From contig OZ025249.1 of NCBI GenBank assembly GCA_964019135.1, positions 15,649,088 to 15,713,087 of the forward strand: DNA of 64,000 nt, given 5' to 3'. This document shows, piece after piece, positions 1 through 64,000 of this stretch. The position numbers and the translations under genes are program-made. Each line of letters begins with the position of its first letter. Positions within the stretch are counted from its first letter, which is position 1. This stretch comes from Arenicola marina (lineage: Eukaryota > Annelida > Polychaeta > Arenicolidae). The notes below the pieces were generated by a model. That model searched no databases. It was not told where the DNA came from and was given only the letters and a program-made list of their open reading frames with translations.

Positions 1-746
1 TCACTGCATAAGCCAAGGTACACCTTGTCTGACAGTAACGGATCACAGGCAGTAGCTAATCACTTAGCTGTTCACTGCTAAACTGCATCTATTAAAAGCT
101 ACTGAATGTAATAAATTAGGACTTATTTCAAAGATAATTAACCACTGACTTAATATAAGTTAAAAAATACAAGGTTTTACCATTGTTTACTATATACAGT
201 TCACTTTAAGTAACGCTTTCTCTTCGCTCTGTGAGTAATAGTACGAAACAGCAACTTCCATTTTAACAAGCCACTCTTGCCAAACTGATGATGTCTGTAT
301 ACAACTATCGTAATTTTTACATAGCTGGTTATACAGCTATGTAAAAATTACCTCAGTAACTGCCTGACTTCCTACCTTGCCAGACTTCCCCGAGCTTCCC
401 ATAACTTAAACCTTCCAAGAAAAAATCAGAATTGCTGTTGTCATCTAAATTGCAGTTACTGCTTTCTCTGCAGTAGCTGATCGGTGGCACTTGTCTTTGC
501 CACCAAGCTTTACTGCCAGTTGGCATGGCATGAATATCCTATTGGCCCAATATCAGAAGCAGTACTCAGAACGTATTAAAATAAGCTAAGTAAATTACGC
601 TCAGTATTAATCTTGGGATTGCAGCATATAAAGTTTCTTGTTGCAGATATGGGTAATTCAGCTGATATATACATAAATATGGCCTGAAGCAGCAATTAAT
701 TTATTTCTTATTGAATATGCATATTTCTGATGCCTTTACATTGCAG
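1..746. other. 5' flank or first intron of LRRC41
   Basis: AT-rich sequence with no open frame I can support. It ends in a good splice acceptor: a pyrimidine-rich stretch followed by TTGCAG at 741-746. The first coding exon may therefore be preceded by an untranslated exon further upstream or outside the window. The only structure I see is the hairpin at 310-351. No TATA box or CpG-rich promoter is evident. Confidence 0.5.
310..351. repeat. perfect 18-bp inverted repeat with 6-nt loop
   Basis: GTAATTTTTACATAGCTG at 310-327 is exactly mirrored by CAGCTATGTAAAAATTAC at 334-351, with loop GTTATA. This could be a short palindromic mobile-element remnant or a cruciform former. No target-site duplication is obvious and no microRNA-like longer arms are seen. 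Confidence 0.8.
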
Positions 747-756
747 GGAATAGAAA

Positions 757-765
757 TGCTTTAGG
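757..765 (+). promoter_or_regulatory. two-codon upstream ORF ahead of LRRC41 start
   Basis: If the leader exon begins after the acceptor AG at 745-746, it contains ATG CTT TAG at 757-765, about 20 nt before the proposed LRRC41 start at 786. A minimal uORF this close can lower initiation or force reinitiation; that role is inferred. The main ATG has A at -3 (a favourable context), and an in-frame TAG at 762-764 closes the upstream frame, which supports 786 as the start. Confidence 0.35.
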
Positions 766-785
766 AAAGATTGTTCACAGAAAAC

Positions 786-870
786 ATGTCCCTGGGCATA
801 TCACTATACCACTTATGTCTTCAATGTGTTGGAGAAAGAATCCAACTATATTCAGAGGAATACTTTAAAG
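786..870 (+). CDS. LRRC41: LRRC41 exon 1 (start codon, BC box)
   Basis: ATG at 786-788 with A at -3. It encodes MSLGISLYHLCLQCVGER and onward; the BC-box leucine and cysteine are residues 7 and 11. The exon ends AAAG before gtaatt (871), phase 1. It joins exon 2 to give a glycine followed by LPTC, reproducing the family order BC box then cullin box. Confidence 0.75.
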
Positions 871-3800
871 GTAATTTTTTAATACCTGTTTTAAGATTTC
901 TATGTTTGTTAAATCTTTGTAAAACTTACATTATGATCGTTATGGTGAATTAACAACATTTATAATCAAGATAACCAGGTTAAAATTTTTAATACAAAGT
1001 AAAGATTGTGAGAGTTGCTCCTGTTTTAATTAATGCCAAGCACTACAGATTGTGGCACTATGACTGTGCAGAAGTCATATTGAAAGTGATTTATTGTTAA
1101 CTTTCCTGACTTTCCCTATGTTTAACCTAAGTACCAGTATATGAATACTGGTAATATGAATATTTGATGTTTGATGTCAAGCAAGACGAATAAATATAGG
1201 CAAGGTCTTTTCAATGCCAAATAAAGATATGTTTAAACTAAGTATATGAATATAATGATTAAGTTAAGGTAGGGGCCAGGAGAGCCAGCCACTGGTGTGA
1301 CACCTGAAAAGAGGTGCGATCGGAGAGGGAGAGGAGAATGTTGTTAGTAGTCGCGACTGCTTGTATAAACAATTAATTGGTTTCGTTGGCGGGACTGAAT
1401 GAAGCAGGGATACAGGGGGGGGGGGGTTGAGGAGGGGGGGTCGAGAGGCCAAAGTCTGGGTGCGGCTTATAATATGTAGTTTTCCGGAAATGGTTCTGGG
1501 TGCCTGCCAACCCGGTTTTGAGGCCAAAGTTGGGGTGCGGCTTCTAATATGTATGCGGCTTCAAATAGGCAGTTTACGGTAGTTTATAAGTAACCTCTGT
1601 TCTGTCTTTTGATATCCTTCTCATGCAATCTATATTTCTAAAAAAGACTATGTATTATCTATACAACACTGTACATATTTCATCATTTTTCTATTTCATA
1701 TTTTTAGGATTACCAACCTGCATAAAAAGGCATCTAGCCAAATATATAAGTGCCAAACAGCTGTTTCGATTGGAACACATTCTTCAAGAAGCAGGTAACA
1801 GTTCTGACAGGTTTTGATTAAGTGTTATTTATTTCCTCTCCAGAGTGTAGTTCAAGGCTACTGCATAGCAATCTATATAAATATATATCTCTCAACATCT
1901 TACAGAACAATCTGTCTCAATTAAACTGTGGTTTATTAAAACATTTTGTTATTATAAATAATCGTCTTAGTATCTCTTCTAATTTATTAGTCAGATTATT
2001 CTCATTATGATTATATTTCTTCTGTAGCAGGTACATTTAGTAGGATGCTAGCTATCCATCATAAGACTCCTATTTGTACTGATATTGTGACTTCTGGTCT
2101 ATCACTTATCCTGGCTTAATTCTATTTAGATGTTGACCTCGCATTCCTCTGGAGATCTCATTTCGTAGCTCGCTGGCCTCACAGTTACCAGCAGCAGAAT
2201 TTTGTTTTCAATGGCTGGTCATACAGCCCACGGCAGACCTACATTGACAAACATTTTCAAGAGGAATACAATGCAAGGCTTGCAGGAGAGTATGAACCCA
2301 ATGGTACTTATGACGGTTACAGTAGATTTTTTTTTTTTACACCAATACCAACAATGTCAGGTAAAACTGAATGGTGACAGGAGGCTGGCTTAGCAAATTG
2401 TAGGTTTTAAACAATGTCATTTACCTCGACAGGAGGAATGTAGGGCATGTACCGACTGACTCAAACTTTACAAACATTAAATTGCCACAAGAACGCAGAC
2501 TAGATGTATTTAGTAACATAACAACTTACTATCCGAACCGTTTAAAATGATACAATCAGTCACATTTAAATGGTGTAATCGTTTGTAAACTACAATAGGG
2601 ACCTCCAGTAGTGAAGAACTCGCGCTTTGGGTCGATGAATTTGTGGAAATAATCCTCCCGCTAGAACAATGACGTCACTAACTATGGTTTAACCCACATA
2701 TTATTATTTCATGTGTATCGTGTCTTCGTGTGTATCGTGTCTTCGTGTGTATAGTGTCTGCGTGTCATTCAGAACACAGTCGCGATCGGGCTTTCGGCGT
2801 GCCGCTGCACCACTTGGTGAAAGGCACCCTCCCCAGCGCCATGCGCGACCCACGCGAGAAGACGACGCTCATCGACTACCTGATGGAAATGGACGAGGAG
2901 GAGCCACAAGCCGGGGGTAGCTCTCCTGGCCTTTTATCCGACGCTGCCTCGGACTGGTCGTACGAGGACATCGGCGAGATGGTTGGCATGGCGGACGATG
3001 CCGACTCGTTCAGTAGTTTATCGAGCCTCGCCGAGGGCGTGAAGACGTTTACCCTCCAGGCTCGCCGCTGCCAACAGTTGCTTAACGACTCGGCTACGAT
3101 GAAGGCTCTGTGTACCAATCTGCAAGTGCTGTCCGTCTCCCATATAACCGACTCTAACCTGGGAGACACGTTGGAGTTGTTGACCCGCCTCATGCGGCGC
3201 GGTTGTGTGGAGCAACTGGAAGTGCACGCCAGTGACCTGTCACGGGAGTCGGTGGCGCGCCTCGTGAAGACCTGCTCGGCGCGTACCGACAGCGGCGGCG
3301 GCGACGGCAGTGACGGCAACGCGTCTGGCGGTGACGTCACGCGTGGTGTTAAGGAGGCTGAGGCACCGCGGCGTGGCGCCACCGACAGACGCCAACGGGC
3401 AGAGGTCAGAGCAGCAGGGAACGTGGATGTTGCTCGCAACTGCTGCGGATCAGCCACAGATCTCACTCCCAGACATGAAACTAAAGACTATATCAAACAG
3501 AAGAGGAAAGGTCCACGTTGTTTCAAATCTAATTCAGATCCTCTCGCTTGCTACGCATCGCTTTTCAGTTCAGATGAGGATGAGAGCCAACCAAAGATAC
3601 CCCGCATCAAAGTAGGTTCAAATGACTTAGCGAAGCTACGGGATCCACGCTGGAGACCGTTGACTGGCCTTCTGCTCTATAACCTTTTCCAAAACTATTC
3701 CGGGGAGTTTGTTCAAGCCCTACTAGCTTGGAGAGAGTTGAAGCGTTTATTTATCGCCGTGGACATCCCGCCAAACGGCGGTTTCCACGCGACAGAGGTG

Positions 3801-6800
3801 CTGGTTGAGCTGGTCCGACGAGGTCAGCTCGAAGATCTGCGTGTCTGCGAGACGTCCGCATCGCTGAACGACAACATAATATTACATCTCTTACAAGGGG
3901 TGTGTGATGAACACATTATGTGAGTAATTGATGCATTTCTTTTTTTTATTCTGTCTTTACGTGTGGTTATTTTTGCTTTGCGGTAACTGGTGTCTTAGTC
4001 CCTCGTGTTAGTAACTTTGCTACACATAATCGACAACAATACTCCTCATTACAGTTATGTGCACCTCTTAGCGTAGCAATGAGACAAATCCACAAATTAC
4101 GTTTATGAATATGTAAGAGATACAATTTAAGGATAACAAAAATGGATAAGCATATAGATTTAAGCATATGAAAAGGAATAAGGATATAGATCTAGGCATA
4201 TAAAAATGGATAAGGATATAGATCTAAGCATATAAAATTGGATAAGGATATGTGGTCTAAGCTATCTAAGATTCCTGTAACCATAGTACAGCGACGTTGT
4301 GTATATGTTTGTTTGCCTAATACGATAACATAACTACATTTGTACAAAATTTCTTCAACCCTAATGTCTTGCTGATGTTATCATGTCTTTTTTTTCAGGC
4401 CAACGATGAAACGGCTGGAGTTTCAAATGCTTGATCTGGCAGCGGCAGGTGCCTTGCCTGAAGTACAGGAAATACCAGTCGGTAAGGCCCGTTTAAATCG
4501 CTCGTCGTACGTACTGCTTCAGCTGCAAATGATGATGGATTTATTGCAAGGACTCTATAAACTTAATATTTTCACAGGTTGCAAAAAAAATATTCACTGG
4601 CAGCAGACTAACACTGCTGTGTGTTTTATTCTGCAGGGAGGTGCAGTGTGGTCGACGAACTGGAGGAGTTGAGTCTGATGCTACCCCAGGGCTCGGAGAC
4701 TATCCTCAGGAGCTGCGTCCGTCACGTGATCCAGCGGCGCAAATGTCGTCTGCGGCGCCTCGTGGTCCGATTCGATGACCTGGTGCCTGGTGTCACACTG
4801 GTGCTTCAAGACGCCTTGACGGGTAGGTTTGAGGCGGTCACCGACTGTATGGTGCAACAGCCAACACTGGTGCTTCAAGACGCCTTGACGGGTAGGTTTG
4901 AGGCGGTCACCGACTGTATGGTGCCACAGCCCACACTGGTGCTTTAAGACGCTTTGATGGGTAGGTTTGAGGCGGTCACCGACTGTATGGTGCCACAGCC
5001 CACACTGGTGCTTTAAGACGCTTTGATGGGTAGGTTTGAGGCGGTCACCGACTGTATGGTGCCACAGCCCACACTGGTGCTTTAAGACGCTTTGATGGGT
5101 AGGTTTGAGGCGGTCACCGATAGTATGGTGCCACACCCCACACTGGTGCTTTAAGACGCCTTGACGGGTAGGTTTGAGGCGGTCACCGACTGTATGGTGC
5201 CACAGCCCACACTGGTGCTTCAAGACGCCTTGACGGGTAGGTTTGAGGCGGTCACCGACTGTATGGTGCCACAGCCAACACTGGTGCTTCAAGACGCCTT
5301 GACGGGTACGTTTGAGGCGGTCACCGACTGTATGGTGCAACAGCCAACACTGGTGCTTCAAGACGCCTTGACGGGTAGGTTTGAGGCGGTCACCGACTGT
5401 ATGGTGCCACAGCCCACACTGGTGCTTTAAGACGCTTTGATGGGTAGGTTTGAGGCGGTCACCGACTGTATGGTGCCACAGCCCACACTGGTGCTTTAAG
5501 ACGCTTTGATGGGTAGGTTTGAGGCGGTCACCGACTGTATGGTGCCACAGCCCACACTGGTGCTTTAAGACGCTTTGATGGGTAGGTTTGAGGCGGTCAC
5601 CGACTGTATGGTGCCACAGCCCACACTGGTGCTTTAAGACGCCTTGACGGGTAGGTTTGAGGCGGTCACCGACTGTATGGTGCCACAGCCCACACTGGTG
5701 CTTCAAGACGCCTTGACGGGTAGGTTTGAGGCGGTCACCGACTGTATGGTGCCACAGCCCACACTGGTGCTTCAAGACGCCTTGACGGGTAGGTTTGAGG
5801 CGGTCACCGACTGTATGGTGCCACAGCCAACACTGGTGCTTCAAGGCGCCTTGACGGGTAGGTTTGAGGCGGTCACCGACTGTATGGTGCCACAGCCAAC
5901 ACTGGTGCTTCAAGGCGCCTTGACGGGTAGGTTTGAGGCGGTCACCGACTGTATGGTGCCACAGCCAACACTGGTGCTTCAAGACGCCTTGACGGGTAGG
6001 TTTGAGGCGGTCACCGACTGTATGGTGCCACAGCCCACACTGGTGCTTCAAGGCGCCTTGATGGGTAGGTTTGAGGCGGTCACCGACTGTATGGTGCCAC
6101 AGCCCACACTGGTGCTTTAAGACGCTTTGACGGGTAGGTTTGAGGCGGTCACCGACTGTATGGTGCCACAGCCCACACTGGTGCTTCAAGGCGCCTTGAT
6201 GGGTAGGTTTGAGGCGGTCACCGACTGTATGGTGCCACAGCCAACACTGGTGCTTCAAGGCGCCTTGACGGGTAGGTTTGAGGCGGTCACCGACTGTATG
6301 GTGCCACAGCCAACACTGGTGCTTCAAGGCGCCTTGACGGGTAGGTTTGAGGCGGTCACCGACTGTATGGTGCCACAGCCCACACTGGTGCTTCAAGGCG
6401 CCTTGACGGGTAGGTTTGAGGCGGTCACCGACTGTATGGTGCCACAGCCCACACTGGTGCTTCAAGGCGCCCTGACGGGTAGGTTTGAGGCGGTCACCGA
6501 CTGTATGGTGCCACAGCCCACACTGGTGCTTTAAGACGCCTTGACGGGTAGGTTTGAGGCGGTCACCGACTGTATGGTGCCACAGCCCACACTGGTGCTT
6601 CAAGGCGCCTTGACGGGTAGGTTTGAGGCGGTCACCGACTGTATGGTGCCACAGCCCACACTGGTGCTTCAAGACGCCTTGACGGGTAGGTTCGAGGCGG
6701 TCACCGACTGTATGGTGCCACAGCCCACACTGGTGCTTTAAGACGCCTTGACGGGTAGGTTTGAGGCGGTCACCGACTGTATGGTGCCACAGCCCACACT

Positions 6801-9800
6801 GGTGCTTCAAGGCGCCTTGACGGGTAGGTTTGAGGCGGTCACCGACTGTATGGTGCCACAGCCAACACTGGTGCTTTAAGACGCCTTGACGGGTAGGTTT
6901 GAGGCGGTCACCGACTGTATGGTGCCACAGCCAACACTGGTGCTTCAAGGCGCCTTGACGGGTAGGTTTGAGGCGGTCACCGACTGTATGGTGCCACAGC
7001 CCACACTGGTGCTTCAAGACGCCTTGACGGGTAGGTTTGAGGCGGTCACCGACTGTATGGTGCCACAGCCCACACTGGTGCTTTAAGACGCCTTGACGGG
7101 TAGGTTTGAGGCGGTCACCGACTGTATGGTGCAACAGCCCACACTGGTGCTTCAAGGCGCTTTGACGGGTAGGTTTGAGGCGGTCACCGACTGTATGGTG
7201 CCACAGCCAACACTAGTGCTTCAAGGCGCCTTGACGGGTAGGTTTGAGGCGGTCACCGACTGTATGGTGCCACAGCCAACACTGGTGCTTCAAGGCGCCT
7301 TGACGGGTAGGTTTGAGGCGGTCACCGACTGTATGGTGCAACAGCCCACACTGGTGCTTTAAGACGCTTTGATGGGTAGGTTTGAGGCGGTCACCGACTG
7401 TATGGTGCCACAGCCAACACTGGTGCTTCAAGGCGCCTTGACGGGTAGGTTTGAGGCGGTCACCGACTGTATGGTGCAACAGCCCACACTGGTGCTTTAA
7501 GACGCTTTGATGGGTAGGTTTGAGGCGGTCACCGACTGTATGGTGCCACAGCCAACACTGGTGCTTCAAGGCGCCTTGACGGGTAGGTTTGAGGCGGTCA
7601 CCGACTGTATGGTGCCACAGCCAACACTGGTGCTTCAAGACGCCTTGACGGGTAGGTTTGAGGCGGTCACCGACTGTATGGTGCCACAGCCAACACTGGT
7701 GCTTCAAGGCGCCTTGACGGGTAGGTTTGAGGCGGTCACCGACTGTATGGTGCCACAGCCCACACTGGTGCTTTAAGACGCTTTGATGGGTAGGTTTGAG
7801 GCGGTCACCGACTGTATGGTGCCACAGCCAACACTGGTGCTTCAAGACGCCTTGACGGGTAGGTTTGAGGCGGTCACCGACTGTATGGTGCCACAGCCCA
7901 CACTGGTGCTTTAAGACGCTTTGATGGGTAGGTTTGAGGCGGTCACCGACTGTATGGTGCCACAGCCCACACTGGTGCTTTAAGACGCTTTGATGGGTAG
8001 GTTTGAGGCGGTCACCGACTGTATGGTGCCACAGCCAACACTGGTGCTTTAAGACGCCTTGACGGGTAGGTTTGAGGCGGTCACCGACTGTATGGTGCCA
8101 CAGCCCACACTGGTGCTTCAAGACGCCTTGACGGGTAGGTTTGAGGCGGTCACCGACTGTATAGTGCCACAGCCCACACTGGTGCTTCAAGGCGCCTTGA
8201 TGGGTAGGTTTGAGGCGGTCACCGACTGTATGGTGCCACAGCCCACACTGGTGCTTTAAGACGCTTTGATGGGTAGGTTTGAGGCGGTCACCGACTGTAT
8301 GGTGCCACAGCCCACACTGGTGCTTTAAGACGCTTTGATGGGTAGGTTTGAGACGGTCACCGACTGTATGGTGCCACAGCCCACACTGGTGCTTTAAGAC
8401 GCTTTGATGGGTAGGTTTGAGGCGGTCACCGACTGTATGGTGCCACAGCCCACACTGGTGCTTTAAGACGCCTTGACGGGTAGGTTTGAGGCGGTCACCG
8501 ACTGTATTGTGCCACAGCCCACACTGGTGCTTCAAGACGCCTTGACGGGTAGGTTTGAGGCGGTCACCGACTGTATGGTGCCACAGCCAACACTGATGCT
8601 TCAAGACGCCTTGACGGGTAGGTTTGAGGCGGTCACCGACTGTATGGTGCCACAGCCCACACTGGTGCTTCAAGGCGCCTTGATGGGTAGGTTTGAGGCG
8701 GTCACCGACTGTATGGTGCCACAGCCCACACTGGTGCTTTAAGACGCTTTGACGGGTAGGTTTGAGGCGGTCACCGACTGTATGGTGCCACAGCCCACAC
8801 TGGTGCTTCAAGGCGCCTTGATGGGTAGGTTTGAGGCGGTCACCGACTGTATGGTGCCACAGCCAACACTGGTGCTTCAAGGCGCCTTGACGGGTAGGTT
8901 TGAGGCGGTCACCGACTGTATGGTGCCACAGCCAACACTGGTGCTTCAAGGCGCCTTGACGGGTAGGTTTGAGGCGGTCACCGACTGTATGGTGCCACAG
9001 CCAACACTGGTGCTTCAAGGCGCCTTGACGGCTAGGTTTGAGGCGGTCACCGACTGTATGGTGCAACAGCCCACACTGGTGCTTTAAGACGCTTTGACGG
9101 GTAGGTCTGAGGCGGTCACCGACTGTATGGTGCCACAGCCCACACTGGTGCTTCAAGACGCCTTGACGGGTAGGTTTGAGGCGGTCACCGACTGTATGGT
9201 GCCACAGCCAACACTGGTGCTTCAAGGCGCCTTGACGGGTAGGTTTGAGGCGGTCACCGACTGTATGGTGCAACAGCCCACACTGGTGCTTTAAGACGCT
9301 TTGATGAGTAGGTTTGAGGCGGTCACCGACTGTATGGTGCCACAGCCAACACTGGTGCTTCAAGGCGCCTTGACGGGTAGGTTTGAGGCGGTCACCGACT
9401 GTATGGTGCCACAGCCCACACTGGTGCTTTAAGACGCTTTGATGGGTAGGTTTGAGGCGGTCACCGACTGTATGGTGCCACAGCCAACACTGGTGCTTTA
9501 AGGCGCCTTGACGGGTAGGTTTGAGGCGGTCACCGACTGTATGGTGCCACAGCCCACACTGGTGCTTTAAGACGCTTTGATGGGTAGGTTTGAGGCGGTC
9601 ACCGACTGTATGGTGCCACAGCCCACACTGGTGCTTCAAGGCGCCTTGACGGGTAGGTTTGAGGCGGTCACCGACTGTATGGTGCCACAGCCCACACTGG
9701 TGCTTCAAGGCGCCTTGACGGGTAGGTTTGAGGCGGTCACCGACTGTATGGTGCCACAGCCAACACTGGTGCTTTAAGGCGCCTTGACGGGTAGGTTTGA

Positions 9801-12800
9801 GGCGGTCACCGACTGTATGGTGCCACAGCCCACACTGGTGCTTCAAGGCGCCTTGACGGGTAGGTTTGAGGCGGTCACCGACTGTATGGTGCCACAGCCC
9901 ACACTGGTGCTTCAAGGCGCCTTGACGGGTAGGTTTGAGGCGGTCACCGACTGTATGGTGCCACAGCCAACACTGGTGCTTTAAGGCGCCTTGACGGGTA
10001 GGTTTGAGGCGGTCACCGACTGTATGGTGCCACAGCCCACACTGGTGCTTCAAGGCGCCTTGACGGGTAGGTTTGAGGCGGTCACCGACTGTATGGTGCC
10101 ACAGCCAACACTGGTGCTTTAAGACGCTTTGATGGGTAGGTTTGAGGCGGTCACCGACTGTATGGTGCCACAGCCAACACTGGTGCTTTAAGACGCTTTG
10201 ATGGGTAGGTTTGAGGCGGTCACCGACTGTATGGTGCCACAGCCAACACTGGTGCTTTAAGACGCTTTGATGGGTAGGTTTGAGGCGGTCACCGACTGTA
10301 TGGTGCCACAGCCAACACTGGTGCTTTAAGACGCTTTGATGGGTAGGTTTGAGGCGGTCACCGACTGTATGGTGCCACAGCCAACACTGGTGCTTTAAGA
10401 CGCTTTGATGGGTAGGTTTGAGGCGGTCACCGACTGTATGGTGCCACAGCCCACACTGGTGCTTCAAGGCGCCTTGACGGGTAGGTTTGAGGCGGTCACC
10501 GACTGTATGGTGCCACAGCCAACACTGGTGCTTTAAGACGCTTTGATGGGTAGGTTTGAGGCGGTCACCGACTGTATGGTGCCACAGCCAACACTGGTGC
10601 TTTAAGGCGCCTTGACGGGTAGGTTTGAGGCGGTCACCGACTGTATGGTGCCACAGCCAACACTGGTGCTTTAAGACGCCTTGACGGGTAGGTTTGAGGC
10701 GGTCACCGACTGTATGGTGCCACAGCCAACACTGGTGCTTTAAGACGCCTTGACGGGTAGGTCTGAGGCGGTCACCGACTGTATGGTGCCACAGCCAACA
10801 CTGGTGCTTCAAGGCGCCTTGACGGGTAGGTTTGAGGCGGTCACCGACTGTATGGTGCCACAGCCCACACTGGTGCTTCAAGGCGCCTTGACGGGTAGGT
10901 TTGAGGCGGTCACCGACTGTATGGTGCCACAGCCCACACTGGTGCTTTAAGACGCTTTGATGGGTAGGTTTGAGGCGGTCACCGACTGTATGGTGCCACA
11001 GCCCACAGTGGTGCTTTAAGACGCTTTGATGGGTAGGTTTGAGGCGGTCACCGACTGTATGGTGCCACAGCCGACACTGGTGCTTTAAGACGCTTTGATG
11101 GGTAGGTTTGAGGCGGTCACCGACTGTATGGTGCCACAGCCCACACTGGTGCTTTAAGACGCTTTGATGGGTAGGTTTGAGGCGGTCACCGACTGTATGG
11201 TGCCACAGCCAACACTGATGCTTCAAGACGCCTTGACGGGTAGGTCTGAGGCGGTCACCGACTGTATGGTGCCACAGCCCACACTGGTGCTTCAAGACGC
11301 CTTGACGGGTAGGTTTGAGGCGGTCACCGACTGTATGGTGCCACAGCCCACACTGGTGCTTCAAGACGCCTTGACGGGTAGGTTTGAGGCGGTCACCGAC
11401 TGTATGGTGCCACAGCCTACACTGGTGCTTCAAGGCGCCTTGATGGGTAGGTTTGAGGCGGTCACCGACTGTATGGTGCCACAGCCCACACTGGTGCTTT
11501 AAGACGCTTTGACGGGTAGGTTTGAGGCGGTCACCGACTGTATGGTGCCACAGCCCACACTGGTGCTTTAAGACGCTTTGACGGGTAGGTTTGAGGCGGT
11601 CACCGACTGTATGGTGCCACAGCCAACACTGGTGCTTCAAGGCGCCTTGACGGGTAGGTTTGAGGCGGTCACCGACTGTATGGTGCAACAGCCCACACTG
11701 GTGCTTTAAGACGCTTTGACGGGTAGGTTTGAGGCGGTCACCGACTGTATGGTGCCACAGCCCACACTGGTGCTTTAAGACGCTTTGACGGGTAGGTTTG
11801 AGGCGGTCACCGACTGTATGGTGCCACAGCCAACACTGGTGCTTCAAGGCGCCTTGACGGGTAGGTTTGAGGCGGTCACCGACTGTATGGTGCAACAGCC
11901 CACACTGGTGCTTTAAGACGCTTTGATGGGTAGGTTTGAGGCGGTCACCGACTGTATGGTGCCACAGCCAACACTGGTGCTTCAAGGCGCCTTGACGGGT
12001 AGGTTTGAGGCGGTCACCGACTGTATGGTGCCACAGCCAACACTGGTGCTTCAAGACGCCTTGACGGGTAGGTTTGAGGCGGTCACCGACTGTATGGTGC
12101 CACAGCCAACACTGGTGCTTCAAGGCGCCTTGACGGGTAGGTTTGAGGCGGTCACCGACTGTATGGTGCCACAGCCAACACTGGTGCTTCAAGACGCCTT
12201 GACGGATTAGGTTTGAGGCGGTCACCGACTGTATGGTGCCACAGCCAACACTGGTGCTTCAAGACGCCTTGACGGGTAGGTTTGAGGCGGTCACCGACTG
12301 TATGGTGCCACAGCCCACACTGATGCTTCAAGACGCCTTGACGGGTAGGTTTGAGGCGATCACCGACTGTATGGTGCCACAGCCCACACTGGTGCTTCAA
12401 GGCGCCTTGACGGGTAGGTTTGAGGCGGTCACCGACTGTATTGTGCCACAGCCCACACTGGTGCTTTAAGACGCCTTGACGGGTAGGTTTGAGGCGGTCA
12501 CCGACTGTATGGTGCCACAGCCCACACTGGTGCTTTAAGACGCCTTGACGGGTAGGTTTGAGGCGGTCACCGACTGTATGGTGCCACAGCCCACACTGGT
12601 GCTTTAAGACGCCTTGACGGGTAGGTTTGAGGCGGTCACCGACTGTATGGTGCCACAGCCCACACTGGTGCTTCAAGGCGCCTTGACGGGTAGGTTTGAG
12701 GCGGTCACCGACTGTATGGTGCCACAGCCCACACTGATGCTTCAAGACGCCTTGACGGGTAGGTTTGAGGCGGTCACCGACTGTATGGTGCCACAGCCCA

Positions 12801-15800
12801 CACTGGTGCTTTAAGACGCCTTGACGGGTAGGTTTGAGGCGGTCACCGACTGTATGGTGCCACAGCCCACACTGGTGCTTCAAGGCGCCTTGACGGGTAG
12901 GTTTGAGGCGGTCACCGACTGTATGGTGCCACAGCCCACACTGGTGCTTTAATACGCCTTGACGGGTAGGTTTGAGACGGTCACCGACTGTATGGTGCCA
13001 CAGCCCACACTGGTGCTTTAAGACGCCTTGACGGGTAGGTTTGAGGCGGTCACCGACTGTATGGTGCCACAGCCCACACTGGTGCTTCAAGGCGCCTTGA
13101 CGGGTAGGTTTGAGGCGGTCACCGACTGTATGGTGCCACAGCCCACACTGGTGCTTTAAGACGCCTTGACGGGTAGGTTTGAGGCGGTCACCGACTGTAT
13201 GGTGCCACAGCCCACACTGGTGCTTTAAGACGCCTTGACGGGTAGGTTTGAGGCGGTCACCGACTGTATGGTGCCACAGCCAACACTGGTGCTTTAAGAC
13301 GCTTTGACGGGTAGGTTTGAGGCGGTCACCGACTGTATGGTGCCACAGCCCACACTGATGCTTCAAGACGCCTTGACGGGTAGGTTTGAGGCGGTCACCG
13401 ACTGTATGGTGCCACAGCCCACACTGGTGCTTCAAGGCGCCTTGACGGGTAGGTTTGAGGCGGTCACCGACTGTATGGTGCCACAGCCCACACTGGTGCT
13501 TTAAGACGCCTTGACGGGTAGGTTTGAGGCGGTCACCGACTGTATGGTGCCACAGCCCACACTGGTGCTTTAAGACGCTTTGATGGGTAGGTTTGAGGCG
13601 GTCACCGACTGTATGGTGCCACAGCCAACACTGGTGCTTCAAGACGCCTTGACGGGTAGGTTTGAGGCGGTCACCGACTGTATGGTGCCACAGCCAACAC
13701 TGGTGCTTCAAGGCGCCTTGACGGGTAGGTTTGAGGCGGTCACCGACTGTATGGTGCCACAGCCAACACTGGTGCTTCAAGACGCCTTGACGGGTAGGTT
13801 TGAGGCGGTCACCGACTGTATGGTGCCACAGCCAACACTGGTGCTTCAAGACGCCTTGACGGGTAGGTTTGATGCGGTCACCGACTGTATGGTGCCACAG
13901 CCAACACTGGTGCTTCAAGACGCTTTGATGGGTAGGTTTGAGGCGGTCACCGACTGTATGGTGCCACAGCCAACACTGGTGCTTCAAGACGCCTTGACGG
14001 GTAGGTTTGAGGCGGTCACCGACTGTATGGTGCCACAGCCCATACTGGTGCTTCAAGGCGCCTTGACGGGTAGGTTTGAGGCGGTCACCGACTGTATGGT
14101 GCCACAGCCCACACTGGTGCTTTAAGACGCCTTGACGGGTAGGTTTGAGGCGGTCACCGACTGTATGGTGCCACATCCCACACTGATGCTTCAAGACGCC
14201 TTGACGGGTAGGTTTGAGGCGGTCACCGACTGTATGGTGCCACAGCCCACACTGGTGCTTTAAGACGCTTTGATGGGTAGGTTTGATGCGGTCACCGACT
14301 GTATGGTGCCACAGCCCACACTGATGCTTCAAGACGCCTTGACGGGTAGGTTTGAGGCGGTCACCGACTGTATGGTGCCACAGCCCACACTGATGCTTCA
14401 AGACGCCTTGACGGGTAGGTTTGAGGCGGTCACCGACTGTATGGTGCCACAGCCAACACTGGTGCTTCAAGGCGCCTTGACGGGTAGGTTTGAGGCGGTC
14501 ACCGACTGTATGGTGCCACAGCCCACACTGGTGCTTTAAGACGCCTTGACGGGTAGGTTTGAGGCGGTCACCGACTGTATGGTGCCACAGCCCACACTGA
14601 TGCTTCAAGACGCCTTGACGGGTAGGTTTGAGGCGGTCACCGACTGTATGGTGCCACAGCCCACACTGATGCTTCAAGACGCCTTGACGGGTAGGTTTGA
14701 GGCGGTCACCGACTGTATGGTGCCACAGCCCACACTGGTGCTTTAAGACGCCTTGACGGGTAGGTTTGAGGCGGTCACCGACTGTATGGTGCCACAGCCC
14801 ACACTGGTGCTTCAAGGCGCCTTGACGGGTAGGTTTGAGGCGGTCACCGACTGTATGGTGCCACAGCCCACACTGATGCTTCAAGACGCCTTGACGGGTA
14901 GGTTTGAGGCGGTCACCGACTGTATGGTGCCACAGCCCACACTGGTGCTTTAAGACGCTTTGATGGGTAGGTATGAGGCGGTCACCGACTGTATGGTGCC
15001 ACAGCCAACACTGGTGCTTCAAGGCGCCTTGACGGGTAGGTTTGAGGCGGTCACCGACTGTATGGTGCCACAGCCAACACTGGTGCTTCAAGGCGCCTTG
15101 ACGGGTAGGTTTGAGGCGGTCACCAACTGTATGGTGCAACAGCCCACACTGGTGCTTCAAGGCGCCTTGATGGGTAGGTATGAGGCGGTCACCGACTGTA
15201 TGGTGCCACAGCCCACACTGGTGCTTCAAGGCGCCTTGGCGGGTAGGTTTGAGGCGGTCACCGACTGTATGGTGCAACAGCCCACACTGGTGCTTTAAGA
15301 CGCCTTGATGGGTAGGTTTGAGGCGGTCACCGACTGTATGGTGCCACAGCCCACACTGGTGCTTTAAGACGCTTTGATGGGTAGGTTTGAGGCGGTCACC
15401 GACTGTATGGTGCCACAGCCAACACTGGTGCTTCAAGACGCCTTGACGGGTAGGTTTGAGGCGGTCACCGACTGTATGGTGCCACAGCCCACACTGGTGC
15501 TTTAAGACGCTTTGATGGGTAGGTTTGAGGCGGTCACCGACTGTATGGTGCCACAGCCCACACTGGTGCTTTAAGACGCATTGACGGGTAGGTTTGAGGC
15601 GGTCACCGACTGTATGGTGCCACAGCCCACACTGGTGCTTTAAGACGCTTTGATGGGTAGGTTTGAGGCGGTCACCGACTGTATGGTGCCACAGCCCACA
15701 GTGGTGCTTTAAGACGCTTTGATGGGTAGGTTTGAGGCGGTCACCGACTGTATGGTGCCACAGCCGACACTGGTGCTTTAAGACGCTTTGATGGGTAGGT

Positions 15801-18800
15801 TTGAGGCGGTCACCGACTGTATGGTGCCACAGCCCACACTGGTGCTTTAAGACGCTTTGATGGGTAGGTTTGAGGCGGTCACCGACTGTATGGTGCCACA
15901 GCCAACACTGATGCTTCAAGACGCCTTGACGGGTAGGTCTGAGGCGGTCACCGACTGTATGGTGCCACAGCCCACACTGGTGCTTCAAGACGCCTTGACG
16001 GGTAGGTTTGAGGCGGTCACCGACTGTATGGTGCCACAGCCCACACTGGTGCTTCAAGACGCCTTGACGGGTAGGTTTGAGGCGGTCACCGACTGTATGG
16101 TGCCACAGCCCACACTGGTGCTTCAAGGCGCCTTGATGGGTAGGTTTGAGGCGGTCACCGACTGTATGGTGCCACAGCCCACACTGGTGCTTTAAGACGC
16201 TTTGACGGGTAGGTTTGAGGCGGTCACCGACTGTATGGTGCCACAGCCCACACTGGTGCTTTAAGACGCTTTGACGGGTAGGTTTGAGGCGGTCACCGAC
16301 TGTATGGTGCCACAGCCAACACTGGTGCTTCAAGGCGCCTTGACGGGTAGGTTTGAGGCGGTCACCGACTGTATGGTGCAACAGCCCACACTGGTGCTTT
16401 AAGACGCTTTGACGGGTAGGTTTGAGGCGGTCACCGACTGTATGGTGCCACAGCCCACACTGGTGCTTTAAGACGCTTTGACGGGTAGGTTTGAGGCGGT
16501 CACCGACTGTATGGTGCCACAGCCAACACTGGTGCTTCAAGGCGCCTTGACGGGTAGGTTTGAGGCGGTCACCGACTGTATGGTGCAACAGCCCACACTG
16601 GTGCTTTAAGACGCTTTGATGGGTAGGTTTGAGGCGGTCACCGACTGTATGGTGCAACAGCCCACACTGGTGCTTTAAGACGCTTTGACGGGTAGGTTTG
16701 AGGCGGTCACCGACTGTATGGTGCCACAGCCCACACTGGTGCTTTAAGACGCTTTGACGGGTAGGTTTGAGGCGGTCACCGACTGTATGGTGCCACAGCC
16801 AACACTGGTGCTTCAAGGCGCCTTGACGGGTAGGTTTGAGGCGGTCACCGACTGTATGGTGCAACAGCCCACACTGGTGCTTTAAGACGCTTTGATGGGT
16901 AGGTTTGAGGCGGTCACCGACTGTATGGTGCCACAGCCAACACTGGTGCTTCAAGGCGCCTTGACGGGTAGGTTTGAGGCGGTCACCGACTGTATGGTGC
17001 CACAGCCAACACTGGTGCTTCAAGACGCCTTGACGGGTAGGTTTGAGGCGGTCACCGACTGTATGGTGCCACAGCCAACACTGGTGCTTCAAGGCGCCTT
17101 GACGGGTAGGTTTGAGGCGGTCACCGACTGTATGGTGCCACAGCCAACACTGGTGCTTCAAGACGCCTTGACGGGTAGGTTTGAGGCGGTCACCGACTGT
17201 ATGGTGCCACAGCCAACACTGGTGCTTCAAGACGCCTTGACGGGTAGGTTTGAGGCGGTCACCGACTGTATGGTGCCACAGCCCACACTGGTGCTTCAAG
17301 GCGCCTTGACGGGTAGGTTTGAGGCGGTCACCGACTGTATGGTGCCACAGCCCACACTGGTGCTTTAAGACGCCTTGACGGGTAGGTTTGAGGCGGTCAC
17401 CGACTGTATGGTGCCACAGCCCACACTGATGCTTCAAGACGCCTTGACGGGTAGGTTTGAGGCGATCACCGACTGTATGGTGCCACAGCCCACACTGGTG
17501 CTTCAAGGCGCCTTGACGGGTAGGTTTGAGGCGGTCACCGACTGTATTGTGCCACAGCCCACACTGGTGCTTTAAGACGCCTTGACGGGTAGGTTTGAGG
17601 CGGTCACCGACTGTATGGTGCCACAGCCCACACTGATGCTTCAAGACGCCTTGACGGGTAGGTTTGAGGCGGTCACCGACTGTATGGTGCCACAGCCCAC
17701 ACTGGTGCTTTAAGACGCCTTGACGGGTAGGTTTGAGGCGGTCACCGACTGTATGGTGCCACAGCCCACACTGGTGCTTCAAGGGGCCTTGACGGGTAGG
17801 TTTGAGGCGGTCACCGACTGTATGGTGCCACAGCCCACACTGGTGCTTTAATACGCCTTGACGGGTAGGTTTGAGGCGGTCACCGACTGTATGGTGCCAC
17901 AGCCCACACTGGTGCTTTAAGACGCCTTGACGGGTAGGTTTGAGGCGGTCACCGACTGTATGGTGCCACAGCCCACACTGGTGCTTCAAGGCGCCTTGAC
18001 GGGTAGGTTTGAGGCGGTCACCGACTGTATGGTGCCACAGCCCACACTGGTGCTTTAAGACGCCTTGACGGGTAGGTTTGAGGCGGTCACCGACTGTATG
18101 GTGCCACAGCCCACACTGGTGCTTTAAGACGCCTTGACGGGTAGGTTTGAGGCGGTCACCGACTGTATGGTGCCACAGCCCACACTGATGCTTCAAGACG
18201 CCTTGACGGGTAGGTTTGAGGCGGTCACCGACTGTATGGTGCCACAGCCCACACTGGTGCTTCAAGGCGCCTTGACGGGTAGGTTTGAGGCGGTCACCGA
18301 CTGTATGGTGCCACAGCCCACACTGGTGCTTTAAGACGCCTTGACGGGTAGGTTTGAGGCGGTCACCGACTGTATGGTGCCACAGCCCACACTGGTGCTT
18401 TAAGACGCTTTGATGGGTAGGTTTGAGGCGGTCACCGACTGTATGGTGCCACAGCCAACACTGGTGCTTCAAGACGCCTTGACGGGTAGGTTTGAGGCGG
18501 TCACCGACTGTATGGTGCCACAGCCAACACTGGTGCTTCAAGGCGCCTTGACGGGTAGGTTTGAGGCGGTCACCGACTGTATGGTGCCACAGCCAACACT
18601 GGTGCTTCAAGACGCCTTGACGGGTAGGTTTGAGGCGGTCACCGACTGTATGGTGCCACAGCCAACACTGGTGCTTCAAGACGCCTTGACGGGTAGGTTT
18701 GATGCGGTCACCGACTGTATGGTGCCACAGCCAACACTGGTGCTTCAAGACGCTTTGATGGGTAGGTTTGAGGCGGTCACCGACTGTATGGTGCCACAGC

Positions 18801-21800
18801 CAACACTGGTGCTTCAAGACGCCTTGACGGGTAGGTTTGAGGCGGTCACCGACTGTATGGTGCCACAGCCCATACTGGTGCTTCAAGGCGCCTTGACGGG
18901 TAGGTTTGAGGCGGTCACCGACTGTATGGTGCCACAGCCCACACTGGTGCTTTAAGACGCCTTGACGGGTAGGTTTGAGGCGGTCACCGACTGTATGGTG
19001 CCACATCCCACACTGATGCTTCAAGACGCCTTGACGGGTAGGTTTGAGGCGGTCACCGACTGTATGGTGCCACAGCCCACACTGGTGCTTTAAGACGCTT
19101 TGATGGGTAGGTTTGATGCGGTCACCGACTGTATGGTGCCACAGCCCACACTGATGCTTCAAGACGCCTTGACGGGTAGGTTTGAGGCGGTCACCGACTG
19201 TATGGTGCCACAGCCCACACTGATGCTTCAAGACGCCTTGACGGGTAGGTTTGAGGCGGTCACCGACTGTATGGTGCCACAGCCAACACTGGTGCTTCAA
19301 GGCGCCTTGACGGGTAGGTTTGAGGCGGTCACCGACTGTATGGTGCCACAGCCCACACTGGTGCTTTAAGACGCCTTGACGGGTAGGTTTGAGGCGGTCA
19401 CCGACTGTATGGTGCCACAGCCCACACTGATGCTTCAAGACGCCTTGACGGGTAGGTTTGAGGCGGTCACCGACTGTATGGTGCCACAGCCCACACTGAT
19501 GCTTCAAGACGCCTTGACGGGTAGGTTTGAGGCGGTCACCGACTGTATGGTGCCACAGCCCACACTGGTGCTTTAAGACGCCTTGACGGGTAGGTTTGAG
19601 GCGGTCACCGACTGTATGGTGCCACAGCCCACACTGGTGCTTCAAGGCGCCTTGACGGGTAGGTTTGAGGCGGTCACCGACTGTATGGTGCCACAGCCCA
19701 CACTGATGCTTCAAGACGCCTTGACGGGTAGGTTTGAGGCGGTCACCGACTGTATGGTGCCACAGCCCACACTGGTGCTTTAAGACGCTTTGATGGGTAG
19801 GTATGAGGCGGTCACCGACTGTATGGTGCCACAGCCAACACTGGTGCTTCAAGGCGCCTTGACGGGTAGGTTTGAGGCGGTCACCGACTGTATGGTGCCA
19901 CAGCCAACACTGGTGCTTCAAGGCGCCTTGACGGGTAGGTTTGAGGCGGTCACCGACTGTATGGTGCAACAGCCCACACTGGTGCTTCAAGGCGCCTTGA
20001 TGGGTAGGTATCAGGCGGTCACCGACTGTATGGTGCCACAGCCCACACTGGTGCTTCAAGGCGCCTTGACGGGTAGGTTTGAGGCGGTCACCGACTGTAT
20101 GGTGCAACAGCCCACACTGGTGCTTTAAGACGCCTTGATGGGTAGGTTTGAGGCGGTCACCGACTGTATGGTGCCACAGCCCACACTGGTGCTTTAAGAC
20201 GCTTTGATGGGTAGGTTTGAGGCGGTCACCGACTGTATGGTGCCACAGCCAACACTGGTGCTTCAAGACGCCTTGACGGGTAGGTTTGAGGCGGTCACCG
20301 ACTGTATGGTGCCACAGCCCACACTGGTGCTTTAAGACGCTTTGATGGGTAGGTTTGAGGCGGTCACCGACTGTATGGTGCCACAGCCCACACTGGTGCT
20401 TTAAGACGCATTGACGGGTAGGTTTGAGGCGGTCACCGACTGTATGGTGCCACAGCCAACACTGGTGCTTTAAGACGCCTTGACGGGTAGGTTTGAGGCG
20501 GTCACCGACTGTATGGTGCCACAGCCCACACTGGTGCTTCAAGACGCTTTGATGGGTAGGTTTGAGGCGGTCACCGACTGTATGGTGCCACAGCCCACAC
20601 TGGTGCTTTAAGACGCCTTGACGGGTAGGTTTGAGGCGGTCACCGACTGTATGGTGCCACAGCCCACACTGGTGCTTTAAGACGCTTTGATGGGTAGGTT
20701 TGAGGCGGTCACCGACTGTATGGTGCCACAGCCAACACTGGTGCTTCAAGACGCCTTGACGGGTAGGTTTGAGGCGGTCACCGACTGTATGGTGCCACAG
20801 CCCACACTGGTGCTTTAAGACGCTTTGATGGGTAGGTTTGAGGCGGTCACCGACTGTATGGTGCCACAGCCAACACTGGTGCTTCAAGACGCCTTGACGG
20901 GTAGGTTTGAGGCGGTCACCGACTGTATGGTGCCACAGCCCACACTGGTGCTTCAAGGCGCCTTGACGGGTAGGTTTGAGGCGGTCACCGACTGTATGGT
21001 GCCACAGCCCACACTGGTGCTTTAAGACGCATTGACGGGTAGGTTTGAGGCGGTCACCGACTGTATGGTGCCACAGCCAACACTGGTGCTTTAAGACGCC
21101 TTGACGGGTAGGTTTGAGGCGGTCACCGACTGTATGGTGCCACAGCCCACACTGGTGCTTCAAGACGCTTTGATGGGTAGGTTTGAGGCGGTCACCGACT
21201 GTATGGTGCCACAGCCCACACTGGTGCTTTAAGACGCCTTGACGGGTAGGTTTGAGGCGGTCACCGACTGTATGGTGCCACAGCCAACACTGGTGCTTTA
21301 AGACGCCTGGATGGGTAGGTTTGAGGCGGTCACCGACTGTATGGTGCCACAGCCCACACTGGTGCTTTAAGACGCCTGGATGGGTAGGTTTGAGGCGGTC
21401 ACCGACTGTATGGTGCCACAGCCCACACTGGTGCTTTAAGACGCCTGGATGGGTAGGTTTGAGGCGGTCACCGACTGTATGGTGCCACAGCCAACACTGG
21501 TGCTTTAAGACGCCTTGACGGGTAGGTTTGAGGCGGTCACCGACTGTATGGTGCCACAGCCAACACTGGTGCTTTAAGACGCTTTGATGGGTAGGTATGA
21601 GGCGGTCACTGACTGTATGGTGCCACAGCCAACACTGGTGCTTTAAGACGCCTTGACGGGTAGGTTTGAGGCGGTCACCGACTGTATGGTGCCACAGCCC
21701 ACACTGGTGCTTCAAGGCGCCTTGACGGGTAGGTTTGAGGCGGTCAGCGACTGTATGGTGCCACAGCCCACACTGGTGCTTTAAGACGCCTTGACGGGTA

Positions 21801-24800
21801 GGTTTGAGGCGGTCACCGACTGTATGGTGCCACAGCCAACACTGGTGCTTCAAGACGCCTTGACGGGTAGGTTTGAGGCGGTCACCGACTGTATGGTGCC
21901 GCAGCCAACACTGGTGCTTTAAGACGCCTTGACGGGTAGGTTTGAGGCGGTCACCGACTGTATGGTGCCACAGTCAACACTGGTGCTTTAAGACGCCTTG
22001 ACGGGTAGGTTTGAGGCGGTCACCGACTGTATGGTGCCACAGCCCACACTGGTGCTTTAAGACGCCTTGACGGGTAGGTTTGAGGCGGTCACCGACTGTA
22101 TGGTGCCACAGCCAACACTGGTGCTTTAAGACGCCTTGACGGGTAGGTTTGAGGCGGTCACCGACTGTATGGTGCCACAGCCAACACTGGTGCTTTAAGA
22201 CGCCTGGATGGGTAGGTTTGAGGCGGTCACCGACTGTATGGTGCCACAGCCCACACTGGTGCTTCAAGGCGCCTTGACGGGTAGGTTTGAGGCGGTCACC
22301 GACTGTATGGTGCCACAGCCCACACTGGTGCTTTAAGACGACTTGACGGGTAGGTTTGAGGCGGTCGCCGACTGTATGGTGCCACAGCCAACACTGGTGC
22401 TTTAAGACGCCTTGACGGGTAGGTTTGAGGCGGTCACCGACTGTATGGTGCCACAGCCAACACTGGTGCTTTAAGACGCCTTGACGGGTAGGTTTGAGGC
22501 GGTCACCGACTGTATGGTGCCACCGCCAACACTGGTGCTTTAAGACGCCTTGACGGGTAGGTTTGAGGCGGTCACCGACTGTATGGTGCCACAGCCCACA
22601 CTGGTGCTTCAAGGCGCCTTGACGGGTAGGTTTGAGGCGGTCACCGACTGTATGGTGCCACAGTCCACACTGGTGCTTTAAGACGCCTTGACGGGTAGGT
22701 TTGAGGCGGTCACCGACTGTATGGTGCCACAGCCAACACTGGTGCTTTAAGACGCCTTGACGGGTAGGTTTGAGGCGGTCACCGACTGTATGGTGCCACA
22801 GCCCACACTGGTGCTTCAAGGCGCCTTGACGGGTAGGTTTGAGGCGGTCACCGACTGTATGGTGCCACAGCCAACACTGGTGCTTCAAGGCGCCTTGACG
22901 GGTAGGTTTGAGGCGGTCACCGACTGTATGGTGCCACAGCCAACACTGGTGCTTTAAGACGCCTTGACGGGTAGGTTTGAGGCGGTCACCGACTGTATGG
23001 TGCCACAGCCAACACTGGTGCTTTAAGACGCCTTGACGGGTAGGTTTGAGGCGGTCACCGACTGTATGGTGCCACAGCCCACACTGGTGCTTTAAGACGC
23101 TTTGACGGGTAGGTATGAGGCGGTCACCGACTGTATGGTGCCACAGCCAACACTGGTGCTTTAAGACGCCTTGACGGGTAGGTCTGAGGCGGTCACCGAC
23201 TGTATGGTGCCACAGCCAACACTGGTGCTTTAAGACGCCTTGACGGGTAGGTCTGAGGCGGTCACCGACTGTATGGTGCCACAGCCAACACTGGTGCTTC
23301 AAGACGCCTTGACGGGTAGGTCTGAGGCGGTCACCGACTGTATGGTGCCACAGCCCACACTGGTGCTTTAAGACGCCTTGACGGGTAGGTTTGAGGCGGT
23401 CACCGACTGTATGGTGCCACAGCCAACACTGGTGCTTTAAGACGCCTTGACGGGTAGGTCTGAGGCGGTCACCGACTGTATGGTGCCACAGCCAACACTG
23501 GTGCTTTAAGACGCTTTGATGGGTAGGTTTGAGGCGGTCACCGACTGTATGGTGCCACAGCCCACACTGGTGCTTTAAGACGCTTTGATGGGTAGGTTTG
23601 AGGCGGTCACCGACTGTATGGTGCCACAGCCAACACTGGTGCTTTAAGACGCTTTGATGGGTAGGTTTGAGGCGGTCACCGACTGTATGGTGCCACAGTC
23701 CACACTGGTGCTTTAAGACGCCTTGACGGGTAGGTTTGAGGCGGTCACCGACTGTATGGTGCCACAGTCCACACTGGTGCTTTAAGACGCCTTGACGGGT
23801 AGGTTTGAGGCGGTCACCGACTGTATGGTGCCACAGTCCACACTGGTGCTTTAAGACGCCTTGACGGGTAGGTTTGAGGCGGTCACCGGCTGTATGGTGC
23901 CACAGCCAACACTGGTGCTTTAAGACGCCTTGACGGGTAGGTTTGAGGCGGTCACCGACTGTATGGTGCCACAGTCCACACTGGTGCTTTAAGACGCCTT
24001 GACGGGTAGGTTTGAGGCGGTCACCGACTGTATGGTGCCACAGCCAACACTGGTGCTTTAAGACGCCTTGACGGGTAGGTTTGAGGCGGTCACCGACTGT
24101 ATGGTGCCACAGCCAACACTGGTGCTTTAAGACGCTTTGATGGGTAGGTTTGAGGCGGTCACCGACTGTATGGTGCCACAGCCAACACTGGTGCTTTAAG
24201 ACGCTTTGATGGGTAGGTCTGAGGCGGTCACCGACTGTATGGTGCCACAGCCAACACTGGTGCTTTAAGACGCCTTGACGGGTAGGTTTGAGGCGGTCAC
24301 CGACTGTATGGTGCCACAGCCAACACTGGTGCTTTAAGACGCCTTGATGGGTAGGTTTGAGGCGGTCACCGACTGTATGGTGCCACAGCCAACACTGGTG
24401 CTTTAAGACGCCTTGACGGGTAGGTTTGAGGCGGTCACCGACTGTATGGTGCCACAGCCAACACTGGTGCTTTAAGACGCTTTGATGGGTAGGTTTGAGG
24501 CGGTCACCGACTGTATGGTGCCACAGCCAACACTGGTGCTTTAAGACGCTTTGATGGGTAGGTCTGAGGCGGTCACCGACTGTATGGTGCCACAGCCAAC
24601 ACTGGTGCTTTAAGACGCCTTGACGGGTAGGTTTGAGGCGGTCACCGACTGTATGGTGCCACAGCCAACACTGGTGCTTCAAGACGCCTTGACGGGTAGG
24701 TTTGAGGCGGTCACCGACTGTATGGTGCCACAGCCAACACTGGTGCTTTAAGACGCCTTGACGGGTAGGTTTGAGGCGGTCACCGACTGTATGGTGCCAC

Positions 24801-27800
24801 AGCCCACACTGGTGCTTTAAGACGCCTTGACGGGTAGGTTTGAGGCGGTCACCGACTGTATGGTGCCACAGCCAACACTGGTGCTTTAAGACGCCTTGAT
24901 GGGTAGGTTTGAGGCGGTCACCGACTGTATGGTGCCACAGCCAACACTGGTGCTTTAAGACGCCTTGACGGGTAGGTTTGAGGCGGTCACCGACTGTATG
25001 GTGCCACAGCCCACACTGGTGCTTTAAGACGCTTTGATGGGTAGGTTTGAGGCGGTCACCGACTGTATGGTGCCACAGCCAACACTGGTGCTTTAAGACG
25101 CCTTGATGGGTAGGTTTGAGGCGGTCACCGACTGTATGGTGCCACAGCCCACACTGGTGCTTTAAGACGCTTTGATGGGTAGGTTTGAGGCGGTCACCGA
25201 CTGTATGGTGCCACAGCCAACACTGGTGCTTTAAGACGCCTTGACGGGTAGGTTTGAGGCGGTCACCGACTGTATGGTGCCACAGCCCACACTGGTGCTT
25301 CAAGACGCCTTGATGGGTAGGTTTGAGGCGGTCACCGACTGTATGGTGCCACAGCCCACACTGGTGCTTCAAGGCGCCTTGACGGGTAGGTATGAGGCGG
25401 TCACCGACTGTATGGTGCCACAGCCAACACTGGTGCTTTAAGACGCCTTGACGGGTAGGTTTGAGGCGGTCACCGACTGTATGGTGCCACAGCCCACACT
25501 GGTGCTTTAAGACGCCTTGACGGGTAGGTTTGAGGCGGTCACCGACTGTATGGTGCCACAGCCCACACTGGTGCTTTAAGACGCTTTGACGGGTAGGTTT
25601 GAGGCGGTCACCGACTGTATGGTGCCACAGCCCACACTGGTGCTTTAAGACGCCTTGATGGGTAGGTTTGAGGCGGTCACCGACTGTATGGTGCCACAGC
25701 CCACACTGGTGCTTTAAGACGCCTTGACGGGTAGGTTTGAGGCGGTCACCGACTGTATGGTGCCACAGCCAACACTGGTGCTTTAAGACGCCTTGACGGG
25801 TAGGTTTGAGGCGGTCACCGACTGTATGGTGCCACAGCCAACACTGGTGCTTTAAGACGCTTTGATGGGTAGGTTTGAGGCGGTCACCGACTGTATGGTG
25901 CCACAGCCAACACTGGTGCTTTAAGACGCTTTGATGGGTAGGTCTGAGGCGGTCACCGACTGTATGGTGCCACAGCCAACACTGGTGCTTTAAGACGCCT
26001 TGACGGGTAGGTTTGAGGCGGTCACCGACTGTATGGTGCCACAGCCAACACTGGTGCTTCAAGACGCCTTGACGGGTAGGTTTGAGGCGGTCACCGACTG
26101 TATGGTGCCACAGCCAACACTGGTGCTTTAAGACGCCTTGACGGGTAGGTTTGAGGCGGTCACCGACTGTATGGTGCCACAGCCCACACTGGTGCTTTAA
26201 GACGCCTTGACGGGTAGGTTTGAGGCGGTCACCGACTGTATGGTGCCACAGCCAACACTGGTGCTTTAAGACGCCTTGATGGGTAGGTTTGAGGCGGTCA
26301 CCGACTGTATGGTGCCACAGCCAACACTGGTGCTTTAAGACGCCTTGACGGGTAGGTTTGAGGCGGTCACCGACTGTATGGTGCCACAGCCCACACTGGT
26401 GCTTTAAGACGCTTTGATGGGTAGGTTTGAGGCGGTCACCGACTGTATGGTGCCACAGCCAACACTGGTGCTTTAAGACGCCTTGATGGGTAGGTTTGAG
26501 GCGGTCACCGACTGTATGGTGCCACAGCCAACACTGGTGCTTTAAGACGCCTTGATGGGTAGGTTTGAGGCGGTCACCGACTGTATGGTGCCACAGCCAA
26601 CACTGGTGCTTTAAGACGCCTTGACGGGTAGGTTTGAGGCGGTCACCGACTGTATGGTGCCACAGCCCACACTGGTGCTTTAAGACGCTTTGATGGGTAG
26701 GTTTGAGGCGGTCACCGACTGTATGGTGCCACAGCCAACACTGGTGCTTTAAGACGCCTTGATGGGTAGGTTTGAGGCGGTCACCGACTGTATGGTGCCA
26801 CAGCCCACACTGGTGCTTTAAGACGCTTTGATGGGTAGGTTTGAGGCGGTCACCGACTGTATGGTGCCACAGCCAACACTGGTGCTTTAAGACGCCTTGA
26901 CGGGTAGGTTTGAGGCGGTCACCGACTGTATGGTGCCACAGCCCACACTGGTGCTTCAAGACGCCTTGATGGGTAGGTTTGAGGCGGTCACCGACTGTAT
27001 GGTGCCACAGCCCACACTGGTGCTTCAAGGCGCCTTGACGGGTAGGTATGAGGCGGTCACCGACTGTATGGTGCCACAGCCAACACTGGTGCTTTAAGAC
27101 GCCTTGACGGGTAGGTTTGAGGCGGTCACCGACTGTATGGTGCCACAGCCCACACTGGTGCTTTAAGACGCCTTGACGGGTAGGTTTGAGGCGGTCACCG
27201 ACTGTATGGTGCCACAGCCCACACTGGTGCTTTAAGACGCTTTGACGGGTAGGTTTGAGGCGGTCACCGACTGTATGGTGCCACAGCCCACACTGGTGCT
27301 TTAAGACGCCTTGATGGGTAGGTTTGAGGCGGTCACCGACTGTATGGTGCCACAGCCCACACTGGTGCTTTAAGACGCCTTGACGGGTAGGTTTGAGGCG
27401 GTCACCGACTGTATGGTGCCACAGCCAACACTGGTGCTTTAAGACGCCTTGACGGGTAGGTTTGAGGCGGTCACCGACTGTATGGTGCCACAGCCAACAC
27501 TGGTGCTTTAAGACGCTTTGATGGGTAGGTTTGAGGCGGTCACCGACTGTATGGTGCCACAGCCAACACTGGTGCTTTAAGACGCTTTGATGGGTAGGTC
27601 TTGAGGCGGTCACCGACTGTATGGTGCCACAGCCAACACTGGTGCTTTAAGACGCCTTGACGGGTAGGTTTGAGGCGGTCACCGACTGTATGGTGCCACA
27701 GCCAACACTGGTGCTTCAAGACGCCTTGACGGGTAGGTTTGAGGCGGTCACCGACTGTATGGTGCCACAGCCAACACTGGTGCTTTAAGACGCCTTGACG

Positions 27801-30800
27801 GGTAGGTTTGAGGCGGTCACCGACTGTATGGTGCCACAGCCCACACTGGTGCTTTAAGACGCCTTGACGGGTAGGTTTGAGGCGGTCACCGACTGTATGG
27901 TGCCACAGCCAACACTGGTGCTTTAAGACGCCTTGATGGGTAGGTTTGAGGCGGTCACCGACTGTATGGTGCCACAGCCAACACTGGTGCTTTAAGACGC
28001 CTTGACGGGTAGGTTTGAGGCGGTCACCGACTGTATGGTGCCACAGCCCACACTGGTGCTTTAAGACGCTTTGATGGGTAGGTTTGAGGCGGTCACCGAC
28101 TGTATGGTGCCACAGCCAACACTGGTGCTTTAAGACGCCTTGATGGGTAGGTTTGAGGCGGTCACCGACTGTATGGTGCCACAGCCCACACTGGTGCTTT
28201 AAGACGCTTTGATGGGTAGGTTTGAGGCGGTCACCGACTGTATGGTGCCACAGCCAACACTGGTGCTTTAAGACGCCTTGACGGGTAGGTTTGAGGCGGT
28301 CACCGACTGTATGGTGCCACAGCCCACACTGGTGCTTCAAGACGCCTTGATGGGTAGGTTTGAGGCGGTCACCGACTGTATGGTGCCACAGCCCACACTG
28401 GTGCTTCAAGGCGCCTTGACGGGTAGGTATGAGGCGGTCACCGACTGTATGGTGCCACAGCCAACACTGGTGCTTTAAGACGCCTTGACGGGTAGGTTTG
28501 AGGCGGTCACCGACTGTATGGTGCCACAGCCCACACTGGTGCTTTAAGACGCCTTAACGGGTAGGTTTGAGGCGGTCACCGACTGTATGGTGCCACAGCC
28601 CACACTGGTGCTTTAAGACGCTTTGACGGGTAGGTTTGAGGCGGTCACCGACTGTATGGTGCCACAGCCCACACTGGTGCTTTAAGACGCCTTGATGGGT
28701 AGGTTTGAGGCGGTCACCGACTGTATGGTGCCACAGCCCACACTGGTGCTTTAAGACGCCTTGACGGGTAGGTTTGAGGCGGTCACCGACTGTATGGTGC
28801 CACAGCCAACACTGGTGCTTTAAGACGCCTTGACGGGTAGGTTTGAGGCGGTCACCGACTGTATGGTGCCACAGCCCACACTGGTGCTTTAAGACGCCTT
28901 GATGGGTAGGTTTGAGGCGGTCACCGACTGTATGGTGCCACAGCCAACACTGGTGCTTCAAGGCGCCTTGACGGGTAGGTTTGAGGCGGTCACCGACTGT
29001 ATGGTGCCACAGCCCACACTGGTGCTTCAAGGCGCCTTGACGGGTAGGTTTGAGGCGGTCACCGACTATATGGTGCAACAGCCCACACTGGTGCTTTAAG
29101 ACGCCTTGATGGGTAGGTTTGAGGCGGTCACCGACTGTATGGTGCCACAGCCCACACTGGTGCTTTAAGACGCTTTGATGGGTAGGTTTGAGGCGGTCAC
29201 CGACTGTATGGTGCCACAGCCAACACTGGTGCTTCAAGACGCCTTGACGGGTAGGTTTGAGGCGGTCACCGACTGTATGGTGCCACAGCCCACACTGGTG
29301 CTTTAAGACGCTTTGATGGGTAGGTTTGAGGCGGTCACCGACTGTATGGTGCCACAGCCCACACTGGTGCTTTAAGACGCATTGACGGGTAGGTTTGAGG
29401 CGGTCACCGACTGTATGGTGCCACAGCCAACACTGGTGCTTTAAGACGCCTTGACGGGTAGGTTTGAGGCGGTCACCGACTGTATGGTGCCACAGCCCAC
29501 ACTGGTGCTTCAAGACGCTTTGATGGGTAGGTTTGAGGCGGTCACCGACTGTATGGTGCCACAGCCCACACTGGTGCTTTAAGACGCCTTGACGGGTAGG
29601 TTTGAGGCGGTCACCGACTGTATGGTGCCACAGCCCACACTGGTGCTTTAAGACGCTTTGATGGGTAGGTTTGAGGCGGTCACCGACTGTATGGTGCCAC
29701 AGCCAACACTGGTGCTTCAAGACGCCTTGACGGGTAGGTTTGAGGCGGTCACCGACTGTATGGTGCCACAGCCCACACTGGTGCTTTAAGACGCTTTGAT
29801 GGGTAGGTTTGAGGCGGTCACCGACTGTATGGTGCCACAGCCAACACTGGTGCTTCAAGACGCCTTGACGGGTAGGTTTGAGGCGGTCACCGACTGTATG
29901 GTGCCACAGCCCACACTGGTGCTTCAAGGCGCCTTGACGGGTAGGTTTGAGGCGGTCACCGACTGTATGGTGCCACAGCCTACACTGGTGCTTTAAGACG
30001 CATTGACGGGTAGGTTTGAGGCGGTCACCGACTGTATGGTGCCACAGCCAACACTGGTGCTTTAAGACGCCTTGACGGGTAGGTTTGAGGCGGTCACCGA
30101 CTGTATGGTGCCACAGCCCACACTGGTGCTTCAAGACGCTTTGATGGGTAGGTTTGAGGCGGTCACCGACTGTATGGTGCCACAGCCCACACTGGTGCTT
30201 TAAGACGCCTTGACGGGTAGGTTTGAGGCGGTCACCGACTGTATGGTGCCACAGCCCACACTGGTGCTTTAAGACGCCTTGACGGGTAGGTTTGAGGCGG
30301 TCACCGACTGTATGGTGCCACAGCCAACACTGGTGCTTTAAGACGCCTGGATGGGTAGGTTTGAGGCGGTCACCGACTGTATGGTGCCACAGCCCACACT
30401 GGTGCTTTAAGACGCCTGGATGGGTAGGTTTGAGGCGGTCACCGACTGTATGGTGCCACAGCCCACACTGGTGCTTTAAGACGCCTGGATGGGTAGGTTT
30501 GAGGCGGTCACCGACTGTATGGTGCCACAGCCAACACTGGTGCTTTAAGACGCCTTGACGGGTAGGTTTGAGGCGGTCACCGACTGTATGGTGCCACAGC
30601 CAACACTGGTGCTTTAAGACGCTTTGATGGGTAGGTATGAGGCGGTCACTGACTGTATGGTGCCACAGCCAACACTGGTGCTTTAAGACGCCTTGACGGG
30701 TAGGTTTGAGGCGGTCACCGACTGTATGGTGCCACAGCCCACACTGGTGCTTCAAGGCGCCTTGACGGGTAGGTTTGAGGCGGTCAGCGACTGTATGGTG

Positions 30801-33800
30801 CCACAGCCCACACTGGTGCTTTAAGACGCCTTGACGGGTAGGTTTGAGGCGGTCACCGACTGTATGGTGCCACAGCCAACACTGGTGCTTCAAGACGCCT
30901 TGACGGGTAGGTTTGAGGCGGTCACCGACTGTATGGTGCCACAGCCAACACTGGTGCTTTAAGACGCCTTGACGGGTAGGTTTGAGGCGGTCACCGACTG
31001 TATGGTGCCACAGTCAACACTGGTGCTTTAAGACGCCTTGACGGGTAGGTTTGAGGCGGTCACCGACTGTATGGTGCCACAGCCCACACTGGTGCTTTAA
31101 GACGCCTTGACGGGTAGGTTTGAGGCGGTCACCGACTGTATGGTGCCACAGCCAACACTGGTGCTTTAAGACGACTTGACGGGTAGGTTTGAGGCGGTCA
31201 CCGACTGTATGGTGCCACAGTCCACACTGGTGCTTTAAGACGCCTTGACGGGTAGGTTTGAGGCGGTCACCGACTGTATGGTGCCACAGCCCACACTGGT
31301 GCTTTAAGACGCCTTGACGGGTAGGTTTGAGGCGGTCACCGACTGTATGGTGCCACAGCCCACACTGATGCTTCAAGACGCCTTGACGGGTAGGTTTGAG
31401 GCGGTCAGCGACTGTATGGTGCCACAGCCAACACTGGTGCTTCAAGGCGCCTTGACGGGTAGGTTTGATGCGGTCACCGACTGTATGGTGCCATAGCCCA
31501 CACTGATGCTTCAAGACGCCTTGACGGGTAGGTTTGAGGCGGTCAGCGACTGTATGGTGCCACAGCCAACACTGGTGCTTCAAGGCGCCTTGACGGGTAG
31601 GTTTGAGGCGGTCACCGACTGTATGGTGCCACAGCCCACACTGGTGCTTCAAGACGCCTTGACGGGTAGGTTTGATGCGGTCACCGACTGTATGGTGCCA
31701 CAGCCAACACTGATGCTTCAAGACGCCTTGACGGGTAGGTTTGAGGCGGTCACCGACTGTATGGTGCCACAGCCCACACTGGTGCTTTAAGACGCCTTGA
31801 CGGGTAGGTTTGAGGCGGTCACCGACTGTATGGTGCCACAGCCAACACTGGTGCTTTAAGACGCCTTGACGGGTAGGTTTGAGGCGGTCACCGACTGTAT
31901 GGTGCCACAGCCAACACTGGTGCTTTAAGACGCCTGGATGGGTAGGTTTGAGGCGGTCACCGACTGTATGGTGCCACAGCCCACACTGGTGCTTCAAGGC
32001 GCCTTGACGGGTAGGTTTGAGGCGGTCACCGACTGTATGGTGCCACAGCCCACACTGGTGCTTTAAGACGCCTTGACGGGTAGGTTTGAGGCGGTCACCG
32101 ACTGTATGGTGCCACAGCCAACACTGGTGCTTTAAGACGCCTTGACGGGTAGGTTTGAGGCGGTCACCGACTGTATGGTGCCACAGCCAACACTGGTGCT
32201 TTAAGACGCCTTGACGGGTAGGTTTGAGGCGGTCACCGACTGTATGGTGCCACAGCCAACACTGGTGCTTTAAGACGCCTTGACGGGTAGGTTTGAGGCG
32301 GTCACCGACTGTATGGTGCCACAGCCCACACTGGTGCTTCAAGGCGCCTTGACGGGTAGGTTTGAGGCGGTCACCGACTGTATGGTGCCACAGTCCACAC
32401 TGGTGCTTTAAGACGCCTTGACGGGTAGGTTTGAGGCGGTCACCGACTGTATGGTGCCACAGCCAACACTGGTGCTTTAAGACGCCTTGACGGGTAGGTT
32501 TGAGGCGGTCACCGACTGTATGGTGCCACAGCCCACACTGGTGCTTCAAGGCGCCTTGACGGGTAGGTTTGAGGCGGTCACCGACTGTATGGTGCCACAG
32601 CCAACACTGGTGCTTCAAGGCGCCTTGACGGGTAGGTTTGAGGCGGTCACCGACTGTATGGTGCCACAGCCAACACTGGTGCTTTAAGACGCCTTGACGG
32701 GTAGGTTTGAGGCGGTCACCGACTGTATGGTGCCACAGCCAACACTGGTGCTTTAAGACGCCTTGACGGGTAGGTTTGAGGCGGTCACCGACTGTATGGT
32801 GCCACAGCCCACACTGGTGCTTCAAGGCGCCTTGACGGGTAGGTTTGAGGCGGTCACCGACTGTATGGTGCCACAGTCCACACTGGTGCTTTAAGACGCC
32901 TTGACGGGTAGGTTTGAGGCGGTCACCGACTGTATGGTGCCACAGCCAACACTGGTGCTTTAAGACGCCTTGACGGGTAGGTTTGAGGCGGTCACCGACT
33001 GTATGGTGCCACAGCCCACACTGGTGCTTTAAGACGCTTTGACGGGTAGGTATGAGGCGGTCACCGACTGTATGGTGCCACAGCCAACACTGGTGCTTTA
33101 AGACGCCTTGACGGGTAGGTCTGAGGCGGTCACCGACTGTATGGTGCCACAGCCAACACTGGTGCTTTAAGACGCCTTGACGGGTAGGTCTGAGGCGGTC
33201 ACCGACTGTATGGTGCCACAGCCAACACTGGTGCTTCAAGACGCCTTGACGGGTAGGTCTGAGGCGGTCACCGACTGTATGGTGCCACAGCCCACACTGG
33301 TGCTTTAAGACGCCTTGACGGGTAGGTTTGAGGCGGTCACCGACTGTATGGTGCCACAGCCAACACTGGTGCTTTAAGACGCCTTGACGGGTAGGTCTGA
33401 GGCGGTCACCGACTGTATGGTGCCACAGCCAACACTGGTGCTTTAAGACGCTTTGATGGGTAGGTTTGAGGCGGTCACCGACTGTATGGTGCCACAGCCC
33501 ACACTGGTGCTTTAAGACGCTTTGATGGGTAGGTTTGAGGCGGTCACCGACTGTATGGTGCCACAGCCAACACTGGTGCTTTAAGACGCTTTGATGGGTA
33601 GGTTTGAGGCGGTCACCGACTGTATGGTGCCACAGTCCACACTGGTGCTTTAAGACGCCTTGACGGGTAGGTTTGAGGCGGTCACCGACTGTATGGTGCC
33701 ACAGTCCACACTGGTACTTTAAGACGCCTTGACGGGTAGGTTTGAGGCGGTCACCGACTGTATGGTGCCACAGTCCACACTGGTGCTTTAAGACGCCTTG

Positions 33801-36800
33801 ACGGGTAGGTTTGAGGCGGTCACCGGCTGTATGGTGCCACAGCCAACACTGGTGCTTTAAGACGCCTTGACGGGTAGGTTTGAGGCGGTCACCGACTGTA
33901 TGGTGCCACAGTCCACACTGGTGCTTTAAGACGCCTTGACGGGTAGGTTTGAGGCGGTCACCGACTGTATGGTGCCACAGCCAACACTGGTGCTTTAAGA
34001 CGCCTTGACGGGTAGGTTTGAGGCGGTCACCGACTGTATGGTGCCACAGCCAACACTGGTGCTTTAAGACGCTTTGATGGGTAGGTTTGAGGCGGTCACC
34101 GACTGTATGGTGCCACAGCCAACACTGGTGCTTTAAGACGCTTTGATGGGTAGGTCTGAGGCGGTCACCGACTGTATGGTGCCACAGCCAACACTGGTGC
34201 TTTAAGACGCCTTGACGGGTAGGTTTGAGGCGGTCACCGACTGTATGGTGCCACAGCCAACACTGGTGCTTTAAGACGCCTTGATGGGTAGGTTTGAGGC
34301 GGTCACCGACTGTATGGTGCCACAGCCAACACTGGTGCTTTAAGACGCCTTGACGGGTAGGTTTGAGGCGGTCACCGACTGTATGGTGCCACAGCCAACA
34401 CTGGTGCTTTAAGACGCTTTGATGGGTAGGTTTGAGGCGGTCACCGACTGTATGGTGCCACAGCCAACACTGGTGCTTTAAGACGCTTTGATGGGTAGGT
34501 CTGAGGCGGTCACCGACTGTATGGTGCCACAGCCAACACTGGTGCTTTAAGACGCCTTGACGGGTAGGTTTGAGGCGGTCACCGACTGTATGGTGCCACA
34601 GCCAACACTGGTGCTTCAAGACGCCTTGACGGGTAGGTTTGAGGCGGTCACCGACTGTATGGTGCCACAGCCAACACTGGTGCTTTAAGACGCCTTGACG
34701 GGTAGGTTTGAGGCGGTCACCGACTGTATGGTGCCACAGCCCACACTGGTGCTTTAAGACGCCTTGACGGGTAGGTTTGAGGCGGTCACCGACTGTATGG
34801 TGCCATAGCCAACACTGGTGCTTTAAGACGCCTTGATGGGTAGGTTTGAGGCGGTCACCGACTGTATGGTGCCACAGCCAACACTGGTGCTTTAAGACGC
34901 CTTGACGGGTAGGTTTGAGGCGGTCACCGACTGTATGGTGCCACAGCCCACACTGGTGCTTTAAGACGCTTTGATGGGTAGGTTTGAGGCGGTCACCGAC
35001 TGTATGGTGCCACAGCCAACACTGGTGCTTTAAGACGCCTTGATGGGTAGGTTTGAGGCGGTCACCGACTGTATGGTGCCACAGCCCACACTGGTGCTTT
35101 AAGACGCTTTGATGGGTAGGTTTGAGGCGGTCACCGACTGTATGGTGCCACAGCCCACACTGGTGCTTTAAGACGCCTTGACGGGTAGGTTTGAGGCGGT
35201 CACCGACTGTATGGTGCCACAGCCCACACTGGTGCTTCAAGACGCCTTGATGGGTAGGTTTGAGGCGGTCACCGACTGTATGGTGCCACAGCCCACACTG
35301 GTGCTTCAAGGCGCCTTGACGGGTAGGTATGAGGCGGTCACCGACTGTATGGTGCCACAGCCAACACTGGTGCTTTAAGACGCCTTGACGGGTAGGTTTG
35401 AGGCGGTCACCGACTGTATGGTGCCACAGCCCACACTGGTGCTTTAAGACGCCTTGACGGGTAGGTTTGAGGCGGTCACCGACTGTATGGTGCCACAGCC
35501 CACACTGGTGCTTCAAGGCGCCTTGACGGGTAGGTTTGAGGCGGTCACCGACTGTATGGTGCCACAGCCAACACTGGTGCTTCAAGGCGCCTTGACGGGT
35601 AGGTTTGAGGCGGTCACCGACTGTATGGTGCCACAGCCAACACTGGTGCTTTAAGACGCCTTGACGGGTAGGTTTGAGGCGGTCACCGACTGTATGGTGC
35701 CACAGCCCACACTGGTGCTTTAAGACGCCTTGACGGGTAGGTTTGAGGCGGTCACCGACTGTATGGTGCCACAGCCAACACTGGTGCTTCAAGGCGCCTT
35801 GACGGGTAGGTTTGAGGCGGTCACCGACTGTATGGTGCCACAGCCCACACTGGTGCTTCAAGACGCTTTGATGGGTAGGTTTGAGGCGGTCACCGACTGT
35901 ATGGTGCCACAGCCCACACTGGTGCTTTAAGACGCCTTGACGGGTAGGTTTGAGGCGGTCACCGACTGTATGGTGCCACAGCCCACACTGGTGCTTTAAG
36001 ACGCTTTGATGGGTAGGTTTGAGGCGGTCACCGACTGTATGGTGCCACAGCCAACACTGGTGCTTCAAGACGCCTTGACGGGTAGGTTTGAGGCGGTCAC
36101 CGACTGTATGGTGCCACAGCCCACACTGGTGCTTTAAGACGCTTTGATGGGTAGGTTTGAGGCGGTCACCGACTGTATGGTGCCACAGCCAACACTGGTG
36201 CTTCAAGACGCCTTGACGGGTAGGTTTGAGGCGGTCACCGACTGTATGGTGCCACAGCCCACACTGGTGCTTCAAGGCGCCTTGACGGGTAGGTTTGAGG
36301 CGGTCACCGACTGTATGGTGCCACAGCCTACACTGGTGCTTTAAGACGCATTGACGGGTAGGTTTGAGGCGGTCACCGACTGTATGGTGCCACAGCCAAC
36401 ACTGGTGCTTTAAGACGCCTTGACGGGTAGGTTTGAGGCGGTCACCGACTGTATGGTGCCACAGCCCACACTGGTGCTTCAAGACGCTTTGATGGGTAGG
36501 TTTGAGGCGGTCACCGACTGTATGGTGCCACAGCCCACACTGGTGCTTTAAGACGCCTTGACGGGTAGGTTTGAGGCGGTCACCGACTGTATGGTGCCAC
36601 AGCCCACACTGGTGCTTTAAGACGCCTTGACGGGTAGGTTTGAGGCGGTCACCGACTGTATGGTGCCACAGCCAACACTGGTGCTTTAAGACGCCTGGAT
36701 GGGTAGGTTTGAGGCGGTCACCGACTGTATGGTGCCACAGCCCACACTGGTGCTTTAAGACGCCTGGATGGGTAGGTTTGAGGCGGTCACCGACTGTATG

Positions 36801-39800
36801 GTGCCACAGCCCACACTGGTGCTTTAAGACGCCTGGATGGGTAGGTTTGAGGCGGTCACCGACTGTATGGTGCCACAGCCAACACTGGTGCTTTAAGACG
36901 CCTTGACGGGTAGGTTTGAGGCGGTCACCGACTGTATGGTGCCACAGCCAACACTGGTGCTTTAAGACGCTTTGATGGGTAGGTATGAGGCGGTCACTGA
37001 CTGTATGGTGCCACAGCCAACACTGGTGCTTTAAGACGCCTTGACGGGTAGGTTTGAGGCGGTCACCGACTGTATGGTGCCACAGCCCACACTGGTGCTT
37101 CAAGGCGCCTTGACGGGTAGGTTTGAGGCGGTCAGCGACTGTATGGTGCCACAGCCCACACTGGTGCTTTAAGACGCCTTGACGGGTAGGTTTGAGGCGG
37201 TCACCGACTGTATGGTGCCACAGCCAACACTGGTGCTTCAAGACGCCTTGACGGGTAGGTTTGAGGCGGTCACCGACTGTATGGTGCCACAGCCAACACT
37301 GGTGCTTTAAGACGCCTTGACGGGTAGGTTTGAGGCGGTCACCGACTGTATGGTGCCACAGTCAACACTGGTGCTTTAAGACGCCTTGACGGGTAGGTTT
37401 GAGGCGGTCACCGACTGTATGGTGCCACAGCCCACACTGGTGCTTTAAGACGCCTTGACGGGTAGGTTTGAGGCGGTCACCGACTGTATGGTGCCACAGC
37501 CAACACTGGTGCTTTAAGACGACTTGACGGGTAGGTTTGAGGCGGTCACCGACTGTATGGTGCCACAGTCCACACTGGTGCTTTAAGACGCCTTGACGGG
37601 TAGGTTTGAGGCGGTCACCGACTGTATGGTGCCACAGCCCACACTGGTGCTTTAAGACGCCTTGACGGGTAGGTTTGAGGCGGTCACCGACTGTATGGTG
37701 CCACAGCCCACACTGATGCTTCAAGACGCCTTGACGGGTAGGTTTGAGGCGGTCAGCGACTGTATGGTGCCACAGCCAACACTGGTGCTTCAAGGCGCCT
37801 TGACGGGTAGGTTTGATGCGGTCACCGACTGTATGGTGCCATAGCCCACACTGATGCTTCAAGACGCCTTGACGGGTAGGTTTGAGGCGGTCAGCGACTG
37901 TATGGTGCCACAGCCAACACTGGTGCTTCAAGGCGCCTTGACGGGTAGGTTTGAGGCGGTCACCGACTGTATGGTGCCACAGCCCACACTGGTGCTTCAA
38001 GACGCCTTGACGGGTAGGTTTGATGCGGTCACCGACTGTATGGTGCCACAGCCAACACTGATGCTTCAAGACGCCTTGACGGGTAGGTTTGAGGCGGTCA
38101 CCGACTGTATGGTGCCACAGCCCACACTGGTGCTTTAAGACGCCTTGACGGGTAGGTTTGAGGCGGTCACCGACTGTATGGTGCCACAGCCAACACTGGT
38201 GCTTTAAGACGCCTTGACGGGTAGGTTTGAGGCGGTCACCGACTGTATGGTGCCACAGCCAACACTGGTGCTTTAAGACGCCTGGATGGGTAGGTTTGAG
38301 GCGGTCACCGACTGTATGGTGCCACAGCCCACACTGGTGCTTCAAGGCGCCTTGACGGGTAGGTTTGAGGCGGTCACCGACTGTATGGTGCCACAGCCCA
38401 CACTGGTGCTTTAAGACGCCTTGACGGGTAGGTTTGAGGCGGTCACCGACTGTATGGTGCCACAGCCAACACTGGTGCTTTAAGACGCCTTGACGGGTAG
38501 GTTTGAGGCGGTCACCGACTGTATGGTGCCACAGCCAACACTGGTGCTTTAAGACGCCTTGACGGGTAGGTTTGAGGCGGTCACCGACTGTATGGTGCCA
38601 CAGCCAACACTGGTGCTTTAAGACGCCTTGACGGGTAGGTTTGAGGCGGTCACCGACTGTATGGTGCCACAGCCCACACTGGTGCTTCAAGGCGCCTTGA
38701 CGGGTAGGTTTGAGGCGGTCACCGACTGTATGGTGCCACAGTCCACACTGGTGCTTTAAGACGCCTTGACGGGTAGGTTTGAGGCGGTCACCGACTGTAT
38801 GGTGCCACAGCCAACACTGGTGCTTTAAGACGCCTTGACGGGTAGGTTTGAGGCGGTCACCGACTGTATGGTGCCACAGCCCACACTGGTGCTTCAAGGC
38901 GCCTTGACGGGTAGGTTTGAGGCGGTCACCGACTGTATGGTGCCACAGCCAACACTGGTGCTTCAAGGCGCCTTGACGGGTAGGTTTGAGGCGGTCACCG
39001 ACTGTATGGTGCCACAGCCAACACTGGTGCTTTAAGACGCCTTGACGGGTAGGTTTGAGGCGGTCACCGACTGTATGGTGCCACAGCCAACACTGGTGCT
39101 TTAAGACGCCTTGACGGGTAGGTTTGAGGCGGTCACCGACTGTATGGTGCCACAGCCCACACTGGTGCTTCAAGGCGCCTTGACGGGTAGGTTTGAGGCG
39201 GTCACCGACTGTATGGTGCCACAGTCCACACTGGTGCTTTAAGACGCCTTGACGGGTAGGTTTGAGGCGGTCACCGACTGTATGGTGCCACAGCCAACAC
39301 TGGTGCTTTAAGACGCCTTGACGGGTAGGTTTGAGGCGGTCACCGACTGTATGGTGCCACAGCCCACACTGGTGCTTTAAGACGCTTTGACGGGTAGGTA
39401 TGAGGCGGTCACCGACTGTATGGTGCCACAGCCAACACTGGTGCTTTAAGACGCCTTGACGGGTAGGTCTGAGGCGGTCACCGACTGTATGGTGCCACAG
39501 CCAACACTGGTGCTTTAAGACGCCTTGACGGGTAGGTCTGAGGCGGTCACCGACTGTATGGTGCCACAGCCAACACTGGTGCTTCAAGACGCCTTGACGG
39601 GTAGGTCTGAGGCGGTCACCGACTGTATGGTGCCACAGCCCACACTGGTGCTTTAAGACGCCTTGACGGGTAGGTTTGAGGCGGTCACCGACTGTATGGT
39701 GCCACAGCCAACACTGGTGCTTTAAGACGCCTTGACGGGTAGGTCTGAGGCGGTCACCGACTGTATGGTGCCACAGCCAACACTGGTGCTTTAAGACGCT

Positions 39801-42800
39801 TTGATGGGTAGGTTTGAGGCGGTCACCGACTGTATGGTGCCACAGCCCACACTGGTGCTTTAAGACGCTTTGATGGGTAGGTTTGAGGCGGTCACCGACT
39901 GTATGGTGCCACAGCCAACACTGGTGCTTTAAGACGCTTTGATGGGTAGGTTTGAGGCGGTCACCGACTGTATGGTGCCACAGTCCACACTGGTGCTTTA
40001 AGACGCCTTGACGGGTAGGTTTGAGGCGGTCACCGACTGTATGGTGCCACAGTCCACACTGGTACTTTAAGACGCCTTGACGGGTAGGTTTGAGGCGGTC
40101 ACCGACTGTATGGTGCCACAGTCCACACTGGTGCTTTAAGACGCCTTGACGGGTAGGTTTGAGGCGGTCACCGGCTGTATGGTGCCACAGCCAACACTGG
40201 TGCTTTAAGACGCCTTGACGGGTAGGTTTGAGGCGGTCACCGACTGTATGGTGCCACAGTCCACACTGGTGCTTTAAGACGCCTTGACGGGTAGGTTTGA
40301 GGCGGTCACCGACTGTATGGTGCCACAGCCAACACTGGTGCTTTAAGACGCCTTGACGGGTAGGTTTGAGGCGGTCACCGACTGTATGGTGCCACAGCCA
40401 ACACTGGTGCTTTAAGACGCTTTGATGGGTAGGTTTGAGGCGGTCACCGACTGTATGGTGCCACAGCCAACACTGGTGCTTTAAGACGCTTTGATGGGTA
40501 GGTCTGAGGCGGTCACCGACTGTATGGTGCCACAGCCAACACTGGTGCTTTAAGACGCCTTGACGGGTAGGTTTGAGGCGGTCACCGACTGTATGGTGCC
40601 ACAGCCAACACTGGTGCTTTAAGACGCCTTGATGGGTAGGTTTGAGGCGGTCACCGACTGTATGGTGCCACAGCCAACACTGGTGCTTTAAGACGCCTTG
40701 ACGGGTAGGTTTGAGGCGGTCACCGACTGTATGGTGCCACAGCCAACACTGGTGCTTTAAGACGCTTTGATGGGTAGGTTTGAGGCGGTCACCGACTGTA
40801 TGGTGCCACAGCCAACACTGGTGCTTTAAGACGCTTTGATGGGTAGGTCTGAGGCGGTCACCGACTGTATGGTGCCACAGCCAACACTGGTGCTTTAAGA
40901 CGCCTTGACGGGTAGGTTTGAGGCGGTCACCGACTGTATGGTGCCACAGCCAACACTGGTGCTTCAAGACGCCTTGACGGGTAGGTTTGAGGCGGTCACC
41001 GACTGTATGGTGCCACAGCCAACACTGGTGCTTTAAGACGCCTTGACGGGTAGGTTTGAGGCGGTCACCGACTGTATGGTGCCACAGCCCACACTGGTGC
41101 TTTAAGACGCCTTGACGGGTAGGTTTGAGGCGGTCACCGACTGTATGGTGCCATAGCCAACACTGGTGCTTTAAGACGCCTTGATGGGTAGGTTTGAGGC
41201 GGTCACCGACTGTATGGTGCCACAGCCAACACTGGTGCTTTAAGACGCCTTGACGGGTAGGTTTGAGGCGGTCACCGACTGTATGGTGCCACAGCCCACA
41301 CTGGTGCTTTAAGACGCTTTGATGGGTAGGTTTGAGGCGGTCACCGACTGTATGGTGCCACAGCCAACACTGGTGCTTTAAGACGCCTTGATGGGTAGGT
41401 TTGAGGCGGTCACCGACTGTATGGTGCCACAGCCCACACTGGTGCTTTAAGACGCTTTGATGGGTAGGTTTGAGGCGGTCACCGACTGTATGGTGCCACA
41501 GCCCACACTGGTGCTTTAAGACGCCTTGACGGGTAGGTTTGAGGCGGTCACCGACTGTATGGTGCCACAGCCCACACTGGTGCTTCAAGACGCCTTGATG
41601 GGTAGGTTTGAGGCGGTCACCGACTGTATGGTGCCACAGCCCACACTGGTGCTTCAAGGCGCCTTGACGGGTAGGTATGAGGCGGTCACCGACTGTATGG
41701 TGCCACAGCCAACACTGGTGCTTTAAGACGCCTTGACGGGTAGGTTTGAGGCGGTCACCGACTGTATGGTGCCACAGCCCACACTGGTGCTTTAAGACGC
41801 CTTGACGGGTAGGTTTGAGGCGGTCACCGACTGTATGGTGCCACAGCCCACACTGGTGCTTCAAGGCGCCTTGACGGGTAGGTTTGAGGCGGTCACCGAC
41901 TGTATGGTGCCACAGCCAACACTGGTGCTTCAAGGCGCCTTGACGGGTAGGTTTGAGGCGGTCACCGACTGTATGGTGCCACAGCCAACACTGGTGCTTT
42001 AAGACGCCTTGACGGGTAGGTTTGAGGCGGTCACCGACTGTATGGTGCCACAGCCCACACTGGTGCTTTAAGACGCCTTGACGGGTAGGTTTGAGGCGGT
42101 CACCGACTGTATGGTGCCACAGCCAACACTGGTGCTTCAAGGCGCCTTGACGGGTAGGTTTGAGGCGGTCACCGACTGTATGGTGCCACAGCCAACACTG
42201 GTGCTTCAAGACGCCTTGAAGGGTAGGTTTGAGGCGGTCACCGACTGTATGGTGCCACAGCCCACACTGGTGCTTTAAGACGCTTTGACGGGTAGGTTTG
42301 AGGCGGTCACCGACTGTATGGTGCCACAGCCCACACTGGTGCTTTAAGACGCCTTGATGGGTAGGTTTGAGGCGGTCACCGACTGTATGGTGCCACAGCC
42401 CACACTGGTGCTTTAAGACGCCTTGACGGGTAGGTTTGAGGCGGTCACCGACTGTATGGTGCCACAGCCAACACTGGTGCTTTAAGACGCCTTGACGGGT
42501 AGGTTTGAGGCGGTCACCGACTGTATGGTGCCACAGCCAACACTGGTGCTTTAAGACGCTTTGATGGGTAGGTTTGAGGCGGTCACCGAATGTATGGTGC
42601 CACAGCCAACACTGGTGCTTTAAGACGCTTTGATGGGTAGGTCTGAGGCGGTCACCGACTGTATGGTGCCACAGCCAACACTGGTGCTTTAAGACGCCTT
42701 GACGGGTAGGTCTGAGGCGGTCACCGACTGTATGGTGCCACAGCCCACACTGGTGCTTTAAGACGCCTTGACGGGTAGGTTTGAGGCGGTCACCGACTGT

Positions 42801-44468
42801 ATGGTGCCACAGCCCACACTGGTGCTTCAAGGCGCCTTGACGGGTAGGTTTGAGGCGGTCACCGACTGTATGGTGCCACAGCCCACACTGGTGCTTTAAG
42901 ACGCCTTGACGGGTAGGTTTGAGGCGGTCACCGACTGTATGGTGCCACAGCCAACACTGGTGCTTCATCTTATCTTATCTAGGAGATTCAAACAGGGTTT
43001 TTTTTTTCTGAAATTAATCTTCCACCTTTTATTGCGAATATGTCGACTATATACGTTGACATCCGTACATACCAATGTTAAGTAGACCCGCGTGTTTGCC
43101 CTGTTATTCAGGTACGAACTGCAGTCTGTCGGGATCTCTACGTCACTTATTCCTGGAGAAGCATCGGCCGCTGTCGGCTGAAGCTATCGCCAACCTGCCC
43201 TGTCTGGAGACACTCACTCTGAAGCACTGCTGCATGGGAAGCCTCACCGGTGTGGATATTCATGCTACAGAAATATTCCAATTCTCTCTTTGAAGCTAGT
43301 ATGAGGCATTGCGTCTTGCTACCTTAACCCTCACCAATGCCTAATATAGCAATATAGGTCAAAGTAATAAGACATTTGATCTCACTTTATCGCGGATTAC
43401 GCTTTGGCATTTCTTACCCATCAAAATTGAATAATTGATTTTGTTCTCTGTCTTAGATAAAGAATTCCGGACCTTTACAGATACGTGCACCAACCATCCC
43501 CGGCTTAGGGAATTGGGCCTGGATTACAACAACCTTGGTGAGCGCTTCTTGCCGTGTATATAGTATATACAAGTATTGTATAATATGTTTATATTTTATT
43601 CCCAACGTAATTAATGTATTTGAAGATTTGATCGTAATAATTGTTAGATTTTTAATCATATAATTGTTATAATATAATTGTTAGATTTTTAATCATATAA
43701 TTGTAATTTTTTTAATCATATAATTGTTAGATTTTTAATCATATAATTGTTAGATTTTTAATCATATAATTGTTAGATTTTTAATCATAAAATTGTTATA
43801 GTTTTAATCATATAATTGTTATATTTTTCAGGATGTGAAAAAGGGTGCTATCTGTTAAGTTCACTGATGACGTCAGATGACGCGCGAGTCAAAGTCTTGA
43901 ATTTAGGGTGAGGGCCATTTGGATGCTCGAATCCAATAGTTACATAGTTTGCCTTTAACATAGATTCAACAGTGAGTACCAGTCCCATTACTGAACCACA
44001 TATTCTGTAAATGTATAAGCACATTGCTAATAATAATTTTACGAACCGAATATCGTATGTTTCTGTGTGGAAATATAACGAAATAAGCTCTTTATGAACT
44101 ACAGCTAGGCGGGCTATAGTCGTGTGAAGTATCAACGACTGAAGTGGCTTACGACCTGGAAACCATCCAACCGCTGAACCGCGTCATTGTTCTTAATGAA
44201 CCGTCGTTGTTGCAGGTGGAATGCCATCAGGGGACGATCGCTGCTGGCCCTCTGTCACACCCTGTGGGGTAAGGGAGCCGCACGGGGTGAGGAGGGGTGC
44301 ACGACAAGCAGCACGTGGGGCACCCCTGGCAGGGAGACGCTGGTCATCAGCGGAAATAAACTGCGCGATGAACGCCGGGAACTCCTCGGGTACTTCTCGA
44401 GGTTCTTCGGCCAGGTGCACGCCGGTGTGGTAGACTTGCTCATGGCGGACCACATCTCACTGATGTAG
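786..44468 (+). CDS. LRRC41: LRRC41-like elongin-BC-box leucine-rich-repeat protein (10 coding exons)
   Basis: Exons joined: 786-870, 1708-1794, 2130-2360 (end uncertain), 2773-3919, 4399-4481, 4637-4822, 43112-43249, 43457-43537, 43832-43907, 44216-44468. The sum is 2,367 nt, or 788 residues plus TAG, close to the roughly 810 residues of vertebrate LRRC41. All junctions are GT-AG and phases match throughout (mostly phase 1). Residues 6-15, SLYHLCLQCV, fit the elongin BC box (S/T/P)LxxxCxxx(hydrophobic). Exon 2 starts with LPTC where vertebrates have the cullin-5-type LPxP, so the last proline is missing. An LRR-like stretch around residues 220-290 is followed by a charged, low-complexity linker (about 290-410, with KQKRKGPR as a possible nuclear signal) and further LRRs to about 730. 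The family is a substrate receptor in an elongin BC/cullin ubiquitin ligase. The assignment rests on remembered family features and needs an alignment. Confidence 0.8.
1440..1560 (+). repeat. imperfect direct repeat, probable mobile-element remnant
   Basis: GAGGCCAAAGTCTGGGTGCGG near 1443 recurs as GAGGCCAAAGTTGGGGTGCGG near 1521, each followed by CTTATAATATGTA or CTTCTAATATGTA. The element lies in intron 1 and is preceded by runs of G at 1417-1440. The phrase GGGTGCGGCTTATAAT resembles ends of dispersed elements seen in many animal genomes; this is recalled, not checked. Confidence 0.4.
1708..1794 (+). CDS. LRRC41: LRRC41 exon 2 (cullin-box region)
   Basis: Acceptor CATATTTTTAG (AG at 1706-1707), donor GCAG|gtaaca at 1795. 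It encodes LPTCIKRHLAKYISAKQLFR and onward, helical and basic. The spacing to the BC box and the pattern LP..I...L..Y....L.R.E match the human region starting LPGPILQS, which supports orthology. Phase 1 at both ends. Confidence 0.8.
2130..2360 (+). CDS. LRRC41: LRRC41 exon 3
   Basis: Acceptor TCTATTTAG (AG at 2128-2129). The frame reads DVDLAFLWRSHFVARWPHSY and continues with a tyrosine- and glutamine-rich stretch, as in the LW.....F segment after the cullin box of the family. The end is uncertain. CAG|gtaaaa at 2361 is the strongest donor, but GT at 2304 and GT at 2316 give the same phase and would remove the poly-T-encoded phenylalanine run, giving 769 or 773 residues in total. Confidence 0.65.
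2773..3919 (+). CDS. LRRC41: LRRC41 exon 4 (long central exon)
   Basis: Acceptor TGTCATTCAG (AG at 2771-2772), donor ATTAT|gtgagt at 3920, phase 1 in and phase 2 out. It first encodes an acidic stretch (LMEMDEEEPQ). An LRR-like helix-strand region with L..LS.S and V.QLEVHASDL follows at 3030-3240. Next is a glycine/aspartate-rich linker coded by repeated GGC/GAC (about 3280-3420) and a basic patch KQKRKGPR (3500-3525). LRR sequence resumes (ELKRLFIAVD, QLEDLRVCE). The 5' half is much more CpG- and GC-rich than the flanking introns. Confidence 0.8.
4138..4264 (+). repeat. about 32-bp AT-rich tandem repeat, 4 copies, in intron 4
   Basis: GGATAAGCATATAG, GGAATAAGGATATAG, GGATAAGGATATAG and GGATAAGGATATGT occur at about 32-bp steps (4144, 4175, 4208, 4240), each followed by a variant of ATCTAAGCATAT. 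It is a small diverged minisatellite, unrelated in sequence to the 69-bp array. Confidence 0.75.
4399..4481 (+). CDS. LRRC41: LRRC41 exon 5
   Basis: Acceptor poly-T then CAG (AG at 4397-4398), donor GTCG|gtaagg at 4482. The split codon with exon 4 gives methionine, then PTMKRLEFQMLDLAAAGALP and onward, an LRR-like KRLEFQMLDL segment. Phase 2 in, phase 1 out. Confidence 0.75.
4637..4822 (+). CDS. LRRC41: LRRC41 exon 6, whose last 28 nt are the first 28 nt of the 69-bp array
   Basis: Acceptor TTTTATTCTGCAG (AG at 4635-4636). It encodes GRCSVVDELEELSLMLPQG, then CRLRRLVVRFDDL (an LRR; human has CRLRALHLSDL) and TLVLQDALTG. The terminal ACGG|GTAGGT at 4819-4828 is the donor. Joining to exon 7 gives a glycine codon and continues the LRR pattern. 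The unit that is then repeated 553 times starts at 4795, inside this exon. The frame stays open into units 1 and 2 and stops at TAA (4945-4947) in unit 3. Confidence 0.8.
10950..15620 (+). repeat. higher-order block 1 of the 69-bp array (about 68 units)
   Basis: Rare variants CCCACAGTGG (11004), CCGACACTGG (11071), GATGCTTCAAG with GGTCTGAGG (11220-11250), GCGATCACC (12356) and CACATCCCACACTGATG (14172) recur in the same order in the next block, 4.7-5.1 kb downstream. Offsets change from 68 to 72 to 74 to 70 units, so small blocks of about four units were gained or lost after the duplication. The boundaries are where the matching stops, accurate to about one unit. Confidence 0.75.
15621..20450 (+). 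repeat. higher-order block 2, tandem copy of 10950-15620
   Basis: It carries the same rare variants as block 1 (CCCACAGTGG at 15696, GCGATCACC at 17462, CACATCCCACACTGATG at 19002). For most of its second half the offset is exactly 4,830 bp (70 units). The single-base insertion near 12206 is not shared, so it arose after the duplication or was lost by conversion. Confidence 0.75.
24500..28900 (+). repeat. three tandem 20-24-unit subblocks within the 69-bp array
   Basis: The variant GGTCTGAGG occurs at 24560 and 25940, and as GGTCTTGAGG at 27598, each followed by nearly the same order of unit types. Spacing is 1,380 bp (20 units) and then 1,657 bp (24 units plus one base). The CTTCAAGACGCCTTGATGGG then GGTATGAGG signature repeats at 25300, 26956 and 28337. 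This is a local triplication with small differences in length. Confidence 0.65.
29450..35797 (+). repeat. higher-order block A, 92 units (6,348 bp)
   Basis: Block A is followed directly by a near-identical copy offset by exactly 6,348 bp (92 x 69). Shared rare variants include CCATAGCC (31491, 34804), the three GCCTGGATGGG units (30346-30490), CACCGGCTG (33822) and CACTGGTACTTT (33712). Matching fails upstream of about 29450. Much of the block also matches 21.3-25.4 kb at offsets of 131 to 144 units (plus one base), so it is itself an older copy. Confidence 0.8.
35798..42145 (+). repeat. higher-order block B, tandem copy of block A
   Basis: The same variants recur 6,348 bp downstream of block A: CCATAGCC at 37839 and 41152, CACCGGCTG at 40170, CACTGGTACTTT at 40060. 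Very few single-base differences are visible between the copies, pointing to a recent unequal exchange or replication slippage of a 92-unit block. The match ends near 42145-42200, where unit types change. Confidence 0.8.
42968..43111 (+). other. unique end of the array-bearing intron and acceptor of exon 7
   Basis: The array stops at 42967. After it come TCTTATCTTATCTAGG, a poly-T run and ordinary intron sequence, leading to the acceptor CCCTGTTATTCAG (AG at 43110-43111). The intron as drawn is 38.3 kb (4823-43111), of which all but about 140 bases is minisatellite. Confidence 0.8.
43112..43249 (+). CDS. LRRC41: LRRC41 exon 7 (LRR)
   Basis: It encodes TNCSLSGSLRHLFLEKHRPL and then NLPCLETLTLKHCC, two LRR strands (LRHLFLE, LETLTLKHC). 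Phase 1 in, and the donor ACCG|gtgtgg at 43250 is phase 1 out, a weaker donor than the others. The frame fits both exon 6 and exon 8, which confirms that the 38-kb array lies within one gene. Confidence 0.8.
43457..43537 (+). CDS. LRRC41: LRRC41 exon 8 (LRR)
   Basis: Acceptor TTCTCTGTCTTAG, donor CTTG|gtgagc at 43538. It encodes DKEFRTFTDTCTNHPRLREL followed by GLDYNNLG, a canonical LRR (LRELGLDYNNLG) equal in position to LKGLRLPGNRLG of the human protein. Phase 1 at both ends. Confidence 0.85.
43628..43828 (+). repeat. 23-bp AT-rich tandem repeat, about 8 copies, in intron 8
   Basis: The unit is TTAGATTTTTAATCATATAA plus TTG, repeated with small length changes from about 43640 up to the branch and pyrimidine region of exon 9 (acceptor TATTTTTCAG at 43830-43831). 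Its closeness to the acceptor means copy number sets the branch-site to acceptor geometry. Confidence 0.8.
43832..43907 (+). CDS. LRRC41: LRRC41 exon 9 (LRR)
   Basis: It encodes GCEKGCYLLSSLMTSDDARV then KVLNLG, the next LRR. Donor TTAGG|gtgagg at 43908, phase 2. The exon is short (76 nt), as expected for a single repeat segment. Confidence 0.75.
44216..44468 (+). CDS. LRRC41: LRRC41 exon 10 (C terminus and stop)
   Basis: Acceptor CGTTGTTGCAG (AG at 44214-44215), phase 2. It encodes WNAIRGRSLLALCHTLWG, a glycine-rich insert, then ETLVISGNKLRDERRELLGY and ending MADHISLM before TAG at 44466-44468. The helical tail and the -STM/-SLM ending resemble vertebrate LRRC41. The final codons are the founder of the 30-bp minisatellite. 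Confidence 0.8.
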
Positions 44469-45441
44469 CTAATGGGGAGGCCACATCGAGCAGATGTAAC
44501 TAATGGGAGACCACATCCCGCAGAAGTTACTAATGGGAAACCGCGTCGCGCAGATGTTACTAATGGTAGATCACATCGCGCAGATGTAAATACTGGGAGA
44601 CCATGTCGCGCAGATGTAACTAATGGGAGACCACATGGCGCAGATGTTGCTAATGGGCGACCCCATCTCGCAGATGCAACTAATGGGAGACCACATGGCG
44701 CAGATGTTGCTAATGGGAGACCACATCTCGCAGATGTTACTAATGGGAGATCACATCGCGCAGATGTTACTAATTTGATACCGCGTCTCGCAGATGTAAC
44801 TAATGGGAGATCACATCTCGCCGATGTCACTAATGGGAGATCACATCGCGCAGATGTTACTAATGGGATCTCACATCGGGCCGATTTTACTAATGGGGGA
44901 TCACATCGGGCCGATTTTACTAATGGGAGATCACATCGCGCAGATGTTACTAATGGGAGACCACAACGCGCAGATGTTACTAATGGTAGACCACGTCGCG
45001 CAGATGTAACTAATGGGAGATCACATCGCGCAGATGTAACTAATGGAATATCACATCGCGCAGATGTTACTAATGGGAGATCACATCGCGCAGATGTTAC
45101 TAATGGGAGACCACATCGCGCAGATGTTGCTAATGGGATACCACGTCGCGCAAATGTAACTAATGGGACGACACATCGCGCAGATGTAACTAATGAGAGA
45201 TCACATCGCGCAGATGTAACTAATGGAAGATCACATCGCGCAGATGTTACTAATGGGAGACCACATCCCACAGATGTAACTAATGGGAGATCACATCTCG
45301 CCGATGTCACTAATGGGAGATCACATCGCGCAGATGTTACTAATGGGATCTCACATCGGGCAGATTTTACTAATGGGACAACACATCGCGCAGATGTAAC
45401 TAATGAGAGACCCCGTCGCGCAAATGTAACTACTGGGGAGA
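44451..45441 (+). repeat. 30-bp minisatellite, 33 copies, seeded on the LRRC41 stop codon
   Basis: The unit is CACATCGCGCAGATGTTACT plus AATGGGAGAC. The first copy (44451-44481) has 31 bases because of one extra G in AATGGGGAGG, and it contains the last LRRC41 codons and TAG. The next 32 copies keep an exact 30-bp step to 45441. Common variants are CTCG/GGGC/GCGC after CACAT, GTAAC/GTTAC/GTTGC, and TTTGATACC. Because 30 is divisible by three, both strands stay open: plus reads NGRSHRADVT-type decapeptides and minus reads LVTSARCDLP-type decapeptides. Confidence 0.95.
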
Positions 45442-45467
45442 CATATAGATGCAATACAATCATATAG
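44469..45467 (+). other. in-frame open extension behind the LRRC41 UAG (possible readthrough)
   Basis: The LRRC41 frame continues 332 codons past TAG (44466-44468) before the next stop, TAG at 45465-45467. It encodes about 32 basic decapeptides of type NGRSHRADVT. The stop context is UAG CUA; a CUA after the stop is known to favour readthrough, best documented for UGA. The extra G in the founder copy is what places the array in an open frame. This is an open possibility, not a called protein. Confidence 0.3.
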
Positions 45468-45479
45468 ATTGTATTGCAT
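45449..45479. repeat. 13-bp perfect hairpin just after the 30-bp array
   Basis: ATGCAATACAATC (45449-45461) and GATTGTATTGCAT (45467-45479) pair exactly around loop ATATA. It sits 8 bp after the last minisatellite copy, in the presumed LRRC41 3' UTR, so it may be an RNA stem. It may also mark the point where array growth stopped. Confidence 0.8.
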
Positions 45480-45703
45480 TATGAACATGCCATACTAATG
45501 ACTGGGGCAAGACTGCGAATTTTCTGTGTATAAGCACCCTAACAGGTATTCCATGTGAGCTTTATCGTACTTACCGCTACCGTCATTCGCCTAGGCCACT
45601 ATAGTACGGATGTACCACGGGACATGGGACCAAGATGACACTGTTTTAGTGAATGCTAAACGCATATATGTGCCTTCTCTATTGCATTCTAGTCCTATTT
45701 ATG

Positions 45704-45709
45704 AATAAA
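45704..45709 (+). terminator. candidate LRRC41 poly(A) signal AATAAA
   Basis: The first AATAAA downstream of the stop in this orientation, 1.24 kb after TAG, in ATGAATAAACTTC. It would place the whole 30-bp minisatellite and the hairpin inside the 3' UTR. No transcript evidence is available. Confidence 0.4.
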
Positions 45710-47060
45710 CTTCATCAGATCATTCCGGTTTCGCTATTGTTCGCTATTTGTGTGGCGTTTTCTAAATGCTTGGTAACGTCCCGCTTTGAGTCGCTGTTCT
45801 TTTCATTATTTTGTCCTGGTTCATGTCGAGTTGCGAGCTCCATTTCCTTATCGTTTACATGCTAACTTACATCCTTATCGAAAGTTTGCGAGCGACCGAA
45901 ATAAGCGTTATACAACGTAACCGAATGCAGGCTAGTTTTATTCCGGCCAGTGTTATTTATATTAATATTTTCAAGATAATAATAACAAATTGAGATGCCT
46001 AATTGCCCGTCGGCTTGCCAAAACAAATTTGAAAACTAGCAAAAGTTACGAGACCTTAGTGAAGGGACCACCTGTACCAAGGACGCTATAGCGGGGTTTT
46101 GCCTGCACGGTGCGGCAGTCCGCTATAGGAAGAGAAAACGTGGGCAATACGAACAGTGATTTATTATGTCACAAAAAGTGCGCCGGTTTTACTGGGTGTA
46201 GCGTTCCCGCCCACTGCCTATGACTAAGCCATGCAGGATGAGTCACGAGAGACTGGGATGCAGCAATAGGCAGTCTCGTCGTCATAACGGGTGCATGTAG
46301 GGTGTAGGCCACGCCTTAATTGAGACCAGTGCAGAACTGGCAGCACTGCCGAGCAGTGGTTGTCGTGACTGCATGCGTCCATATGATATATTCGACTTCT
46401 CTTATATACATATACAAGTGATAAGTGTTCCTGTCCGGATATTAGTTGGACATATTACTTTCCGCAATCATTTTTTGCATCAATATGGTTGTTGTGGTTC
46501 ATTATTGTGCTATTCAGGTATTGATACATGTATGCATGGTGGAGGCGACCCAGCTATCACTTATGGCTTATCGGTTGCGGTGCCCGCCTACTGACGGTAA
46601 GCAGCCCCCACCGTTCGACTGCTTCTGACACCTGTTATTGAACACCCGCCCACCTCTTGCCTCCAGAGCACAATACCGCATTTGTCAGACAGCCTCTATC
46701 TACACTTCTGTATAGTTGTCCAATTAACTGGCCGATGATCTGTTTTACATCAAAGCGCGCGAGTTTTCCTGCACTTCCCCATTTGCTTCGCTTCGTTCCG
46801 TCTTTTGAAAGGAGTTGTAGTTCTTCAGTTTATTACCCTTCCGTCTCGTTTTTTTCTGTATCTATATAGTGTTGGTCTGTAGCACGGCCCCATAACGTCT
46901 GGCCCCTGAGTAATGGAGCGGCAGTAAGCTACAGTTTATTGAGGTGTAGGCATATACGTATCCCCAGTTCACGGATGAAAAAGGACGTCTGATCGATTCA
47001 ACGTGTTATGTAAATATTGATAGATAGATACATTTTGGCGTATGATTTACGCTGGGAAAT
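45710..47060. other. intergenic, nothing supported
   Basis: No coding frame with family resemblance and no RNA gene. The short open frames here (60-73 codons) show no recognisable motif and are likely chance. Base composition is mixed, with no large repeat. Confidence 0.5.
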
Positions 47061-47069
47061 TAGCTAATA

Positions 47070-47235
47070 TATACATCAACTGTCAGGAGAACCATGTCTC
47101 TGAGAGTAACCCCGTACCCTATTAATTAGAAAGACCTGGGATTTTTATCCTGCACCGAAATGCACAAGACATTTGCACGGGTGGGATTCGATCCACGCAC
47201 CCGGGACTGACGCTTGAACTGGCCTAACACACTCG
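47070..47235 (-). mobile_element. tRNA-derived SINE copy (family S), minus strand, diverged
   Basis: On the minus strand it reads GGATCGAATCCCACCC (a B-box-like tRNA half), then GCAGGATAAAAATCCCAGGT, then GGGTACGGGGTTACTC and GAGACATGGTTCTCC. The same order of modules (tRNA part, GATAAAGATTCC, GAGTAGGGGTTA, ACATGGCTCC) is found at 49815-50010, 63305-63560 and 63765-63860. Confidence 0.6.
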
Positions 47236-47239
47236 TATT

Positions 47240-48299
47240 GCTAGGTGATTAACTGTAGGCGTATGTTGCAGTACATGACCTACAATGTCGCCGTCATAAC
47301 AAATAACGTGAACCTTTATCAGTGGGCCGTCTGTCCGTACCACCGCTCAGTGTACGAACACTGTGCTGGGTTGGTCTGAGTCATAGCGCTGTACGTGCAT
47401 ATAGTCTTGCAATAGGTCCTGCACTCGCTCTTTTTGTCGGGTTGGTTACTGTACTACTTCATCCCGCAGGAGTTCCATGTCAGGGTCGACATTATCGGCT
47501 TGGCTAGTCCCGCCACACCACGGAGTGGTGAATCACCGTCGGCTTTACCCCCTCCCCCAAACCTGTCGTCCGGATAATCTACATATTTCCCAACTTGTTA
47601 TCCCAAGCCTGGTTAATTTAACTACTGCACTTTAACAGCAACTGGAAGGTTCTGCTCTAGTCTGAATGCCTGTTATGCAAGCTGTGAAACGCTGATGGAT
47701 TCCGTTGGTGTGAGAGAAAGAAAAAAAGCGAAGCCTCCAATTAAAGCAAAGAACGAACTTGTAGCATGCGTGATTTATGGGCTAGATGTTTTTGGTTATT
47801 TGTAACGTTATTTGTTGAGTCCCCAACACTAAAAGCCGAACTTATGTTGCCTGGATCCCAGGGGTGACACTCCGCGAGATAATATACGTAAGTGTTGCAC
47901 TATAGCTTCGGTGCCTCAGTCAAGGATCACGTAATTCTGTGAAGATTACTTAAATTTGTGAAATATAAATAAAATATAATTAGTTAGCACTCATTCAGGA
48001 TCTGTCAATGTATACAAAGCCATGTTTGATATCATTATCATCAGAGCTGAATGCTTAGTGGGACAAAACAAGGGTGGGGGAGGGGGAAGGCGGATAAGTA
48101 CTTGTTACCGTGGGGGGGGGGGGGGCTCCACTGATATAGTTACGTATATATAGGTGTCGCCCAAATGACACGTTTGTTCTCTTATTTCCCGAATCTGCAC
48201 TGCATCGCTCGTTGTGCCCATCTGAGACTGACTTTTTTTTTTAAATTGCAATTTTTGACTATAGGCTATAGTCCATTCGGTATCGAATGTGTTCAAATA
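47240..48299. other. intergenic, nothing supported
   Basis: Unique-looking sequence with a run of 13 G at about 48112-48124. Open frames of 60-100 codons on either strand have no recognisable domain. Confidence 0.45.
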
Positions 48300-48300
48300 A

Positions 48301-48686
48301 TTAAAGTTGCATATCGAGCTCTTTCCCGCCAAAACTAAAGAGGTCAAAATGCAAATAAGAATCCGGCAGTCCTTGAATCTTCCAAGAGTCCACGCATGCC
48401 GGACTGCCAAATGGAGTCTCTTAACCTTGCCCGTGATATCAATTGACCACAGGTTTTCAACTTGGTGGTCAACGTCATAATTTTGTGTGCTTCTTGATGG
48501 TTTGTTATAAGTTGCAGCGACATGTGGTGTCCCGGGACAGACACGTTTGCCACATCACAGCCGAAACGGCGACGCTTGTTAAATTTCTGAAGTTATAGAA
48601 TGAAACAATCGAGTTTTCGGCAAATTGTGATATATATGTCGCCTGCGGTTAGTTTGAGCGGGAAAGAGCTCGATATGCAACTTTAA
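48301..48686. mobile_element. 386-bp non-autonomous TIR element bounded by TTAA
   Basis: The left TIR 48301-48338 and the right TIR 48649-48686 are inverted copies of 38 bp with only two mismatches. They start TTAAAGTTGCATATCGAGCT and run into CTTTCCCGC. TTAA stands at both outer ends, as expected for piggyBac or Kolobok insertions that duplicate TTAA. There is no coding capacity. The superfamily is inferred only from the TTAA ends. Confidence 0.75.
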
Positions 48687-48908
48687 CCGCTAGATACTTT
48701 GTCATGAATGTCAGTATCTAATTTAGATGCCTTTTTTAGCCAAAAGTGTTGCTCTCCAAATGCCTCGCATGGCGACATAACTTGAGTTTAATCAGGTTTG
48801 CTGATTTCGGAGCTTTGTTATAACTCCTGTTTGAAACAATTGTCAGATCTAGCCCTAATATCAACAATATTATTTCCCTTGCGGGCAGTGGCTTTTTGTT
48901 AAGGATCT

Positions 48909-49120
48909 CAGTGGCGGATCCAGGGGGGGGGGGGGGTGTTAGGGGGGTTGCAACCCCCCCACTCCTTGGGAACCTGAACATACACTGTTAAAGTCGGCTT
49001 CTCCGAGCAGTGCCCCCCGCCCCCGGTCGCAAGTTTTAGCCAGAGAGCACCCCCCCTCCCGGTCGCAAGTTTTCAGAGAGCAACCCCACCCCCCTTGGCA
49101 AATTCCTAGATCCGCCCCTG
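48909..49120. mobile_element. 212-bp hAT-like non-autonomous element
   Basis: It begins CAGTGGCGGATCCAGGGGGG and ends CCTAGATCCGCCCCTG, an imperfect TIR of the CAGGGGCGGATCYAGG type common in short hAT-like elements. The inside is two copies of GGTCGCAAGTTTT separated by C runs. No clear 8-bp target duplication is visible. A second copy of the terminus stands at 63915. Confidence 0.55.
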
Positions 49121-49199
49121 GATTTTGCATGGATTGATACTGGACTGTGCACTCATCAGATTATATTGGTCCTGAATGTATAAACTAAGCCAACGTCAC

Positions 49200-49213
49200 T
49201 CGCCAGATGGCGA
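49200..49213 (+). promoter_or_regulatory. CTCF-like motif
   Basis: TCGCCAGATGGCGA matches 11 of 14 positions of the bilaterian CTCF core CCASYAGRKGGCRS. It is repeated 60 bp downstream at 49260. Confidence 0.35.
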
Positions 49214-49259
49214 CACCGGCACTATTTTCGCGCGGTGTCATTAGTCGTTCCTGTGTCAT

Positions 49260-49273
49260 TCACTAGATGGCGA
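49260..49273 (+). promoter_or_regulatory. CTCF-like motif
   Basis: TCACTAGATGGCGA matches 12 of 14 positions of CCASYAGRKGGCRS. Same strand as the copy at 49200. Confidence 0.4.
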
Positions 49274-49814
49274 CACCGGCGTTATTTGAAGCGCGGGAGC
49301 TGTCGGAAGCCGCCTGTTGCTGTCGTCTCCCGTACATCAGTGTGGGGGCGTGCGGCGGCGGGCGTGAAACTGCGTAGTGAAAAGCGCGACAGTTCGCGGT
49401 TTCTGCTAATGCGCTACGTGTTTGTAACTCCTCGGATGCCTGAACTGAAGACTGGCAGTCGCGTAGGCGGTAACGAGGGTGAATCACTCGCGGTTTTGAT
49501 ACAAGTCCGCAATAGAAGGCCATTGGCATAAATAACTGGACGTCCGGCCGCAACGTAACGGGTCGCGAAGCCAAAGAAAAACAACGACGGAACTGAATGA
49601 AAACTGCCTGCGTTGTTTTGGGTGTATCGAGTGTAGGCGTCGATTTCTGAGAAAGTAGGGAGATGTATTTTGGGAGTCTATAATGTGTTATAATGCAGCA
49701 ATCGCTTTGGTGTTTCTCCATTATAGTGGCAATGTCTCTGGCTGTAACGTCTAACATAGGCCTACATTTATATAATATATATATTTATATAGAACTATTA
49801 TATATAGGCCTACC

Positions 49815-50010
49815 GGCTATCTCGGTCAGGTGGCTCACGTGCATAAGTGGTTCGCGCCCCGCGGTGGCCATGTCTGTTTGGTCACAAGATAAAGATTCCG
49901 ATATCCTTCTTCTCAAAGAGTAGGGGTTACCACCTGGGACATGGCTCCACTCTCCCTTCCTCTCCCTCCCATTGATGCGATATGTCCAAAAGTGGTTAAA
50001 AGCGTCCTGC
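49815..50010 (+). mobile_element. tRNA-derived SINE copy (family S), plus strand
   Basis: A tRNA-like head with GGTGGCTCACGTGCATAAG and GTGGTTCGCGCCCC is followed by GGTGGCCATGTCTG, GATAAAGATTCCG, AAAGAGTAGGGGTTACC, GGGACATGGCTCCACTCTCC and GCGATATGTCCAAAAGTGG. The same modules in the same order form the minus-strand copy at 63305-63560. Confidence 0.75.
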
Positions 50011-50159
50011 ACATGGGTCTAAAAGCAACCAACATAGGTCTAAAATCAACCAACCATCTCGATCAGGCTAATGTACACATGTAGAAGTATATTCATTGTA
50101 GCTATAGTATTCAGTGGGCGCGTAACGGGACAACCATTCGTAAGACATACAGGGAAAAC

Positions 50160-50220
50160 TACCAAATCAGTTACCCCCCTCTCCTCCTACCCCCCCCCCC
50201 CCCTCCTACTCCTACTCCAA
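50160..50220 (+). repeat. C-rich homopolymer and CCT simple repeat
   Basis: CCCCCCTCTCCTCCTACC, a long C run and CCTCCTACTCCTACTCC. Low complexity, with no other feature. Confidence 0.8.
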
Positions 50221-50980
50221 CGACACACAACCTCCAACCCACCCGGCTTTTGGGGATTGTCGAATCTAATTAAAACCTTACATCTACGCATTTATGAAGA
50301 ATATCCAATACACAGATTCTTATTGTGGATGGGTTACATGTTGATTTCCACCCAGGCGTATATGATATGTATATAGATGGTCCTGGGCAAGTCTGTTGTA
50401 GGCCCTACTCCCAGATCCGTATCACATGCACGGTACATCAATTAAATTAATATCCGCATTCCTACCACAGTCCGCCAAGCTCCACTGACAATATAGATCT
50501 AAATATGTACATTAAAACAGCAAATCCGCAATGTCGGATTGACACTCAAGTCGACTTGCATTGAGATATATATCAGGTTATAAGCGTTATATTATATATG
50601 TATAATCTATTTCGGTAAATACATGTGCAGAATTTATGAGATGCGTCACGGTGACATAGCGAAATATTCCCGTCAAATAACGTGTTTTTGTGACGACCTC
50701 AACTTATTGCCTCAGATACGTGTGTATGGCACACGAATCCAGGGATTGTCCTCTTTGTCTGTAGCTTGGAGGCCCAATCGTCCTGCAAATCTGCGCTGTA
50801 AGGATGTTATCCTGCGGCGAAATTAGGCTCGATGGGGAGTTAGACACACGAAAGATGGTAGCAATGGATCCGCGGCGGGATCCGAGGCATACCGTAATGC
50901 CTCCCCCCCCCCCCACCCCCCACACCCGGCGTTGTTTTACACCCAGGTATCTCGCAGAGCTCACTCCAACCATAGTTAAG

Positions 50981-50981
<1 letters not shown>

Positions 50982-51010
<29 letters not shown>
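50982..51010. repeat. (TA)n microsatellite
   Basis: About 14 uninterrupted TA dinucleotides followed by GTATATATTA. Likely length-variable. Confidence 0.95.
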
Positions 51011-51018
<8 letters not shown>

Positions 51019-51179
51019 TAGGGAATGAAGCAAGTGCAATGGTGGGTAAAGCCCCGCGGTAAAACCCCGGGGTACCCCCCCAGAGCTCGATCATGGTTTC
51101 AGTTTTGATCTAGTACAGCATAGAGCAATGTACGTGGACGGTTCTATTAACAGGGCACGTTTTGGATAAGGTGAGCCCT

Positions 51180-52020
51180 CACGGGGAGGGGGTGGGGGGC
51201 GGGGTGGGTGGTCCACACCAACAGAGGAGGGTTGGGTGGTGGGGGGGGGGGTTAGGGTGAGGAGGAGGGAAGGATATCCGTCTCATTATATTGCAATTTT
51301 GGAGATGATCTTTTATGGACATGCGCAATAAAAATGTTCAATAATTTTAAAAAAATCTTGATCACACAGATATTACCCTCGTACGAGTGGCTGAAGGGTA
51401 GGGGTGTATGGAAACCAGGCAGGGTAGGGTAGGGTAGGCGTAAATCTCGGATGCTACAGGCATCTAGAGCGGCATTCTATTTGTCTTCGGAATCAAACAC
51501 GATGAAACATGAGAGGGGTTCCCCGGTATTATCTAAACAACGCAGGAGGTATTATCTAAACAACGCAAGGAGTGGCCAGTGGGGACACGCATTTCACGGG
51601 AGAGCGCGATGCCTCACCCCTCCCCCCCTCCCTCTCCTCCCCCCCCTCCACCTCTCCACCTCCCCCTCACCTCTCCACCTCCCCCCTCACCCCTACTCCC
51701 TTGCCCATCTCCCTTCTTCCCGGTGACACACTCTCTAGAACATGAGCCCCTTCCTCCCCCACCCCCCTACACTAACACACCATTCCCTACACAATATTCT
51801 TCACTCTCCAGTGCTGAATACTGTTGCCATGACCTTTGACCCATCCGTCCACCCCCTTTGCCACCCCCCCCCCCCCTTCACCATCCACATTCCCACTACA
51901 CCCCACCCACACTTATATCCCCCACCCCACCCCATCCCCTATCCGCATGCTAATTGATCCTGCCTTTAATCCCCTGGGGGGGGTGGGGGAGGTGAGGGGG
52001 GACGGCGAGGGGAGGGTGGG
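51180..52020. repeat. low-complexity C- and G-rich tract
   Basis: G-rich runs at 51184-51265, CT-rich CCTCCCCCT-type repeats at 51615-51720, C-rich with CCCACCC at 51855-51950, and G-rich GGGGGGGTGGGGGA at 51970-52025. The apparent proline-rich open frames are products of this composition. The G-rich strand could form quadruplexes. Confidence 0.8.
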
Positions 52021-52136
52021 GGGGGAAGTCTCGGTATCCGATGTCAATTGTTAGTACCCATCATACTTGTCGCCCTTATCGCTAGAAGAAACGCCCCATA
52101 GCACCAGTTATATGTGGCGCATTATTAGAAGGGTAT

Positions 52137-52336
52137 NNNNNNNNNNNNNNNNNNNNNNNNNNNNNNNNNNNNNNNNNNNNNNNNNNNNNNNNNNNNNNNN
52201 NNNNNNNNNNNNNNNNNNNNNNNNNNNNNNNNNNNNNNNNNNNNNNNNNNNNNNNNNNNNNNNNNNNNNNNNNNNNNNNNNNNNNNNNNNNNNNNNNNNN
52301 NNNNNNNNNNNNNNNNNNNNNNNNNNNNNNNNNNNN
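52137..52336. other. assembly gap (200 N)
   Basis: A run of exactly 200 N, probably a gap of unknown true size. The sequence right after it is a degenerate tandem repeat, which may be why the assembly broke here. Confidence 0.98.
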
Positions 52337-52482
52337 GTACAGTGTTTATATTCGTTGATTCAATCTGTATGTCTTGATGAAGTGTTCGTAACTGTTTATT
52401 CAAGCCGAAAGTGTTTGTTTCCGTGTATTCAAGCGGTAGGTCTTTATAAATTGCTCATACCCGTTGATTCAAGTTGTAGGTA
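52337..52482 (+). repeat. degenerate tandem repeat of about 35-40 bp abutting the gap
   Basis: GTTGATTCAATCTGTA, GTTTATTCAAGCCGAA, GTGTATTCAAGCGGTA and GTTGATTCAAGTTGTA recur at about 35-40-bp steps. The array is cut by the gap, so its left end is unknown. Confidence 0.65.
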
Positions 52483-53399
52483 ACCGGGTGGGTGGGGGTC
52501 GGTTAGGGTAACTGCGCTTCAAAGAGGTGGAATTCAACTTTGTATGGTGGGGGTGCAGTGGGGCTATTGCGGTTTAACATACGTGACTGACCAGGGGATG
52601 CCGGCGACATGGGGGCGGATAGGGGTGGCGGGGGAGAGGGGGCTTTAACCATGAATCCGTTCTCCTGGATCTGCCAGTGAATGTGTCCGGATTCAAGCTG
52701 TTAGCTGTAACGTTCACACAAAACCTTCATTACGGTGCTTTTAATGTGCAAGTATAACTCCTAGTTTAATTTATAGATTGTTCATTTTTTAACGTGCGCC
52801 AACCAGCCGGTGGGATTGGTGGGGGGAGTGGGGGGGGGTCTTAATTGAAGATGGCGGGGGCGTCTACGCGGGGTCACCGCCGGTCAGTTTCGTGGAAACT
52901 CACGCTATTTATACTGTACCCTGTTCGCCGCTATCGCCGGGGCTTGTATATATCGGCCATCTAGAACCGCCCCATCCCCCCAACCCCCCACCCCCACCCC
53001 ACCTCCCTCCCTGTCCGGTGCCACCCCATCTTCCGCTCCAACAGACTACAGCTTTTATTCTGGTGGATATTCGGGGTTCAGGACAGAAGGAGCCGGAAGA
53101 TTTCGATTTCGATATTCAGCCAGTAACAGATATTAACACAGCGAGTGAGGAGAGATGTGTACAGGGAGGGGGGTTGGGCTTGGAGGGAGGACGGGGGTGT
53201 TGGGTCTTAATTCTTACCCTAGATGTCCGCGTTTCTGTCCCTCTGTCACTTGGCCGGCTTTCACCCTATCCGCCTGAACATCACTTCTCACTCTCCAGGG
53301 ATACCATCCTAGCGACCAGAATATAATTTATTCCTTTCCGAGGGCGAGTCAAAAAGGTTGCCCCTTTTACTGTGACAGTCATTTTTAGGTTTCAGAGAA

Positions 53400-53800
53400 G
53401 CAGATACCCCGCCTCCCCCCCCCCTCCCTGGGCTAAATATAGACCACTAGAGATGATGGAAATGACATGATGGAGAGGGGGGAGGCGGCGGTCCCTACTA
53501 GATGAGTAGACTTCCCAAAACTCGAAGTTTATCAGAGATGAAATCGACATACTCAATTTGTATCGTAAAGAACAACAGTTTGATTTTAAAAGGCTTCATC
53601 CTTATATATGTGTATTATGAGTGGTACGTGCAATGTGTGTTGCATGGCTATGTGTTGATATCTGGCCACGTGACCACGTGACCCGATCCAGTCTGATGTT
53701 CACTTCTTCAGCCAAGTACCTGATGCCCTCGTTATTGTACCCCCCCCCCCCTCTCCCGGGCTAAATATGGACGATTATCAAGTTTTGGAAATATATATTG
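53400..53800 (+). repeat. two direct copies of a C-rich/TAAATAT element end
   Basis: A C run, then CTCCCTGGGCTAAATATAGAC near 53420-53444, recurs as CTCTCCCGGGCTAAATATGGAC near 53750-53772. Both are followed by a similar short stretch. The repeat is perhaps from an unidentified dispersed element. Confidence 0.4.
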
Positions 53801-54329
53801 TTAAGATATGCTAACATCTCCATGTCCTGCACCCCGCAGACTGCAAATAATGCCTTTCTCGTTGCCCAAGATTTTTTGTATTCATGCGGCTGTTCAGTAT
53901 TTTTATACATAATGTTTTTGGTTAAATACGGCAAGCATATCAATATTTATAGACCTAAATAAATACGTATGTTAAACATCTATTTTAAACTATACATTTT
54001 TGCTGGGCATACCGGCCAACAGCAACACGATGAAAGGCACGAAAAGGCGCGCTATATAATAGGGGCAAAAACACCGGCAGACAGTGCGGCTGTTGTGGAG
54101 GGGACCAGTTTTTGACAGTCTAGAAAGTCCGGCGAGGCCTCGTAAACTCTCAACCACGTGCAACCGAAATAGATAGGTGATCTGTTAAAGATTAATGACC
54201 TGTAATACACTATTGATTATTTGCACCGACTGCATGATTTCGGGACGCCGGGGGAACTGTGTTTAAGCCCCGAGGCCATATTGCGGCTACGGCTGCTATA
54301 GATGATGAAATGAATACGTAATGGTCCAG

Positions 54330-54380
54330 ATTTTCCTGATGGCCGAGGTGGTAGAATCACCGCCTCAGACGTGGGTGGGA
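54330..54380 (+). other. possible tRNA-like A-box remnant
   Basis: GATGGCCGAGGTGGTAGAAT followed by CACCGCCTCAGACGTGGG resembles the D-arm side of leucine or serine tRNA (TGGCCGAGNGG). No B box or acceptor stem follows, so it is not a tRNA gene. It may be the head of a SINE. Confidence 0.25.
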
Positions 54381-54616
54381 CGGAGGGAGGACGGGAAAAC
54401 ACTCTTCTGTCACGTGAAAAACAAGTTTGTTGTTAAATATAAATGAATCCACCCTATCCGATGTACACCCATGATGGAGGTCCTTGTGGTAGAATGGGCG
54501 AACTGGTGGCAAGAGATAGGCATTTGGATGGAGGGTAAGGGAGGAGGGAGGCTGAGGAGAGGAGGTGCAGCGAGGTCTCATGACATCAGGCGAACTGCGG
54601 AGGGCGTATCATTCTG

Positions 54617-54630
54617 AAAGTAGGTGGCGC
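54617..54630 (+). promoter_or_regulatory. CTCF-like motif
   Basis: AAAGTAGGTGGCGC matches 12 of 14 positions of CCASYAGRKGGCRS, and also the TAGGTGGCGCTA style of the insect site. Confidence 0.35.
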
Positions 54631-54928
54631 TACAAGGCAATGTGTCGCAGTTGTCGCTCTCTGCTTTCGTCACGCTTCACCAGGGCTACGGAGCGCCACT
54701 TTGCGAGGAGTTTTGTAACTGGTGGGTAGTGTAAGGAGGGGTGGAAAGAAAGTAATTATATTAGAGAAAACTTAAACTGACTAATTTCAACATCACAGTA
54801 GAGTGGGCCAAAAGCAGTCATGGGACTGAAATGTGTCATTTTTACATACAAATGGACCTTGTTTATGTTAATTATAACGGCATGTAGTGATAGTTATCGC
54901 CTGGCATACTTTGCCTACGGGTTATCGT

Positions 54929-54942
54929 ACGCCATCTAGCGA
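54929..54942 (-). promoter_or_regulatory. CTCF-like motif, reverse orientation
   Basis: The minus strand reads TCGCTAGATGGCGT, 11 of 14 positions of CCASYAGRKGGCRS. It lies 300 bp from the plus-strand motif at 54617, pointing towards it. Confidence 0.35.
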
Positions 54943-55039
54943 CATTAAAATCGGCTTATTTTAATAACATGAACCAAAGCTATCGCAATATGACCACGAG
55001 GGCTGAACGCTATTGTAGCTGATGGCCATGGGTGAGGAG

Positions 55040-56660
55040 GGCGGTGACCAGGGAGAGATCGAGGGGATAATAACAAGTGAAGCCAGGGGTGAAACATGGT
55101 GGTAGGGGAGGGGGGAGGCATGGGGCCGGGGGAGAGAGAGGGATGGGGATGGAAGGGGAACGGGGGGCTGAGGTGCCGGGAGATGAGGGTGGAAGTGTCG
55201 GCCCAGCGCCGGGTTGCGTGTTGACCCAGGGTGGGGACGGTAGGAGGGTGCATGGGTGGAGTTTGTGTGGAAAGCAGAGGTGATCTCTGGGATGAGGAGT
55301 GCGGGGTGGGGGGAGGGGGGTGCATGTGTTTGTGTGCTTGAGCTTATCGGAGGCGACGCGGGGAGGCAGCTGCCTTGCTCGTTGCCATGGAAAAGCGCAA
55401 CCGCAGGGTGACCGGAGCCGGCGTGGCACCACATGGGCGTTCTGACCTACGGTCTATATTGTGAAGAGGGGGAAGGAAGGGGTGGGTGGGTGGTGGGTAA
55501 TGGTATAGAAATCTGCGGTTATAATACATCTCTTGGCCATTCTATGTCCTGAGAATGATAATTACGTTCCCAGGTCTACGCGCATCGATACCACGCCGAG
55601 TCTCCGAAATCTTTGGTATCATGGGGTGGGGGGGGGGGGGGGGGGGGCGGGGGGAGGGGGGCAAGTGGGCCACGTGAACTAGATTGGGGCGGGAGGGCGC
55701 GGGGGCGGGTGTGATTCTGAAAGCTGAAGACCACACCAATCCAAGCTGGCGCCATGAGGGTTGGAGGGCTCCAAAAACAAATTAATAGGGGAGGGAGTAG
55801 GGCTGAGGATTTTGCATCCCCCCCCCCCCTCAAAGTCGTCTAACTCGATAGTTACTTTCAAGTGTCGGATCTGTTTGAGGATGTACCATACATATTACTT
55901 GACTATGATGAGAGTTCAACTTGCTAAAATAGATTTAAAAAACTCTAGATCTACTGCTAAATATGTAAAGTTAAAAAAAAAACATCATTATCGACAAGTT
56001 TCATCTACTATATATATATATTTACATTATAACTGTTAGGCGCTATAGGCGTTGCGTAGTAATATGTTGTCATCTGGTGTCGTGACAACGAGGTCCTCGA
56101 CTCCGGGTCCTCTATTCTCCGCCTGGTCCACTTCCTCAAGCATATATAACACACTACGTGCGTCAGCAGTGATGCCCTGCACTCCCATGTACGCTCTTTA
56201 TTTATAAAGACATAAATGTTTGTCTCGAGGGCTACCATCATCGCACCCCCTCCCCCCCCCCCATCCACCCCCCGGGTGACCCCTCACACCCTGTTCACGA
56301 CATCCCACAACATATCAAGCACCTGGGGTAATCCTTCAGGGGGATAGTTTCTGACCCCGCACTGGCGGGGTGGGAGTCCGCCATCGAAGCTTGTGTCAGC
56401 AGTGCGGAAAGCGTGGGTGGGAGTTAGGGCCGGGGAGGGTGCGGGGGAAGAGGTGGGACCGTAAGGGTGGGTGAGGGTGATTTCCCTGTTGGTTGACGTC
56501 AGATATCATGCGGGTGTGCGGGGGGAGGGAGGGAGTGAGAAGAGGGGGCGGGTGGGTGGGGGACGGCGGGACGGAGAGGAGGGGCCATGTGAGTGTCGGG
56601 GTGAGGTGTGGGCCGGAGTGTGGGAGGGGCTATGCGTGCGAAGGCGGATGTCAAGTGCCA
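55040..56660. repeat. G-rich low-complexity region, nothing else supported
   Basis: GGGGAGG/GGGTGGG-type sequence at 55090-55330, 55470-55500, a run of about 20 G at 55628-55650, and 56400-56640. The many 60-157-codon frames here are proline-, glycine- or arginine-rich reflections of the composition, on both strands at once, with no conserved motif. Confidence 0.7.
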
Positions 56661-57403
56661 AGCAGGTAGTTGTTATAAACTAGAGGCAAACTGGATTGGG
56701 TATAGTAAGAGTACTGACGACCTCCGTGCATGTCCCAATGATCACTTGATCACTGGACGTGGTAGGGGTAGGGGTAAGGGGCGGGGTGGCGAAAGGGGGC
56801 TAAAAAGAAATACGTTAGCTTTGTCACAGAAGCCAATGTTTAATCTGGAGTAATTCTATCGACAAATCACATCATATCAACTCTATACTAATTGTAGGCT
56901 ATATAATACAATCAGAAATGTGTGTGTGTGTTGTAAACCTGCAGTCTCTGGCGTCAGCAACTTCTCTCTGGTCGCTGAGTCACGTCCTTTCAGTCAAAAA
57001 TAAAGCTCTGTGGATACATGATTTTTATTAGCATGGGTTGCCGGATAAAACCGACGGAAGAAAAGGGAGAGGGAGTGGGGGGGGGGGAGGGGTTGCATCT
57101 AAATTAGATTATCGTTTCCACTAAACCGCTCAAAAAGTGAAAGGGATGGGGGTTTCCTACATCGTGGACATCCCCACCCCCGCTTGGATCCGCTTTTTTG
57201 GGCCTTTAAAATTAGACTGTGCCACTAGGACACATGAAATGGTATTGGCGTCTAAGAATATTTAAAAGTATTTATTAGGCAAGAAAAAGAAACACCACGT
57301 TGACTTAATGTCCACTGATACGTATACATTTGGGGAAATGAGCGACTTTTCTGTGTACTACGTCATCAAAATACGGACATTGAGTAAAAGTGTATTATGG
57401 TAA

Positions 57404-57503
57404 GGAGAATGCCCATGTAACAGTACATTCTTGCAAAAGAATGTACGAGGCGCAAGCCGAGTACATATATTTTCAAGAATGAACTGTTACACGGGTATTC
57501 TCT
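57404..57503. mobile_element. 100-bp fold-back (MITE-like) element
   Basis: The left arm GGAGAATGCCCATGTAACAG (57404) with TACATTCTTGCAAAA is inverted in the right arm TTTTCAAGAATGAACTGTTA followed by CACGGGTATTCTCT (57470-57503), about 30 of 34 positions pairing. An inner pair ATGTAC/GTACAT flanks the loop. A shorter related hairpin (ACAGTACATTCGTG...AATGTACAGT) is near 60937-60968. Confidence 0.65.
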
Positions 57504-58128
57504 GACTTAAAGTACGGTCGGTGAGCTTTGTGGTCCATGAAGCGTGAATGAGAGTTCTTTTAAGATGTACATTGCATCTCTCGCTTCCGAAACCAATAAA
57601 ATAGCTGACTGAAGTCGGTTCATATTCTATCTGAGAACCCATGAAATGTATTGTTGTAGCAATGGTAAACTTGAGTCATACGTGAGCTAAGCTGAAACAG
57701 TGGTTCGCCCTGACATGGAAGAACGTCGGACGCTGCAGCCACAAGTCAGTTTAGTTCATCTTCAGATTGCAAGAATGAAGTCGTGTTTCGCATCAAGGCG
57801 CGTAGGCTACTTCGCATGGATTATGTGTCCTTATACAGCCGATAATGGTCATTTAAATGTGGAATAGGATACAATGGTTCACATTATTGGATACTGAAAG
57901 GATATGATACGCAGCGATGTTGCCATGGTGTTTGACACAAGTCACACCCAATCCCAGCCAGCATGGCATTATCGGCCCAACGTTGTTTTTAGGTAGGCAA
58001 CGCAACCGTTTACATAGGCGCAACGTAATACCGACCGTCATCTGCGCTCTGCACCCAACCGTTGGCAATGGAATGTTGGCCCAACATTGTGCCTACGTAC
58101 CAGCGTACTGCCGTTAGCGCAAAACACA

Positions 58129-58142
58129 GCGCCATCTAGCGA
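58129..58142 (-). promoter_or_regulatory. CTCF-like motif inside the TIR element, reverse orientation
   Basis: The minus strand reads TCGCTAGATGGCGC, 12 of 14 positions of CCASYAGRKGGCRS. Shared core CGCTAGATGGCG with the site at 54929. Confidence 0.35.
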
Positions 58143-58529
58143 GTTTTTGAAGCGACACTTTCATGCGGCAATTTTCCAAGTGACTGTAAGTTATCGTGAA
58201 TTTTCAGATTTTTATTCATTAGGCACATTATTATTGTCTTGTCGGTCTGCTTTATAGTATCGGATTATGTAATTTATGCACTGACTTAATTAGAACTGTA
58301 ATATAATGGTACAGCGGAAGAAAACGGTCACTGAGTATGCAGTTTCTGACCTTTCCTGTATTATCGCTCACATGAGTGCCTAGCTCTTTTGTTTTGGAGC
58401 TCTTTTATCAAATCAAAAACTGTCAAACCAGTGCAAAACCTTCAGCCATGGGCAGGTGAATGTCATTAAACTTATTAGGGATGGGGCAAGGGGTATTTCC
58501 GTTTTTCAGGAAGGGGCTTTTCTTTTCAC

Positions 58530-58665
58530 TGTGAACTGGGAATGAGGAAAATTATTCTTCGTGAACTGGGAATGGGATATTAGCCAATAGCTGTGATCGA
58601 GTATTTTCATTAATCGTGAACTGGGAATTTTAATAGTAAATAACTTTGAATTGGGAAATGGCCAA
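58530..58665 (+). repeat. irregularly spaced GTGAACTGGGAAT repeats
   Basis: GTGAACTGGGAAT occurs near 58530, 58560 and 58616, and as TTGAATTGGGAAA near 58647. Spacing is uneven. It may be a decayed minisatellite within the TIR element. Confidence 0.6.
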
Positions 58666-58958
58666 TTTATATCATGTAACCCGCCCCTTATTACACAAGG
58701 CATATAATTATGGAAAATATAAATGGATTATTCCTATTGGTCCAAAAGAAGAAGGGTGCAGACAAATATAGAGAACACGTATCTGGGTGGGTAGTCAGAG
58801 CCATATATCTGCATTCTGAACTTCTATGTTGATGTGAATTATTTTCTCATGGAATTAAAGAGATCATTTTATTTAGTTAAGCCAAGTGGTTATAGTGTTA
58901 CCTATAACAATATGCTGTTCACATTTTGTTTTACAGTCTGTTTAAATTTCATTGACAG

Positions 58959-60139
58959 TGACAGAGTATGATATTGCCCTCTTGCATGCTTTGGAGCGCG
59001 TGCAACAGCAGCAGGAGCACAATGGTGTGATGCTTGGCAAAATTTGCCAGCATCTCAACATGACTTGCACGCCAACCCCTCCGCCAGATGGAATGCCCTT
59101 CCCCATCCTGACCTTAGAAGCCCTACACACATTGGACTAGGTCCTCGCTAATGACGAGACCGTGTGGAAAACGCTATGCTGTAATATTTAACGATTAATG
59201 TTTTTTGCTGTTAAAGCCTGGCCACACAAAACACAGCTATATATAAGTCTCAGAGAACCCCCTTAGTCTATTGGTCAGTGTACTGGACTAGAGATCAAGG
59301 CATCCATGGTTTAGTGGACGGTCCCCATATGGGGCATATTTTATTCATCATCATTTTGTTGCCCCGAAAGCTTCCACTGGCCCAATTTTAGTCAAGTATG
59401 CACGAATAAGAGACCAGCATTTTCAGTTCTCATAGGTTCGTCCATGTTTTTGTATTGCTTTGTGTAATTTAATTTATGTCTATTTTATCTTCAGTTTGAC
59501 TCTTTATTTTGCATATGTCCAATTAGGTCAGCAGCATCACCTTGATGGGCGTATCCACTGTCGACAAGACAGTGCAGCGTTTGATGGACTAAGTGCTGTC
59601 AAACAGTGTGGCAAAGCAAATACATTGGCAATGGAAGAGTGGGAAAGTGCCATTCCCTCGCCTAAACTTACGCCAGGTGGTGTATGGTAAGTGTGGCTGT
59701 ACTCTTCTGATAAGATAAGGATTTCCACTTTACCCACTGTCTACTTAACTCATTTGCGTTACCTATTCAACGTGATATGACAGATCTGTCAAAAAATCCT
59801 GCGAACAGCAAATTATAAACAGTATCATTACTTTGTATGTGGCTACCACTGTATTGCCTTTAACAGGGTTCCAGAAATATTAAGCTAACAAAAAACATGT
59901 GTTAAGTATACCATTATAGGTAAATGTTTATTCATGCATATTATCGAACCAGCATGATATTTTAAACAGCTTTGCCATTGAGTCTACTTTGATTTAATTC
60001 AGGGGGTACTCGCAGCAACCCGACTACCAGTTGCGCCACAAATTCAGAGGTGGTGAAGAAGTGGCTGCGATTTGCTGGGGAGCGGGATGGCGGGCGACGA
60101 GAGCGTGACACAGCTGGCAAACGCAAGAATCAGGAATGA
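58959..60139 (+). pseudogene. DUF4806-domain protein gene with two nonsense codons
   Basis: Exon A starts after the acceptor CATTGACAG (AG at 58957-58958, phase 1): a glutamine-rich helix (ALERVQQQQEHNG), then MPFPILTLEALHTLD, stop TAG (59138-59140), VLANDETVWKTL. Exon B (59527-59686) reads VSSITLMGVSTVDKTVQRLM then D, stop TAA (59590-59592), VLSNSVAKQIHWQWKSGKV, LNLRQVVYG. Exon C (60003-60139, phase 1 after donor TATG|gtaagt) reads TRSNPTTSCATNSEVVKKWL then RFAGERDGG to TGA. The order LE-helix, SSI-G, V...L..LLSN..AKQ.NW.G..GK, R.NP.T..AT..EV...W matches DUF4806, a domain of unknown role common in invertebrates. No in-phase donor is found after exon A. I see no upstream first exon. Confidence 0.65.
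59255..59345 (+). mobile_element. tRNA-like SINE fragment in the DUF4806 intron
   Basis: TTAGTCTATTGGTCAGTGTA (A-box-like), then CTGGACTAGAGATCAAGG and CCATGGTTTAGTGGACGG (degenerate B box). It resembles tRNA-derived SINE heads, is not foldable as a functional tRNA by eye, and differs from family S. Confidence 0.35.
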
Positions 60140-60281
60140 GTGGAAGCGACCGCATCTACGAGCGACCACCTCTATGAGCGGCCATGCACCTGTATGAGCG
60201 GTCGCGAGCGATTTTTTCAGACATTACGCGTCATGTATACCTATTAAGAATTCATGTATTGCACTTCATAAGGTTTTTGTC

Positions 60282-60287
60282 AATAAA
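60282..60287 (+). terminator. AATAAA poly(A) signal of the DUF4806 gene
   Basis: TCAATAAATTAG lies 143 bp after the TGA and still inside the TIR element, so the element holds a complete transcription unit end. Confidence 0.5.
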
Positions 60288-60329
60288 TTAGTGAACAACA
60301 TTTGCAGTGGTTCAATAGTGGATCAATAT

Positions 60330-60537
60330 CGGTAGAACGTCGGCAGCGCACATTGGCCCACTGTTGGCCTATGATTGGGCCATCGTTGGCAGCCAATGTT
60401 GGCCCAAGGTTGGCAGATGGTTGGGCCATTGTTGGCAGACAACGTTGAAACAATCATTCCCCAATGAGCACCCACTCGTTGGCCCAATGTTCTTTGCCAA
60501 CATTGCCGACAACGTTGTTTCACGGTTGGCAGATGGT
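60330..60537. repeat. subterminal GTTGGCAG/TTGGCCCA repeats
   Basis: Interleaved copies of GTTGGC, TTGGCCCA, GGTTGGCAGATGGTTG (twice, near 60408 and 60525) and the palindrome CAACGTTG (60440, 60510). The left end has the matching CGGCCCAACGTTG and GTTGGCCCAACATTG. Confidence 0.65.
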
Positions 60538-61171
60538 TGCCATGCTGGCTGGGATGCGTTGTTGATGGATAGGATATGCTTTGCAAACGAGTTTCGTGGG
60601 ATTCACGAGAAAGAAAAATGATTTCTAGTGTGATTATAGGATATAAGGAAATGTCGGTATGTATTTTACATATGATCTCAAATTCAGTTTTTAAAGTGGA
60701 TTTTCTGATTTATGCTTGTTTTGATGAGAAATTTGTATCTGTTTTTGCTGGGGCTTTCCGTCAGGCGTCAAGTTTCCAGTTCATCATCCATTGTGGTTGT
60801 GACCTATTTCAGACAAGCTCACTTATTGCTCATGATTGGCATTGACTGCGATGGTCAATTTCGTAACAGAAGGACGATTTTTCAACAGAAAAATTGTTTG
60901 GTCTCCTTGAGTCAATCGCAATTTATCAGCTCGCTAAAACAGTACATTCGTGAAAAATAATGTACAGTTTAGACAATAGAATGACGTCATAGCAGTAATT
61001 TAAGTGCTAAGATGAAGCTCTACTTTGCAAGTCATTGTCATAAACATGATACATGTGTGATTTGTGTAGCTAACATGGTCGCGTAAGATAAGACTTAGAT
61101 CAACAGATTTTCTTCAAATTGTGCCTAATTCCCCTTTAAATGGCTGAACGGCGCTGGAGGCCTATGTTGAT

Positions 61172-61460
61172 GGCGCCCTGGTAGCCCTACGCCAATGGTG
61201 ATGGGGCCCCGATAGCCATACACCCATGGTAATGGGGCCCTGGTAGCCATACGCCCATGGCAATATGGCCCTGGTAGGTCTACGCCCATGGTGAGGGGGC
61301 CCTGGTAGCCATACACCCATGGTAATGGGGCCCTGGTAGCCATACGCCCATGGCAATGTGGCCCTGGTAGGTCTACGCCCATGGTGAGGGGGCCCTGGTA
61401 GCCTCACGCCCATGGTGATAGGGCCCTGGTAGCCTCACGCCCATGGTGATAGGGCCCTGG
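61172..61460 (+). repeat. 31-bp tandem repeat, about 9 copies
   Basis: The unit is GGCCCTGGTAGCCATACGCC plus CATGGTAATGG. Exact 31-bp steps are seen between GGCCC at 61205, 61236, 61267 and 61298. Because 31 is not a multiple of three, the minus-strand open frames through it cycle all three frames (LPGP-, HHGR-, AYGYQG-rich) and are not genes. Confidence 0.85.
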
Positions 61461-63300
61461 GGGAATGTGATACCATGACACCCCCTTTTCGTAATACCCT
61501 CGATTCGGCCTGAAGTAACGCAGCTTGCGCGCAGCAGGGCGATAAACGGGCGACGTCTCGTGCTTCCAAATCACCCCGTTAGCCTCTGAGCCCCATACAG
61601 AGTGGGGGGGGGGGGTATGGAGGAGGGTGTCCAATCCTGTTATACAGACAGTTACAAGCTTATTTTCATCTCCTGGGGCCGTATACAAAATCCCCTCGTA
61701 AGTTACGCACGAAAAGTGCATTTTCGTCTTAGTTCGTCTTCGTTGTGGTGGTGTTTATGATTAAGAGATCTTCTTCAATATCATTTTAGCACTTTCTTAA
61801 TTCAGAAAATCCACTTCTTGTGTTACTACTGAATAGGTATTTTGAACCCGATAATCGCTTGACAAATCTTCCACTTAGCGCTAAGTCTATTGGCCTAGCG
61901 TAAATGTCGATTATGAATACGGGCCCTGGTGTTTTCGTATACCTGTTTGTTGTGCGATGTCCACTATTTTCAAAGGTTAGCCTAGTAGGCCTACTATGGC
62001 TATGCGACGGGCAATTCTATCCGATTTTGCCCGTCCTACAGCCATAAAACTATGGCTACACCAGAGGGCACTTAGTGCAGTACTGAAGGGATCAATATAG
62101 AACGAGCCCTTTCTATATCCGGCGGGAGGGCAAGGGCGGGGGGGGGGCAGTTGGGGAGGGGGATTAAGGGTCCCTTCGCGATGATGCCGGCACGAAGGAA
62201 GAGAGGGGAAAAGGCGGTCGGGAGTGGGGCCAAAGTTTGGGACCTTGTTGCAGGGCCCGGGATGTGAGTTCATCCGGTGCAATGGCCGGGTCGGTGGGTA
62301 CCTTTCCCGCCGAGTCCTCGTTGATTGATTGGCCACGGACCATGTTTGGCAAGTCTATATAGACCTTCCCCCCCACCCCACCACGCCTACTTGGCTCACT
62401 CACCCTGCTCTCAGTCAGCTCTAGACCCCTCTCCCAATCCACCCTCCCTCCCGCCCTCACCCTGCTCTCAGTCAGCCCCCTGAAACACAAGCCATCCACG
62501 CGACGTGAGATTGCCAAGTCAGTGAGATTGCGATTACCTGTTGCACCCCTCCCCTCCACCCTCCCCCCCCCCCACCCCCACCCCACACACATAACCTCAC
62601 CTCCCTAGACCATCACCTGAGCGGCCCTATTCCACCCTCCTCTCCACCTGTCCTTGACGAGCTCTTGTAAAAGCAGGTCAGTCAAACAAACACGGTCGGT
62701 TCACGTGCCTCAGTGTCCCCTGCCCCCCCCCCCCCCCCTCCCGGCCTGCCCCACATTGAGAGGCTTGCGCCGCGTTTAGCTGACCCCGCAAACATCCATA
62801 TAAGGCAATAGACACGTCCGGTCCGGTTCCATATAAGGTAACCGAGATCCGGCTTGGGTTTTCCGCGGCGACGCTTCTTGCTACGCCGTAAGTGCGTTCT
62901 GGAAAGTGGTATATTCCAAGTAGGCCCACGTGTGTTTTTTAAGGCGCATTTTTACTCGCATAACGGTCATAAATCTGCATTTTGCCGAAATACATGTAGA
63001 TCCGGTTTGCACAAATAAACGATATCAGGGGCACGTAGCAGTGGTTCTAGAAGCCATTCAGCACAAAGTATGTCAACCCTAATACTTGTTACAGAAATCG
63101 TTGTAAATCTTACTAAAAGAAACCAGAAACTGTATTGTGTTAAGGTCCTGGTGCCCAAAGTTATTAAGTAGAATAGAAATAGAGAGTTGTAAACAAGAAT
63201 AGTATATATGCAAAGATACAAAAGTATCCTTTAACGGACCTGTTCTCAGAAGGGCGAAGTTTATTTGATACCAAACGGTTGTGTTTGAGGTTGTGTTTGA
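61460..63300. other. intergenic with C/G homopolymer runs, nothing supported
   Basis: Simple G or C runs at 61606-61616, 62139-62148, 62545-62580 and 62724-62740. No coding frame with recognisable content and no structured RNA seen. Confidence 0.5.
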
Positions 63301-63304
63301 GGTT

Positions 63305-63560
63305 GGTTGGTTGGTTATTCAGGACAGGTTAACCACCTTTGGTCATATCGCGTCAATGTAAGAAGGAAGGGAGAGTGGAGCCATGTCCCCGGGGGTAAGC
63401 CCCTACTCTTTACGAAGAAAGACATGGAATCTTTATCCTGCGACCACACAGACATGGCCACAGCGGGGCTCTAACCATCGATCCAAGTGCCGTTAGGCTC
63501 TCAGGTGGCCAGAGCGCTCAAGGCGAGCGCTTTCACCCACTGAGCTACCGGGCCGGCCCC
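63305..63560 (-). mobile_element. full-length tRNA-derived SINE (family S), minus strand
   Basis: The minus strand begins GGGGCCGGCCCGGTAGCTCA with the A box TAGCTCAGTGGG, then GTGAAAGCGCTCGCC and a B-box-like GATGGTTAGAGCCCCG. The family body GGCCATGTCTG, GGATAAAGATTCC, AAAGAGTAGGGGCTTACC, GGGGACATGGCTCC and GCGATATGACC follows, with a tail rich in AACCAACC. This is the best preserved copy. Confidence 0.75.
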
Positions 63561-63764
63561 TGTGTTTGAGGGAAAGAATTATTGCGTAACTTGGTTTATC
63601 TTTTAAGTTGGAGATTTATCATTATGATCAGGCATAAATTGATTTATCAAACAACATTTTAAAAAAATGGTCTAAACTACATATATGGAAGACGTACATA
63701 TAAACAGGTGAATCAAATATAGTGTGTATAGCTTTAAATGTGCCCGAATACAGGAATGACTTTC

Positions 63765-63860
63765 TTCACAAAGAGTATAGGGGGTTACTCCCGGATACAT
63801 GGCTCCCATCTGCCTTGTCCCTTCCCAGTGTCGCGATATGACCTACACAGGTAAATTGGT
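63765..63860 (+). mobile_element. 3' half of a family-S SINE
   Basis: AGAGTATAGGGGGTTACTCC, GGATACATGGCTCCCATC and GTCGCGATATGACCTAC keep the family order. The tRNA head is missing, as in a 5'-truncated insertion. Confidence 0.55.
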
Positions 63861-63914
63861 CCTACTCAAATCAATCCCTAATACACCTCAGTATTGTGGA
63901 GTATAGTATCCAGA

Positions 63915-64000
63915 CAGTGGTGGATCCAGGAAGTTACGACAGGGGGGACCATTTACTAAGGTAAAATTCAGGCGCGGGTCCAGTGAGAAACTTGCCAGAT
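63915..64000 (+). mobile_element. start of a second hAT-like element, cut by the window end
   Basis: CAGTGGTGGATCCAGGAAG resembles the terminus of the element at 48909, followed by AGGGGGGACC. The other end lies outside the window. Confidence 0.35.

Follow-up and report, generated by a model that had tools for sequence, protein, structure and literature searches.

Between positions 786 and 44468 of the window, a stretch of 64,000 nucleotides from the annelid Arenicola marina (contig OZ025249.1), lies a gene for which we obtained a ten-exon model that encodes 769 amino acids without an internal stop, with GT-AG borders at all nine introns (9/9) and matching phases. Exons were placed by eye and then checked by script for GT-AG borders and an open frame. 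Their numbering assumes that the start is the ATG at 786, and exons upstream of that ATG are possible. The end of exon 6 lies within a 69-bp minisatellite that accounts for 38,144 of the 38,289 bp of intron 6; the remaining eight introns measure 155-837 bp. The features of this region are as follows (a slash marks an exon-intron border).

4637-4822, plus strand: exon 6 of the LRRC41-like gene in the ten-exon model, the last 29 nt of which (4794-4822) form the exonic portion of array unit 1.
4794-42966, plus strand: the 69-bp minisatellite, delimited by TRF and unit segmentation.
4820-4828, plus strand: donor 1, the authentic donor of exon 6 (CGG/GTAGGT), with a U1 duplex of -11.1 kcal/mol.
4823-43111, plus strand: intron 6 of the model, 38,289 bp, 99.6% array; it would be 199 bp with one copy of the unit.
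4892-4897, plus strand: donor 2, use of which would insert 23 amino acids in frame with no stop, from reading the frame.
29498-42193, plus strand: two identical 92-unit (6,348-bp) blocks (29498-35845 and 35846-42193), from unit comparison.
42913-42918, plus strand: the final donor of the array, at 199 nt from the acceptor of exon 7.
43112-43249, plus strand: exon 7 of the model, acceptor TTATTCAG/GTA, in a phase matching exon 6.

Exons 6 and 7 meet in phase 1 and the joined frame stays open. This in-phase junction within one open frame supports the proposal of the initial annotation that the two exons are joined across the array, and they are thus predicted to belong to one transcript. The gene name LRRC41, which we take from the same annotation, is likely to be correct. 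A Pfam search of the 769-residue protein returned leucine-rich-repeat matches, all under the curated cut-offs, and a PDB search returned two weak matches, one of them named leucine-rich repeat protein. MUF1/LRRC41 is described as a leucine-rich-repeat protein that binds Elongin BC (PMC4812663), and the N-terminus of our protein carries a BC-box-like motif, SLYHLCLQCV; the BC-box pattern, however, matches the protein twice, against 0.24 matches expected from shuffles. None of 7,999 candidates scored was a homolog of the protein at E 0.001. A comparison of its first 115 amino acids with bacterial, archaeal and viral contigs gave 82 pattern matches and no relative, and a 27-base part of the repeat unit had no exact match in viral contigs, both of which are weak results given their taxon scope.

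Unit segmentation divides the array into 553 full units and a 14-nt stub, with 551 units of 69 bp and two of 70 bp, whereas TRF alone gives 553.2 copies at 96% matches over 4794-42965. The whole array comprises 85 distinct unit sequences. In the 551 units of 69 bp, variant copies number at least 10 at ten positions, and the remaining positions are near-invariant, the donor being one such stretch among others. Each full unit consists of 29 nt from the end of exon 6 followed by 40 nt of intron that start at the donor; this exonic part is 29 nt by the TRF limits and 28 nt by the start given in the initial annotation. The sequence GGGTAGGT, which contains the donor, is kept in 549/553 units. It is found 549 times on the plus strand of the window, always within the array, and 0 times on the minus strand, and 543 of the 548 neighboring pairs are spaced by exactly 69. 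The four units that lack it (8, 62, 66 and 108) are all among the first 108 of the 553. The array that had been described, 38 kb long with some 550 copies of a donor, is therefore borne out, with start and end each displaced by one base (4794-42966 rather than 4795-42967), as is the near-universal retention of a donor one base from GTAAGT, the sole difference being at +4. Its proposed origin at an exon-intron junction is likewise supported, since unit 1 comprises the 29 coding bases that end exon 6, together with their donor.

Two readings of the array as coding sequence were considered and rejected. The unit length of 69 is divisible by three, and 201/551 of the 69-bp units are open in the exon frame, but TAA is present in 349/553 units and the extended exon is therefore not kept open. 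On the minus strand, a giant open frame (4681-42974, up to 3,273 amino acids) runs antisense to the array, but nothing else supports a gene there; such open frames arise because the unit equals 23 codons and its consensus is stop-free in one antisense frame, and a unit of 23 codons has a fair chance of some stop-free frame. At the level of RNA structure, the predicted folding of two units was not superior to that of shuffled sequences (z 0.35).

Minisatellites that extend across exon-intron boundaries have been described in amphioxus under the name of mirages, a term coined for cephalochordates (PMC3087553, PMC3902484), where the loci reported include Adh3, the globins BflGb6 and BflGb9, troponin C and PGBD5. 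The Arenicola array shares with these both a unit that spans the boundary (29 nt of exon and 40 nt of intron) and the presence of the splice signal in the copies (549/553 units), but its 553 units over 38 kb compare with roughly 2-7 units in the amphioxus globin and PGBD5 mirages. In the BflGb6 mirage, edge units are reported to escape homogenization, a feature typical of tandem-repeat turnover that is not part of the definition of a mirage. Here the edge units are not clearly more divergent, with 0-5 differences from the consensus in the first six and 0-4 in the last six, and mean differences per 50 units are 1.7-2.5.

A second precedent is the VNTR in intron 18 of human ABCA7, which starts with the donor of exon 18, allowing a donor in every unit, and has a 25-bp unit in about 12 to 427 units (PMC5954066). 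As in ABCA7, the canonical donor of the exon lies inside the array, here with donor 1 at 4823 within unit 1. The ABCA7 unit, however, is intronic and its 25 bp are not a multiple of three, whereas the unit here has 69 bp, or 23 codons, of which 29 bases are exonic, and the largest ABCA7 allele reported is 10.7 kb against 38.2 kb here. The claim that no locus of this sort had been described was thus wrong, as the lancelet mirages and the ABCA7 VNTR are of the same kind. Other known systems are less close. Fission yeasts provide a case in which intron arose from a 24-bp AGGT segment that had been repeated (PMC4974935); the Rogers model of intron gain by tandem AGGT duplication resembles the present case in that splice signals are copied by tandem duplication, but in that model duplication yields a new intron, while here an existing intron was lengthened by a unit that lacks a good acceptor. 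In human segmental duplications, variable internal tandem repeats at exon-intron boundaries can alter splicing, but these average four copies of 30-bp units with novel introns as the outcome (PMC2812944), unlike the 553 units of 69 bp here. In the literature surveyed we found no boundary-spanning array of this size, which is no proof of its absence from print. The locus is real, unusual in scale and of a known kind.

Units of the array recur in blocks. Its longest exact runs of repeated units cover 92, 25, 15 and 14 units, compared with 3-5 in five shuffles, and the longest corresponds to units 359-450 and 451-542, which are identical with zero mismatches; the match at lag 6,348 extends, mismatch-free, over 6,399 bp. 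The block holds 32 unit types, seven of which are confined to its two copies. This 92-unit doubling could be either a very recent duplication or a duplication made in assembly. If the latter, the array would be real but shorter, its copy number being inflated by the error, and such inflation would be compatible with the other explanations considered below. The length of the perfect match and the seven unit types private to the two copies would fit an assembly error, and one lancelet globin mirage was apparently misassembled in a genome draft, according to the report on mirages (PMC3087553, PMC3902484). Nevertheless, 461 units are left even without one block, smaller exact block repeats (of up to 25 units) are also present, as expected from real turnover, and the sole N run of the window sits outside the array, so that we consider inflation by assembly doubtful, if worth keeping in mind. 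For the one haplotype available, the internal block repeats fit an array that may be unstable in length.

Three further minisatellites lie within or at the end of the gene.

4138-4251, plus strand: a 32-bp minisatellite in intron 4 with no gene signal inside (TRF).
43672-43828, plus strand: a 23-bp minisatellite reaching the acceptor region of exon 9 (TRF).
44448-45442, plus strand: a 30-bp minisatellite of 33 copies (TRF).

The polypyrimidine tract of exon 9 looks derived from the 23-bp repeat. The first copy of the 30-bp minisatellite overlaps the last codons and the stop codon (44466-44468) of the LRRC41-like gene, which makes it a second array grown from a signal of this gene. Three of the gene's four arrays touch either a donor, an acceptor (taken as -20 to +3) or the stop codon, for which random placement gives about 2%; with the acceptor taken as -3 to +3, two of the four do so and random placement gives about 11%. 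As the question was chosen after seeing the data, these figures are only a hint that arrays are preferentially seeded at gene signals. Elsewhere in the window, a 31-bp minisatellite at 61160-61460 has 9.7 copies and a 93-bp higher-order period, and a run of 200 N at 52137-52336, downstream of the gene, is an assembly gap.

We calculated the pairing of each donor with the 5' end of U1. The array donor CGG/GTAGGT forms a duplex of -11.1 kcal/mol, compared with -4.1 to -9.5 kcal/mol for the eight other donors of the gene, and none of 816 GT sites in the surrounding sequence (1-4700 and 43113-52000) is as strong. Because the array donor is the strongest by this measure, each intact unit is a strong predicted U1 site. 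The array might be functional, with its donors kept for U1 binding so as to form a sponge, to guard against premature polyadenylation or to serve in recursive splicing. Retention of the 8-mer in 549/553 units would agree with such a role, as would the count of variant copies, for which the donor window is the lowest of 69, albeit narrowly (3, with the next windows at 4, 5 and 6). Distinct variant alleles, on the other hand, are not markedly few at the donor: its eight positions (28-35) hold three of the 49 in the unit, against an expectation of 5.7 at the average rate across the unit, and equally low numbers occur in 10 of the 69 windows of eight bases. Near-invariance, moreover, extends over most of the unit. 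Judged from these counts, conservation of the donor does not clearly exceed the level set by homogenization, which probably explains it; any hint of constraint is a weak one.

The specific functions fare no better. A recursive splice site combines an acceptor-like AG and its pyrimidine tract with a GT directly after the AG, and no acceptor-like AG is present within the unit. The 23 nt that precede each of its four AGs contain 5-7 T, compared with 9-16 for the nine real acceptors of the gene, although pyrimidine fraction separates the two groups less well (0.50-0.60 versus 0.55-0.85). An AG followed by GT does occur in the unit, TAG/GTTTGA, but it has 7 T in the preceding 23 nt and a pyrimidine fraction of 0.50 and does not qualify, so the recursive-splicing substrate suggested in the initial annotation is not supported. 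The array lacks AATAAA, ATTAAA, AGTAAA and TATAAA, leaving no such polyadenylation signal for U1 to suppress. For the U1 sponge suggested in the same place we found no positive support beyond the presence of the sites, and about 549 sites per transcript are few relative to cellular U1, of which a human cell contains about a million copies. Taken together, retention of the donors for any such function is very improbable.

How a transcript with some 550 near-identical donors might be spliced can be approached from competing donors in human genes (PMC9225289). Between near-equal donors, the choice is reported to follow proximity on the intron side when introns are short and on the exon side when they are long, with the upstream preference heightened by a short upstream and a long downstream intron; two identical strong 5' splice sites under exon definition led to exclusive use of the upstream one in five minigenes. 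The transition from intron to exon definition lies at about 250 nt, a threshold that, like the proximity rule, derives from human data and designer minigenes. The same study reports that, among events not yet filtered for equal strength, each of the four intron classes showed a preference for the downstream donor (about 60% of events overall), that exon skipping resulted in the two larger minigenes when the identical donors were weakened, and that exon definition is also possible for exons between short introns. With intron 5 at 155 bp and intron 6 at 38 kb, exon 6 falls into the short-long class. Since so long an intron 6 forces exon definition, donor 1 is the probable winner. All donors are preceded by 29 nt that derive from the same exon end and differ at few positions, so that local sequence separates donor 1 from the others poorly and distance or time of synthesis must decide.

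We favor, as the probable though by no means certain explanation, a neutral minisatellite of the mirage type that has reached an extreme size. A tandem duplication across the junction of exon 6 and intron 6 would have been the starting event, followed by expansion and homogenization to 553 units, presumably via unequal exchange, with the splice donor carried along without selection for it. With one copy of the unit, the 199-bp intron would have been in the intron-definition range, in which a downstream donor is favored. Once the intron had grown beyond about 250 nt, exon 6, with its upstream intron of 155 bp, would have become exon-defined and the upstream of two equal donors would be favored, such that growth of the array would itself protect correct splicing. 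On this gene structure, the transcript is likely still to be spliced mostly from donor 1. Donor 2 might be used at a low level, as its 23 additional residues are stop-free in the exon frame. TAA first appears in unit 3, which imposes a premature stop on every later donor, and transcripts from donors 3 and later would be removed by nonsense-mediated decay.

Alternatively, the array might be a burden on splicing, with internal donors competing, units being retained, a stop being read and the transcript decaying, so that array length would set gene expression as in ABCA7. The array donor is the strongest U1 match of the gene, an in-frame TAA is reached from donors 3 and later, and the length of the ABCA7 VNTR is associated with lower expression and skipping of exon 19, with an isoform that retains a single unit also known (PMC5954066). 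Retention of that unit was reported to be unchanged by length, however, and the exclusive upstream use of identical strong donors in exon-defined minigenes (PMC9225289) likewise argues against competition, as do the accounts of mirages, which report them without disturbance of splicing (PMC3087553, PMC3902484). We regard such a burden as unlikely, more so than inflation by assembly. Even so, by analogy with ABCA7, in which reduced expression and more frequent skipping of the following exon accompany long arrays, a neutral effect of the array is not assured, and the drag on splicing of exon 6 to exon 7 proposed in the initial annotation is possible given the sequence. The obvious threat to donor 1 is the last donor, which with the exon 7 acceptor makes a 199-nt pair that could be used by intron definition.

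The mirage-type reading with splicing mainly from donor 1 leads to a broader suggestion, which we offer tentatively and at less than even confidence: minisatellites at exon-intron boundaries may protect themselves. Past the limit of intron definition the upstream donor would win, so that growth would be unlimited and hundreds of donors tolerated; only the first few units would be dangerous, and here they may have been survived because 69 bp are 23 open codons. If true, this would account for the escape of splice-boundary minisatellites from selection and for the growth of an intron of 200 bp into one of 38 kb.

The locus thus offers a natural experiment on the choice of 5' splice sites, in which about 550 near-identical donors, each preceded by nearly the same 29 nt, share one upstream and one downstream acceptor and differ almost solely in distance. 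If donor 1 wins, cross-exon distance or the order of transcription must decide, and the main interest of the array lies in this test of how one donor is selected among some 550 near-equals.
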